This document shows, piece by piece, positions 1-64,000 of a stretch of DNA of 64,000 nt. Source of the DNA: Phymorhynchus buccinoides (taxonomy: Eukaryota > Mollusca > Gastropoda > Neogastropoda > Raphitomidae). The notes below the pieces were generated by a model. The model did no database searches. It saw only the letters and a program-made list of their open reading frames with translations, and was not told the DNA's origin. The stretch lies in NCBI GenBank assembly GCA_017654935.2, contig CM065703.1, forward strand, positions 46,007,627-46,071,626. The letters run 5' to 3'. The position numbers and the translations under genes are program-made. Numbering within the stretch: position 1 is the first letter of the stretch; each line of letters opens with the position of its first letter.

Positions 1-95
1 CAAACTGTAGCCCAGCGCGCCAGAATAGTAAGATCTGTCCTCTCTGCTACCCGGCAGTCATTGTCGGAAACGACAGACAGGCCACAACAACAACA
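1..95 (-). repeat. Interspersed repeat fragment
   Basis: Reverse-complementing this stretch gives a run close to CGTTTCCGAC-ACGACTGCC and TAGCAGAG, which also occurs on the plus strand at about 33485-33545. Two copies in different surroundings show a dispersed repeat. The family is not recognised, and the copy is cut by the window edge. Confidence 0.5.
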
Positions 96-99
96 ACAC

Positions 100-945
100 T
101 ATATCAATTTATCACTTGTCCTCGGACAATCTTTTAAATCATTAGTAAACCATATCCCTAAAACTTTGAATTTTGATGGGTTCCATTCAAGACCTAAATG
201 GGGCATGCAGTGAACTAGTGAGTTTTACGACTACCTAACCAAACCGCACCTGTTTTCTCTGGGTTCATCTATAAACCAGATTCACTACCAAATATATCTG
301 TTATGTTCATACAAGGTCTTTCATCTCCTTCCAAGATAAATTCAGCGTCATCTGCATATTGTGAGAGTTTATGTTCAACATTATTAATTGTTCTTCTTCT
401 TCTTCTGCGTTCCAAGTTAATTGTAATACCATTTATATATTTATTTTCACGTATCATAATAGCAAGAATTTCAACAACTAAAACGAACAAATAAGGGGAG
501 AGTGGATCACCCTGTCTAGATCCTCGTTTAATATCAAACCAGTTGGAAACTTGACCGTTAACAACAATACATGACCTAATATTTTTATAAAATGATCCAA
601 CCCAATTACAAATGTCCTGCCCAAACCCAAATGCTTTCAGTACCTTAAACATAAAATCCCAACTGACAGAGTGAAAGGATTTTTCAGAGTCAAAGTCTAT
701 ATTTAATAATAACCCTGGTAAGCTATGTTCTTCTAAATAAGCTATTGTATCGTATATAAGCCTTATATTGTCCCCTATGTATCTGTTTCGTATAAAACCA
801 GTTTGGTCCTCGTGAATGAGCTTTGGAAGAACCATTTTCAGCCGATTGGCAATGCAAGAGGAGCCTATTTTGTAGACAACGTTCAGCAAGGATATCGGAC
901 GCCAGTTCTTAATGTAATTTTGAGGTATACAACTGTCTGTACCTG
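100..945 (-). mobile_element. LINE (L1-like) reverse transcriptase, downstream half, decayed
   Basis: The minus strand encodes a non-LTR reverse transcriptase core with the motifs NWRPISLLNVVYKI, LIHEDQTGFI, GSRQGDPLSPYLF and YADD, the usual order for L1/Tx1-type ORF2. Motif A is disturbed: one extra residue sits between the first Asp and the usual EKAF. The main reading frame stops near 269, but a recognisable continuation (NPEKTGAVWLGSRK) runs on in another frame to about 100. The endonuclease and the far C-terminus are missing, so the copy is dead. It forms one insertion with the opposite-strand segment at 972-1640, and the protein reads on from where that segment ends. Confidence 0.85.
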
Positions 946-971
946 ATGATATATTTTTAGACTTTTTACTC

Positions 972-1640
972 ATGAAAATTAGATCAAAGGCTATCTCGTA
1001 TTCTGCAATGAAGAAAAGGAAAACTAATGAAGAAGAGTGCAAATTGGAAGAGGATATTAAGCTGTTACAGAGAAAGGAAAACAAAACTGAAGTGGAAGTT
1101 AAAGAAATAGAGTCCAAAAAAGATCAACTTAAACTGATTAGGGACAAAAGAATAGAGGGTGTTTTATTAAGGTCACGCGCCAGGTGGATAGAGAAAGGGG
1201 AAAAGGTAACACATTATTTCTGCAGTTTAGAAAAAAGACACTATGTGAGCAAAAGTATGAACAGATTAACAGACAAACAAGGTCATTGACTGATCAAAAA
1301 GACATTTTGCAGGAAGTGCAAACATTCTATAAATCTTTGTATGAAAAGCATTATGTTGAGGACTGTGAAATAGATGACCTTGTACAAAATATTCCATGTT
1401 TAGAAGTAGAGGAAGCACATAGTTTAGAAGGAGAGATTGATCTGGAAGACGCAACCTTTGTGTTAAAAAATATGAAAAATAATAAAAGTCCGGGTTCAGA
1501 TGGGTACCGTTGAATTTTTCAAATGTTTTTGGAATAGGATAGGGGGGGGTTGTTGTAAGGGCTATGAATGCAGCGTTTGAAAAAGGGGAACTTTCGTCTG
1601 TTCAAAGGCAAGGAATCATAACATGCATTCCCAAGGGAGT
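972..1640 (+). mobile_element. LINE ORF2 linker segment, inverted (twin priming)
   Basis: The plus strand encodes the region that precedes the reverse transcriptase in L1-like ORF2: a charged coiled-coil-like part, then SRARWIEKGEKVTHYF, then KNNKSPGSDGY, then AFEKGELSSVQRQGIITCIPKG. At least two frameshifts break it (about 1270-1285 and 1505-1550). It ends at IPKG, and the minus-strand neighbour begins at nearly the same point of the protein (CIPQNYIKNWRP). The outer end of the inverted piece thus abuts in the protein what lies just inside the junction. This is the arrangement expected from twin priming during LINE insertion. Confidence 0.8.
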
Positions 1641-1854
1641 TAAACACACACACAAACTGAGCACATTTCGTTATTTGCGAATGTGGGGTTTCATTTAAAG
1701 AATGCTTGATGGAAAATATATTGCAGCAATTCCACATATTTACATACTCTGTCAAAAAACCAAAAACAACAACAAAGAGGCAAAGCCTTCAATGCTCACT
1801 CGAAACAGGCACATGTGGGAAACAACAAAGAAAAGATTGAGGGGGGGTGTCTAA
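1641..1854. other. Unassigned sequence
   Basis: No gene or recognised repeat is visible. It may contain the remainder of the inverted LINE segment. Confidence 0.4.
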
Positions 1855-2340
1855 AGTACGAGATTGCCAATAACATTTTCGGTATAAGTTAAAGATGTGC
1901 CACCACCCCTACATTTCTCGGTTTTTTCCATTTTTCCGTTCTTGCCTTTCTTACCAAACATTAAGCTGTATTTTATGAACCCTTTCAGATGATTATCTTT
2001 TTGGAATAATAAATTGCAGTCATGATAAAGGCCATTATCTAATAGGACCCCTACCCCCCGTATAAGACGGAAAAACGCAACGAACCAAAACTGTGACAAA
2101 TGCCGCAGTGTACTGCAATACATAGGGTGGTGGTCCTATTAGATAATGGTCTTTATCGCTGACTGAAAATAATTATTCAAGAGTGTGTATCATTGACAAG
2201 TGTGTGAATTAGGCTGCAACAGAGTTCATAAAATAAGCTTAATGTTTGGTAAGAGACAGGTAAAAACGGAAAAAAATAGTTAAACCAGAAATGTAGGGGG
2301 GGTACCTTTACCACGTTTTCAAGTACAAGTGAAACTATTG
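1855..2340. repeat. Fold-back element with long inverted arms
   Basis: The stretch at about 1870-2045 recurs inverted at about 2107-2330. Shared blocks include CTATTAGATAATGG, TTCATAAAAT, CTTAATGTTTGGTAAGA and AATGTAGGGG. The arms are diverged and separated by about 60 bp. No transposase is present. This is either a non-autonomous fold-back element or two inverted copies of one repeat. Confidence 0.65.
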
Positions 2341-3250
2341 TTAATGGATGGATGCAACTATAAATGGTTTTTTTTAAAAAAGTGGCCCGTGCCGACAATC
2401 GGAACCGGAACCATTGGCATGACAGACAAACACACTACTAATGGGCTACCGAGGCTTTCAGTGTTTATGAGTTTCTTAACTCATGTTGCCCGTTGAATAC
2501 TCTCTAACCCAACTAATCTAAAATGTTATATGTTTGTTATATGTTTACAGTGTTGTTTTAAGTTATTTCAATTATTCAAATTCATAAACAATGCCTATAT
2601 GTGTGCAAAGTTTGAACAATGTATGCCTATATATTTCCCGAGAAAATGCCAACTAGTTTTTTTTTTATAAAAGTTTGGAGATTAGACCATGGCGCAAACA
2701 CACACCACCACAGGCACACAAAATCCGAACAACAACTATCATACTATAGAATCACTTTGGAAGATAACACGAAGTGAGCCCCAAACAGCATAAACCCACA
2801 CCCTGCCATGGGACAATACACATCATCCGTGAATGGACACCCAGCACACTCAGTAGACCAACACTACAGTTGGATTTTGCATCGGGAGATGCTGGAGTTG
2901 AGTCGCTGGAACCCGTCGCTATCACTTCCCATGTGTAAGCTTTGCTCCACGGTTTATGATCTGAGGAAATTACAATTTGAATGCAAAATAAAAAAATTTA
3001 AAAAAAATCTAAGCATAAAAGTGCTCAACCACTCTCCCATTTTTCTTCGCAATCATCTCATTATTATCTCAAAGTTTTATTTCAGATGAATGTTTAAAAA
3101 TGATATCGGGTGTTGAATGGTTGTGTCATCCATCCCCACATGACACACACACAACAGACTAATCTTATGAAAAGTGGAATAGGATTAAACGTTGCCCATG
3201 CGTGTAACCACGCTACAAATACCACTACATTCCCAACGGAACACAGCAGC
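2341..3250. other. Non-coding, no recognised element
   Basis: This is AT-rich sequence with only short chance reading frames. The 93-codon frame at 2808-3089 shows no family resemblance that I recognise. Confidence 0.5.
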
Positions 3251-3251
3251 C

Positions 3252-3665
3252 TAGACTTAACTCATCGCAACGATATTTGAATATTACAAAAACTCACAAT
3301 CCACTCCAGCCATACACACCACACACCCACACAAAACATTACACAAACAAAAGGAGAAAGAAATGAAAGAAGACCACAGGTTTTTTATTTCAGGTTTAGA
3401 TGTAGGTGTAGGGAAGTGGTAGATCAGACTTTTTCATATATAGACTTAGCCAGAAAAACTCTACACCGATGGTTTCCCCACAACAAACACTACCAAAAGC
3501 AAAAGGTCAGAGGCAAAATTGTGGTTTTAAGGGAGCGAATCGAGTTTAGAAGCGACCAAGGTTATGGGTGCACACACAGATGTACTTCCCTGAAGCAAAG
3601 CATCAAATTGACATTATTCATTCCGGACTATGTTGCCGGAAATGAACTTTGAATGAGTTAAAGTA
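3252..3665 (+). mobile_element. TTAA-flanked MITE (piggyBac-type), copy 1
   Basis: It begins TTAACTCATCGCAACG and ends GAATGAGTTAA, so both ends have TTAA and a short inverted CTC. A diverged full-length copy lies in the opposite orientation at 34843-35222, sharing the block AAAAGGAGAAA-GAAAGAAGA, the GTTTAG-GTAGGGAAGTGGTA segment and AGGCAAAATTGTGGT. There is no transposase. TTAA target duplication is typical of the piggyBac superfamily, and the class assignment rests only on that. The 78-codon frame inside is accidental. Confidence 0.6.
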
Positions 3666-3686
3666 AATCACCAGAGAATCCACTCT

Positions 3687-4186
3687 NNNNNNNNNNNNNN
3701 NNNNNNNNNNNNNNNNNNNNNNNNNNNNNNNNNNNNNNNNNNNNNNNNNNNNNNNNNNNNNNNNNNNNNNNNNNNNNNNNNNNNNNNNNNNNNNNNNNNN
3801 NNNNNNNNNNNNNNNNNNNNNNNNNNNNNNNNNNNNNNNNNNNNNNNNNNNNNNNNNNNNNNNNNNNNNNNNNNNNNNNNNNNNNNNNNNNNNNNNNNNN
3901 NNNNNNNNNNNNNNNNNNNNNNNNNNNNNNNNNNNNNNNNNNNNNNNNNNNNNNNNNNNNNNNNNNNNNNNNNNNNNNNNNNNNNNNNNNNNNNNNNNNN
4001 NNNNNNNNNNNNNNNNNNNNNNNNNNNNNNNNNNNNNNNNNNNNNNNNNNNNNNNNNNNNNNNNNNNNNNNNNNNNNNNNNNNNNNNNNNNNNNNNNNNN
4101 NNNNNNNNNNNNNNNNNNNNNNNNNNNNNNNNNNNNNNNNNNNNNNNNNNNNNNNNNNNNNNNNNNNNNNNNNNNNNNNNNNNNNN
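3687..4186. other. Assembly gap (500 N)
   Basis: Exactly 500 undetermined bases, the usual placeholder for a scaffold gap of unknown size. The left arm of the giant inverted repeat starts at its right edge. Confidence 0.98.
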
Positions 4187-4766
4187 GCTATGCACGATGT
4201 TTGGCCGCTACCAGTGTAGTGGTGGCCCGACTATGCTCGATGTTTGGCCGCTACCAATGTAGTGGTGGCCCGGCTATGCACGATGTTTGGCCGCTACCAG
4301 TGTAGTGGTGGCCCGGCTATGCACGATGTTTGGCCTCTACCAGTGTAGTGGTGGCCCGGCTATGCACGATGTTTGGCCTCTACCAGTGTAGTGGTGGCCC
4401 GGCTATGCACGATGTTTGGCCTCTACCAGTGTAGTGGTGGCCCGGCTATGCACGATGTTTGGCCTCTACCAGTGTAGTGGTGGCCCGGCTATGCACGATG
4501 TTTGGCCTCTACCAGTGTAGTGGTGGCCCGGCTATGCACGATGTTTGGCCGCTACCAGTGTAGTGGTGGCCCGGCTATGCACAATGTTTGGCCTCTACCA
4601 GTGTAGTGGTGGCCCGGCTATGCACGATGTTTGGCCTCTACCAGTGTAGTGGTGGCCCGGCTATGCACAATGTTTGGCCGCTACCAGTGTAGTGGTGGCC
4701 CGGCTATGCACGATGTTTGGCCTCTACCAGTGTAGTGGTGGCCCGGCTATGCACGATGTTTGGCCT
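4187..4766 (+). repeat. 43-bp tandem repeat, ~13 copies (left arm)
   Basis: The unit contains GGCCCGGCTATGCACGATG and TTTGGCC(G/T)CTACCAGTG, with variants CGATG/CAATG and CCGCT/CCTCT. It is mirrored at 28612-29200. It lies in the BZW intron between the last two large exons, and the contig ends inside it. Confidence 0.95.
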
Positions 4767-4968
4767 GGGCGGGGTGGGGGAGCACAGGGTGAGGAAGGGG
4801 GGTGGGCACACTTGGAAAACCTAGCTATCAATTTGGCCATGCCAGGCAGCGGGATTTCTCCCTGCTCTTAGTGACTTTCAACTGCCGTGAAATTTGTGCG
4901 TGCGTAAAGCGCACGGGTCAGACTAGCTTTAAGTCCCCATCTGAAGACTCGACGTTCAGTTCGATTTA
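4767..4968 (-). mobile_element. SINE body fragment, reverse orientation
   Basis: Read on the minus strand it matches the middle of the SINE at 6428-6885: GATGGGGACTTAAAGCTAG, then TGACCCGTGCGCTTTACG, then GCAGGGAGAAA and CTGCCTGGTATGGCCAAA. The tRNA-like head and the 3' tail are missing. Mirrored at 28409-28611. Confidence 0.8.
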
Positions 4969-4969
4969 T

Positions 4970-5606
4970 TATGTGTCAACAGGGGACGTTCTAGATCAGG
5001 TGATCGTTCACTGGTTCAAACGGGCCCATAATGATGATGATGAGGATGATGATTATGATGATGATAATGTGTCAACAGGGAACGTCCTAGGAGAACAGGT
5101 GATCGTTCACTGGTTCAATCAGGCCCATAATGATGATGATGATGATGTGTCAACAGGGGACGTCCTCGGAGAGGAGGTGATCGTTCACTGGTTCAAACAG
5201 ACCCATAATGATGATGATAATGATGATGATGATGATGTGTCAACAGGGAACGTCCTAGCAGAGGAGGTGATCGTTCACTGGTTCAAACAGGCCCATAATG
5301 ATGATGATAATGATGATGATGATGATGTGTCAACAGGGGACGTCCTAGCAGAGGAGGTGATCGTTCACTGGTTCAAACAGGCCCATGATGATAATGATAA
5401 TGATGATGATGATGATGTGTCAACAGGGGACGTCCTAGCAGAGGAGGTGATCCTTCACTGGTTCAAACAGGCCCATAATGATGATGATAATGATAATGAT
5501 GATGATGATGATGTGTCAACAGGGGACGTCCTAGCAGAGGAGGTGATCGTTCACTGGTTCAAACAGGCCCATAATGATAATGATGATGATGATGATGTGT
5601 CAACAG
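4970..5606 (+). repeat. Array of duplicated BZW exon 5' edges (left arm)
   Basis: Seven copies precede the functional exon. Each holds the intron end TGTCAACAG, the exon start (protein [16 protein letters not shown] or close variants) and a GAT/AAT-rich spacer. All copies keep one open frame with the real exon because the spacers change in triplets. Choosing an upstream acceptor would add in-frame Asp/Asn-rich modules. Mirrored at 27774-28408. Confidence 0.9.
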
Positions 5607-5729
5607 GGGACGTCCTAGCAGAGGAGGTGATCCTTCACTGGTTCAAGCGTGCCCACGGCACCAAGGGAAAAAACGTGTTCCTGGACCAGATGAAGGGCTT
5701 TGTGGACTGGCTGAACAGCGCAGAGGAGG
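5607..5729 (+). CDS. BZW1/2: BZW penultimate coding exon, inverted-arm copy
   Basis: This exon encodes [20 protein letters not shown] and then [20 protein letters not shown], the last helices of the W2 (eIF5C) domain that in eIF5-mimic proteins contacts eIF2 and eIF3. The acceptor is TGTCAACAG before GGGACG and the donor is GAGGAGG/GTCAGT, so both junctions are phase 1. Its translation is identical to that of the minus-strand exon at 27651-27773. No upstream BZW exon exists on the plus strand before the N gap. It is therefore either an orphan duplicate or an assembly fold-back of the real exon. Confidence 0.85.
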
Positions 5730-5771
5730 GTCAGTGCTCTTCTCTTACTTCTGCTTCCTGAGACTTATGGA

Positions 5772-6323
5772 TTAACCCCTTCACTGCCAGAGGAAAATGG
5801 AGAAATTATCGATTTTGTATTATGAACTTTACATGGCGCCTGTTTTTCAAAATTTTGACAAAAAAAAAAAAATTTGATTCAAAGTTCAAGGGGAACAAGT
5901 GTTGAATTCTCACTTTACAAGCCTGGAATAAGCTTCATATTGAGTATGATTTTGCTTTTTCTTCAGCTTCAGGGGGGCTTGGCCCCCTGACCCCCCAACT
6001 GGGGCTCTGCCCCTGTACCCTGCCATGGGCCTGGGCGGCCTTGCCTGTTTTTGGATTTTCTCCAGTTGCATCCATGACTATAAGAGACTTGTTAGACTCA
6101 ATTTGAGAAAAATGGTCTAGAGATATACAGGGTTTGTACAGGGTCCTTGTAACGTCCTGGAATAGTCCTTGAATTTTTTTGACACAGATGTGTGCGAACC
6201 CTGGATATATCTTTCCTGACCTGTCAATGGCAAAAACACTGTATTCCAGGACTGTGCCATCAAAAGTGATGACATCATCAATGACATGACACACGAGGGC
6301 CGCCGGCAGTGAAGGGGCTAAAA
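5772..6323. mobile_element. piggyBac-type MITE with CCCCTTCACTGCC ends (left arm)
   Basis: The ends are inverted repeats, TTAACCCCTTCACTGCC on the left and GGCAGTGAAGGGGCTAA on the right, with TTAA at the left end and a decayed TTAG/TTAA at the right. Many piggyBac-type elements have TTAACCC-starting ends. A 153-codon minus-strand frame inside shows no transposase motif and I do not call it a gene. Mirrored at 27057-27608. A shorter relative is at 11036-11281. Confidence 0.7.
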
Positions 6324-6427
6324 ATCCGCAATGGCAATGAAAAAAGCCACAGTAAAGGGGAGGGTGAGGGGCGCTGCTTAGAAAACGATATACCATACTT
6401 TATAAGGCGATACTTTCCCCAGACCAA

Positions 6428-6885
6428 GACCACTGAGCCTTAGGGAGAAAGGTGGCAGAGTGGTTAAGACGTTCGCCTGCCAAATGTAATGCGTGACTGC
6501 AGCGTGAGTGACCCGGGTTCGAATCCCGGCCTCCTCGCCCTTTCTTTCCAGTTTGACAGGAAAATCGAACTGAACGTCCAGTCCTTCGGATGGGGACTTA
6601 AAGCTAGTCTGACCCGTGCGCTTTACGCGCACGTAAAAATCCCACGGCAGTTGAAAGTCGGTAAGAGCAGGGAGAAACCCCGCTGCCTGGTATGGCCAAA
6701 TTGATAGCTAGGTTTTCCACCAAGTGTGACCACACCCCCTCCTTACCCTGTGGCCTCCCCTCAATTTTTTAATTGGGCAGGCGCTGCACATGCGGCGACG
6801 CGCTCTCCGGGGGAGAGCAGCCCAAATTTCACAGAGATAAGTCTCTGTGACTAGAATATACCAAATACCAAATATAATATGACTC
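6428..6885 (+). mobile_element. tRNA-derived SINE, full length (left arm)
   Basis: The head is tRNA-like. The pol III box A is TGGCAGAGTGG and box B is GGTTCGAATCC within the T-arm CCGGGTTCGAATCCCGG. The body includes GATGGGGACTTAAAGCTAG, and the end has GAGAGCAGCCCAAATTTCAC followed by the tail TACCAAATACCAAATA. The head resembles a Ser/Leu-type tRNA, but the acceptor stem pairs poorly (about 5 of 7) and the long body shows this is a retroposon, not a tRNA gene. Mirrored at 26500-26945. Confidence 0.85.
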
Positions 6886-7261
6886 AAAAATGAGTAACTC
6901 AGTAAGAACATATAATAACAAAATCTTTATTTTGTGTACAATTTGGGGGACGCACCTTATAACCAGGTGCGTCTTGTACCAGTCCGTGAAATACGGTAGA
7001 ATGTAAAGCTGTTAATATCATTTTTTTAAAGTGCAAATTTACAAATAAAAGTAACATTGTTTTGTTTTGAAAGTTCAGGTTTTCAGATATGGAGGCACGA
7101 GGGAGTAATGCTGTGTTTCTAGTACAGTAGTAGTTTTTGTGCATTTTTCACCTTGTTACTTTAAAAACGCTACTCATCTTCTAGAGTCGTTTCCCTTTAC
7201 ATTGAACAAAATTTTTCATTCAGACAGTTTGAAAAGGGCTACTTACATTTTACAATTCCCA
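6886..7261. other. Intronic spacer
   Basis: Sequence between the SINE tail and the AGGTCA-rich repeat. It contains GGTGCGTC near 6966 and its inverted match near 6951, a small hairpin. No gene is visible. Confidence 0.4.
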
Positions 7262-8290
7262 ATTTCCATTTATTTTTAGTCCGTCACCAAGACGGACTAT
7301 TGCGATGGGCTGGTTTGTATTTTTGTTTGTTTGGGGTTTTTGGGGGGGGGGTTTCTGTCTGTCCCAAGGATATCTCCCGAACCGCTTGACCGAATCGCGT
7401 CAAATTTTGTGTGAAGGTGTGCCTCCTTAATAGGAAGAGATTGGCGCAAACCATTTTGCCGTCGTGACCTTGACCTTGACGTACGACCTTGAAAACCGAA
7501 AATCTATTTTTAGCCATATCTCGGGCACCGATCAACATAGGATGTTGAAACTTGGTATGAAGGTGGTTTGGCTTATGCCCGTTCTGATGATGGCATACCG
7601 ATCAAGGTCAAGGTCAAGGTCAAAAGATCGCTGGAGCCTGAAAATCGGAGGGTCATTTTTTTCTCCTTCTGTCTGTCCCAAGGATATCTTTCGAACGGGT
7701 TGACAGAATCACGTCAAATTGTGTGTGCTGGTGTGTCACCATGAGAGGAAGGCATCCGCGCAAACCATATTGCCGTCGTGACCTTGACCTTGGCGTACGA
7801 CCTTGAAAACCGAAAATCTTTCAGGGGCCATAACTTCCACACCGTTAGTGTTAGAGTCTTCAAATTTGGCATGAAGGTACTTTGGCTTATGCCCGTTCTG
7901 ATGGTGGCATACCGATCAAGGTCAAGGTCACGGTCCGTGCGATCCGTAGGCCTTGAAAGTGGTAGGGGTCTACACATTGGGTTTTAAGCCATATTTTCCA
8001 CATTTGTACTTGACAGAAGCGCTTCAGATTGTGTGTGGTACTGTATACCCTAGAGAAGAAAACATCCGAGCATAAATTATCACCATGCTGACCTTGACCT
8101 TGAAGTGTGACCTTGAAAACCGAAATTTCCTTCTTTGCGCTATATGTTTCTTCTTCAAGCTGTATCTCGTGAACTAGAAGACAGAATCCCTTCCAATTTT
8201 GTGTCAGGATTTGACACTCTACGGGGTGTCGCAAGTGCGTGGCATTGCTGGTGACGGACATGTCTGCCGCTCGGCGACGCCCTTGTTATT
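7262..8290. repeat. AGGTCA-rich interspersed repeat (left arm)
   Basis: About 1 kb built of three or four diverged internal modules. Each runs CTGTCCCAAGGATATCTC, TTGTGTG, GCGCAAACCAT, the cluster GACCTTGACCTTGACG, and GACCTTGAAAACCGAAA. The ends carry inverted TCCGTCACCA (7280) and TGGTGACGGA (8251). Clusters such as TCAAGGTCAAGGTCAAGGTC near 7608 are tandem AGGTCA half-sites. Other copies are at 25095-26110 (mirror) and 61617-62345 (independent). No coding capacity. Confidence 0.8.
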
Positions 8291-8499
8291 TTTATTTTTA
8301 AAAAATTCTTTGTGAATACTGCAAATAAACAACTAACTTGCCCAAGTAGAGAATTTCTGTCCATCTGTTAAGAAAATTGTGTACATGTCACGGGAAATTC
8401 TGGAATCCAGGAAAATTCCGAATTTTACTTGAAAATTTTAGAATTAACGATTGTTTTTGGGAAATTTCCGAATTTTCCAAACTTAGAAAATTTCCAAAC
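8291..8499. other. Unassigned spacer with a GAAATTTCC-rich patch
   Basis: Near 8390-8500 the short words GGGAAATT, GAATTTTC and AAATTTCC recur in both orientations. No gene is visible. Confidence 0.4.
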
Positions 8500-8745
8500 A
8501 AGTGACTACATGCTATTGGTCACTGCAATGACCACCTTTTGCAAGAGTGAATGCCCTTGGTAGATGCTTGAGTACTGACCAAACAAGGGATTAACTCTTG
8601 CCAATAACCCTATTTGAGGCCACTGAATGGCTGCCTTTTGCAAGAGTGAATGCCCTTTTGAATACTGACCAACAAGGGGTTAACTTTCACTGTCAAGGGC
8701 GTTAATAACCCTAGTTGCAGTGGCCAATGCAAATGAAAATCTTGA
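8500..8745 (-). repeat. Interspersed repeat (AGGGTTATTAACGCCC family), left arm
   Basis: On the minus strand this reads AGGGTTATTAACGCCCTTG, AAGGGCATTCACTCTTGC and GGTCAGTA with internal duplication. The same order occurs at 32480-32660 on the plus strand and, mirrored, at 24640-24880. The family is unknown. Confidence 0.75.
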
Positions 8746-9091
8746 CAAAGAGAAAGAGAGAGAGAAAACACTTGAAATCTTGTACACTTGCCTGTATTCA
8801 TTGTTCATTACTCATTGTCAGACCTGTTTACCACACAAGTCTTGAGTAGTCTGGATAGCTGAAATGAGTAGTTTTGGTGCAAAATGTGTAGTTTTATTAA
8901 TTAAACCATCAAACAATGTTCACTGAAAAATGAGTAATTAGAGCATTATTTTCAATTTTGAAGAGTAGTAGAGGTCCAAATTGAGTAGAATGCTACTGGA
9001 AAAGAGCAAGGTAAACAGGTCTGTATTGTTTGTGTCCCACTGTAAGTCCTTTCTCATTTTAATCTTTTTCTACCAATACATTCACGCATAA

Positions 9092-9095
<4 letters not shown>

Positions 9096-9132
<37 letters not shown>

Positions 9133-9142
9133 CCCCCCCCCC
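9096..9142. repeat. (TC)n and poly-C tract
   Basis: A dinucleotide run followed by a C homopolymer. Mirrored near 24240-24286 with a different number of units. Confidence 0.95.
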
Positions 9143-9844
9143 CTTTGTGTGAGGAGGAGGGAGATCACATCTATTTTTTCTTCTTCTTGGATAATTGTTC
9201 GATGATTATTTTTGCATGCTTCATTATTTTTGTGTTGAATATTTGATTTTCTTGCATGTTTGTTTGAGGGCAAGATGTAAAAAAAATAATTCGAATTTCC
9301 CCAGATTACAAATTTCCCCATGACATACACAGACTGGAGGTAAATACTTGAATGTGGCTGGGGTTGGGTTTTTTTTGGGGGGTTGGGGGGTTTAAACAAA
9401 TCTTTATTCATTTGAAACAGAAAGACAATTAGAGCAACAACAATCTCGAAGCTTATACCGTGCTCCTTAAGAATTAACATCATAGTTGCATTGATTGAAC
9501 AGATGGAGACTGCATTTAAACCAAGTAATGTAATGATGAACAATATTAAAGGTATTATTAATCATATAGTAAAATCAATATAATTTATAAACTTATTTAT
9601 TTTTCGTAATTGCTACAATAAATTTCAAAAACAAAATATTTCCGTTGAAATAAGATCATTAATTTTGAACTGTAATCATTTTGGTAGGCAAATGTTTAAG
9701 AAGTTACATAACAAAAATGAAGACATGCAAATTAATTAACAGCAAAAATTGGTACAAAAACTGATCCCCGAAACAAAGCCTGTAATGGGGTTTTTTTATG
9801 ACCATATCTGTATTGTGATGTGGCTGTGTGTGTATGTTCCACAG
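9143..9844. other. Intronic, no recognised element
   Basis: AT-rich sequence upstream of the terminal BZW exon copy. A 153-codon minus-strand frame overlaps the microsatellite and is accidental. SNPs against the right arm are visible near 9480-9510. Confidence 0.4.
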
Positions 9845-9879
9845 AGTCAGAGGAGGAGGAGGAAGAGGAGGAAGACTAG
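9845..9879 (+). CDS. BZW1/2: BZW terminal coding exon, inverted-arm copy
   Basis: After the acceptor TTCCACAG, 35 nt complete the split Glu codon and encode S followed by seven E, D and the stop TAG (9877-9879). This matches the acidic C-terminal tail that ends BZW proteins. The phase (2 nt completing the codon) fits the donor at 5729. A candidate ATTAAA poly(A) signal is at 9993 and AATAAA at 10581, both on the plus strand. Identical in reading to the minus-strand exon at 23503-23537. Confidence 0.85.
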
Positions 9880-10149
9880 AGAGCCAGCCAACATCTGTAG
9901 CTGAGGCAGCTGTTGAAGAAAGGTCGCTGAACAGTGGCGCCACCTGCTGCTGACGCTGATGATGATTCGGCATTCGTTCTGCCGTCAACGAGATTAAAAA
10001 AATCTACTTTTTTTCTTTAAAACTCTGCACATTTATTATCTCAAAACACTGTGTTGTGTGGGGGTTTTTTTCTGTTTTATTAACATTTTTGTTCCAGTGG
10101 AGGTGTTATGTCAGGGCTCCCAAATCGTCCCGCAAAACAAGGGGTCCCA

Positions 10150-10570
10150 GGGACTCCTTCACCTACAGATAAGAGGGTCCTAGAGGCAGGATAGAGGGTC
10201 CTAGAGGCAGGATAGAGGGTCCTAGAGGCAGGATAGAGGGTCCTAGAGGCAGGATAGAGGGTCCTAGAGGCAGGATAGAGGGTCCCAGTGGCAGGATAGA
10301 GGGTCCTAGAGGCGGGATAGAGGGTCCCAGTGGCAGGATAGAGGGGCCCAGTGGCAGGATAGAGGGTCCTAGAGGCAGGATAGAGGGTCCCAGTGGCAGG
10401 ATAGAGGGTCCTAGAGGCAGGATAGAGGGTCCCAGTGGCAGGATAGAGGGGCCCAGTGGCAGGATAGAGGGTCCTAGAGGCGGGATAGAGGGTCCTAGAG
10501 GCAGGATAGAGGGTCATAGAGGCAGGATAGAGGGTCATAGAGGCGGGATAGAGGGTCCCAGTGGCATTGC
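10150..10570. repeat. 21-bp minisatellite, ~19 copies (left arm)
   Basis: The unit is GGGTCCTAGAGGCAGGATAGA with variants CCCAGTGG and GCCCAGTGG. Because 21 is a multiple of three, the minus strand stays open as a [14 protein letters not shown] heptad repeat over 179 codons. It lies just downstream of the BZW stop and before an AATAAA at 10581, so it may be in the 3'UTR. Mirrored at 22812-23218. Confidence 0.95.
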
Positions 10571-10848
10571 GAATGCTAAAAATAAAATTTTTCTTGTGCA
10601 TCCCTGGGACCCCCTGCACATTCTTTTAGAGGGTCCTTTAGAATTTTAGTGCTTCAAAGACCCCCAAATGGGGGTCCCTGGGAGCCCTGTATGTTTTGTC
10701 CTTGTTATCTGGGTTTTGTATGGGATACGTTTTCTGACAAGCATGTTGGTTCAGGTTTATAGAATTATCTTGTATAATGTACACTTATTTTATTTAATTA
10801 GAGATTTGTTTTCATCCATCTTATTTTGAACAAAGAGTATAATTATAC
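10571..10848. other. Region downstream of the minisatellite
   Basis: Contains AATAAA at 10581-10586. Words of the minisatellite flank (GGGACCCC, GGGTCC, GGGAGCCC) recur on both sides of the array. Otherwise unassigned. Confidence 0.4.
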
Positions 10849-11020
10849 AGTCGAACCTCTATTATAAGATCCTCCGTTAAAAGACCTCCTCTCATGTAAG
10901 ACTGATTTGTTTTGGCACGGATGTAATGTATGTTACTATAATTTATGTATCAAAGTAATCTGACCTCCATTATAAGAAGACCTCTCCAATTTAAGACCGA
11001 ATGTTTCCTTTGTAAAGTCT
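10849..11020. mobile_element. Possible pogo/Tigger-like MITE end (left arm)
   Basis: It begins ACAGTCGAACCTCTATTATA, which resembles the CAGT-GAACCTC ends of pogo/Tigger-type elements. The theme TATAAGA--ACCTC and AATTTAAGACC repeats inside. The other end is not clear. A related run is at about 40735-40815. Mirrored at 22372-22545. Low-certainty class assignment. Confidence 0.4.
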
Positions 11021-11035
11021 GAAAATCTAATCTTT

Positions 11036-11281
11036 TTAACCCTTTCGCTGCCAGCCATTTTTCAGCCAAAAAATACCATTAAGCTAACTGGGTAGAGAAA
11101 AAAAATATTCTGCAATATTGCGAATTCCTCTGTAACATGCATAACATTAGGCCTATCCTTACCTCCCAAAATTAAGAAAATAGGGTCTTTGGATAACAGG
11201 TCTGGATTTGGATGCCTTTTAGTGACATGGGTGTTAAACCATTGTGGTGCTAAAATGCGACTTTGGCGGTGAAAGGGTTAA
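11036..11281. mobile_element. piggyBac-type MITE, 246 bp (left arm)
   Basis: TTAA at 11036-11039 and 11278-11281 flank inverted ends CCCTTTCGCTGCCA and (inverted) CCCTTTCACCGCCA. The ends are related to those of the element at 5772-6323. No coding capacity. Mirrored at 22103-22349. Confidence 0.8.
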
Positions 11282-11399
11282 ATATTGACCATCTCGTAAG
11301 TACTACCTAAGCACCATGAAGATTATTACCGGGTACCTAATTTTTTTGGTTAAAATGGGTTTTCAGGAATATGAAATGAAATATAGAGATGTTGTTTTT

Positions 11400-11555
11400 C
11401 CCTGGCTTAAAGACTCCAGGGATCATCCCAACAGCCGAAGCACTTGAACATATATGGTACAAATGCACCAGCTAAGGATGAGAACATTACGCATGTGACC
11501 GTTTTTTTTTATTACCCCGCCATGTGGGCAGCCACACTCCGACTTAGGAGGAAAA
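11400..11555 (+). repeat. 150-bp interspersed repeat (CTCCAGGGATCATCCC family), left arm copy a
   Basis: It starts CCCTGGCTTAAAGACTCCAG and contains CCAACAGCCGAAGCACTTGA, GATGAGAACATTACG, TGTGACCG and CAGCCACACT-CGACTT. A second copy lies at 15172-15322. Both are mirrored (21838-21995 and 18063-18218). The class is unknown. Confidence 0.8.
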
Positions 11556-12159
11556 AAATATAGAGATGATTAACGTTAGCTGGAGTTGGAGAGAGAGTTT
11601 GAGATTGCGTGAGCATCCATTCGTAGAGCGCAAGAAGTACAGTATACTGGTGATTTATAATTTTACACACTCACTAAGAATACTCTATCGGTATCTTTTC
11701 TTACTGCTATGATCAAACTGGTCGTTTTTATAAATTTAAATTTATTGGAGAAAATGTTAATAAACGATTGCAATGGAGCCGAATTGTGTGTGCATATTCA
11801 TAAGAGATTGATTGGATTGTCAATAAGAGGCTGTGATTCATTGAACCTGACATGTGCTGGGAGGGGGTGGGGGGGACTTGAATTGAAACATCTCCCTCTC
11901 TTTTTAAAGTTGTCATTTATCTCCTGTCTCCCCCTTCTTTTATTTGTTAAAACATTTTTTTAGTTGTCCCATCTTCTGGGCTGGACAGTGGCGTTGCTCC
12001 CACGCCGCTCATTCTGAATCCCAACTCGCAGCCACACCCTGGTTTGTCAGGTCACAGAATCCCAAACCAGCAGTCTGAGGGGAGCAAATCTATGTCGGGT
12101 CTTTAAGAGGCAACCAGCAGAGGGGACACTGCACTGCTGTTGAGATTTTAAAGAAACGC
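11556..12159. other. Intergenic, no recognised element
   Basis: AT-rich, then moderately GC-rich sequence upstream of the second SINE. Reading frames here are short and mirrored in the other arm. No gene is supported. Confidence 0.4.
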
Positions 12160-12562
12160 ACACACAGAGAGAGGCACAGAGGTAACGCTTTCGCCTCGTA
12201 TACAATAAAGCCAAGTTCGAACCTGGGCACAGGGGATTTTTCCTCTCACTTTGCACTAGGCCTTACTGTCTGAACGTGGAGTCTTTTTGATGAGACGATA
12301 AACCGAGGTCCCATGTGCCCATGCACTTAGCACACGTTAAACCCAGTGGCAACGAAAAAGTTGTCATTTGGTCAAAATTTACCACCACACGTTTTCTTTC
12401 TCAACAGTCTCACAAAAATTGCATGCAAATAAAAAATATATAAACAGGTGGCGTGCCTCTGGCTGCAATGCGCTCTCCAGATGGGAGCAACCCGAATTTC
12501 ACAGACGCCTAGGTGACTATAAAGTACTAATTACCAATACCAAATACCAAATACACTATGTC
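12160..12562 (+). mobile_element. tRNA-derived SINE, second family (left arm)
   Basis: A degenerate tRNA-like head has box B-like AGTTCGAACCTGG. The central segment GATGAGACGATAAACCGAGG followed by TCCC is a known conserved SINE core type in invertebrates. The 3' part has GCGCTCTCCAGATGGGAGC, AATTTCACAGACGCC and the tail ACCAATACCAAATACC. The last ~90 bp are shared with the SINE at 6428-6885, so both likely use the same LINE partner. Mirrored at 20822-21230. A (TC)n run follows the tail. Confidence 0.75.
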
Positions 12563-12584
12563 TCTCTCTCTCTCTCTCTCTTAA

Positions 12585-13138
12585 AGGTAGACCCTGATGG
12601 ATGAGTTTTTGCAAGAAACACGTTGAGTTCACCAGAAAGACAGCCTTTTCAAGGATCGGAACATTCACTTTGCTCTGGTTTCCTAGAAATCAAACTGTCA
12701 AAACGGCGATTCCTCCTTGGCGGAGATGCCGGAGAGAGAAGCCATTTTGGATGGGGTGGGTGGGGGCCAAACCCATTGTGGTTTAAGCTTTTTCTTTTTT
12801 GTAGTGCTGTAAAAAAAAAATTGAAGCTATTTTCTTTGTTGTGAGCGAAACTCTTTTAGATAAACTGCATACAATTTTTTTTTTAAGATAAATAAAAAGG
12901 CTTGAATTGCAAAAAAGTTGTGCAAACAATTTGGTCGCCATTACAAAAGAGACGACACACGCCTTCTCTTTCAGTGAAAGAATTTGACTTCCAGCACCTC
13001 CGCCAAGGATAAATCGCCGATTTGACGGTTTGATTTCTAGGAAACCAGAGCAAAGTGAGTGTTGCGATCTCTGTAAAGGGTGTTTTCCTGGTGATCTCGA
13101 CGTGTTTCTTGCAAAAACTCATCCGTCAGGGTCCACAT
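12585..13138. repeat. Fold-back element, ~250-bp inverted arms (left arm)
   Basis: Arm one (12585-12850) starts with GTAGACCCTGATGGATGAG and includes TTTTTGCAAGAAACACG, CTCTGGTTTCCTAGAAATC and TCCTTGGCGGAGATGC. The same words appear inverted from 13138 down to about 12880. A single-arm copy is at 61262-61560, so this is two head-to-head copies or a true fold-back element. Mirrored at 20262-20803 with many SNPs. Confidence 0.8.
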
Positions 13139-15171
13139 TTAACACAGACACATAACCAGAAACACACACACACACACACAAACAACAGCACAGCACATTG
13201 TCCTCACGCTCCAAAAGCATCCAATTATTCCTATTGATGGTATAACTTGACTAGTTTTATGACAAACCACAACATGTCGATGATGATGATCAGATTTTAT
13301 TCACTCATGTCCGACGTGAACGTAATGAGAGATCACAACTCGTACATATTCATCATATATTTTCGTCAAAGCTTGTTCGTCATAAAAGAGACAAAATTGC
13401 TATCACAGACAACTTGTCTAATACACAAATGTGCCCCCCCCCCCCCCCCCCCTTCCCTTCAAGAAATACTGATGTAGCAATGCAAAACGAACACAACCAA
13501 CTGAGAAAATCTTCAGTTTCAAACGTATATAATTTTTTGTTATGATATTTGTCAACATTAAAGGGGATGTAAAGTCCAAATAGAAGTTGATCTCTATTGC
13601 AAGATTATAAGTAAATAGGCTTGTATCTGCATATAAAAGTATTCCTGCCAAGTATTCTGAAAATAATTAAATATTACACAAAGTTTTGTTGCTTCAAAAC
13701 AGGCCTTGGGTGGGTTTTTTAATAGGAAGAAAATAACATTTTCTTTATTTATGTCACAGCACTGATGACTTCAAAATGCGAAGGATTCTCCCTGGGAGTT
13801 TTGTACAAATAGTTCCCCCATGTTCTGGAAGGTGCTTGTAGCTTCCTCTTTGACTCTGTCTTTTCCCTTGCTTACTGTCGTGCATCATCTTTCTGCCTTA
13901 CTGGTCTATTTTCCTGCCTTTGTTCTAGAAACTCTTTACAAAGATTTTCTCCAGCCTAACCCTATTTCTTAGGCGCATAACAGCAGCATGGCGCATCTGC
14001 GCTCATAATGACAAGAAACTGAGCAATCAACGAATAAGAAAAAGAAGTAATGTGAAAGATGGTATCTTGCCTGATATCAGAACATTGCACTAAATCCTAT
14101 TGAAGTTTGTTCACAACTACATGTCAGCACATAGCTAAGCTAGTGGTACATAAGGGCTATGTATGAACCATGGAATTAAGTGGAACATTCTTTGTTTATC
14201 TTTTATGTGTTGGTTTTAAGTAAAGCAAAACTGTTAAAGACCCACCAGGTCCGTGAATGAAAATCACGGGTTTCACGTGTTTCCCCCTCTCTCGCTGGTA
14301 AGAAATCTTATTTTGACCAAGTGTGGCTCCCATACAAATTTCCTCATGCACGAAAACGAGACATCACTTTAAAGAGCAGCCTCGATCGTATAATTATGAG
14401 GAAAGTCTGTATGTGGGCCACACCGACCCAGAAAAAACCAAGGGACTTAATCGTGCTGGGTCCGTGTGTCTTTAAATGATAAAATGGGTCAACGAGAAGT
14501 CGATTTAAGAAAGCACGTTTTTTGTTAAACTATGATAATCTGTTATTATTACTAGTTGCTTCAAATCGTAATCAATAATTTTTTAAAAATCACACACATC
14601 AGAATGTTACCACTTCCACATATATATTTTTTGTATTGAAGGAAGTTGTTGACTCAAACACCTCAGACAACAACAAAACTGAAATTTGAATAAAGAGTAA
14701 GGCTTTGCGCACATTACACGCAGACACATTGTGTGCTTATACGCAAATAAGTGAAAGAAAGTCAGAAATAAGCAGTTGGGATAAGCGTACGTGGAAACAC
14801 GTAAAATTGCAGTTTCAATATTAGGCAAGTCTGCGGACACCAAAGTCAACATTATTATGTAAAATCCCTTCTTACATAACAATTGATACATTCTCGGCTT
14901 GCAGCAGTGATAGACTCGGGCATTCTAAAATTGAACAAGCCAACATTATGCTTTCTGATATATAATATTATAAGAATGTATTTGTATTTACACACCTTTG
15001 TTGTTTTTCCTCGATTATGTAAGTTTTGAAAATAATGTCAAAATGTCATCACAAGTGACAGAACGGGGACGGATTAGTTGACGTTATGGTTGAATGATAA
15101 TTTATGTACATAACAATTGTAAAGTATTAGAGTTATAGACAATGGAACGAAAAGGAAAAACGTTGTTGAGC
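13139..15171. other. Intergenic, ~2 kb without a recognised gene
   Basis: Contains a poly-C run (13434-13453), a short CA run (13164-13180), and otherwise unique sequence mirrored at about 18220-20250. Frames up to 94 codons show no recognisable domain. It separates the two convergent genes, so it may include unannotated 3'UTR. Confidence 0.45.
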
Positions 15172-15322
15172 TACCCTGGCTAAAAGACTCCAGGGATCAT
15201 CCCAACAGCCGAAGCACTTGAACACTATCAGGTACAAATGCATCAGCTAGGGATGAGAACATTACGTGTGTGACCGTTTTTGATGACCCTGGCAGCCACA
15301 CTACGACTTCAGGGGAGAAATT
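15172..15322 (+). repeat. 150-bp interspersed repeat, left arm copy b
   Basis: Second copy of the repeat at 11400-11555, with the same order CTCCAGGGATCATCCC, AGCCGAAGCACTTGAACA, GAGAACATTACG and GCAGCCACACT. Mirrored at 18063-18218. Confidence 0.8.
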
Positions 15323-15557
15323 AAAGTGATATCACAAACAGCAATAGTAAGTGTATCGCCATGAGCTTTCAAATCCCCTGTATACACACACCAACACTTG
15401 AACGCACACAACTCACGTGCAGACGCATACACACCACACATACAGACACAATATACTCATTGATGGTAATGACACAAAGGATTTGAAATTAATGTTTTGA
15501 TGTTTGACATTAACTTGATTAAGGCTTTACAAATGTCTGTCTTGATGGTAATGACAA

Positions 15558-15716
<159 letters not shown>

Positions 15717-15971
15717 CCCTTTCCTTCCATTGTCTTTACCTCTCAACTGAAGTCTAATACACATTGAACCCATTGACACCACTGGAAAGATCCAAGCAGT
15801 TCGTAATGTGATCCTTAACTTAACTTCATGTGACTGGTATAGTGCAGAAAATGGTTTCTGTACAACGACTAGTTATGTCATGATCAGGCATCAGAATTAT
15901 CAGAGGATTAAGAATTTCTGACAGAGGATTGGCTTCTCTTGTCAGAGGTTTTGCCTTTTTTTTTTGCCTTT

Positions 15972-15977
15972 TTTATT
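15972..15977 (-). promoter_or_regulatory. Poly(A) signal AATAAA for the left gene-X copy
   Basis: AATAAA on the minus strand about 460 bp after the stop at 16435, followed by an A-rich run. Mirrored at 17415-17420. Confidence 0.5.
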
Positions 15978-16434
15978 GAGTGTTATCCTTTGTATTAAAT
16001 AGCATTTTAAAGAGATTTCTCACTATATTAAGCCTTTTTGGTGGTGTTCAGAACTGATTTCAGTGTTGTCCCTCTTTAGTCTGGGGCCTTGATGGCCCTT
16101 TTACCGCAGTTTTCAGAGGATTGGACTTCAGACTTTTCTGATGCCTGCACGATGCACTGTACAAAAACAGAAAACAAAACGGCAGACGAAAAGAAGAGAG
16201 AGAGAGAGAGTCAGAAAGAGAGATGCACACACGGGGTGTCAAAGGGGGAAAACAACAACAAAGAAATGCAGACAAACCACAGATGAACACCGAAAGACAG
16301 AATAACTGAACGAACAGGCAAGCTCAATCCTTTTCAAACTGTATGAAGAAAATTGCACACCATTTTCGTAAGCACACACCAACACAAACAACACCTGGGT
16401 TCTGAAACCCGACTGCACAGCCATATCTGTTCCA

Positions 16435-16695
16435 TCACGTGGTGCGAAGAAAGTCATCCAGCTGAGCCTGGAATTCCGGATTGTTCAACACCGCCAGAGC
16501 CTCTTCGTCATCGTCATCGTCGTCACCACCATCATCGTCCCCCAGCAGACTCTTCAAGTTCTTGTCCGCCAGTTTCTCCAAAGCGGCGATCGTGCTTTGG
16601 TCTTGCTCCTCTTTCGTCTTCTTCTCTTTCTTCGCAGACTTCGCTCGCGATTTGGATCTTTTCGGCTTCGGGGCTGCTGCAGCTGGGGCTGCAGC
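16435..16695 (-). CDS. Unidentified gene X, C-terminal exon (left copy, truncated at palindrome centre)
   Basis: The minus strand encodes 86 residues and a stop. An Ala/Pro-rich start is followed by a basic stretch (KPKRSKSRAKSAKKEKKTKE), a helix-like STIAALEKLADKNLKSLLG, a poly-Asp/Glu run, and the terminus ALAVLNNPEFQAQLDDFLRT plus T. Varied codons and a following 3'UTR-like region with AATAAA at 15972-15977 support real coding. The reading frame stays open past the centre only because the other arm is its complement, so the true upstream part of this gene is absent. I do not recognise the family. It is convergent with BZW. Confidence 0.6.
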   Translation of the reverse strand, partial: AAAPAAAAPKPKRSKSRAKSAKKEKKTKEEQDQSTIAALEKLADKNLKSLLGDDDGGDDDDDDEEALAVLNNPEFQAQLDDFLRTT

Positions 16696-16728
16696 TCCTG
16701 CAGCCCCAGCTGCAGCAGCCCCGAAGCC
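16664..16728. repeat. Centre of the giant inverted repeat
   Basis: Around 16696, CTGCAG (16689-16694) and CTGCAG (16698-16703) flank the 3-nt CTC. GGGGCTGCTGCAGCTGGGG reads outward as its perfect complement on the other side, with no larger spacer. The sequence is GC-rich and self-complementary (Ala/Pro codons). Confidence 0.97.
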
Positions 16729-16957
16729 GAAAAGATCCAAATCGCGAGCGAAGTCTGCGAAGAAAGAGAAGAAGACGAAAGAGGAGCAAGACCAAAGCAC
16801 GATCGCCGCTTTGGAGAAACTGGCGGACAAGAACTTGAAGAGTCTGCTGGGGGACGATGATGGTGGTGACGACGATGACGATGACGAAGAGGCTCTGGCG
16901 GTGTTGAACAATCCGGAATTCCAGGCTCAGCTGGATGACTTTCTTCGCACCACGTGA
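16697..16957 (+). CDS. Unidentified gene X, C-terminal exon (right copy, truncated at palindrome centre)
   Basis: Plus-strand partner of the 16435-16695 exon. It has the same 86 residues with PKPKRSKSR, ALEKLADKNLKSLLG, an acidic run and the end PEFQAQLDDFLRTT before the stop TGA-type end at 16957. Followed by a 3'UTR-like stretch with AATAAA at 17415. The gene would run toward BZW's 3' end, with about 6.5 kb between the two stops. The function is unknown. The basic patch could be a nuclear localisation signal (inference). Confidence 0.65.
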   Translation, partial: PAAPAAAAPKPKRSKSRAKSAKKEKKTKEEQDQSTIAALEKLADKNLKSLLGDDDGGDDDDDDEEALAVLNNPEFQAQLDDFLRTT

Positions 16958-17414
16958 TGGAACAGATATGGCTGTGCAGTCGGGTTTCAGAACCCAGGTG
17001 TTGTTTGTGTTGGTGTGTGCTTACGAAAATGGTGTGCAATTTTCTTCATACAGTTTGAAAAGGATTGAGCTTGCCTGTTCGTTCAGTTATTCTGTCTTTC
17101 GGTGTTCATCTGTGGTTTGTCTGCATTTCTTTGTTGTTGTTTTCCCCCTTTGACACCCCGTGTGTGCATCTCTCTTTCTGACTCTCTCTCTCTCTCTTCT
17201 TTTCGTCTGCCGTTTTGTTTTCTGTTTTTGTACAGTGCATCGTGCAGGCATCAGAAAAGTCTGAAGTCCAATCCTCTGAAAACTGCGGTAAAAGGGCCAT
17301 CAAGGCCCCAGACTAAAGAGAGACAACACTGAAATCAGTTCTGAACACCGCCAAAAAGGCTTGATACAGTGAGAAATCACTTTAAAATGCTATTTAATAC
17401 AAAGGATAACACTC

Positions 17415-17420
17415 AATAAA
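17415..17420 (+). promoter_or_regulatory. Poly(A) signal AATAAA for the right gene-X copy
   Basis: AATAAA followed at once by ATAAA and a run of A, about 460 bp after the stop at 16957. Confidence 0.5.
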
Positions 17421-17686
17421 ATAAAAAAAAAAGGCAAAACCTCTGACAAGAGAAGCCAATCCTCTGTCAGAAATTCTTAATCCTCTGATAATTCTGATGC
17501 CTGATCATGACATAACTAGTCGTTGTACAGAAACCATTTTCTGCACTATACCAGTCACATGAAGTTAAGTTAAGGATCACATTACGAACTGCTTGGATCT
17601 TTCCAGTGGTGTCAATGGGTTCAATGTGTATTAGACTTCAGTTGAGAGGTAAAGACAATGGAAGGAAAGGGATGTGTGTGTGTGTG

Positions 17687-17830
<144 letters not shown>

Positions 17831-18062
17831 TTGTCATTACCATCAAGACAGACATTTGTAAAGCCTTAATCAAGTTAATGTCAAACATCAAAACATTAAT
17901 TTCAAATCCTTTGTGTCATTACCATCAATGAGTATATTGTGTCTGTATGTGTGGTGTGTATGCGTCTGCACGTGAGTTGTGTGCGTTCAAGTGTTGGTGT
18001 GTGTATACAGGGGATTTGAAAGCTCATGGCGATACACTTACTATTGCTGTTTGTGATATCAC

Positions 18063-18218
18063 TTTAATTTCTCCCCTGAAGTCGTAGTGTGGCTGCCAGG
18101 GTCATCAAAAACGGTCACACACGTAATGTTCTCATCCCTAGCTGATGCATTTGTACCTGATAGTGTTCAAGTGCTTCGGCTGTTGGGATGATCCCTGGAG
18201 TCTTTTAGCCAGGGTAGC
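18063..18218 (-). repeat. 150-bp interspersed repeat, right arm copy b
   Basis: Mirror of 15172-15322. Confidence 0.8.
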
Positions 18219-20261
18219 TCAACAACGTTTTTCCTTTTCGTTCCATTGTCTATAACTCTAATACTTTACAATTGTTATGTACATAAATTATCATTCAACC
18301 ATAACGTCAACTAATCCGTCCCCGTTCTGTCACTTGTGATGACATTTTGACATTATTTTCAAAACTTACATAATCGAGGAAAAACAACAAAGGTGTGTAA
18401 ATACAAATACATTCTTATAATATTATATATCAGAAAGCATAATGTTGGCTTGTTCAATTTTAGAATGCCCGAGTCTAGGCTTCACTGCTGCAAGCCGAGA
18501 ATGTATCAATTGTTATGTAAGAAGGGATTTTACATAATAATGTTGACTTTGGTGTCCGCAGACTTGCCTAATATTGAAACTGCAATTTTACGTGTTTCCA
18601 CGTACGCTTATCCCAACTGCTTATTTCTGACTTTCTTTCACTTATTTGCGTATAAGCACACAATGTGTCTGCGTGTAATGTGCGCAAAGCCTTACTCTTT
18701 ATTCAAATTTCAGTTTTGTTGTTGTCTGAGGTGTTTGAGTCAACAACTTCCTTCAATACAAAAAATATATATGTGGAAGTGGTAACATTCTGATGTGTGT
18801 GATTTTTAAAAAATTATTGATTACGATTTGAAGCAACTAGTAATAATAACAGATTATCATAGTTTAACAAAAAACGTGCTTTCTTAAATCGACTTCTCGT
18901 TGACCCATTTTATCATTTAAAGACACACGGACCCAGCACGATTAAGTCCCTTGGTTTTTTTCTGGGTCGGTGTGGCCCACATACAGACTTTCCTCATAAT
19001 TATACGATCGAGGCTGCTCTTTAAAGTGATGTCTCGTTTTCGTGCATGAGGAAATTTGTATGGGAGCCACACTTGATCAAAATAAGATTTCTTACCAGCG
19101 AGAGAGGGAAAACACGTGAAACCCGTGATTTTCATATCACGGACCTGGTGGGTCTTTAACAGTTTTGCTTTACTTAAAACCAACACATAAAAGATAAACA
19201 AAGAATGTTCCACTTAATTCCATGGTACATAGCCCTTATGTACCACTAGCTTAGCTATGTGCTGACATGTAGTTGTGAACAAACTTCAATAGGATTTAGT
19301 GCAATGTTCTGATATCAGGCAAGATACCATCTTTCACATTACTTCTTTTTCTTATTCGTTGATTGCTCAGTTTCTTGTCATTATGAGCGCAGATGCGCCA
19401 TGCTGCTGTTATGCGCCTAAGAAATAGGGTTAGGCTGGAGAAAATCTTTGTAAAGAGTTTCTAGAACAAAGGCAGGAAAATAGACCAGTAAGGCAGAAAG
19501 ATGATGCACGACAGTAAGCCAAGGGAAAAGACAGAGTCAAAGAGGAAGCTACAAGCACCTTCCAGAACATGGGGGAACTATTTGTACAAAACTCCCAGGG
19601 AGAATCCTTCGCATTTTGAAGTCATCAGTGCTGTGACATAAATAAAGAAAATGTTATTTTCTTCCTATTAAAAAACCCACCCAAGGCCTGTTTTGAAGCA
19701 ACAAAACTTTGTGTAATATTTAATTATTTTCAGAATACTTGGCAGGAATACTTTTATATGCAGATACAAGCCTATTTACTTATAATCTTGCAATAGAGAT
19801 CAACTTCTATTTGGACTTTACATCCCCTTTAATGTTGACAAATATCATAACAAAAAATTATATACGTTTGAAACTGAAGATTTTCTCAGTTGGTTGTGTT
19901 CGTTTTGCATTGCTACATCAGTATTTCTTGAAGGGAAGGGGGGGGGGGGGGGGGGGGCACATTTGTGTATTAGACAAGTTGTCTGTGATAGCAATTTTGT
20001 CTCTTTTATGACGAACAAGCTTTGACGAAAATATATGATGAATATGTACGAGTTGTGATCTCTCATTACGTTCACGTCGGACATGAGTGAATAAAATCTG
20101 ATCATCATCATCGACATGTTGTGGTTTGTCATAAAACTAGTCAAGTTATACCATCAATAGGAATAATTGGATGCTTTTGGAGCGTGAGGACAATGTGCTG
20201 TGCTGTTGTTTGTGTGTGTGTGTGTGTGTTTCTGGTTATGTGTCTGTGTTAAATGTGGACC
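18219..20261. other. Intergenic, mirror of 13139-15171
   Basis: Same content as the left arm with small differences. For example, a 4-nt difference near 18475 corresponds to about 14910. The G homopolymer is at 19939-19957. No gene is supported. Confidence 0.45.
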
Positions 20262-20803
20262 CTGACGGATGAGTTTTTGCAAGAAACACATCGAGATCAC
20301 CATGACAACACCATTTACAGAGATCGCAACACTGACTTTGCTCTGGTTTCCTGGAAATCAAACCGTCAAATCGGCGATTTATCCTTGGCGGAGGTGCTGG
20401 AAGTCAAATTCTTTCACTGAAAGAGAAGGCGTGTGTCGTCTCTTTTGTAATGGCGACCAAATTGTTTGCACGAATTTTTTGCAATACAAGCCTTTTTATT
20501 TATCTTAAAAAAAAAATTGTATGCAGTTTATCTAAAAGAGTTTCGCTCACAATAAAGAAAATAGCTTCAATTTTTTTTTTACAGCACTACAAAAAAGAAA
20601 AAGCTTAAACCACAATGGGTTTGGCCCCCACCCACCCCATCCATGGCTTCTCTCTCCGGCACCTCCGCCAAGGAGGAATCGCCGTTTAGACAGTTTGATT
20701 TCTAGGAAACCAGAGCAAAGCGAGTGTTCCGATCTTTGAAAAGGCTGTCTTTCTGGTGATCTCAACGTGTTCCTTGCAAAAACTCATCCATCAGGGTCTA
20801 CCT
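20262..20803. repeat. Fold-back element (right arm)
   Basis: Mirror of 12585-13138. In about 95 bp at 20270-20370 I count six base differences from the left arm, far more than around the centre. Confidence 0.8.
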
Positions 20804-20821
20804 TTAAGAGAGAGAGAGAGA

Positions 20822-21230
20822 GAGAGACATAGTGTATTTGGTATTTGGTATTGGTAATTAGTACTTTATAGTCACCTAGGCGTCTGTGAAATTCGGGTTG
20901 CTCCCATCTGGAGAGCGCATTGCAGCCAGAGGCGCGCCACCCATTTTATTTTTTTTATTTGCATGCAATTTTTGTGAGACTGTTGAGAAAGAAAACGTGT
21001 GGTGGTAAATTTTGACCAAATGACAACTTTTTCGTTGCCACTGGGTTTAACGTGTGCTAAGTGCATGGGCACATGGGACCTCGGTTTATCGTCTCATCAA
21101 AAGACTCCACGTTCAGACAGTAAGGCCTAGTGCAAAGTGAGAGGAAAAATCCCCTGTGCCCAGGTTCGAACTCGGGTTTATTGTATACGAGGCGAAAGCG
21201 TTACCTCTGTGCCTCTCTCTGTGTGTGCGT
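20822..21230 (-). mobile_element. tRNA-derived SINE, second family (right arm)
   Basis: Mirror of 12160-12562, tail at 20830-20870 and box B-like region near 21165-21175. Confidence 0.75.
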
Positions 21231-21837
21231 TTCTTTAAAATCTCAACAGCAGTGCAGTGTCCCCTCTGCTGGTTGCCTCTTAAAGACCTGACATAGATTT
21301 GCTCCCCTTGGACTGCTGGTTTGGGATTCTGCGACCTGACAAACCAGGGTGTGGCTGCGAGTTGGGATTCAGAATGAGCGGCGTGGGAGCAACGCCACTG
21401 TCCAGCCCAGAAGATGGGACAACTAAAAAAATGTTTTAACAAATAAAAGAAGGGGGAGACAGGAGATAAATGACAACTTTAAAAAGAGAGGGAGATGTTT
21501 CAATTCAAGTCCCCCCCACCCCCTCCCAGCACATGTCAGGTTCAATGAATCACAGCCTCTTATTGACAATCCAATCAATCTCTTATGAATATGCACACAC
21601 AATTCGGCTCCATTGCAATCGTTTATTAACATTTTCTCCAATAAATTTAAATTTATAAAAACGACCAGTTTGATCATAGCAGTAAGAAAAGATACCGATA
21701 GAGTATTCTTAGTGAGTGTGTAAAATTATAAATCACCAGTATACTGTACTTCTTGCGCTCTACGAATGGATGCTCACGCAATCTCAAACTCTCTCTCCAA
21801 CTCCAGCTAACGTTAATCATCTCTATATTTTTTTCCT
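21231..21837. other. Intergenic, mirror of 11556-12159
   Basis: No gene or named element seen. Confidence 0.4.
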
Positions 21838-21995
21838 CCTAAGTCGGAGTGTGGCTGCCCACATGGCGGGGTAATAAAAAAACCGGTCACACACGTAATG
21901 TTCTCATCCTTAGCTGGTGCATTTGTACCATAATGTTCAAGTGCTTCGGCTGTTGGGATGATCCCTGGAGTCTTTAAGCCAGGGAAAAACAACAT
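21838..21995 (-). repeat. 150-bp interspersed repeat, right arm copy a
   Basis: Mirror of 11400-11555. Confidence 0.8.
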
Positions 21996-22102
21996 CTCTA
22001 TATTTCATTTCATATTCCTGAAAACCCATTTTAACCAAAAAAATTAGGTACCCGGTAATAATCTTCATGGTGCTTAGGTAGTACTTACGAGATGGTCAAT
22101 AT

Positions 22103-22349
22103 TTAACCCTTTCACCGCCAACGTCGCATTTTAGCACCACAATGGTTTAACACCCATGTCACTAAAAGGCATCCAATCCAGACCTGTTATCCAAAGACCC
22201 TATTTTCTTAATTTTGGGAGGTAAGGTTAGGCCTAATGTTATGCATGTTACAGAGGAATTCGCAATATTGCAGAATATTTTTTTTTCTCTACCCAGTTAA
22301 GCTAAATGGTATTTTTTGGCTGAAAAATGGCTGGCAGCGAAAGGGTTAA
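22103..22349. mobile_element. piggyBac-type MITE (right arm)
   Basis: Mirror of 11036-11281, with TTAA at 22103-22106 and 22346-22349 and ends CCCTTTCACCGCCA and (inverted) CCCTTTCGCTGCCA. Confidence 0.8.
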
Positions 22350-22371
22350 AAAGATTAGATTTTCAGACTTT

Positions 22372-22545
22372 ACAAAGGAAACATTCGGTCTTAAATTGGA
22401 GAGGTCTTCTTATAATGGAGGTCAGATTACTTTGATACATAAATTATAGTAACATACATTACATCCGTGCCAAAACAAATCAGTCTTACATGAGAGGAGA
22501 TCTTTTAACGGAGGATCTTATAATAGAGGTTCGACTGTATAATTA
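22372..22545. mobile_element. Possible pogo/Tigger-like MITE (right arm)
   Basis: Mirror of 10849-11020, ending GAGGTTCGACTGT. Confidence 0.4.
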
Positions 22546-22796
22546 TACTCTTTGTTCAAAATAAGATGGATGAAAACAAATCTCTAATTAAATAAAATAA
22601 GTGTACATTATACAAGATAATTCTATAAACCTGAACCAACATGCTTGTCAGAAAACGTATCCCATACAAAACCCAGATAACAAGGACAAAACATACAGGG
22701 CTCCCAGGGACCCCCATTTGGGGGTCTTTGAAGCACTAAAATTCTAAAGGACCTTCTAAAAGAATGCGCAGGGGGTCCCAGGGATGCACAAGAAAT

Positions 22797-22802
22797 TTTA
22801 TT
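22797..22802 (-). promoter_or_regulatory. Candidate BZW poly(A) signal
   Basis: AATAAA on the minus strand about 700 bp after the BZW stop, just past the 21-bp minisatellite. An ATTAAA closer to the stop (23384-23389) is an alternative. Confidence 0.35.
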
Positions 22803-22811
22803 TCTAGCATT

Positions 22812-23218
22812 CGCAATGCCACTGGGACCCTCTATCCCGCCTCTATGACCCTCTATCCTGCCTCTATGACCCTCTATCCTGCCTCTAGGACCCTCTATCC
22901 CGCCTCTAGGACCCTCTATCCTGCCACTGGGCCCCTCTATCCTGCCACTGGGACCCTCTATCCTGCCTCTAGGACCCTCTATCCTGCCACTGGGACCCTC
23001 TATCCTGCCTCTAGGACCCTCTATCCTGCCACTGGGCCCCTCTATCCTGCCACTGGGACCCTCTATCCCGCCTCTAGGACCCTCTATCCTGCCACTGGGA
23101 CCCTCTATCCTGCCTCTAGGACCCTCTATCCTGCCTCTAGGACCCTCTATCCTGCCTCTAGGACCCTCTATCCTGCCTCTAGGACCCTCTATCCTGCCTC
23201 TAGGACCCTCTTATCTGT
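22812..23218. repeat. 21-bp minisatellite (right arm)
   Basis: Mirror of 10150-10570. The plus strand is open as [14 protein letters not shown] repeats. Lies in the presumed BZW 3'UTR or just beyond. Confidence 0.95.
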
Positions 23219-23502
23219 AGGTGAAGGAGTCCCTGGGACCCCTTGTTTTGCGGGACGATTGGGAGCCCTGACATAACACCTCCACTGGAACAAAAATGTT
23301 AATAAAACAGAAAAAAAACCCCACACAACACAGTGTTTTGAGATAATAAATGTGCAGAGTTTTAAAGAAAAAAAGTAGATTTTTTTAATCTCGTTGACGG
23401 CAGAACGAATGCCGAATCATCATCAGCGTCAGCAGCAGGTGGCGCCACTGTTCAGCGACCTTTCTTCAACAGCTGCCTCAGCTACAGATGTTGGCTGGCT
23501 CT

Positions 23503-23537
23503 CTAGTCTTCCTCCTCTTCCTCCTCCTCCTCTGACT
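23503..23537 (-). CDS. BZW1/2: BZW terminal coding exon
   Basis: The acceptor CCACAG is followed by AGTCAGAGGAGG, encoding ESEEEEEEED and the stop (CTA on the plus strand at 23503-23505). The acidic tail is the normal BZW C-terminus. It completes the Glu codon split at 27651. The intron before it is about 4.1 kb and carries a SINE, a MITE and the AGGTCA repeat. Confidence 0.9.
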
Positions 23538-24238
23538 CTGTGGAACATACACACACAGCCACATCACAATACAGATATGGTCATAAAAAAACCCCATTAC
23601 AGGCTTTGTTTCGGGGATCAGTTTTTGTACCAATTTTTGCTGTTAATTAATTTGCATGTCTTCATTTTTGTTATGTAACTTCTTAAACATTTGCCTACCA
23701 AAATGATTACAGTTCAAAATTAATGATCTTATTTCAACGGAAATATTTTGTTTTTGAAATTTATTGTAGCAATTACGAAAAATAAATAAGTTTATAAATT
23801 ATATTGATTTTACTATATGATTAATAATACCTTTAATATTGTTCATCATTATATTACTTGGTTTAAATGCAGTCTCCATCTGGTCAATCAATACAACTAT
23901 GATGTTAATTCTTAAGGAGCACGGTATAAGCTTCGAGCTTGTTGCTGCTCTAATTGTCCTTCTGTTTCAAATGAATAAAGATTTGTTTAAACCCCCCAAC
24001 CCCCCAAAAAAAACCCAACCCCAGCCACATTCAAGTATTTACCTCCAGTCTGTGTATGTCATGGGGAAATTTGTAATCTGGGGAAATTCGAATTATTTTT
24101 TTTACATCTAGCCCTCAAACAAACATGCAAGAAAATCAAATATTCAACACAAAAATAATGAAGCATGCAAAAATAATCATCGAACAATTATCCAAGAAGA
24201 AGAAAAAATAGATGTGATCTCCCTCCTCCTCACACAAA
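23538..24238. other. Intronic, no recognised element (right arm)
   Basis: Mirror of 9143-9844. SNPs against that copy are visible near 23875-23945. Confidence 0.4.
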
Positions 24239-24249
24239 AGGGGGGGGGG

Positions 24250-24286
<37 letters not shown>
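24239..24286. repeat. poly-G and (GA)n tract
   Basis: Mirror of 9096-9142. Confidence 0.95.
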
Positions 24287-24288
<2 letters not shown>

Positions 24289-24639
24289 TTATGCGTGAAT
24301 GTATTGGTAGAAAAAGATTAAAATGAGAAAGGACTTACAGTGGGACACAAACAATACAGACCTGTTTACCTTGCTCTTTTCCAGTAGCATTCTACTCAAT
24401 TTGGACCTCTACTACTCTTCAACATTGAAAACAACGCTCTAATTACTCATTTTTAGTGAACATGTTTGATGGTTTCATTAATAAAACTACACATTTTGCA
24501 CCAAAACTACTCATTTCAGCTATCCAGACTACTCAAGACTTGTGTGGTAAACAGGTCTGACAATGAGTAATGAACAATGAATACAGGCAAGTGTACAAGA
24601 TTTCAAGTGTTTTCTCTCTCTCTTTCTCTTTGTCAAGAT

Positions 24640-24880
24640 TTTCATTTGCATTGGCCACTGCAACTAGGGTTATTAACGCCCTTGACAGTGAAAGTTAACC
24701 CCTTGTTGGTCAGTATTCAAAAGGGCATTCACTCTTGCAAAAGGAAGCAATTCAGTGGCCTCAAATAGGGTTATTGGCAAGAGTTAATCCCTTGTTTGGT
24801 CAGTACTCAAGCATCTACCAAGGGCATTCACTCTTGCAAAAGGTGGTCATTGCAGTGACCAATAGCATGTAGTCACTTGT
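24640..24880 (+). repeat. Interspersed repeat (AGGGTTATTAACGCCC family), right arm
   Basis: Mirror of 8500-8745 and related to 32480-32660. Confidence 0.75.
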
Positions 24881-25094
24881 TTGGAAATTTTCTAAGTTTG
24901 GAAAATTCGGAAATTTCCCAAAAACAATCGTTAATTCTAAAATTTTCAAGTAAAATTCGGAATTTTCCTGGATTCCAGAATTTCCCGTGACATGTACACA
25001 ATTTTCTTAACAGATGGACAGAAATTCTCTACTTGGGCAAGTTAGTTGTTTATTTGCAGTATTCACAAAGAATTTTTTAAAAATAAAAATAACA

Positions 25095-26110
25095 AGGGCG
25101 TCGCCGAGCGGCAGACATGTCCGTCACCAGCAATGCCACGCACTTGCGACACCCCGTAGAGTGTCACATCCTGACACAAAATTGGAAGGGATTCTGTCTT
25201 CTAGTTCACGAGATACAGCTTGAAGAAGAAACATATAGCGCAAAGAAGGAAATTTCGGTTTTCAAGGTCACACTTCAAGGTCAAGGTCAGCATGGTGATA
25301 ATTTATGCTCGGATGTTTTCTTCTCTAGGGTATACAGTACCACACACAATCTGAAGCGCTTCTGTCAAGTACCAATGTGGAAAATATGGCTTAAAACCCA
25401 ATGTGTAGACCCCTACCACTTTCAAGGCCTACCGATCGCCCGGACCGTGACCTTGACCTTGATCGGTATGCCACCATCAGAACAGGCATAAGCCAAAGTA
25501 CCTTCATGCCAAATTTGAAGACTCTAACACTAACGGTGTGGAAGTTATGGCCCCTGAAAGATTTTCGGTTTTCAAGGTCATACGCCAAGGTCAAGGTCAC
25601 GACGGCAATATGGTTTGCGCGGATGCCTTCCTCTCATGGTGACACACCAGCACACACAATTTGACGTGATTCTGTCAACCCGTTCGAAAGATATCCTTGG
25701 GACAGACAGAAGGAGAAAAAAATGACCCTCCGATTTTCAGGCTCCAGCGATCTTTTTGACCTTGACCTTGACCTTGATCGGTATGCCATCATCAGAACGG
25801 GCATAAGCCAAACCACCTTCATACCAAGTTTCAACATCCTATGTTGATCGGTGCCCGAGATATGGCTAAAAATAGATTTTCGGTTTTCAAGGTCGTACGT
25901 CAAGGTCAAGGTCACGACGGCAAAATGGTTTGCGCCGATCTCTTCCTATTAAGGAGGCACACCTTCACACAAAATTTGACGCGATTCGGTCAAGCGGTTC
26001 GGGAGATATCCTTGGGACAGACAGAAACCCCCCCCCAAAAAAACCCAAACAAACAAAAATACAAACCAGCCCATCGCAATAGTCCGTCTTGGTGACGGAC
26101 TAAAAATAAA
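25095..26110. repeat. AGGTCA-rich interspersed repeat (right arm)
   Basis: Mirror of 7262-8290, with tandem TCAAGGTCAAGGTCA at several places including near 25568 and 25908. Confidence 0.8.
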
Positions 26111-26499
26111 TGGAAATTGGGAATTGTAAAATGTAAGTAGCCCTTTTCAAACTGTCTGAATGAAAAATTTTGTTCAATGTAAAGGGCAAACGACTCTAGA
26201 AGATGAGTAGCGTTTTTAAAGTAACAAGGTGAAAAATGCACAAAAACTACTACTGTACTAGAAACACAGCATTACTCCCTCGTGCCTCCATATCTGAAAA
26301 CCTGAACTTTCAAAACAAAACAATGTTACTTTTATTTGTAAATTTGCACTTTAAAAAAATGATATTAACAGCTTTACATTCTACCGTATTTCACGGACTG
26401 GTACAAGACGCACCTGGTTATAAGGTGCGTCCCCCAAATTGTACACAAAATAAAGATTTTGTTATTATATGTTCTTACTGAGTTACTCATTTTTGAGTC

Positions 26500-26945
26500 A
26501 TATTATATTTGGTATTTGGTATATTCTAGTCACAGAGACTTATCTCTGTGAAATTTGGGCTGCTCTCCCCCGGAGAGCGCGTCGCCGCATGTGCAGCGCC
26601 TGCCCAATTAAAAAATTGAGGGGAGGCCACAGGGTAAGGAGGGGGTGTGGTCACACTTGGTGGAAAACCTAGCTATCAATTTGGCCATACCAGGCAGCGG
26701 GGTTTCTCCCTGCTCTTACCGACTTTCAACTGCCGTGGGATTTTTACGTGCAGTAAAGCGCACGGGTCACACTAGCTTTAAGTCCCCATCCGAAGGACCG
26801 GACGTTCAGTTCCATTTTCCTGTCAAACTGGAAAGAAAGGGCGAGGAGGCCGGGATTCGAACCCGGGTCACTCACGCTGCAGTCACGCGTTACATTTGGC
26901 AGGCGAACGTCTTAACCACTCTGCCACCTTTCTCCCTAAGGCTCA
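26500..26945 (-). mobile_element. tRNA-derived SINE, full length (right arm)
   Basis: Mirror of 6428-6885. Box B (GGTTCGAATCC on the minus strand) is near 26855 and box A near 26922. Confidence 0.85.
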
Positions 26946-27056
26946 GTGGTCTTGGTCTGGGGAAAGTATCGCCTTATAAAGTATGGTATATCGTTTTCTA
27001 AGCAGCGCCCCTCACCCTCCCCTTTACTGTGGCTTTTTTCATTGCCATTGCGGATT

Positions 27057-27608
27057 TTTAGCCCCTTCACTGCCGGCGGCCCTCGTGTGTCATGTCATTG
27101 ATGATGTCATCACTTTTGATGGCACAGTCCTGGAATACAGTGTTTTTGCCATTGACAGGTCAGGAAAGATATATCCAGGGTTCGCACACATCTGTGTCAA
27201 AAAAATTCAAGGACTATTCCAGGACGTTACAAGGACCCTGTACAAACCCTGTATATCTCTAGACCATTTTTCTCAAATTGAGTCTAACAAGTCTCTTATA
27301 GTCATGGATGCAACTGGAGAAAATCCAAAAACAGGCAAGGCCGCCCAGGCCCATGGCAGGGTACAGGGGCAGAGCCCCAGTTGGGGGGTCAGGGGGCCAA
27401 GCCCCCCTGAAGCTGAAGAAAAAGCAAAATCATACTCAATTTGAAGCTTATTCCAGGCTTGTAAAGTGAGAATTCAACACTTTTTTCCCCTTGAACTTTG
27501 AATCAAATTTTTTTTTTTTTGTCAAAATTTTGAAAAACAGGCGCCATGTAAAGTTCATAATACAAAATCGATAATTTCTCCATTTTCCTCTGGCAGTGAA
27601 GGGGTTAA
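27057..27608. mobile_element. piggyBac-type MITE (right arm)
   Basis: Mirror of 5772-6323. The intact TTAA is at 27605-27608. Confidence 0.7.
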
Positions 27609-27650
27609 TCCATAAGTCTCAGGAAGCAGAAGTAAGAGAAGAGCACTGAC

Positions 27651-27773
27651 CCTCCTCTGCGCTGTTCAGCCAGTCCACAAAGCCCTTCATCTGGTCCAGG
27701 AACACGTTTTTTCCCTTGGTGCCGTGGGCACGCTTGAACCAGTGAAGGATCACCTCCTCTGCTAGGACGTCCC
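27651..27773 (-). CDS. BZW1/2: BZW penultimate coding exon
   Basis: Encodes the end of the W2 domain. An Arg completed across the junction precedes [20 protein letters not shown], then [19 protein letters not shown]. Vertebrate BZW has a closely similar block at its end. The acceptor is TGTCAACAG and the donor is GAGGAGG/GTCAGT. The 220-nt upstream exon ends in phase 1, and this 123-nt exon keeps the frame. It is the most 3' of eight near-copies of its own first ~50 nt. Confidence 0.93.
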
Positions 27774-28408
27774 CTGTTGACACATCATCATCATCATCAT
27801 TATCATTATGGGCCTGTTTGAACCAGTGAACGATCACCTCCTCTGCTAGGACGTCCCCTGTTGACACATCATCATCATCATCATTATCATTATCATCATC
27901 ATTATGGGCCTGTTTGAACCAGTGAAGGATCACCTCCTCTGCTAGGACGTCCCCTGTTGACACATCATCATCATCATCATTATCATTATCATCATGGGCC
28001 TGTTTGAACCAGTGAACGATCACCTCCTCTGCTAGGACGTCCCCTGTTGACACATCATCATCATCATCATTATCATCATCATTATGGGCCTGTTTGAACC
28101 AGTGAACGATCACCTCCTCTGCTAGGACGTTCCCTGTTGACACATCATCATCATCATCATTATCATCATCATTATGGGTCTGTTTGAACCAGTGAACGAT
28201 CACCTCCTCTCCGAGGACGTCCCCTGTTGACACATCATCATCATCATCATTATGGGCCTGATTGAACCAGTGAACGATCACCTGTTCTCCTAGGACGTTC
28301 CCTGTTGACACATTATCATCATCATAATCATCATCCTCATCATCATTATGGGCCCGTTTGAACCAGTGAACGATCACCTGATCTAGAACGTCCCCTGTTG
28401 ACACATAA
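27774..28408 (-). repeat. BZW1/2: Array of duplicated BZW exon 5' edges (right arm)
   Basis: Seven extra copies of acceptor plus exon start lie directly upstream of the real exon and encode [21 protein letters not shown] units joined by Asp/Asn runs (ATC/ATT repeats on the plus strand). Unit lengths are multiples of three and the frame is open through all eight units. The most distant copies are the most diverged ([31 protein letters not shown]), as expected if expansion is recent near the exon. Confidence 0.92.
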
Positions 28409-28611
28409 TAAATCGAACTGAACGTCGAGTCTTCAGATGGGGACTTAAAGCTAGTCTGACCCGTGCGCTTTACGCACGCACAAATCCCACGGCAGTTGAA
28501 AGTCACTAAGAGCAGGGAGAAATCCCGCTGCCTGGTATGGCCAAATTGATAGCCAGGTTTTCCAAGTGTGCCCACCCCCCTTCCTCACCCTGTGCTCCCC
28601 CACCCCGCCCA
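28409..28611 (+). mobile_element. SINE body fragment (right arm)
   Basis: Mirror of 4767-4968. Confidence 0.8.
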
Positions 28612-29200
28612 GGCCAAACATCGTGCATAGCCGGGCCACCACTACACTGGTAGAGGCCAAACATCGTGCATAGCCGGGCCACCACTACACTGGTAGCGGC
28701 CAAACATTGTGCATAGCCGGGCCACCACTACACTGGTAGAGGCCAAACATCGTGCATAGCCGGGCCACCACTACACTGGTAGCGGCCAAACATTGTGCAT
28801 AGCCGGGCCACCACTACACTGGTAGCGGCCAAACATTGTGCATAGCCGGGCCACCACTACACTGGTAGCGGCCAAACATCGTGCATAGCCGGGCCACCAC
28901 TACACTGGTAGCGGCCAAACATCGTGCATAGCCGGGCCACCACTACACTGGTAGCGGCCAAACATCGTGCATAGCCGGGCCACCACTACACTGGTAGCGG
29001 CCAAACATTGTGCATAGCCGGGCCACCACTACACTGGTAGCGGCCAAACATTGTGCATAGCCGGGCCACCACTACACTGGTAGCGGCCAAACATCGTGCA
29101 TAGCCGGGCCACCACTACATTGGTAGCGGCCAAACATCGAGCATAGTCGGGCCACCACTACACTGGTAGCGGCCAAACATTGTGCATAACCGGGCACATC
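28612..29200 (-). repeat. 43-bp tandem repeat (right arm)
   Basis: Mirror of 4187-4766. The last unit degenerates at 29190-29205. The minus strand just before the array reads LLYKADV, which may be a trace of the neighbouring exon end (LYK). Confidence 0.93.
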
Positions 29201-29310
29201 AGCTTTATACAAAAGACATCCCCCACCCCCACCCCCGGGGTATCCCCCCCCCACAGGGGACAAGAATCAATGAAGAATAACATTTCTACTACTGTACACA
29301 GTACCACAAC
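29201..29310. other. C-rich spacer
   Basis: Short region with CCCCCACCCCC runs between two arrays in the BZW intron. Confidence 0.5.
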
Positions 29311-30169
29311 TCACTTTTATACAGCATGACGATGATCTTCCTGAAGGTCTTCAGGAAGGCCATATTACCATAGCAGTTCTACACAATGGAGATGAAAAAG
29401 TTAAAAAAAAACCCACAAAAGACTCACTGAAGGTCTTCAGGAAGGCCATGTTACCATAGTACTTCTACACAATGGAGATTAAAAAGCTTGCAATATAAGT
29501 CAAAAACAACACCAAAGACACACTTTTATACAGCTTGACGACGACCTTGCTGAAGGTCTTGAGGAAGGCCATATTACCATAGTACTTCTACACAATGGAT
29601 ATTGCGATAAAACAGTCAAAAACAACACCAAAGACTCACTTTTATACAGCATGATGACGATCTTGCTGAAGGTCTTGAGGAAGGCCATGTTGTCGTAGCA
29701 GTTCAACACAATGGATATTGCGATAAAACAGTCCAAAGACTGACTTTTATACAGCATGACGATGATCTTGCTGAAGGTCTTGAGGAAGGCCATGTTACCA
29801 TAGTACTTCTACACAGTGGATATTGCGATAAAACAGTCCAAAGACTGACTTTTATACAGCATGACGATGACCTTGCTGAAGGTCTTCAGGAAGGCCATGT
29901 TGTTGTAGCAGGTCTACAAATGGATATTGCGATAAAAGTCAAAAACACACAAAACTCACTTTTATACAGCATGCTGACGACCTTGCTGAAGGTCTTCAGG
30001 AAGGCCACAATGGCTATTGCGATAAAACAGTAAAAAAACCCACCACAAAACTCACTTTTATACAGCATGACGATGACCTTGCTGAAGGATTTCAGGAAGG
30101 CCATATTACCATAGTACTTCTACACAATGGATATTGCGATAAAACAGTGAAAAACAACACCAGACTCAC
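29311..30169 (-). repeat. BZW1/2: Array of duplicated BZW exon 3' edges with donors
   Basis: About eight copies, each ~100 bp, hold the last ~50-60 nt of the 30170-30389 exon (protein NMAFLKTFSKIIVMLYK) together with its donor. Some donors stay GTGAGT (29640, 29955, 30055). Others are changed to GTCAGT (29740, 29845), and one copy near 29425 lacks the donor end. Intron-derived ATATCCATTGTGTAG separates the units. Confidence 0.92.
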
Positions 30170-30389
30170 TTTTATACAGCATGACGATGATCTTGCTGAA
30201 GGTCTTGAGGAAGGCCATGTTGTCGTAGCAGTAGTCCTGCACGCGCAGCATGAGGGCGAGCTGTGAGCGCGGGGTCAAGGCCACGGAGGTCAGCAGGGGG
30301 GTGAAGGTCAGCAGGTGCTTCATGGCCTGCTCCGCCACCAGGTCCTCCTTCTTGTTCCACTCCACGCCCTGCATCACCGTGTTCCAGAT
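30170..30389 (-). CDS. BZW1/2: BZW exon: core of the W2 domain
   Basis: Encodes IWNTVMQGVEWNKKEDLVAE, QAMKHLLTFTPLLTSVALT, RVQDYCYDNMAFLKTFSKI and IVMLYK. VEWNKKE-LVAEQA and DYCYDN are signature stretches of BZW proteins. The acceptor is GTGTGCCCAG, the donor A/GTGAGT, and the exit phase 1. The exon is more GC-rich than its introns, as coding exons here are. Confidence 0.96.
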
Positions 30390-30654
30390 CTGGGCACACA
30401 AACAGAATAAGGCCGTGTACACACATAAGCGGATATTCCATGCAGAAACCTGTGAGCAATCCTTTTTTTCTTCTCCAAAATCAAATGTTTAAATATCTTA
30501 CTACTTCCGTCAGTTTTGAATCTCATTAATATTTTTCTACATAGTAAACTGTGTATCTGTAAATATTTCAGTTATTTCCTGACTATCTTGCAATCATTTC
30601 TTTCTTTTCCCCCATAATGTCATCATTTCGCTTTGTACTTTACCTTTTGCTATT
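30390..30654. other. Intronic spacer
   Basis: AT-rich sequence, nothing recognised. Confidence 0.4.
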
Positions 30655-30740
30655 TCTCTCTTTTTCGTACTACCCCCTAAAGTGCAGCAGAATCTTCAAC
30701 GTGATGAAGTTGGCTGCCTAATGGGAAGAAGAAGAAGGAA
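30655..30740 (+). repeat. Interspersed repeat fragment, copy 1
   Basis: TTTTTCGTACTACCCCCTAA, AGTGCAGCAGAATCTTCA and GATGAAGTTGGCTGCCTA recur inverted at 36150-36225. Confidence 0.75.
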
Positions 30741-30894
30741 AGGATTTGCGCACGTGTCTGAATTTCCCCTATATAGGTCAACTTGTATCCTTCTTTCTTC
30801 CACTTATTTAGGGTTTTCCGTACGGAACTTACGCGTCTAATGTGAACCCGGCCTTATACGAACGATACACTGAACATACGCAAAGGCACAATAC

Positions 30895-31235
30895 CGATTG
30901 AATCCTTTCGCCGCCAATGTTGCAATAGATGATTTTCTGAAAAAAATAGGGGAGAGCACTTCGTGAAAATTAGAGTTGCTTACCCCCATTATACTTACTC
31001 GGTCAAATACCACAGCAACAATGGCGTTAAAACTTGAAACCACAGGATGCGAGTCAGTGATTGCAAACTTTTTTTTTTTTAAATTAGGGGTGGCCAGTTG
31101 CTACAAAGTGATAGAACTTGCAAACAGTGACGTAAAAATATAAATGACATAATTTTTTAGAATGACGCACAGTGTTCTAAGTGCTGTGTGTCTGCTCAAA
31201 CACACGTGTCAATAGCCAGGCTACGAGAGCTGATG
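30895..31235 (-). repeat. Interspersed repeat, copy 1 (partner at 36610-36960)
   Basis: The minus strand shares with 36610-36960 the runs TGTTTGAGCAGACA, CAGCACTTAGAACAC, TCATTTATATTTTTACGTCA, TGGCCACCCCTAATT and CTCTAATTTTCACGAAGTGC. The lower end CCTTTCGCCGCCAATG resembles the ends of the TTAA MITEs in this window, so it may be a longer relative of them. Confidence 0.75.
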
Positions 31236-31435
31236 GTAGTAATAATCATCATGCACATAAGATACACTGCCATCATAAAAAGATAAATCAAATTGTAAGG
31301 ATAAATGCAAACAAAAACACATTCACCACAACATTCACCATGGTCATCCCGCACACTAGCATTAAATCATACACATTAAACATACATACCAATTGCGTTG
31401 TACACATTACAACATACACAAAACAAAAGTAAGCA

Positions 31436-31620
31436 AATAATTACGTGCATACGCATAAACTCACCAACACACACACATACACAAGTACGCACATCCCACA
31501 CACAAGCATACACAATACACACACACATACCCACAAAATTCGCAGGCAGACATTCATATGTATGAACGCGCACATACACAGACTCACATTCAAACTCACA
31601 CATGCATACACACAATCACC
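31436..31620. repeat. CA-rich low-complexity tract
   Basis: Degenerate ACACA/CATAC repeat. All frames in it are composition-driven. Confidence 0.85.
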
Positions 31621-31717
31621 ACTATAACATATTATGAACACTAAACATGCATGGTTAACAGTGGTGACACTCATATTAGGAAGGAAACAAGTGGTGAATG
31701 GGTTATCAGGTAACGTA

Positions 31718-32359
31718 TTAAAGAGTTGTCATCAGAAAATCTTTATATCTTTTTTTGAATGACTTGAAAGTGTTTCCAATTTGGGTATTAGCCAGCATGG
31801 CATTCCACAGGGCCCCACCAGAATAAGCCAAGCTTGTCTTGAAGAGGTCAATTCTTGGAAGAGGGAGCATGATTTTATGTTCGTGGCGCCGGTCATTGAC
31901 AACAAACCTACTGGTAAGAGATTGTGGGGCATTGCCTGATAAAATCTTAAACATAAAAATAGCCTTGTTATAATTTAGCTTTAAATGGAAGGGTAGAATG
32001 TCTAAAGCTTTGTGGTCATAAGTGGTTAGTTTTGAGGACTTAAGCAGAACTAGTTTTAATGCTCGTCTATGAAGACTTGAAAGAGGTTTCAAAATATTTT
32101 CACTAGCGCCATCCCACAGAGTTGACGCGTAGTTGATATGCGATTCAATAAATGAGTGGAAAAATATCTTACGTGAATGGAGGTTTAGGAAATGCTTTAT
32201 TTTAGACAACTGATAAATCTTTGAAGACACGGATTTGCAGGTTTTAGTGACATGTTCGGACCAAGACAACGCATAGAGTACTAACAAGTCAACGACAACG
32301 CCAAGAACTTTGTGACTCCCAACTTCCTCAACTGCATTGCCATTAATAAAGAGAGTCAA
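31718..32359 (-). mobile_element. LINE (CR1/L2-type) reverse transcriptase C-terminus
   Basis: An open 213-codon minus frame contains SHKVLGVVVD, LSWSEHVTKTCKSVSSKIYQ, HFLNLHSRKIFFHSFIESHI, YASTLWDGASENILKPL and RRALKLVLLKSSKLTTYDH. It ends with SFKKRYKDFLMTTL. This is the thumb and C-terminal region found in many molluscan non-LTR elements. The catalytic core is missing (5' truncated, usual for LINEs). A relative lies at 62785-63260. The frame has no stop, so insertion may be recent. Confidence 0.85.
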
Positions 32360-32401
32360 AAAGTTGTTAGGAAGGTTCTGGCGTTTTTGTCTTGTAATTA
32401 T

Positions 32402-32446
<45 letters not shown>
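32402..32446. repeat. (AG)n microsatellite
   Basis: About 20 dinucleotide units. Confidence 0.97.
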
Positions 32447-32448
<2 letters not shown>

Positions 32449-32479
32449 AAAGCAGTCTACTGCAAAGAGAGAGCTCTTT

Positions 32480-32660
32480 CTATAGGCTTTTGCAACTAGG
32501 GTTATTAACGCCCTTGACAGTGAGAGTGATGCCCTTGCTGGTCAGTACTGACAAGGGCATTCACTCTTGCGAAAGGCAACCATTTAGTGGCATCAAATAG
32601 GGTTATTGGCGAGAGTTATCCCCCTGTTTGGTCAGTACTGAACCATCTTCCCCCACCCAC
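32480..32660 (+). repeat. Interspersed repeat (AGGGTTATTAACGCCC family)
   Basis: Independent copy of the repeat at 8500-8745 and 24640-24880, with the same order of blocks and modest divergence. Confidence 0.8.
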
Positions 32661-32682
32661 CAAGAGCATTCCGATAGCTTGG

Positions 32683-32905
32683 AGTCAAAACGGACTATCT
32701 TTAGATAGTCCATTGACATATTATTGAACTTAGTACGAAAACTGCTACCTTGTATCAAGAAAATACTGCAGAAATATAAAAAGCAAAACCCCCTTTATAT
32801 ATTTCTGCAGTCATTGTTTGATACAAGTTATTAGTTTTTGTAATAGGTTCAATAATACATCAATGGACTATCTAAAGATAGTCCGTTTTGACTCCAAGCC
32901 ATCGA
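32683..32905. mobile_element. Palindromic MITE, ~220 bp
   Basis: The ends GGAGTCAAAACGGACTATC and GATAGTCCGTTTTGACTCC are perfect inverted repeats. Further inward ATAGTCCATTGA, TATTATTGAAC and ACTGCAGAAATATA also pair, so nearly the whole element folds back on itself. It is inserted in the AGGGTTATTAACGCCC repeat, whose text CACTCTTGCAAAAGG resumes after it. No coding capacity. Confidence 0.85.
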
Positions 32906-32959
32906 ATTTCACTCTTGCAAAAGGTGTTTGTTGCAGACCCCAATAGACCAGCAACTCAC

Positions 32960-33025
32960 AGTGATGGTGACCTCGGTCTCTGTCATGCCCTGTTTCTTCA
33001 CCAGATCCTCCGCAAACTCCTTCAG
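32960..33025 (-). CDS. BZW1/2: BZW exon: start of the W2 domain
   Basis: 22 codons, LKEFAEDLVKKQGMTETEVT then IT, between the acceptor TGTTTTCAG and donor ACT/GTGAGT, phase 0 at both ends. It joins the 35879 exon (…PVSE) and the 30170 exon (IWNTV…) at the expected place of the family alignment. Confidence 0.9.
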
Positions 33026-33449
33026 CTGAAAACACACACACACACATAAAACACATAGAGTACTAACAAGTCTGTGCGTTGGTTGGGTCAGTGAAATCAT
33101 AGAAATTATGTCATGCTTGCGTCATTTTTTCCAATGCCTTAAGGGGTACGCAATCCCCCTCACAGTAGCTTTTCTCAGCTCCTTTCAGTTCATGCCTTTT
33201 GTTAAAACTCATCACCAGCATAAACCAATTTAAATTGTTTTATCCATTAGATATACATTGTTTTATGGTGGTATGCCACTTGTAAGGTCTTTTCCTATCT
33301 CTCACCACAATCAATGACAAGAATATTTGCCTCTGTTAAAAGAAATAACTTGAAACAAATAGCTCTCTGTGGAAAAACTGAAAGGAGCCAGAATGAGGGG
33401 AATCCGTGTACTGTGCCCTTAGTACTCTGCATTTTTCAAATTTCAACTG
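33026..33449. other. Intronic, no recognised element
   Basis: Contains a CA run beside the acceptor at 33026-33050. No gene is supported. Confidence 0.4.
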
Positions 33450-33720
33450 CAGCGGGACATTTGTACAGCTTCTTCTCATGTATGCCAGTCAGTCGTTTCC
33501 GACCACGACTGCCAGATAGCAGAGGGGGCAGATGCTATTCGGGCAGGCTGGGCTAGAATTTGCTTATAGTGGAGATGCCTTGCCCAGGGTACAACCCCAC
33601 TGTCTCGGCCAAAAGGATTTGAAGACTGCTGGCAGACTGAGGACTTCTACCGAGTGAGAAAATCTAGCAATGCACCGACGTGCATCAATTTAGCAGAGTT
33701 CAGTCCTGAGAAGAAGGAAG
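33450..33720 (+). repeat. Interspersed repeat related to 1-95
   Basis: CAGTCGTTTCCGACCACGAC and GATAGCAGAGGGG match the minus strand at 1-95. The full extent is unknown. Confidence 0.5.
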
Positions 33721-33889
33721 GGAAGAACATGCTCCAATTGATCAGCAAAGGTCAGGGTGCACGTGAACATTATTCACACATGGGTGCGACTGCACCAAAT
33801 GAAAAAACCTGAAAGGCCGGGGTCCAGGGGCAATGTCCCCCAGCAGCTGAAGAAAAAAAATTGATTTATGAAGGTATTTTAGTTTGCTT

Positions 33890-33962
33890 TTTCCACAATT
33901 TATACAAATGCTTATTTTAAGCATTATCGTCAATAAAGATCATTTTGACTTGACTTGACTTA
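33890..33962 (+). mobile_element. Retroposon 3' tail with (GACTT)n
   Basis: Reads ATCGTCAATAAAGATCATTT then TGACTTGACTTGACTT: an AATAAA followed by pentanucleotide repeats, as at the 3' end of a LINE or SINE. The same tail is at 60160-60212. The upstream body differs between the two. Confidence 0.65.
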
Positions 33963-34084
33963 AAGTGTTTGAAAAGTACAGTAGACACACAAAGATCTTG
34001 TTTGACAACTTTAAAAAAAAAAGGAACTTCCTTTTCTGGTAAAATTCAAGAACAGGAAATCCTTGTATACCAGGAAAAGTTGCA

Positions 34085-34385
34085 CCCATGTTCATAGGTT
34101 ATTTCTATTTCCCCATGGCAACAGTGTTAGGCCACCCATATGACATACCGGTACAACTCACTGTGTTGCCATGGGGAAATAGAAATATCCTGTGAATGAT
34201 GTTAACGTGTACCAAGACCCTAATATGACTTACAAAGTTCTCACTGTGTTGCCATGGGGAAATAGAAATATCCTGTGAATGATGTCAACGTGTACGGAGA
34301 CCCTAATGACTTACAACTCACTGTATTGCCATGGGGAAATAGAAATATCCTGTGAATGATGTCAACGTGTACCGAGATCCTAACT
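34085..34385. repeat. ~90-bp tandem repeat, three copies plus an inverted fragment
   Basis: The unit carries TTGCCATGGGGAAATAGAAA, TATCCTGTGAATGATGT and AACGTGTAC. The first element (34098-34125) is an inverted piece of the same text (TTTCTATTTCCCCATGGCAA). Unlike other arrays here it shows no clear exon sequence. Confidence 0.85.
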
Positions 34386-34842
34386 GAAACCTGGGCGCAA
34401 GTTAACAAAAACTCTGTACAGGAATTCACAAGAATTCATCATCATTTTGTTACATCAAAAGCAAATCAAACCTCGCTTACTTTAGAGGTTTATTTTTGCC
34501 TCCAGACAAGCTAGCTAAATGAACACATGGGTGAAAGTAAACCATTATCTCAATCCTCAAATGACACGTTTCAATGTTCTCTGAATCTTCCCAATCCTGA
34601 AGTGGGTGACCACATTCAAAATAATGTCCAATATGTGTGTGTGTCTGTGTATACAGGATGGGTGGGGGTGGTGTTAGATCTGAATGCCAATAATCTTGTT
34701 TTAATCTGCCATCAATGTTGGCAGAAATGTTTGATTTACCGTGGTTCCAGATGACAAGATGGCTGATCCTGAAGACTTTCTATCAGCCTTTTCAATCCTG
34801 ATTTCAGGAGCATGTCTCAACTACTTTCACCCATGATTAACT
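34386..34842. other. Intronic, no recognised element
   Basis: AT-rich sequence with a short GT run near 34638-34652. Confidence 0.4.
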
Positions 34843-35222
34843 CATTCAAGTCGTTCCAGCCATATATGTGTGGAATTAATAGATAGCTGTCAATTTGATG
34901 CATTTGCTTCAAGGGAAGTAAATCTGTGTGCACACCATACCTTGGTCACTTCTAAACTCGCTTCGCTCCCTTAGACCACAATTTTGCCTCTGACTTTGCT
35001 TTTGCAGTGGTGAAACCAATCGGTGTAGAGAGTTTTATATATAAAGTCTATATTTGAAAACGTCATATTTACCACTTCCCTATGCCTAAACCTGAAGTAA
35101 AAACCTGTAATCTTCTTTCATTTCTCCTTTTGTTTATGTATGTTTTGTTTGTGTGTATGGCTAGAGTGATTTGTGAGAATTTTTTATAATTCAAAATTGT
35201 TGCGATGCGAGCGAGTTAACAA
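34843..35222 (-). mobile_element. TTAA-flanked MITE (piggyBac-type), copy 2
   Basis: Opposite-orientation relative of 3252-3665. Its ends are TTAACTCATTCAAG and GCGAGCGAGTTAA. Confidence 0.65.
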
Positions 35223-35484
35223 GTAAACAAGTACTACCAGCATCTTTTAACAGCTGCCATCTCAACTAACGATCTACCTTCACTCAAACCCCAAACACTT
35301 TTTTCTAATGCAGTGGCCAGAGAAAATAGTGAACCATTTGTATCTGTCTTTCTTCATAAATCCGCCCATCCTGGACGATCATTTCAGGCAAAGCTGTCTG
35401 GGCCCCTAGTTATGCCTTAGCAGGCATGGAAGAGATTTGTACGCCAGTCGTGTTCAGATAATCATTTTCAGCTATGATAGGTAA

Positions 35485-35878
35485 TGTGATCGGTCTGTTG
35501 TGACCAATCGTTTCAGCCAGGGCTTTCTGGGCCTCCTTTTTGGCCTTGGCGGCCATGGAACATGTCGGCCATGTTAGGATAAAGTGAAGATAATCACTGT
35601 CCTCATTATCGTTGCCTCACTGATAGGTCTGTCATGACCAATCATTTCAGCCAGGGCTTTCTGGGCCTCCTTTTTGGCCTTGGTGGCCATGGAACATGTC
35701 GGCCATGTTAGGATAAAGTGAAGATAATCACTGTCCTCATTATCGTTACCTCGCTGACAGGTCTGTCGTGACCAATCATTTCAGCCAGGGCTTTCTGGGC
35801 CTCCTTTTTGGCCTTGGTGGCCATGGAACATGTCGGCCATGTTAGGATAAAGATAATCACTGTCCTCATTATCGTTAC
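35485..35878 (-). repeat. BZW1/2: Array of duplicated BZW exon 3' edges (129-134-bp units)
   Basis: Three copies of the last ~85 nt of the 35879 exon (protein CSMATKAKKEAQKALAEMIG then HDRPVSE), each followed by the same intron piece. The first extra copy ends at 35750 with an intact GTAACG donor exactly 129 nt beyond the real one, so the frame is kept. The next (35616) has a GC donor at 134 nt, out of frame, and the last is eroded. Confidence 0.92.
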
Positions 35879-36049
35879 CTCGCTGACAGGTCTGTCGTGA
35901 CCAATCATTTCAGCCAGGGCTTTCTGGGCCTCCTTTTTGGCCATGGTGGCCATGGAACACATCATGACGTCAGCGATGGCGGCCAGGCCTTTGTCCTTGA
36001 AGTACTGACTCATAGTCTGCGCGTTCTGCTTGTTGGACGGGAACAGCTC
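35879..36049 (-). CDS. BZW1/2: BZW exon: linker between the HEAT region and W2 domain
   Basis: 57 codons, phase 0 at both ends. ELFPSNKQNAQTMSQYFKDK is followed by GLAAIADVMMCSMATMAKKE and AQKALAEMIGHDRPVSE. Family members share ELFP-NKQ, the YF---GL turn and the charged helix that follows. The acceptor is ATTCCCAG and the donor GAG/GTAACG. Confidence 0.93.
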
Positions 36050-36149
36050 CTGGGAATTAGATAATGATAATAATAATCATAATAATAATAATTTACATAG
36101 CACTTTACTTCAAATGAGCCCAAAGCACTTTATATTTTTTCTTCTAAAT
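36050..36149. repeat. AT-rich microsatellite
   Basis: (AAT/ATA)n near 36060-36095 beside the acceptor. Confidence 0.7.
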
Positions 36150-36225
36150 TCTTCTTCTTATAGGCAGCCAACTTCATCACACTGAAGATTCTGCTGCACT
36201 TTAGGGGGTAGTACGAAAAAGAAAG
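36150..36225 (-). repeat. Interspersed repeat fragment, copy 2
   Basis: Inverted relative of 30655-30740. Confidence 0.75.
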
Positions 36226-36609
36226 AAAATAAGTTCAGCAAAGATACTGTAGAAAGTGAACTGATGAGGTATTATGGGGAGAAGATACATCCCAAAACAG
36301 TCAAGGATAATTTAAGTATTTTTACTTCTTTTTTTTGCTGTGCAGATGGATGTTTATGAGATTAAAAAAAAAAGTTAAGTGATCATAAACAAGAAGCAAC
36401 AAAAACCAGTATTCAAGTATGACAGAAATGAGCAACAACACACACACAGTAGCACAAACACACCCCCTCAACCCCGCCCACATGCGTGGAAACCATACAA
36501 AATCATGTCATGGAAGAAAGAGAAAAAGGACCGTTTAGAATAGGAATTGTTCGGAAACAATTAAGGGGAGTAATTTCATGGTGTGTGGGAGTGATCTTGC
36601 CTAATTCAA
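36226..36609. other. Intronic, no recognised element
   Basis: A chance 100-codon frame starts at 36486 and runs into the next repeat. Confidence 0.4.
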
Positions 36610-36960
36610 TCGGTCAAACAGGGGAAGTCACTCTACCATCAGGTGTCGTAGCCTATCGACTCGTGTGTTTGAGCAGACATACAGCACTTAGAACACCATG
36701 CGTCATTCTAAAAATTTATGTCATTTATATTTTTACGTCACATTTTGCAAGTTTTATCAGTTTGTGGCCACTGGCCACCCCTAATTAAAAAAAAAAAATG
36801 TTTGCAAGTCGCTGACTCGCATCCCACGGTTTCAAGCTTCAACGCCATTGTTGCATTGTTGCTATGGTATTTGACCGCGTAATGGAGGAAAACAACTCTA
36901 ATTTTCACGAAGTGCTTTCCCCTATTTTTTTTTAAAGAAAATCGTCTATTGAACAAGAAA
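36610..36960 (+). repeat. Interspersed repeat, copy 2
   Basis: Partner of 30895-31235 in opposite orientation. Confidence 0.75.
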
Positions 36961-37153
36961 GCAATGGGCCGAGGCCTTTGTACCTGACACTTTGGAGCAC
37001 AAATCTTGCAGTAATTTAAGATTTAAACAAGATTCTTTGCCTGAATCTATGGTGTACAATCCCTGGTTCTGACTCGACCGAAGGAGGCCTACTACTATAA
37101 GAACTGAACAATAAACTGAGTCAGGTTTACAGGGTTTACAAGTGCCTGCCTAC

Positions 37154-37263
37154 CTTCAGACGCGAGTCGATCTGCACCTTCTTCAGTGCGGAGAAAACCT
37201 CCTTCACATCTCTCTCCCTCAGCCATGCTGCGAACACCTGAGACGCACACTCCAACGACAGAC
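37154..37263 (-). CDS. BZW1/2: BZW exon: HEAT-like region
   Basis: A Gly completed across the junction is followed by LSLECASQVFAAWLRERDVK and then EVFSALKKVQIDSRLK. The block corresponds to the family's segment that ends in LRKV--D-RL. The acceptor is CTGTCCAG and the donor AAG/GTAGGC. Entry phase 1, exit phase 0. Confidence 0.92.
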
Positions 37264-37381
37264 CTGGACAGAGAATGAAAACACATAAATAACTCATATA
37301 TGAAAAGTCTTCTGTGTGCAACATTACACAATGATGCATATCAATACATTTCTTCAGAAAGGAGAACATTTTCACAATTCT

Positions 37382-37525
37382 TTCCCTCAGCCATGCTGCG
37401 AACACCTGAGACGCACACTCCAACGACAGACCAACAGCAACAGAACACAATGAAATAAATATCAACAACATGGCCATCACGCACTGCACTTTCTTCAGTG
37501 CGGAGAACACCTCCTTGACGTCAAT
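37382..37525 (-). pseudogene. Broken duplicate of the 37154-37263 exon, split in two
   Basis: Plus 37382-37432 repeats the exon's 5' half (protein LSLECASQVFAAWLRER), but the AG of the acceptor is lost (TGTTG/GTCTG). Plus 37487-37520 repeats its middle (DVKEVFSALKKVQ), displaced upstream in the sense of the gene. The halves are in swapped order, so it cannot act as an exon. Confidence 0.85.
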
Positions 37526-37544
37526 CATCATTACATGGCATCAT

Positions 37545-37931
37545 ACATCAGACGAGGCCTCCAGCACACGGGGAGAGGCCAGAGGGCCTCCTTAACACAT
37601 CATAGTGTTCTATCGTGCTTCATTAAAGAAATAGAACACAGTTCTCTATCTCATCTTCCTTGACGAGGTGTTCCTCAAACAAGGCCTCCTTAACACATAG
37701 TGTTCTATCGTGCTTCATTAAAGAAATAGAACACAGTTCTCTATCTCATCTTCCTTGACGAGGTGTTCTTCAAACAAGGCCTCCAGCACATGGGGAGAGG
37801 CCAGAGGGCCTCCTTAACACATTACAGTGTTCTATCTCACCTTCCTTGACGAGGTGTTCTTCAAACAAGGCCTCCAGCACACGGGGAGAGGCCAGAGGGC
37901 CTCCTTAACACATTACAGTGTTCTATCTCAC
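37545..37931 (-). repeat. BZW1/2: Array of duplicated BZW exon 3' edges (37932 exon)
   Basis: Four partial copies of the exon end (protein ASPRVLEALFEEHLVKE) lie downstream of the real exon in the sense of the gene. The nearest copy (ends 37841, 91 nt away) keeps a GTGAG donor. The copies at 37750 and 37655 have ATGAG instead. TTAACACAT and GTGTTCTAT intron pieces separate them. Confidence 0.9.
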
Positions 37932-38067
37932 CTTCCTTGACGAGGTGTTCCTCAAACAATGCCTCCAGCACACGGGGAGAGGCCAGAGAGTTGGCTAGGA
38001 TGTGGCCTGTGACCGCTGACAGCTTCTGACGCTGCTCTGGTTCAAACCCCTTCTGGAACAGCAGGAT
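37932..38067 (-). CDS. BZW1/2: BZW exon: HEAT-like region, first recognised downstream exon
   Basis: Encodes ILLFQKGFEPEQRQKLSAVT, GHILANSLASPRVLEALFEE and HLVKE, closely matching the family segment LLLF-KGF---ER-KL…LVKEG. The acceptor is CTTTCCAG and the donor GGAAG/GTGAG. Starts in phase 0 and exits in phase 1. The preceding part of the protein (Y-YLEK region) should lie upstream but is not seen. Confidence 0.95.
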
Positions 38068-38119
38068 CTGGAAAGGACATTGAACAAAAGATGAAGTGAA
38101 TTGACTCTTTATCATGGGT

Positions 38120-38172
38120 ATGGCCAAGAACAGAGTTTCTAACATAGCTTGACTCCAACCCTTTCTGAAAAA
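38120..38172 (-). pseudogene. Diverged copy of the 37932 exon's 5' edge
   Basis: The minus strand reads CCACTACAG then codons for VIVFQKGLESS, against ILLFQKGFEPE in the real exon. Differences fall mostly at third positions (TTT/TTC, AAA/AAG, GAG/GAA). It has an acceptor but quickly loses the frame. The 34-bp array starts inside this acceptor. Confidence 0.6.
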
Positions 38173-40588
38173 CTATCACCTGTAGTGGCACACACGCACA
38201 TACAAACTATCACCTGTAGTGGCACACACGCACATACAAACTAGCACCTGTAGTGGCACACACGCACATACAAACTATCACCTGTAGTGGCACACACGCA
38301 CATACAAACTATCACCTGTAGTGGCACACACGCACATACAAACTATCACCTGTAGTGGCACACACGCACATACAAACTATCACCTGTAGTGGCACACACG
38401 CACATACAAACTATCACCTGTAGTGGCACACACGCACATACAAACTATCACCTGTAGTGGCACACACGCACATACAAACTATCACCTGTAGTGGCACACA
38501 CGCACATACAAACTAGCACCTGTAGTGGCACACACGCACATACAAACTATCACCTGTAGTGGCACACACGCACATACAAACTATCACCTGTAGTGGCACA
38601 CACGCACATACAAACTAGCACCTGTAGTGGCACACACGCACATACAAACTATCACCTGTAGTGGCACACACGCACATACAAACTATCACCTGTAGTGGCA
38701 CACACGCACATACAAACTATCACCTGTAGTGGCACACACGCACATACAAACTATCACCTGTAGTGGCACACACGCACATACAAACTATCACCTGTAGTGG
38801 CACACACGCACATACAAACTAGCACCTGTAGTGGCACACACGCACATACAAACTAGCACCTGTAGTGGCACACACGCACATACAAACTAGCACCTGTAGT
38901 GGCACACACGCACATACAAACTAGCACCTGTAGTGGCACACACGCACATACAAACTATCACCTGTAGTGGCACACACGCACATACAAACTATCACCTGTA
39001 GTGGCACACACGCACATACAAACTATCACCTGTAGTGGCACACACGCACATACAAACTAGCACCTGTAGTGGCACACACGCACATACAAACTAGCACCTG
39101 TAGTGGCACACACGCACATACAAACTAGCACCTGTAGTGGCACACACGCACATACAAACTATCACCTGTAGTGGCACACACGCACATACAAACTAGCACC
39201 TGTAGTGGCACACACGCACATACAAACTAGCACCTGTAGTGGCACACACGCACATACAAACTAGCACCTGTAGTGGCACACACGCACATACAAACTATCA
39301 CCTGTAGTGGCACACACGCACATACAAACTATCACCTGTAGTGGCACACACGCACATACAAACTATCACCTGTAGTGGCACACACGCACATACAAACTAT
39401 CACCTGTAGTGGCACACACGCACATACAAACTATCACCTGTAGTGGCACACACGCACATACAAACTATCACCTGTAGTGGCACACACGCACATACAAACT
39501 AGCACCTGTAGTGGCACACACGCACATACAAACTATCACCTGTAGTGGCACACACGCACATACAAACTATCACCTGTAGTGGCACACACGCACATACAAA
39601 CTATCACCTGTAGTGGCACACACGCACATACAAACTATCACCTGTAGTGGCACACACGCACATACAAACTATCACCTGTAGTGGCACACACGCACATACA
39701 AACTATCACCTGTAGTGGCACACACGCACATACAAACTATCACCTGTAGTGGCACACACGCACATACAAACTATCACCTGTAGTGGCACACACGCACATA
39801 CAAACTATCACCTGTAGTGGCACACACGCACATACAAACTAGCACCTGTAGTGGCACACACGCACATACAAACTATCACCTGTAGTGGCACACACGCACA
39901 TACAAACTATCACCTGTAGTGGCACACACGCACATACAAACTATCACCTGTAGTGGCACACACGCACATACAAACTATCACCTGTAGTGGCACACACGCA
40001 CATACAAACTAGCACCTGTAGTGGCACACACGCACATACAAACTATCACCTGTAGTGGCACACACGCACATACAAACTATCACCTGTAGTGGCACACACG
40101 CACATACAAACTATCACCTGTAGTGGCACACACGCACATACAAACTATCACCTGTAGTGGCACACACGCACATACAAACTAGCACCTGTAGTGGCACACA
40201 CGCACATACAAACTAGCACCTGTAGTGGCACACACGCACATACAAACTATCACCTGTAGTGGCACACACGCACATACAAACTATCACCTGTAGTGGCACA
40301 CACGCACATACAAACTATCACCTGTAGTGGCACACACGCACATACAAACTAGCACCTGTAGTGGCACACACGCACATACAAACTAGCACCTGTAGTGGCA
40401 CACACGCACATACAAACTAGCACCTGTAGTGGCACACACGCACATACAAACTAGCACCTGTAGTGGCACACACGCACATACAAACTAGCACCTGTAGTGG
40501 CACACACGCACATACAAACTATCACCTGTAGTGGCACACACGCACATACAAACTATCACCTGTAGTGGCACACACGCACATACAAACT
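38171..40588 (-). repeat. 34-bp tandem array, ~70 copies
   Basis: On the plus strand each unit holds AAACTATCACCTGTAGTGGC and ACACACGCACATAC, with a single common variant ACTAGCACC. In the gene's sense each unit reads GTGTGTGCCACTACAG followed by GTGATAGTTT, i.e. a polypyrimidine-poor acceptor-like AG plus the first bases of the pseudo-exon at 38120-38172. Almost no other variation, so homogenisation is recent. No unique spacers, hence not CRISPR. Confidence 0.97.
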
Positions 40589-43500
40589 CGAAATAGTAAC
40601 GGAACGAACATGGAATGCGCTAAGATGACACACAACTCCCATTAGAAGACTACCTCAGCGAAGTCAATAACGCACCTCCATTTTGCCGATGAGCAGTTTT
40701 TGAGCAGCTACTTTATAAGGCCCTTACGCATCTCACCCCTGTCCCATTATAAGACTCCCTCCCATATGAAGACCTGCATTTTGTGATTTTGAAGGTCTTA
40801 AAAGAGGTCTCCACTTCCAAACTCTTCACAGTGAGGCGGCTGATGAGTGGGGGGGGGTAGGTACAAACCACTTGCCTGCTTTCAGTTTGGCAGATGTGTA
40901 TGAAACAAGATGTTTCTTTTTAAAATCCTATGTTTTTTTATAAAATTATATGCACTAATAACTTAAAACAATTCACTACACATCTACGTCTGCACTGTTC
41001 CCAGATGCTCATTTTACCAACTTCCCTTCAGAAATCATGGTACAGGCGAATTAAAGAATCATGATAAGTCATCATCAGGTCAGTGTGAGCGTCTGATACA
41101 GGACTGTGGCATCATAGGACTGCCTTCTGAAATGGAGAGGTACTTCTCTATCAATTGCCGCTCTTTGTGAGCACTTAAGGTATGCGGCATTTAACTTAAG
41201 ACCCTAGGCATGGTAAGACGGCTCAGGCAAGTAGGGTTTTTTACGTCTTATTAAGTGAATAATCGCAACCGTATTACTGCACATTGGCTTGACTTCCTCC
41301 TGAAAGATGTCGACTCAACCTCAGATACTTGTATGCGTCTGATCAGGTTGTAGGTCGGTCACTGAATGAAGTTTATCAATGAGAGGCAATGAAGCAACGT
41401 TATGATGCATCATTTCAGCTCGCCCAGGCATGGTAGTGGGCAATTAGTGGTTCTCTGGAAGCATGGTACTTGTGAGCGTCTGATCAGCTTGTAGCAGCAC
41501 CTGTAAAGGACTACATTCAATGAGGGGTGGCAATGGTCAACTAGGATGGCATTCATTTCGTTCCGCCCAGTGGAAGCTTGTGGCTTGCAGCAGTGAGATT
41601 CCTCTACGTATCTTGTAGCGTCTCTATCAGGGGCTTGTAGCGAGCAGTGGGAGGTTACACATTGCATGAGGGGCAGTGCGCTAACTTAACGTCGCTACCA
41701 TGTCACCCCATGAGGCATGGTGTGTGGAGGCTAAAGGTGCTATCCCCGGGAAGAGTATGCCAAGCCGATTTCTGGTCACTTCATTTGAAAGATGTCGACT
41801 TCAAACTAAAATGATGAGCTTTTGGCGTCAAAATGGAAGTGAAAAGAAAAAGAAGCATTAGGATCACAAATCTGGCGTATAGTGTAGCGTAACCTTGGCT
41901 GCGCACGACTGCTAACTTCAGCGGGAAATTGCTTGTTCAGTCATTAACATCCGGTCAGTAACCCATAGATCTAAGAATGTCAGTACGGGCTATAGCGCGT
42001 TACCTATTCTTAGTTGGGGGTAGTGAGAGAGTAGTGTAGAGTAGTAGTAGGAGAAGTATGAGTAGAGTAGAGAGAGCTAGTAGATGAGTAGAGTAGAGTG
42101 AAGGGACTCATCTCCTCTACTCTCTCACTACCCCTCCCAACTGAAGAATATTAACGTGGGCTTTAAGTCCTCCATTACTGGTTGATTTCCGCCTGGCGGT
42201 GAAATATCAGGGTCCGTCTCTAAGTTGACATTCGATCTGTACATCTACGTAACTGAGGCATTAAACAATACAAAAAGCAAGGAAAATTTAACAAAACTAT
42301 AAAAAACACAGTCGGGATTATAAATTTCACATGCCTCAAAAAACGATGTCTTAAAAATATATAATCATTGGTCTTTTTCTTTCCATCTTTATTGCCGGGA
42401 GTACATATGAAATAATTAAATCTCTGTGCGGTGAACGTCATGAACGTTAAAAAAATTCGGATCGGAAACGTCTAGAAACGTTCGGATTCACCGTGGCCGG
42501 TGGTGGGCGCTTCCATTTGTTTCTATCACATGGCAGTCAGTGAGGGCTTCAGCTCGCTTTCGCTATGGATTACACTTCCATCGGTTGCTTGCAATGGCTC
42601 TAGGCGATTGGTTGAAAGAATGGAATTTTGAAAATTAGTGAGACTTCGGCATTTCCATATGTGGACGAACAGTTCTGGCGTTCCATGAAGTCGTGTCAAG
42701 GATGAATAGTCTTATTTGTGAAAAATATGGGGACTTATGATGACGCGAGTGATGAGTAGGAGTGTATTCTGACCGATTCTTGGCAGCGGGCAGCGAGCTT
42801 GTGTATGTTCGATCGATGCAAATTTTGAAAGTCGTGTAATGGACATCGGCATTTTCCCAACTTTTACCAATGGATGATGAGTCGTTATTGCACAACTAAG
42901 TGATGACAGCAATGAAAATTACTTTTTTTGTGAAAGATAGAATTATAAGATCGTGAAGTGAAAGGGTAAGTGAATGATTTGATCTACATTTCCATTCAGT
43001 CGTCGTAGCTTCAAACAGTCTGCAAAAGTAGGCAAGTGAATGGCTAGTGAATGCAGTGCGACTACACTTTGGCAATTTGATTTTTTTGTGGGAGCCATGC
43101 AACCCCATAACATCTGAAATTCATTTTGCAAAATCAGGACAGAACATCGTTGCAACCATTCAAAACAAAAAAACCCACAAAATCTGTAGGCTAATTTATG
43201 TATTATTTTCTGACGATACCCCCTTTTGTACAGAGTGTACGTCCCTTGGGTTAGATTTTCAGAGGTGATGAGGAGCACAGTGAGCGTCAGCACAGAGGGG
43301 TAAGCAAAAACTCTAACTCTTTTTAGACGTTCCGGAATCCTTGTCAAGGTAGTTGATGCCAGGGGTCCTATTCATGGGGACGTTAAGTAGCGCGTACGTC
43401 TAACGTACGCAGGCAACGTTGCATTTCAGGGAAATTGCAATTCATGGGGTCTGATGACTAACATCGGCGTACGCTTGCGAACAAAGGGCTGAAAGTTAGT

Positions 43501-44640
43501 TCAGCGAATTCGGCAGACTACGAGCTGAAGTCGAAACTACAGTCAAGACGGGAGATGCAAAGGCGGCGATATTCGCTTTATTGACAAAATGGGTGTGTAT
43601 CGTTGCATGAAGTATAATCTGCGATAGAAAAAACTAGTGCAACACTTAAAAAGTGTTTTTGGAGATGATTCATGCTACAGCATGACAAAAACCAAGCAGC
43701 AGTAGGCTTCGTTGAAGCGGCACCACAATGAGATGCTTAATGGCGAAATGCATGTCTCGAGGGGTTAGTCGGTGTGTGTGTCGGTTGTTTGTGCGCTGTG
43801 TGTGTGTGCGTGCGTTTTGTGTCGTTGAGTTGGCGTGTGCGTGGTGCGCGTGCGGCATATGCGTGCGTGCAGGTGTGTGCATGGCGCATGGTTGAAAGAG
43901 AGAGTCATTGACTTTTTATTCTGTTAGGCTCGACATCAATTCAGTTCCATTATTCGTCTATAGATTATCCACTAAACACCTACACAAATTTTTATTAATT
44001 ATTTTAGCTTATACCACATCTAAATTTGATGCACGAAATGAAACTAGACAGGGAGTGTGGAAACACTAATAACTACATCTAAAAGACTAATGCTAGGCTA
44101 GGCAAAATAGCTAGGCTACATCCTCCAACACACACACACACTGCCCTCACCCATAGGCTAGGCCTGGCAGTCTCTGCCTCGCGCACGTGGTTTCCTCTGA
44201 GTTGCGCTGGAAAGAAAGGTATTAGCGCATTCGCACATGTAAGCATTTTCGGAGAATTCCGAAGTAGTTCGAAGTATGAAGTCTAAAGCTGACTTCTGAC
44301 CTGTGAATCGCGACTACACGATCGGATAGTTCTGGAGGGATAGTTCAGACGTCGCGTCAAACGTCTGGACGTAGTTCAACGTTTAGCCGATATGAATTAC
44401 TCCCAGCACACAACGTTGAATCCCATGCTCACAAATGTTCTAATCTTTGTTCCACCCCTTTTAAACATGAAAATAACCTTGTTCTCTAAACTTCATTTTC
44501 AATTTCGCTGAAACCTGAAATAGGTGAAAGACTGGGAGCACTCATAACATTATTTTTTATAATCTAAATGACAGCTTGCTCATTGAATGAATCCAGTGAT
44601 GTTTAATCAAGGAGGAGCGCTCAAGAAACACCAACATTGG
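40589..44640. other. ~4 kb of BZW intron without a recognised exon
   Basis: The BZW exons for about residues 25-135 should lie between here and 48652, but none is seen on the minus strand. At 41070-41680 loosely repeated words (GAGCGTCTGAT, CAGGTTGTAG/CAGCTTGTAG, CAATGAG) suggest a degenerate ~150-bp tandem repeat. About 43770-43870 is GT-rich. No frame has a recognisable domain. Confidence 0.45.
42015..42152. repeat. Inverted repeat with TAG-rich loop
   Basis: TTGGGGGTAGTGAGAGAGTAG near 42017 pairs with CTACTCTCTCACTACCCC near 42117. Between them lies a degenerate GAGTAGAGTAG repeat. Confidence 0.8.
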
Positions 44641-44679
44641 GCGTTCTTATGTGAGTAATAATGTGAGAGAGGTATCAAG

Positions 44680-47600
44680 TTGACCTACCTCACAGAATCC
44701 CTTGATGAGGACGCAGAGGTGTGTGCGTGTGTGGTTGTTGTATGTGCTGTGTGCGTGTGTGTATATGTGTGGTGTGTGTTGTGTGTTGTGTGAGTGTGCG
44801 GTGTGTCGCGGTGCCTTAATCTGGGGTGCGGGCGTAGCGTGTGTCTGTTGTCTTTGTGCCTTATTGAGCGTGAATGTACCTCCTCGCCTCTCGCCGTGTC
44901 TGGCGTGGCGTCCCCTTGCCCCCACCAAAACCACCCCCCCCTCGTTTGTGTGTGTGTGTGTGGTGTGTGTGTGTGTGTATGTGGGTCTTCTCTGCGCGTG
45001 CCTGCTTGCTCCCTGCCGTGTCCGCCGTGGCGTCACCTGTGCCCTGCCCCATCCGTTCTGCCCGGTTTGCTCCGCCCGGCGTTTCTCCGCTGCCGCCCCC
45101 CGGCGCTGCCACACCCCCCCTCCCCTTCCGTTGTTGTCACATAGCCGTCCGGCGCCCGCTCGTCGATGCCGCCCCCCCGGGCCGCCCCGCGTCCCGCTTG
45201 CCCGCGTGCGTTCGCGCCCGTCCCGCCCGCACCTTCCCGAGTAGGGGAATATTTTTTTTTCACTCTTTCTTTCTCCCCTGCCCCTCCCGGTATCCCTCCT
45301 CGGGGGGTCGTGTCCTTGCTGGCTCCCCCCGCCCCCATCCCCCCGCCCCCACCGGATCACCTCCATGGCCTTACCGCCGCCACGACCCTACTGGCCCGGC
45401 GAAAGCGCCGCGCACGAGCCGGCGCTTTCATGGCTGGGGGGGGAGAACGGGGGTCTTGAGGTCGCTTTGCCGCGCGCGGTCAGTCCTGCGCGGCCCGCGG
45501 ACATTGCTCCGGGTCGGCCCTGCCGCCGCACGAGCGCCGACCCCCCGTTGCCCGTCTCTTAGGGTTCCTGGCGCCCGCTGTGCGGCCCCCGTGCCTCCCT
45601 CCCCCCCCCCTTGCCGTCCGCCCTATGCCCCGCTCGGCCCCATGCTGCCCCCCCCCGCCCCCTCCCCTCTGCTATCCCTCCTTCCTCTATCCTTGTGTAT
45701 GGGTTTCCGATGGACTTGCGGCTCCCGTGGTGGCTCCAGTGCCCCCCTATATCCAGCCCATCCACCATTCCCCCCCTTCACCACTACCCCCCCTCATGCG
45801 CGCCCGTTTCCGTGGGCAACTATTTGCCAAAGCGGTTTTAGGTTGCTGCGTCTCTGTCCCTGTCTGAATCACCGTTGCCATCTCACCTCTCCCTTGAAAG
45901 CGCCTGGCATGCACTATCTTGAGGACCCTTTCACATGCATTCCATATCCAACAAAGCCAAGCTTATGGATCGACCACGGACACCTCTTAGAATAACTTTT
46001 AGCATAGGTAACCCCCCGGCCATTTTAGACTCCCCTATGAGGATGTTTTCGGACGGGGACAGTTTATCGGTTCCGGCCCTCTCTGTGAGGGCGTCTGCGT
46101 GAGCGGTTCCCCCACGCCCCCGCTTTCCCTCCTTCCGTCTTTCCCCGCCTGCCGCCCCGCGGCCTCCCCCCGCCTCGCGTCCGCCGGTCCTCGCTCCCGC
46201 GCTGCCACTCCAGGCTTGGACGCTTTTGGTGCATCCCCTCCGCCTCCTGACCTTCCTGTTCCCCCTTCGTTGTCCTCCCCCCCCCCCGTCTTTCTGCCTG
46301 CGTGCTCTCTCTGTCCGGCCCCCCCCACTCTGTGTTTTGGTCCGCCCCCCCCTAGGGTAGGTAGGTAGGCTTCCTTTTTTTTTTCCTTCTGCGGGCCGCT
46401 TTTGCTGTATTGTGCCACCTGTGCCTGTGGCTCCATCCCCAGATTCTCTTTCCTGCTGTTGTTCCCTCAGCATGTTGCCGCACAGATACGTCCTATTGTC
46501 CTGCGGGCCAATCGCAGCTGCGCCGCCATTGTGGCCGCTGTGATCCCGCCATTGGCGCCGTCACGGTCTGGCCTATGCGCGTGGCGCGGCCTGGTTGTTT
46601 CCCTTGCTCGTTGTCCACTTGGTTTTTTGGTTTTTGCAACCTCGTCAACAACCCTCGGGTCGGCGTCCCCCCCTCGGCTCGGTCGGGTCTGGAACCAGAC
46701 TCTTTTTTTGTTGGCTACGCCTGTCCTCGCCTTGCCTGGACGCCCAGCATTTTTCCTTTGAAATATTTTGTGTTTCATTTATTTTATAGCGGTTTGGTGC
46801 CGCGTCACCTCAGAGCTTTAGGGTGTCAAGGGGCAACAATTTCTCTACAAGGGGAATACATAAAACTATTAACATTGGGGAACGCCACTGGCTTCTCTCA
46901 AGCTCCAAACTCCCTAACCGTTGTTTTTTCTACCTTCTTTTTCTCTGCTCTCAGCGACACCTTTTTCAAAAGTCCATGCTGGGTATCGCGACCTTCTGTT
47001 CTAAATGTCGGAGAAGCGCGGCATTCTCTTTCCACCTTTTCTTCCAAGGTTATCAACCGCCATTTTCTCCCCCATACCCCACTACATCATAGTCATTCTC
47101 TCTTCTTTCCCCCTAGCCCCCGACCCTGCTCACTGAATATTTCATAAGTCGGCAACCAAACCAGTGTTTCCGCGCCAACCAGCAACCTGCCCAAGCATCT
47201 CTTCTCTCTCCTTCGTCATGAACATGACCCACAGACGGGACAGCGGAGGGCCGATTTCAACAGCGCATTTCGTGCCATCCGTGGTCAGCCTTGTTCTAAA
47301 GCCGATCGTTGGGACCCCTGGCCCGGCGCTGCCTTACGGGTCTATGCTCGGGTGTCTTCCCCCTGCCCCCCCCTTGCCCTTCCGGGGTTCGTGCTGGGGA
47401 TGGTCCGGGCGCGCCCGTCGGCGCCAAGGGGGGCCGTCCGCGAGCTCTTATTTTCCCCGTCCGCTGCCCCCTGCCGCCGTGCCGTCCCCGCTCGCAGCGC
47501 GTTTGCTGGCTCGCCTGTCCCCTTATCCTGCCTTGTCCCTCACGCTAGCGCTCCCCGTTCCCGCCCCTCGTTGTGGTCCTTTTTTTTCTTTTGCTCCTTA

Positions 47601-48330
47601 CCCCACCTGACGTTAGTTTTGGTCCCCTGGCCCCCCACCCTCTGCACCTCCGGTTTCCCTGTCCCGCGTCGCCGCAGTTGTATATTAAGCTCCTTTGCAG
47701 GTCTTGGTCTCGCTGGCATTGCGTTTCATGCATTCGCTGCTCCTTCTTTTCTCTTAACCCCTGACAGCCTCTGTGAGTCCGGTGTGCGGTGCCGTTCCCT
47801 CTCACCCCTTGCCGCATGTTTTTCTTCCCCTTTGTCCCGTATTATCGCTGACCTCGGACTCTAATATTTTTTTACTTATTTTCCCTACTCCCCCACTCTT
47901 TTCTCGCCCCCGGCCTTCGCGTTCCCTTCCTCCTGCCCGCACCCCCCCGTGTACCACACGCCGCCAGCAACACTACCACCCAACACTGCGCCCGCCCCCC
48001 CCCTCCCCCCCGTGCCCTCCCTGTCTGCCCCGCCTCCCCGTGCCACCTCCCCCCACGCCAGCCGCCCCCCACTCCCCCCCCCACGTCCCCACCCAATGTT
48101 GGCCCCCCCCATCCCACAATGTACCCACCCCCCACCACCGATTCGGGCCACCAGACACACCCCCCACTGTGACCCCCCGTATGCACACAAGACCCACCCC
48201 CCACTGTGACAAACACACACACACAAACATATTCCACACACACAACCACATATCTCCCCCCCACCCATTATACCACACCTCTATCCCCACAATATCACCA
48301 CACCTTACACCCACCCGGGTGCAAACTAAC
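44680..48330. other. C/T-rich, homopolymer-laden block
   Basis: The plus strand is dominated by C and T with many C runs of 4-9 and GT or CA tracts at its edges (44715-44800, 44950-44980, 48205-48245). The gene's sense (minus) strand is therefore G/A-rich with many G runs. Long frames here (up to 373 codons on plus) come from composition. No BZW exon is recognisable. Confidence 0.6.
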
Positions 48331-48409
48331 AAATACATAACCAGAAGGCTGGGGTTTAGGGTAGTGAGTAATGTCCCTGCTTTTTACAATATATACATAT
48401 AGATGTATA

Positions 48410-48565
48410 CATGCTTGTTAAAAGGTTTGAGAAAAATACAGTAGGACACCAAAAGATTTGTTGAAAGTTTTAAAACAGCAATACCTTCTGGTAGCAGTCA
48501 AAACCGGAAATCATTGTACAAGTAAAGAATGTATACCAGGGACAAGTTGCACCACGCACACATGA
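48410..48565 (+). repeat. Diverged interspersed repeat (related to 33962-34095)
   Basis: Shared order of TACAGTAG-ACAC, AAAGAT-TTG, CCGGAAATC/CAGGAAATC, TTGTA and GTATACCAGG-A-AAGTTGCAC. Poorly conserved between. Confidence 0.5.
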
Positions 48566-48651
48566 CACACACGCACCACACTGACACACAAGCACCACAT
48601 ACACCCATGCACCACACTGACACACACCCACAGCTCGGCTCGTAGTCTTAC

Positions 48652-48724
48652 CTTTGCGGGTCTTCAGACGGGTGCTGAGCCAGGGTTGGGGGGGTTTCGG
48701 GACTTTATACTTTGTATCATATAT
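48652..48724 (-). CDS. BZW1/2: Probable BZW N-terminal exon
   Basis: Between the acceptor CTGTTTTCAG and donor AAAG/GTAAG the minus strand reads VPKPPQPWLSTRLKTRK in frame from the acceptor. BZW proteins begin with a short segment of type KPTLSGQR-KTRKR, so the position and motif fit. The codon split at the donor starts with G, which cannot give the expected Arg, and the next exon is not found. The assignment is therefore tentative, as is the exact acceptor. The initiator Met is not in this exon. Confidence 0.5.
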
Positions 48725-51700
48725 CTGAAAACAGAAATAGACATTTTTATAAACTTTCAGTGACCGCGTTTACTGGTAATTCACTAATATCATAAAATAC
48801 TGCTGCCCCCCAATACTGAAAATCTTTGACCTGTCAGTCACAGGGAATGATAAATTTTTGCTAGGACTGATAAAATTGTTTAACAGGGGTTTGAATTGTG
48901 GTTTTCCTGGTCTTTGTTTCCGGGATCTGGCTTGACACGGTGATGGGGGGCTTTGTCGTGATAGGACAGTTTTTTAAAATTCCAGCGCGATCATGCTTTT
49001 CGTAAGAGTACAAGACACAGTTTGAACAGAATTTGTGTCATTGCGTATGATTTAAAATAAACTGAACAACAGAAATAATCAACTACCAACCAGCTGTCAA
49101 ACCTTATAAAAACATTGGCATTAGCTGTTTGGCCAGAGACAAGAACTATAGCAATATTAGTTAAAGTATTTAACAATAACAATAAGTGCATCAAATCTTT
49201 AAAAATTACATTTGATATACATGTTATTTCATGCTAGTGTCATTGATGTACCGAGGAATCAAAAAGTGATAGAACACTGTCTGAGTGATTCAACAGGACA
49301 ATTGTCCTGGCTATGGCATCTAGTAGAAATCGATAAGGACAATGCATGCCAGTGTTAAAAAAAGCAATCAGACATTTGTCCTGAAGGGAGAACACAAAGA
49401 CATTTTCAATTTTACAGGTCATATGCTATGACGGGGGACTCAGGACATCATGGTGGGGGGTAACATATCAACATGAATGATTAAGTCATCAAAACCCGTC
49501 ACACTCACAGCTGTGTCAACCGAACATGAAATTTAAAAAATTTGAGAACTTGGGACACTTGAGACGCTGCGAGGGCCTAGTTTTCCTGTAGACACGACAT
49601 GACATGATCTGTTAATCATGATGGGGAGATGTAATATCCATCAATTATCCTGCTCAGTCAGAGTAGATAATCTATAGAAAGAACAAAGCTCAATGAATGC
49701 TGCTTCATTTATGAAACTTCTCCCCTCTTCTTCTTCAGTGGTGGTGACCAACTTCATTGCATAGAACTAGAAATAACTGTAACCAAAGCAAAAGAAAAAA
49801 AAGAACCTATGGAAAAAAAAAAAAAAAAAAAAAAAGCCTATCTTTATTCTTAGTGATTGAATTCTCATTATACTGTTTGGGTTTTGATGTCTATGTTTGT
49901 GAAGCTCATATACCTCAGATATTTAAAACAAAAAAAAAAAGTGTGAACCATAGGCTTTTTCGCAGTATCCGGGCAAGACCAATCCAGCCACTAGCGGTCA
50001 CCGGGACAAACCCTGACTGGCACAGCCCAGTTATGAGGAAAATGGGTAAGTATTACTAAAGTAAATTAATGCTTCTTTCTCTTCTTGGTGGTGGCAGCTT
50101 CTTTTTATAGAAGTAAATACCTCACAAAAGAGAAACATTTAAATGTATGAAAAATACCTCTCAACAAAGCTATCTAGACCCACAGAGCCAAAGTCGTCTT
50201 CTTCCTTATACTGGACAGGGCCCTCAGGCGTATCATGTCCAACTTTTTTTTATCTACTTATGGATCACCACTACAAGTTACATGTATAATATTAATAGTA
50301 CTTTCCAATGTTTGAAACTAGAGTCTACCTGCATTTATAGCATATTCACAGTATCAGTATTTCACAATCTGCCTTTATTGCGCATATGTATGTAACACAC
50401 AGCAAAATTCACGTTCAATCTCTGACTGAGCAATTCAAGGGATGCTTGTATTCGCTGGACAGTCCCTTCGCGTTTTTCTCAACAAAATCATCTCCCTTCC
50501 TTTTCCTTTTGGGCAGTCCCCCAACCATATGGGGCTCCAGTGGCTCGAGCGAAGTCTTTTTTTCCTTTTGGTGAAAACACAGATTTTGTGACTTTGAAGT
50601 ATTTAAAAAAGACAGATATTCAATTATTTTGTTACATTACTTACAATTAATGCACTCAATACAATATTAATATTTATTAGTAAACACCATTTCACTTCAA
50701 AATAATCTAACTCTAAGTCTAAGTAGTAACCGCGACTGCACAAGCTCAAAGGCACAACAAACTGAACAAGATTAGACTAGAGCAGTCACAGCCAGACTAT
50801 TACGTTCTTCTTCTTTGAAGTTCTCTGAGGTCCAAGGGCAAGGACTGAATCAGTGATGAGTGACCATCTGGCTCCTAATACTAGTATTAGTAGTAATAGT
50901 CCTATTCATACAACCTTTACAAAGTCTTATTTTATATGAACGTTTCAAACACTAACATCAAAAAAAATGCTCAGCAATAGAGTTGCTAACCTATGAATGT
51001 AGTGATTAGTATGAAAAATTACATTTAAGATTTATAGATCAAAATTAAAAGGATTTAGGCTACTCATTTTACCAATATGATATTATACAATGCAATATCA
51101 TGAATAATATAACAATTATTATCGATCTATATTACAACATTAGGATATATTCACTGCTGATTAAGAACATGAAGGTTAAGCTAAAGTACCAGCTTAGAAG
51201 TTTTCTTTCGAAAAACCGGGTCTACTTGATAAACCGACTCTCTTGACTCTTACACAGACAATGTGATTTTCCTTCAAGAAATCGACCACTCTTGTTAATA
51301 CCCGGTTACGTCAGTGATTGTGCATGCACAGCATATCCAAAGCATCCGTTCGGATTGTGAGTTTCATTTGTAAAACGCCCCACTGCGTGACTAGACACTA
51401 GAGGTGGGGAAAAAAACCGGTTTGAACCGAAAAACCGGTCTTGAAATTCCGCGGTTCGAAACCGGTTGTAACTGCAAACTGAAAGTAAGTTCTCTTAGAA
51501 TAACGCATTCTTTTCGAAGAACAACAATGATCTCAGCGCAGATTGGGTGTTTGTAAACCAAGAGTAGCGTTTCTGTTGTGGTGTTGAAGGTGCACGTATG
51601 GCCAATGCTTTAGGCTACACCACAGTAACGAACATTTGGAGGCAGTTTCTCCGGAAAAAAATCGATGGAGTGATGTAAAAAGTAGCTTTGTGCTTGCAAT

Positions 51701-52259
51701 GTTGGCCCCCAGTGTCCGATCCAATCGGGGTAGTTGAACAACAAACATGACTAATCACCAAGAGAACTGTTAATGGCACAGCATAAAACAATGTTTTTGA
51801 AGTTTATTAATTTCATTTCTATTAAATCTTATGCTAAGAAGAATAAGGCAAATATTTCGAACAAATTTTTATCTGAACACAATCACACACACACCACACA
51901 CACACACCACACACACACACAACACACACACACCACTTACACACTATAGCATCTAAAGTAAATCCATGCCCACTGCCGAAAGGCCGGAGGAGAGCGTAAA
52001 ACCCTATTATCACACATACTTCATAAAGATGCTTATGAATGTACTTCAGTAGTTACTGTTCGATGAAAATGAATGTGCTAATGGAAGATATTGTTAAGTA
52101 GAATATGTCATTATATTTAAGAATGAGAGAGTAGCAAATGATAACATCTTTTCTCCACCCAGCCCTAGGATGAGAGAGAGATAGGAGAGAGAGAGAGAGA
52201 GAATGTTATTCGTGCGTGAATGTGCGTGTGCAGGAAGAGTTGTGTGCGGTTGTGCGCGT
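48725..52259. other. ~3.5 kb without a recognised gene
   Basis: AT-rich sequence upstream of the probable first BZW exon. It includes poly-A runs (49815-49836, 49929-49940), CA tracts (51882-51935), a GA tract (52168-52201) and several short ACCGGTTT-type inverted words near 51417-51470. A BZW promoter or 5'UTR exon could lie here but I cannot point to one. Confidence 0.45.
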
Positions 52260-52759
52260 NNNNNNNNNNNNNNNNNNNNNNNNNNNNNNNNNNNNNNNNN
52301 NNNNNNNNNNNNNNNNNNNNNNNNNNNNNNNNNNNNNNNNNNNNNNNNNNNNNNNNNNNNNNNNNNNNNNNNNNNNNNNNNNNNNNNNNNNNNNNNNNNN
52401 NNNNNNNNNNNNNNNNNNNNNNNNNNNNNNNNNNNNNNNNNNNNNNNNNNNNNNNNNNNNNNNNNNNNNNNNNNNNNNNNNNNNNNNNNNNNNNNNNNNN
52501 NNNNNNNNNNNNNNNNNNNNNNNNNNNNNNNNNNNNNNNNNNNNNNNNNNNNNNNNNNNNNNNNNNNNNNNNNNNNNNNNNNNNNNNNNNNNNNNNNNNN
52601 NNNNNNNNNNNNNNNNNNNNNNNNNNNNNNNNNNNNNNNNNNNNNNNNNNNNNNNNNNNNNNNNNNNNNNNNNNNNNNNNNNNNNNNNNNNNNNNNNNNN
52701 NNNNNNNNNNNNNNNNNNNNNNNNNNNNNNNNNNNNNNNNNNNNNNNNNNNNNNNNNNN
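52260..52759. other. Assembly gap (500 N)
   Basis: Exactly 500 undetermined bases. Long frames crossing it are artefacts. Confidence 0.98.
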
Positions 52760-52829
52760 CAAACTACCTCAAGTACTCTACGTCTTGTAAACTTCAAACG
52801 CTTGTAAAGGAGTTAGAAGGGTATCTTTG

Positions 52830-52985
52830 TTTTGAGATAGGATAAAAGCAATATCCCACTCCAAAATCCTAATAGCTGATAATATCTTATTTGGCTCTCT
52901 TGGAGATTGGTATTATATTATTATCAGTTATTAGGATTTTGGAGTGGGATATTGCTTTTTATCCTATCTCGAGAGCCTTGCTGTT
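52830..52985. mobile_element. Short hairpin element with GATAGGATAAAAGCAATATC ends
   Basis: GATAGGATAAAAGCAATATC and CCACTCCAAAATCCTAAT (from 52839) pair with the inverted text at 52925-52970. The terminal 25 bp are the same as those of the 1.2-kb units that follow, with a different inner half (CTCCAAAATCC against CTGCAAAGTCA). The loop has TTGGAGATTGG. Confidence 0.8.
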
Positions 52986-53089
52986 CATCACACGAGGTCG
53001 GAGACACCAGGTCGCCTCTGTTGTCAGGATACTGCATGCCATATAAAATTATTAATTATTATTATTATTATTATTATTCCAACACAAAA

Positions 53090-56000
53090 TGATACAAAAT
53101 GCATGACGTAATTTCTCTACAGTTTCTATGATTTCAAGGTGGGGTATGCGTGTACCAGACACTCCAGGTAGCGTGACTGCTAATAGAGTAGAGCAAACAC
53201 TACCTGGTGTGTCAGGTACCCCACCAATGCGCACACCTGTTGGTACTCTAGACCTTTTTTTGTATAAAGGGGACATCGAAAAACGTCATCTTTCTGAAAG
53301 TAGGCAAGCACTGAAATTACGTCATCACTGACATTTCGTCAGTGGAATATTATAGCAAATAAGACAGGTGGTTGCAGTTTGATAAGAACAGTTCATTTTC
53401 AGCCCAAGAAACAAGCTGGTACATATAATCTGAGAATGTGTGCAATGATATTTTTAAAAACTATGTAGGCCTATCATTTTGGAAATAACACAATTATTAT
53501 TGGGCAAAAAATTATGAAAGTTACTTACTGTTATAAAAGATCACTCCCCTCTTTTGTTATCATAGACTTGCCCAATCTAAATTTGGACCTAACGATTCTT
53601 TGCTACTGGTGTGTCGGTTCCATTGCAAAGGCTGTTTTTTTTTTCTACAGTTAAGGCCAGTACGGTTCATGTTTCTATTAATAATCAGTTTCCTTTCATA
53701 ACCTTGTGCAAGATCAAAATAGCTCACGACTTTCTAACTTGGAGAACTATATTATGGATGAGTGGGATTTGGTTGCTACGGTGAAGTGGTTAGTATTATT
53801 TTGGATCTTCATGCATGGCCGTCTCGCTAATTTGTCGCGTGTTTGATTATCAGCTGATTTTATCTGAAAGAGGTAAAATATCGGTATATAATCGTTATTA
53901 TGACTTTGCGAAATTGGGATATTGCTTTGCATCCTATCTCTCAAGACCTTGATGTTTATCCTATTCGGTCTTCGATCTCATAGGTTAAACACCAAGTCTC
54001 TTGAGATAGGAAAAAAGCAATATCCCACTGCAAAGTCATAATAACTGATAATATACCAATCTCCAAGAGAGCCAAAGAAGGCTGCTAAGCGTGGGAATAT
54101 AAAATCATAACTTGACATATCATTTTTGCGTATATTAACCCATAGGCTTAGTCTAAATGCACGTGAGAAAAAGGTGTAACGATACACCGTTGCCAAGTAA
54201 CCTGACGTCAAAGTTATTTATCTTTGCATAGCATTGTTATCATTATCATGCATCGAGATACACATTCATGCAACTAACTTCAGTGTTCAAACCACAGACT
54301 AGAGTAGTAAAGGGGGCTGCGTATCCCTAAAAATGACGCAAGCATGACGTGATTACTTTACAATCTCTACGATTTCAAGGTGGGGTACGTGCGTACCAGA
54401 CACTCCAAGTAGTGTGACTGCTAATAGAGTAGAGCAAGCACTACCTGGTGTGTCTGGTACCCCACCAACGTGCACACCTGTTGGTACTCTAGACCCATTT
54501 TTATACATCGAAAAACGTCATCTTTCTGAAAGTATGCAAACACTGAAATTACGTCATCACTGACATTTCATCAGTGGAATATTATGGCAAATAGGTGGTT
54601 GCAGTTTGATAAGAACAGTTCATTTTCAGCCCAAGAAACAAGCTGGTACATATAATCTGAGTATGTGTGCAATGATATTTTTTTAAACTATGTAAGCCTA
54701 TCATTTTGGAAATAACACAATTATTATTGCAAAAAAGTATGAAAGTTACTTACTGTTGTAAAAGATCACTCCCCTCTTTTGTTATCATAGACTTGCCCAA
54801 TATAAATTTGGACCTAACGATCTTTGCTACTGGTGTGTCGATTCCATTGTAAAGGCTGTGGGGTTTTTCTACAGTTAAGGCCAGTACGGTTCATGTTTCT
54901 ATTAATAATCAGCTCATGATTTTCTAACTTGGAGAACTATGTCGTGGATGAGTGGGATTTGGTTGCTACGGTGAAGTGGTTAGTATTATTTAGATCTGCA
55001 TGCATGGCCTCTCGCTTCTTCGTTGCATGTTTGATTATCAGCTGATTTTATCTGAAAGAGGTAAATATCGGTATATAATCGTTATTATGACTTTGCAATG
55101 GGATATTGCTTTTATCCTATCTCTCAAGACCTTGATGTTTATCCTATTTGGTCTTCGATCTCATAGGTTAAACACCAAGTCTCTTGAGATAGGATAAAAG
55201 CAATATCCCACTGCAAAGTCATAATAACTGATAATATACCAATCTCCAAGAGAGCCAATGAAGGCTGCTAAGCGTGGGATATAAAATCATAACTTGACAT
55301 ATCATTTGCGTATATTAACCCATAGGCTTAGTGTAAACGCACGTGAGAAAAAGGTGTAAGAATACACCGTTGCCAAGTAACCTGACGTCAAAGTTATTTA
55401 TCTTCGCATAGCATTGTTATCATTATCATGCATCGAGATGCACATGCATGCAACTAACTTCAGTGTTCCAACCATAGACTAGAGTAGTAAAGGGGGCTGC
55501 GTATCCCTAAAAATGACGCAAGCATGACGTGATTTCTCTACAATGTCAAGGTGGGGGTGCGTACCAGACACTCCAGGTAGTGTGACTGCTAATAGAGTAG
55601 AGCAAACACTACCTGGTGTGTCTGGTACCCCACCAACGCGCACACCTGTTCATACTCTAGACCCATTTTTATATGGGGACATCGAAAAACGTCATCTTTC
55701 TGAAAGTATGCAAACACTGAAATTACGTCATCACTGACATGTAGTCAGTGGAAAATTATGGCAAATAGGTGGTTGCAGTTTGATAAGAACAGTTCATTTT
55801 CAGCCCAAGAAACAAGCTGGTACATATAATCTGAGAATGTGTGCAATGATATTTAAAAAAATTATGTAATCCTATTATTTTGGAAATAACCATTATTATT
55901 ACAAAAAATTATGAAAGTTACTGTTATAAAAAATCACTCCCCTCTTTTGTTATTATAGACTTGCCCAATCTAAATTTGGACCTAATGATTTTTGCTACTG

Positions 56001-58885
56001 GTGTGTCGATTCCATTGTAAAGACTGTTTTTTTTCTCCTACAGTCAAGGCCAGTACGGTTCATATTTCTATTAATAATCAGTTTCCTTTCATAACCTATC
56101 AATTCTGGAAGATCAAAATAGCTCACAACTTTCTAACTTGGAGAACTATATTGTGGATGAGTGGGATTTTCTTGCTACGGTGAAGTGGTTAGTATTATTT
56201 AGATCTGCATGCATGGCGTCTCGCTTCTTCGTTGCATGTTTAATTATTAGCTGATTTTATCTGAAAGAGGTAAAATATCGGTATATAATCGTTATTATGA
56301 CTTTGCAATGGGATATTGCTTTCATCCTATCTCTCGAGACCTTGATGTCTATCCTATTCGGTCTGCGATCTCATAGGTTAAACACCAAGTTTCTTGAGAT
56401 AGAAAAAAGCAATATCCCACTGCAAAGTCATAATAACTGATAATATACTGATATCCAAGAGAGCCAAAGAAGGCTGCTAAGCGTGGAATATAAAATCATA
56501 ACTTGACATATCATTTGCGTATATTAACCCATAGGCTTAGTGTAAATGCACGTGAGAAAAAGGTGTAACAATACACGTTGCCAAGAAACCTGACGTCAAA
56601 GTTATTTATTTTCGCATAGCATTGTTATCATTATCATGCATAGAGATACACACGCATGCAACTAACTTCAGTGTTCAAACCATAGACTAGAGTAGTAAAG
56701 GGGGCTGCGTATCCCTAAAAATGACGCAAGCATGACGTGATTTCTCTACAATGTCAAGGTGGGGGTGCGTACCAGACACTCCAGGTAGTGTGACTGCTAA
56801 TAGAGTAGAGCAAACACTACCTGGTGTGTCGGGTACCCCACCAACGCGCACACCTGTGGGTACTCTAGACCCATTTTTATATGGGGACATAAAAAAATGT
56901 CATCTTTCTGAAAGTATGCAAACACTGAAATTACGTCATCACTGACATGTAGTCAGTGGAAAATTATGGCAAATAGGTGGTTGCAGTTTGATAAGAACAG
57001 TTCATTTTCAGCCCAAGAAACAAGCTGGTACATATAATCTGAGAATGTGTGCAATGATATTTAAAAAAATTATGTAATCCTATTATTTTGGAAATAACCA
57101 TTATTATTACAAAAAATTATGAAAGTTACTGTTATAAAAAATCACTCCCCTCTTTTGTTATTATAGACTTGCCCAATCTAAATTTGGACCTAATGATTTT
57201 TGCTACTGGTGTGTCGATTCCATTGTAAAGACTGTTTTTTTTCTCCTACAGTCAAGGCCAGTACGGTTCATATTTCTATTAATAATCAGTTTCCTTTCAT
57301 AACCTATCAATTCTGGAAGATCTCAAAATAGCTCACAACTTTCTAACTTGGTGAACTATATTGTGGATGAGTGGGATTTGGTTGCTACGGTGAAGTGGTT
57401 AGTATTATTTAGATCTTCATGCATGGCGTCTCGCTTCTTCGTTGCATGTTTAATTATTAGCTGATTTTATCTGAAAGAGGTAAAATATCGGTATATAATC
57501 GTTATTATGACTTTGCAATGGGATATTGCTTTCATCCTATCTCTCGAGACCTTGATGTCTATCCTATTCGGTCTGCGATCTCATAGGTTAAACACCAAGT
57601 TTCTTGAGATAGAAAAAAGCAATATCCCACTGCAAAGTCATAATAACTGATAATATACTGATATCCAAGAGAGCCAAAGAAGGCTGCTAAGCGTGGAATA
57701 TAAAATCATAACTTGACATATCATTTGCGTATATTAACCCATAGGCTTAGTCTAAATGCACGTGAGAAAAAGGTGTAACAATACACGTTGCCAAGAAACC
57801 TGACGTCAAAGTTATTTATTTTCGCATAGCATTGTTATCATTATCATGCATAGAGATACACACGCATGCAACTAACTTCAGTGTTCAAACCATAGACTAG
57901 AGTAGTAAAGGGGGCTGCGTATCCCTAAAAATGACGCAAGCATGACGTGATTTCTCTACAATTTCTACGATTTCAAGGTGGTGTACGTGCGTACCAGACA
58001 CTCCAGGTAGTGTGACTGCTAATAGAGTAGAGCAAACACTATCTGGTGTGTCGGGTACCCCACCAATGCGCACACCTGTTGGTACTCTAGACCCATTTTT
58101 ATATGGGGACATCAAAAAACGTCATCTTTCTGAAAGTATGCAAACACTGAAATTACGTCATCACTGACATTTCACACTTGAATTACATCATCACTGACAT
58201 TTCGTCAGTGGAATATTATGGCAAATAGGTGGTTGCAGTTTGATAATAACAGTTCATTTTCAGCCCAAGAAACAAGCTGGTACATATAATCTGAGAATGT
58301 GTGCAATGGTATTTTTAAAAACTATGTAAGCCTATCATTTTGGAAATAACACAACTATTATTGCGAAAAATTATGAACGTTACTTACTGTTATAAAAGAT
58401 CACTCCCCTCTTTTGTTATCATAGACTTGCCCAATCTAAATTTGGACCTAATGATTTTTGCTACTGGTGTGTCGATTCCATTGTAAAGACTGTGAGGTTT
58501 TTCTACAGTTAAGGCCAGTACGGTTCGTGTTTCTATTAATAATCAGTTTCCTTTCATAACCTATCGCTTGTGCAAGATCAAAATAGCTCACGACTTTCTA
58601 ACTTGGAGAACTATATTGTGGATGAGTGGGATTTGGTTGCTACGGTGAAGTGGTTAGTATTATTTAGATCTGCATGCATGGCGTCTCGCTTCTTCGTTGC
58701 ATGTTTGATTATCAGCTGATTTTATCTGAAAGAGGTAAAATATCGGTATATAATCGTTATTATGACTTTGCAATGGGATATTGCTTTCATCCTATCTCTC
58801 GAGACCTTGATGTTTATCCAATTCGGTCTTGGTCTCGAGAGATAGGATGAAAGCAATATCCCACTGCAAAGTCATAATAACTGAT
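53090..58885. mobile_element. ~1.2-kb TIR element in tandem, five copies
   Basis: Units repeat at about 53996, 55183, 56390 and 57600, with a partial first copy (53090-53950) and a stub after 58830. Each unit starts CTTGAGATAGGA and AAAGCAATATCCCACTGC and ends inverted (GCAATGGGATATTGCTTT then ATCCTATCTC), giving ~50-bp TIRs. About 55 bp (CTTGATGTTTATCC … CATAGGTTAAACACC) separate the units. Inside is a 22-bp hairpin (ACCAGACACTCCAGGTAG / CACTACCTGGTGTGTCTGG) and conserved AAGGCCAGTACGGTTC. No transposase. Copies four and five are almost identical. Confidence 0.85.
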
Positions 58886-59384
58886 ATTGTTGAGAAGGAA
58901 GAAACGAGAGTTCAAAAAGAAAAAAGCAGTTCTCAATTTTGGATATAAGTTAGAAGTATGGGTTGTGGTAACACGGATGGATGTAGAAATAATATTAAAA
59001 CTGGTGACTGGTTCATTTACTTCATGCAGGGGTGCATGTGGGTCTGCCTGAAGCCTGAATTCAGGCAATTTGAAGCAGGTTCAGGCAGTGGTCTGCCTCA
59101 AGACTCAAGACTACTTTATTATCTCAACAGTGAGAAATTGATTTGTGGCACGATATAAACACATATACAATAAGAACATCATAATTAAATACCCAACACA
59201 TAAAACTTCATAGGACATGTAAAAAGAAACCACGATTATTCATATAATGCACCTGCACATACAAAAAGGATTAGGATAAAGTAAGACGAACACATGAAAT
59301 AGAATGCAATAGGTCGATATAACCAAATCACAGTTTAAAAACAACAGAGAAGTGGATGCGTAAGCGCGCATACACGCACTCACA
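58886..59384. other. Spacer, no recognised gene
   Basis: Contains CAGGCAGTGGTCTGCCTCAA with nearby GGTCTGCCTGAAGCCTGAAT, a small local duplication. Otherwise AT-rich. Confidence 0.4.
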
Positions 59385-59413
59385 GAGAGAGAGAGAGGGG
59401 GGAGCGGAGAGAA

Positions 59414-59490
<77 letters not shown>
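59385..59490. repeat. (AG)n microsatellite
   Basis: Long dinucleotide tract with a GGGG interruption at 59397. It explains the apparent frames nearby. Confidence 0.97.
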
Positions 59491-59493
<3 letters not shown>

Positions 59494-59822
59494 CATACAA
59501 AGACAAGAAAAAGACAAAATTTAGGTATAAGTGAGATGAACATATTATGAATTATAATGCGTTAATACATAAAAATATAAATAATTAAACAATGCATCAC
59601 ATTAGGAAGTACATAGACAAGATAAGACAGTAAATTTGTAGATTTATGCAAAATACTTATACAAACAGTGCATTAAAATTCATCCCATACACATGGCATA
59701 ACATGCATTTTCCAATTATAAACAAAAATCAATATTAAAACTGCCAATAATGGAACATGCGCAAACACCCATCCCTCCATCACCCCGCCCAGTATACACA
59801 CTCACCAGAGAGACAGGGGAGA

Positions 59823-59826
<4 letters not shown>
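59491..59826. other. AT-rich spacer
   Basis: Nothing recognised. Confidence 0.4.

Positions 59827-59880
<54 letters not shown>
59827..59880. repeat. (AG)n microsatellite
   Basis: Dinucleotide tract next to the 3' side of the Rex1-like element. Confidence 0.97.
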
Positions 59881-59883
<3 letters not shown>

Positions 59884-59948
59884 ACATTTTCCATACCATT
59901 CACCTCAATCGCTAAGCACACACATTTGACATTCGCTCAGAATCACAT

Positions 59949-61013
59949 TCATTTGTTCAACAGGGATATGGATGCTGGGATAAAACTATTTCTTGTCCGT
60001 AGAGTCTTGCATTTGGGCATGCGGTAGCGTCTTCCAGAGGGTAAAAGCTCGTAGAATTGACTAGGATCGTAGCTGCTGTCGATGGTAATCACTCACGCTT
60101 TCCCTTTTACACGTCGCTCATACAGCACACTCATATTTTCACACCAAGAAAGCTTGTAGCTTACTCTTTTATCGTCATTAAAGATCATTTTGACTTGACT
60201 TGACTTGACACCATGCTGCAAAAGAAGAAACTTGATCAAAATATACAGAGTCAGAGTTTTTAAGTCTTGGAGAGCAGAATCATCAGAGTATTTCACAAGT
60301 GGGGTGGAGTCAGTGCCAGTACAGTCATTAGTGTAGAGACTGAAGAGGACAGGTGAGAGTACAGTGCCTTGAGGAGAGCCGATAGAAGTGTGCTTTAAGG
60401 ACGAGATAGCTTTCTGAAAGCGGACAGACTGAGATCTATTGACGAGAAAACTGATTATCCATTTAACAAAGCGAGGACAGACATCGTAGGAAAGGGGTTT
60501 AGTGGCCAGTTGATGAGGTTGGATTGTGTTGAAGGCAGATGAGAAATCAGTAAAGAGAATCCGTACAAAAGAGCCAGGTTTTTCCAGGTGTGTAAATGTG
60601 TTGTGAAGGAGAGTGAGTGTTGTATCGTCTGTATTTCTGTTGGGTTTGTATGCAAACTGATTAGGATCAAGGAAAGGGGTAGTCTGTGCTGTGATGTATT
60701 TGAGAATGAGTCTTTGAAAGCATTTAATAATGATGGAGGTCAAAGCAACAGGGCAATAGTCATTCAAGGAAGAGGGCTTAGCTTTCTTTGGGACAGGACA
60801 GATGATAGACTTTTTCCAGAGATCAGGAACAGAACAAGCATTCACAGACCATGAAAACAACATACTAAAAACATTACATAATTGACTAGCACACGATTTG
60901 AAAAGACGCCCGCTGATATTGTCAGGGCCAACAGCTTTTCTGATCTTCAGTTTGTTCAACAAACCCTCCACTTCTGCATCCTCAATCACACATTCACTCG
61001 CATCGTCCACACG
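59949..61013 (-). mobile_element. Rex1/Babar-like LINE reverse transcriptase, C-terminal two thirds, decayed
   Basis: The minus strand reads KLKIRKAVGPDNISGRLFKS, VPDLWKKSIICPVPKK, LNDYCPVALTS, DPNQFAYKPNRNTDDTTLTL, LFTDFSSAFNTIQPHQL, GSPQGTVLSPVLFSLYTNDC and YSDDSA, the motif order of Rex1/Babar-type non-LTR elements. After YSDD the protein is deleted and interrupted by a (GTCAA)n stretch. It resumes at SVLYERRVKGKA, meets an in-frame TGA at 60093, and continues in the same frame as DPSQFYELLPSGRRYRMPKC to the natural end LLNK and stop. It is non-functional. Confidence 0.88.
60160..60212 (+). mobile_element. (GACTT)n retroposon tail inside the Rex1-like element
   Basis: ATCGTCATTAAAGATCATTT then TGACTTGACTTGACTTGAC matches the tail at 33920-33962 in the plus orientation, opposite to the host element. 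It replaces part of the reverse transcriptase after YSDD. Confidence 0.65.
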
Positions 61014-61261
61014 CCTGAAGACAGAGCTCTTCTCATGCTAATGTTGCTCTCAATTTGACCATTATAGCAAGGGTTATATGATGGGAAGTTCAGGCAACAG
61101 CTTTGGTCATCGCATGCACCCATGTCAGGGATCTTCTTCAAAATCAGGAAGGCAATGATGAACACATTACTACAGATATTGACTTGATCAAAGAAAATGA
61201 GCATGTTTTGAGCAAAGAGATATATATGTAGAAGAAGTAAGTAGAGCAATAACTAAGCTTA

Positions 61262-61560
61262 AAAGTGGAGCCTGATGGATGAGTTTTTGCAAGAAACACG
61301 TCGAGAGCACGAGAAAGACAGCCTTTTCAAGGATCAGAACACTCACGTTGCTCTGGTTTCCTAGAAATCAAACCGTCAAAACAGTGATTCCTCCTTGGCT
61401 AAGATGCCGGAGAGAGAAGCCATTTTGGATGGGGTGGGTGGAGGCCACTCATTGTGGTTGAAGCTTTTTTCTTCTTTGTAGTGCAGTAAAAAAACAGTTG
61501 GAACTATTTCCTTTGAGGTGAGCGAAACTCCTTTAGGTAAAGAATATACAATTTTTAAAA
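61262..61560 (+). repeat. Single-arm copy of the 12585-13138 fold-back family
   Basis: GCCTGATGGATGAGTTTTTG, CAAGAAACACGTCGAGA, TTTCCTAGAAATCAAACCGT and GAGAGAAGCCATTTTGGAT occur in the same order as in the arms at 12585-12850. Confidence 0.8.
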
Positions 61561-61616
61561 AATAAGTAAGAACCTCTCTGGTTTAACTAAGTAGGCTTTC
61601 AGTTCGTTTCTCCTTT

Positions 61617-62345
61617 TAGTCCTTTGCCGATCTACGATCGCAAAGGAGTATGTTTTCGTTCAGGTTTGTTCCTTTTTTTGGTTTTTTTGTTTGTTCTTCT
61701 TTTCTGTCTGTCCCAAGGATCTCCCGAACCACTTGACCGAATCGCTTCAAATTGTGTGTGGTTGTGTGTCCCCATGAGAGGAAGGCATCCGCGCAAAACG
61801 TTTTGCCGTCCCTGACCTTGACCTTGGCGTATGACGTTGAAAACCGAAAACCGTTAAGGGGCCATAACTTCCACACCGCAGGTCCTAGAGTCTTCAAACT
61901 TGGCATGGAGGTACTTTCCCTTATGGCCGTTCTGCTGATGGCGTACCAATGAAGGTCAAGGACAAGGTCAGGGAGATCGGTATGCCTTGAAAGTGGTAGG
62001 GGTCTAATAATTGGGATTTTCTGTCCCACGCATATCTCCCGAACCGCTTCACCGAATCGTTTCCAATTTTGTGTGGTGGCGTGTCACCATGAGAGGAAGG
62101 CATCCGCGCATAAATTATTGCCGTTGTGACCTTCACCTTGGTGTATGACCTTGAAAACCGAAAATATTTAAGGGGCTATAACGTCCACACCGTTGGTCTT
62201 AGGAATTTCAAACTTGGCATGTAGGTACTTTGGCTTACGGTTGTTCTGATGATTGCATACCGATCAAGGTCACGGTCAAGGTCATGGAGATCGGTAGGCC
62301 TTGAAAGTAGTAGGGGTCTAAAAATTGGGTTTTCAGCCACAAAAG
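61617..62345 (+). repeat. AGGTCA-rich interspersed repeat, independent copy
   Basis: Same modules as 7262-8290: TGTCTGTCCCAAGGAT, GAACC-CTTGACCGAATCG, GAGAGGAAGGCATCCGCGCA, GACCTTGACCTTGGCGTA and GATCAAGGTCACGGTCAAGG. It has about two modules and lacks the TCCGTCACCA end. Confidence 0.8.
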
Positions 62346-62381
62346 TAAAAATATAATATTTCACGGACCCGGCGAAACCGG

Positions 62382-62456
62382 TACTCAGCGTTACCGGTAC
62401 TTGGCGTTACCTGTACTAGGCGTTACCGGTACTAGGCGTTACCAGTACGGGGCGTT
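62382..62456. repeat. 15-bp tandem repeat, five copies
   Basis: The unit is GGCGTTACCGGTACT with point variants (CTGTACT, CAGTACG). Confidence 0.9.
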
Positions 62457-62589
62457 GTGCTAGTATAAATTGAATTGACAAGAATCAGGAAATACATTGT
62501 GGAGGAAGGGGGACAAAATCAATCTAAACAAATGCTTTATGAGTATGACATCAACAAAACACAAGAAATTACTTTCATCCTCCATCTTC

Positions 62590-62616
62590 TCTCCCCCCCC
62601 CCCCCCCCCCCCCCCC
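62590..62616. repeat. Poly-C tract
   Basis: A homopolymer of about 25 C, followed by CAA-rich sequence. Confidence 0.95.
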
Positions 62617-62784
62617 ATAAAGTGAACAAAAAAACAACAACAAACAAACAACAACAACAAAAACCTCATGTTTAAAAACAAGATGTATACAAATTAACCA
62701 TGTCATGAATAAACATTTTAAAAAAAGAAGTTCAGAAGCTACATAGGAGATTAATAGACTATGTGATGTTGTTTATATGTTTGA

Positions 62785-63249
62785 TTATGAGGTACTTATG
62801 GTATTTTTTCTTGAAAACATTGAGACTTGAATGAACATAAAAAAAGCTAAAATCGTATTCCACAAACAACCGCCCGAATACAACGGACTAGTCTTGAAGA
62901 GATCAACTCTTGGAAGAGGTACTTTGATTTTAAGAACATTGCGGACGGTGTTTAATTCAAATGTATGTTTTAAAGCAGGAGGAGCGCGATCAGACATTAT
63001 TTTAAACATGAAAATGGCTTTGTTATATTCAAGTTTCCATTGTAGAGGCAGTATTCCTAGGTGCTGATAGTCCGTATGAGTAATGGACGATGATTTCAGA
63101 AGGATCAACTTAAGACCACGCCTGTACAAACTAAATAAAGGTTTTAGATTCTTTCCACTAGCTGAATCCCATAGTGTAGAGGCATAGTTAGTATGTGATT
63201 GGATATAAGCATTGAAAAGCAATTTGCGACTGTCCATATCAAGAAAATG

Positions 63250-63260
<11 letters not shown>
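62785..63260 (-). mobile_element. LINE (CR1/L2-type) reverse transcriptase C-terminus, second copy
   Basis: The minus strand has KHFLDMDSRKLLFNAYIQSH, TNYASTLWDSASGKNLKPL, GLKLILLKSSSITHTDYQHL, LEYNKAIFMFKI, KVPLPRVDLFKTS and YSGGCLWN, colinear with 31718-32359. The final segment (SFKKRYK…) is lost and the last codons are unrelated. The 5' side stops at the (AG)n tract at 63252. Confidence 0.85.

Positions 63261-63330
<70 letters not shown>
63252..63330. repeat. (AG)n microsatellite
   Basis: About 38 dinucleotide units. Confidence 0.97.
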
Positions 63331-63333
<3 letters not shown>

Positions 63334-63429
63334 CCTATAACATTAACATAGACATTTGTAAATATGATAGGATCACTTCTAAATTAAAAGTCAAACGAAA
63401 ATCACCATGTTTTCTTTTTTGTTGTTGGG

Positions 63430-63720
63430 AGGGGGAACCGGGTATTTTTCCAGTATTAGGAATAACATTTTCTACTACCGTTGATAACATTGTGAACATA
63501 AACTTTGAAAATAAAATAATACAGATGCAAAACATTTGGGCCAAATGGAGAAAAAGAAATCCAACACCTTTTGGTAAAATTGCAGTTTTAAAATCGTTAG
63601 CAATTTCAAAAGTTGTACACTTATTTAGAAATGTTCCAGACCCTAGTGATAACTTTTTAAAGGAACTTGATTCATTGTTTTACAACTTTTTGTGGGACGG
63701 GAAACCCAATCGAATTAGCA
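63430..63720 (+). mobile_element. L1-like LINE ORF2 C-terminal fragment
   Basis: The plus strand encodes NINFENKIIQMQNIWAKWRK, RNPTPFGKIAVLKSLAISKV, VHLFRNVPDPSDNFLKELDS and FYNFLWDGKPNRISK. The block IWAKWRKRN-T-FGKI…LFYNFLWDGKP is typical of the region after the reverse transcriptase in L1-type ORF2. It runs into T-rich sequence with no further protein. Confidence 0.8.
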
Positions 63721-63724
63721 AAAC

Positions 63725-63930
63725 ATGTCTTTTGTTGTTGTTGATTTTTGTTTTTTGACCCTCCACTGTCCCCGCCTTTCTTTTCATTTCTTTTTTTGTT
63801 TGTTTTCTCTTTCTTTTTTCTTTCCTTCTTTATATTTTTTTTGGAGGCGGCACATCTTTTTTTTCTTTCTTTTTCTTTCCCCTTTTCCCCCTCACTTCTT
63901 TCATACATTTGTCTGCGTGATGAGCTAAGA
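63725..63930. repeat. T/C-rich low-complexity tract
   Basis: Runs of T with C. Frames here (poly-Phe/Ser) are meaningless. Confidence 0.85.
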
Positions 63931-64000
63931 TGGACATTTTTCTTCGGTATAGTTTAGTGATTTAATCTGATACATAAGTGTCTGGGTTTCTTGTATGACT

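Follow-up and report, generated by a model that had tools for sequence, protein, structure and literature searches.

Results

A palindrome at a contig end carries parts of two genes

The window, which is the whole 64,000-nucleotide stretch of Phymorhynchus buccinoides DNA analyzed here, comes from a 2.12-Gb assembly. It holds exons of a BZW gene (eIF5-mimic protein), the C-terminal coding end of a second gene, gene X, and a palindrome that mirrors both. The features are listed below in window coordinates.

3687..4186, no strand: scaffold gap of 500 N, immediately preceding the left arm
4187..4766, no strand: 43-bp tandem array, holding the left-arm end and the contig end
4187..16694, minus strand: left arm, an inverted copy of the right arm, read here as a probable false contig extension
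4187..52259, no strand: contig c2, 48,073 bp long and flanked by 500-N gaps, redundant with part of the neighboring long contig c4
5606..5728, plus strand: last BZW exon, left-arm mirror copy (tblastn; W2 domain PF02020, E 1.1e-21)
16435..16692, minus strand: gene X C-terminal coding fragment, left mirror copy, 5'-truncated at the palindrome center
16689..16703, no strand: CTGCAG-CTC-CTGCAG, a 6-bp inverted repeat with a 3-nt loop, shared with the ordinary copy (C24:46246274) and proposed as the site of folding back
16695..16697, no strand: CTC spacer (3 nt), which forms the loop in the natural hairpin
16698..29190, plus strand: right arm, an inverted copy of the left arm, colinear with the ordinary locus
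16700..16957, plus strand: gene X C-terminal coding fragment, right copy, 5'-truncated at the palindrome center
27652..27774, minus strand: last BZW exon, right arm (tblastn)
28612..29195, no strand: 43-bp tandem array, outer end of the right arm
40742..52259, no strand: raw-read-like end of c2, with 32–81 SNVs and 43–65 indel events per 1-kb bin against c4

Self-alignment matched positions 4189–29188 to their own inverse in a single match at 98.91% identity. Around a center at 16696, 299 of 300 symmetric pairs match, compared with at most 113 for the other centers tried from 16000 to 17399.5. The initial annotation had described a near-perfect palindrome of about 25 kb, centered on 16696 with no more than 3 nt between its arms, and the self-alignment and the CTC spacer bear this out. 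Inverted copies with almost no sequence between them, here 3 nt, are what a fold-back artefact would leave. The left arm also begins exactly at a 500-N gap, as had been noted: its first base is the first base after 3687–4186 and lies within the 43-bp tandem array. Where this arm stops, we looked for a junction into unrelated sequence and found a contig end in the tandem array. Because the arm starts at a gap and inside an array, the palindrome's outer edge is no more than a contig end, and the palindrome constitutes one end of the 48-kb contig c2. The left flank (1–3686) gave two matches to sequence right of 29190 at E 1e-5 (411 and 82 bp, 77%–79% identity), so the flank is not a continuation of the locus.

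Across 240 kb of scaffold, of which 55,500 letters are N, no other spacer-free palindrome was found: the inverted pairs of at least 500 bp were one pair of 646 bp and 24 mutually overlapping matches that link two stretches of tandem repeats. No Rfam family matched at gathering scores.

The two gene X copies had been annotated as convergent, which is incorrect; the fragments are divergent, reading outward from the center at which both lose their 5' part. In the ordinary copy of the locus, the gene X frame is open for 358 codons and runs through the point corresponding to the palindrome center. Searches with the 85 residues encoded in the window, rather than the longer frame of the ordinary copy, returned nothing below E 0.1 in Pfam, no solved relatives (best E 0.82), and no homologues at E 0.001 among 334 candidates.

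An unmirrored copy of the locus lies on the same scaffold

If the palindrome were an artefact, an unmirrored arrangement of the locus would be expected in the genome, and one is present. A third copy lies approximately 0.22 Mb away on the same scaffold, from C24:46246274 onward, in the long contig c4. This ordinary copy is colinear with the whole right arm and continues beyond 29190 through BZW; on the other side of the center, it leads directly into 5' sequence of gene X that the mirrored contig lacks. Window positions 16689–52259 are colinear, piecewise, with C24:46246274–46281307, at 99.3% identity over 19.2 kb to 35830 and then in lower-identity pieces to 52259. The left arm, read from the center outward, matches C24:46246283–46258779 at 98.9%. 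With 40 of 249 candidates scored, a 601-bp arm probe located at least three near-identical copies; a 501-bp gene X upstream probe, for the 5' part missing from the mirrored contig, located one, in c4 (5 of 5 candidates scored).

Contig c2 is thus a redundant copy of a stretch of c4, in which the locus is single and unmirrored. It is bounded by gaps at 3687–4186 and 52260–52759. At its far end, the differences from c4, counted in six fully aligned 1-kb bins, look like those of raw-read sequence, although a strongly diverged or decayed copy would look alike. The 5' exons of BZW were not recognized in this end (40742–52259); exons encoding residues 1–137 of P0001 are present in c4 and had no match in c2 at E 0.01. 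The next contig, c3, is also redundant with c4, at 96%–99.6% in readable colinear pieces. Two features expected of an uncollapsed haplotype were found: redundant contigs colinear at allelic divergence (c2 to approximately 38 kb, and c3, each against c4) and gaps that separate the two copies on their shared scaffold (500 N around c2 and before c4).

The arms and the ordinary copy are three distinct sequences

Across 12,481 ungapped columns, global alignment of the two arms gave 28 indels and 93 SNVs (53 transitions and 40 transversions), an SNV divergence of 0.75%. Raw sequencing error was rejected as the source of these differences because SNVs greatly outnumber indels, unlike in 40742–52259, where indel events are about as frequent as SNVs. 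With 28 indels in 12.5 kb, the left arm is too clean for raw-read quality, so it must derive from more than a single noisy read or have been polished afterward.

The first difference between the arms follows 623 clean columns from the center, a run with a probability of 0.002 under a uniform spread of differences. We considered whether the center is specially perfect, but the run ranks third longest of 122 intervals and is therefore weak evidence for gene conversion or for a single molecule. The inner 3.6 kb is poor in SNVs, with 9 (0.25%) compared with 84 (0.94%) in the remainder (block-shuffle p = 0.01, with the boundary picked post hoc).

In three-way comparison, the odd one out was the left arm at 61 SNV sites, the ordinary copy at 32, and the right arm at 29. 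Between 16.7 and 20.2 kb, the arms agree against the ordinary copy at 12 of 19 sites and the left arm differs at 6. Beyond 20.2 kb, there are 104 sites: the right arm and ordinary copy agree at 55, the left arm and ordinary copy at 28, and the two arms at 20, with three alleles at 1. The near/far contrast had p = 0.0002 (Fisher test on two-allele columns), for a cut chosen after inspection. The arms are therefore not mutual closest relatives over their full length, contrary to what duplication in vivo would predict. The odd-one-out label is clustered in blocks, changing 48 times in 122 steps; as few changes occurred in 0 of 20,000 shuffles. The blocks are mixed, above all at 20.2–22.0 and 24.3–28.5 kb, and a clean phasing of the three copies into two haplotypes fails for this reason. 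We suspect that consensus errors in repeats produced the mixture.

One explanation for arms that carry different allelic variants, in a contig that is itself a redundant copy, is a purely computational join, in which the contig end of one haplotype was merged with the reverse strand of the other and no folded molecule existed. The natural palindromic stretch in the ordinary copy is, however, just 15 bp (6-3-6), and 15 bp is too short an overlap for a long-read assembler. The arms also mostly agree over the inner 3.5 kb, as one folded molecule predicts. We regard such a join as the least probable of the readings considered here.

A short natural hairpin marks the center

A short natural inverted repeat at the center would be expected of an inverted duplication formed in vivo, and the CTGCAG hairpin provides one. 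In 20 kb of the ordinary copy, 6-bp inverted repeats with a loop of 3 are centered at 8 of 19,985 positions, and those with loops of 0–6 have 65 centers in all. Short inverted repeats of this size are described as able to start real inverted duplications (PMC7999016, PMC10622511); those described in yeast have repeats of 5–9 bp with 3- to 12-bp spacers in one account (PMC7999016) and repeats of 3–15 bp in another (PMC10622511).

A real inverted duplication on one haplotype would have arisen if a break in gene X was resected, the end folded back on itself at the CTGCAG repeat, and fill-in and replication followed, leaving a palindrome of at least 25 kb in place of the gene X 5' part on the affected chromosome. 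The center geometry resembles that described for the yeast events (PMC7999016, PMC10622511), and the left arm is well-finished sequence. The sequence upstream of gene X was found once and not twice, as this explanation predicts, but a collapsed locus would look identical. Against it, arms identical at birth should be mutually closest throughout, yet their SNV divergence is 0.75%, and in its outer part the right arm resembles the ordinary allele more closely than the left arm. Divergence on this scale points to an old event, but long arms that have little or no spacer between them are described as more recombinogenic (PMC7999016). Moreover, the outer boundary is nothing but a contig end, in a redundant and partly raw-read-like contig. 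We consider this origin very improbable. An old, segregating version, in which one haplotype carries a real palindrome of 25 kb or more with no spacer and the arms have undergone gene conversion with the ordinary allele, seems to us somewhat less credible again; if true, it would have removed the gene X 5' part and gained extra BZW 3' exons.

Discussion

Judged from the assembled sequence, the palindrome is very probably a fold-back assembly artefact within a false duplicate rather than a biological feature, and we propose no biological function for it. The artefact is favored because an unmirrored copy lies on the same scaffold, c2 is redundant and has a raw-read-like end, and the outer arms are not closest relatives. 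The natural hairpin at the center of the ordinary copy, the redundancy of c3, and the outer edge at a contig end also speak for it. The initial annotation had judged a fold-back read or a chimera at a contig end to be at least as good a fit as a real inverted duplication, a view that the unmirrored copy, the redundant contig, and the arm relationships support.

During library preparation, a DNA strand would have folded back at the CTGCAG-CTC-CTGCAG hairpin in gene X, and its 3' end would have primed copying of its own strand. The resulting self-complementary read or reads may then have made the assembler turn the end of c2 back over c2. Reads from the two haplotypes would subsequently have extended each arm separately, and the scaffolder would have set c2 into the chromosome between 500-N gaps. 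A single folded molecule with separately extended arms predicts agreement of the arms near the center and divergence outward, as observed. The three different sequences and their mixed blocks count against this model, since the two haplotypes of a diploid are insufficient to explain them; under two haplotypes, the mixed pattern needs a mosaic consensus, repeat errors, or pooled animals.

Fold-back reads are reported to make up approximately 0.55%–0.6% of Oxford Nanopore (ONT) genomic reads, a figure for ONT, whereas the platform of the present assembly may differ (PMC12870357). Some are described as having no sequence between their halves, and they are said to cause tangles in assembly graphs; the same survey reports virtually none for PacBio HiFi (PMC12870357). 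False duplications are attributed mainly to divergent copies of haplotypes (PMC9516828).

Reading the palindrome as an artefact removes a false claim of a stable giant palindrome, extra BZW exons, and a duplicated gene X. With c2 and c3 redundant, gene counts and synteny are unsafe in this stretch of the scaffold. Were the palindrome real, its survival would be exceptional for a long palindrome that is still intact.

Among known systems, the fold-back inverted duplications described in Mre11/Sae2-deficient yeast (PMC10622511) are likewise centered on a short natural inverted repeat whose loop is short; their arms come from one chromosome end, whereas here the arm variants differ and an unmirrored copy is present. 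Near-perfect self-complementarity with little or no sequence at the center is shared with fold-back read artefacts of long-read libraries, as described in PMC12870357, and with the palindromes of whole-genome amplification, as described in PMC6218980. Unlike those read artefacts (PMC12870357, PMC6218980), the present case is a finished contig whose arms carry different variants, and it is known from the assembly alone. As in the haplotig false duplications described in PMC9516828, both copies sit on one scaffold, separated by gaps, and one has read-like errors; what differs from that description is that one end here also turns back on itself, which adds a 12.5-kb third copy.

Structure of the palindrome

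Self-alignment of the window gave a single inverted match, 4189–29188 onto itself, at 98.91% identity; the near-perfect palindrome of about 25 kb claimed in the initial annotation is therefore present, with a 3-nt spacer.

Components of the palindrome (window coordinates)
4187–16694, left arm
between the arms, 3 nt, spacer CTC
16698–29190, right arm

Across 12,481 ungapped columns, a global alignment of one arm against the other showed 93 SNVs (0.75%) together with 28 indels. These differences formed clumps: their variance-to-mean ratio in bins of 500 columns was 2.7, a value that 10,000 random placements never reached. The left arm begins exactly at a 500-N gap, as the annotation had also stated: its first base directly follows the gap and lies within a 43-bp tandem array, the right-arm counterpart of which ends at 29195. 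Because the arm starts at a gap inside an array that is matched in the right arm, the palindrome has no natural outer edge.

A separate inverted match of ~400 bp (77% identity) pairs 3263–3661 in the left flank with 34837–35207 in the right part of the contig and is probably a dispersed repeat. ARAGORN called a 95-nt tRNA-Gln in both arms (6445–6539 and 26840–26934), probably a tRNA-derived SINE and not a tRNA gene.

An ordinary copy of the locus

The window lies at C24:46007627–46071626 in an assembly of 2.12 Gb (3962 pieces). Besides the two arms, a probe from the centre hit a third locus on that scaffold, from C24:46246274 on. The forward match of this ordinary, unmirrored copy starts only at window position 16689; it is colinear with the right arm at 99.3% over 19.2 kb, to 35830, and then in pieces to 52259 (98.5% and 96.5% to 39024, 73–86% thereafter). 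On the other side of the centre it does not turn back but continues into sequence of gene X, the gene cut by the palindrome centre. Among the 40 of 249 candidates scored, a 601-bp arm probe gave near-identical matches at three loci (both arms and the ordinary copy), its other hits being short and no more than 86% identical. A 501-bp gene X probe from upstream of the centre matched one place only, with no further match above 81% (5 of 5 candidates scored).

At the centre, the ordinary copy reads CTGCAG-CTC-CTGCAG, and pairing ends after 6 bp. In 20 kb of this copy, 6-bp repeats with a loop of 3 are centred at 8 of 19,985 positions (65 centres in total for loops of 0–6). That the fold coincides with a natural hairpin suggests folding of a strand and not a chance join.

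Three-way comparison of the copies

The two arms were aligned with the ordinary copy, and the 12 columns nearest the centre were excluded. Among 123 gap-free SNV columns, the odd one out was the left arm in 61, the ordinary copy in 32 and the right arm in 29, with three alleles in 1; gap columns gave 29, 19 and 14, respectively, with all differing in 3. Within 16.7–20.2 kb (19 SNVs), the ordinary copy was the odd one in 12, the left arm in 6 and the right arm in 1; beyond 20.2 kb (104 SNVs), the left arm was odd in 55, the right arm in 28 and the ordinary copy in 20 (Fisher test on two-allele columns, 12 versus 7 and 20 versus 83, p = 0.0002, the 20.2-kb cut having been picked post hoc). Agreement between the arms prevails near the centre, and farther out the right arm mostly goes with the ordinary copy. 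If the duplication arose by folding of one chromosome, the arms should be sisters over their whole length; we consider a real palindrome on one haplotype very unlikely. This pattern fits a folded molecule with separately extended arms: a molecule would have folded, and its arms would then have been extended from reads of different haplotypes. The pattern is mixed in 20.2–22.0 and 24.3–28.5 kb, which stands against a tidy version of the folded-molecule account.

Redundancy and quality of the contigs

The readable part of the scaffold consists of contigs c1, c2 (window 4187–52259), c3 and c4, separated by 500-N gaps. Stretches of c4 are colinear with c2 (99.3% across most of its clean part) and with c3 (96–99.6% in the pieces that could be read); the presence of two copies to the right of the arm was established by direct comparison of c2 with c4. 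Eighteen 1-kb bins of c2 at 17–35 kb had 0–9 SNVs and 0–4 indel events each, whereas the six fully aligned bins from ~41 kb to the end had 32–81 SNVs and 43–65 indel events. Where bins aligned only in part, the 41-, 46- and 48-kb ones were no better or worse still, and the 40- and 52-kb ones contributed just 240 and 252 columns; no c2–c4 alignment was found in 45.1–46.4 and 47.1–48.2 kb. The far end of c2, beyond ~41 kb, resembles raw reads. In tblastn searches with the Babylonia protein of BZW, the eIF5-mimic protein gene, five segments in c4 covered residues 1–139, and the first segment in c2 starts at residue 138; since these N-terminal segments are present in c4 and missing from c2, the noise belongs to c2. 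Contig c3 is redundant with c4 as well (window 52760–64000; C24:46133162–46174796), so the duplication error reaches beyond the palindrome.

Genes and tandem arrays

Both arms hold BZW 3′ exons, directed inward from outside, and among 84 relatives of the BZW exons the closest named were Babylonia (70%) and Nucella (62%), so the DNA probably comes from a caenogastropod. Both also hold the C-terminal coding end of gene X. The annotation had expected convergent gene X copies in the event of a real palindrome, but both are cut at the centre and read outward. The 5′ part of gene X is seen in c4 and absent from both c2 copies; in the ordinary copy, a 358-codon open frame (C24:46245466–46246539) runs through the palindrome cut point; the encoded sequence is Lys-, Glu- and Ser-rich and bears an acidic stretch close to its end. 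Searches with the C-terminal 85 residues as in the window, on their own, gave no match and no family for gene X. Outside the palindrome, a minus-strand reverse-transcriptase frame (PF00078; window 269–1513) adjoins a plus-strand frame that is LINE-like; together the two look like a retroelement whose 5′ part is inverted.

BZW contains tandem arrays made from exon edges, apparently including splice sites, which could alter splicing.

Locations of BZW exon-edge arrays
window 27734–28406
window 29427–30231
window 35492–35959
window 37585–37988
C24:46257243–46277686

Six of the seven c4 arrays with units of at least 60 bp overlap an exon edge, versus 1.85 expected at random (p = 0.0014; the array list and exon edges were compiled manually once the pattern had been noticed, with nested arrays merged). 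Unit numbers of some of these arrays are unequal in the c2 and c4 copies. One BZW intron contains a minisatellite with a 34-bp unit, repeated 71 times in c2 (window 38170–40588) and 25 times in c4 (C24:46267719–46268573), and an 11.6-kb array with a different 43-bp unit (C24:46300858–46312434) lies downstream of the ordinary BZW copy.

Origin of the palindrome and comparison with known systems

The palindrome is, with high probability, a fold-back chimera located at one end of a contig that is itself redundant. One survey (PMC12870357) reports that fold-back reads make up ~0.55–0.6% of ONT genomic reads, some with no sequence separating the halves, that they cause assembly-graph tangles and that PacBio HiFi data contain virtually none; which of these rates bears on the present assembly would depend on its sequencing platform. 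The hairpin position alone does not discriminate between an origin in the test tube and one in the cell, because inverted duplications described in yeast use repeats of the same size as the CTGCAG pair (PMC7999016; PMC10622511). Our contigs also resemble false duplications, whose described marks or causes include gaps between a pair on the same scaffold, divergent haplotypes and read errors (PMC9516828).
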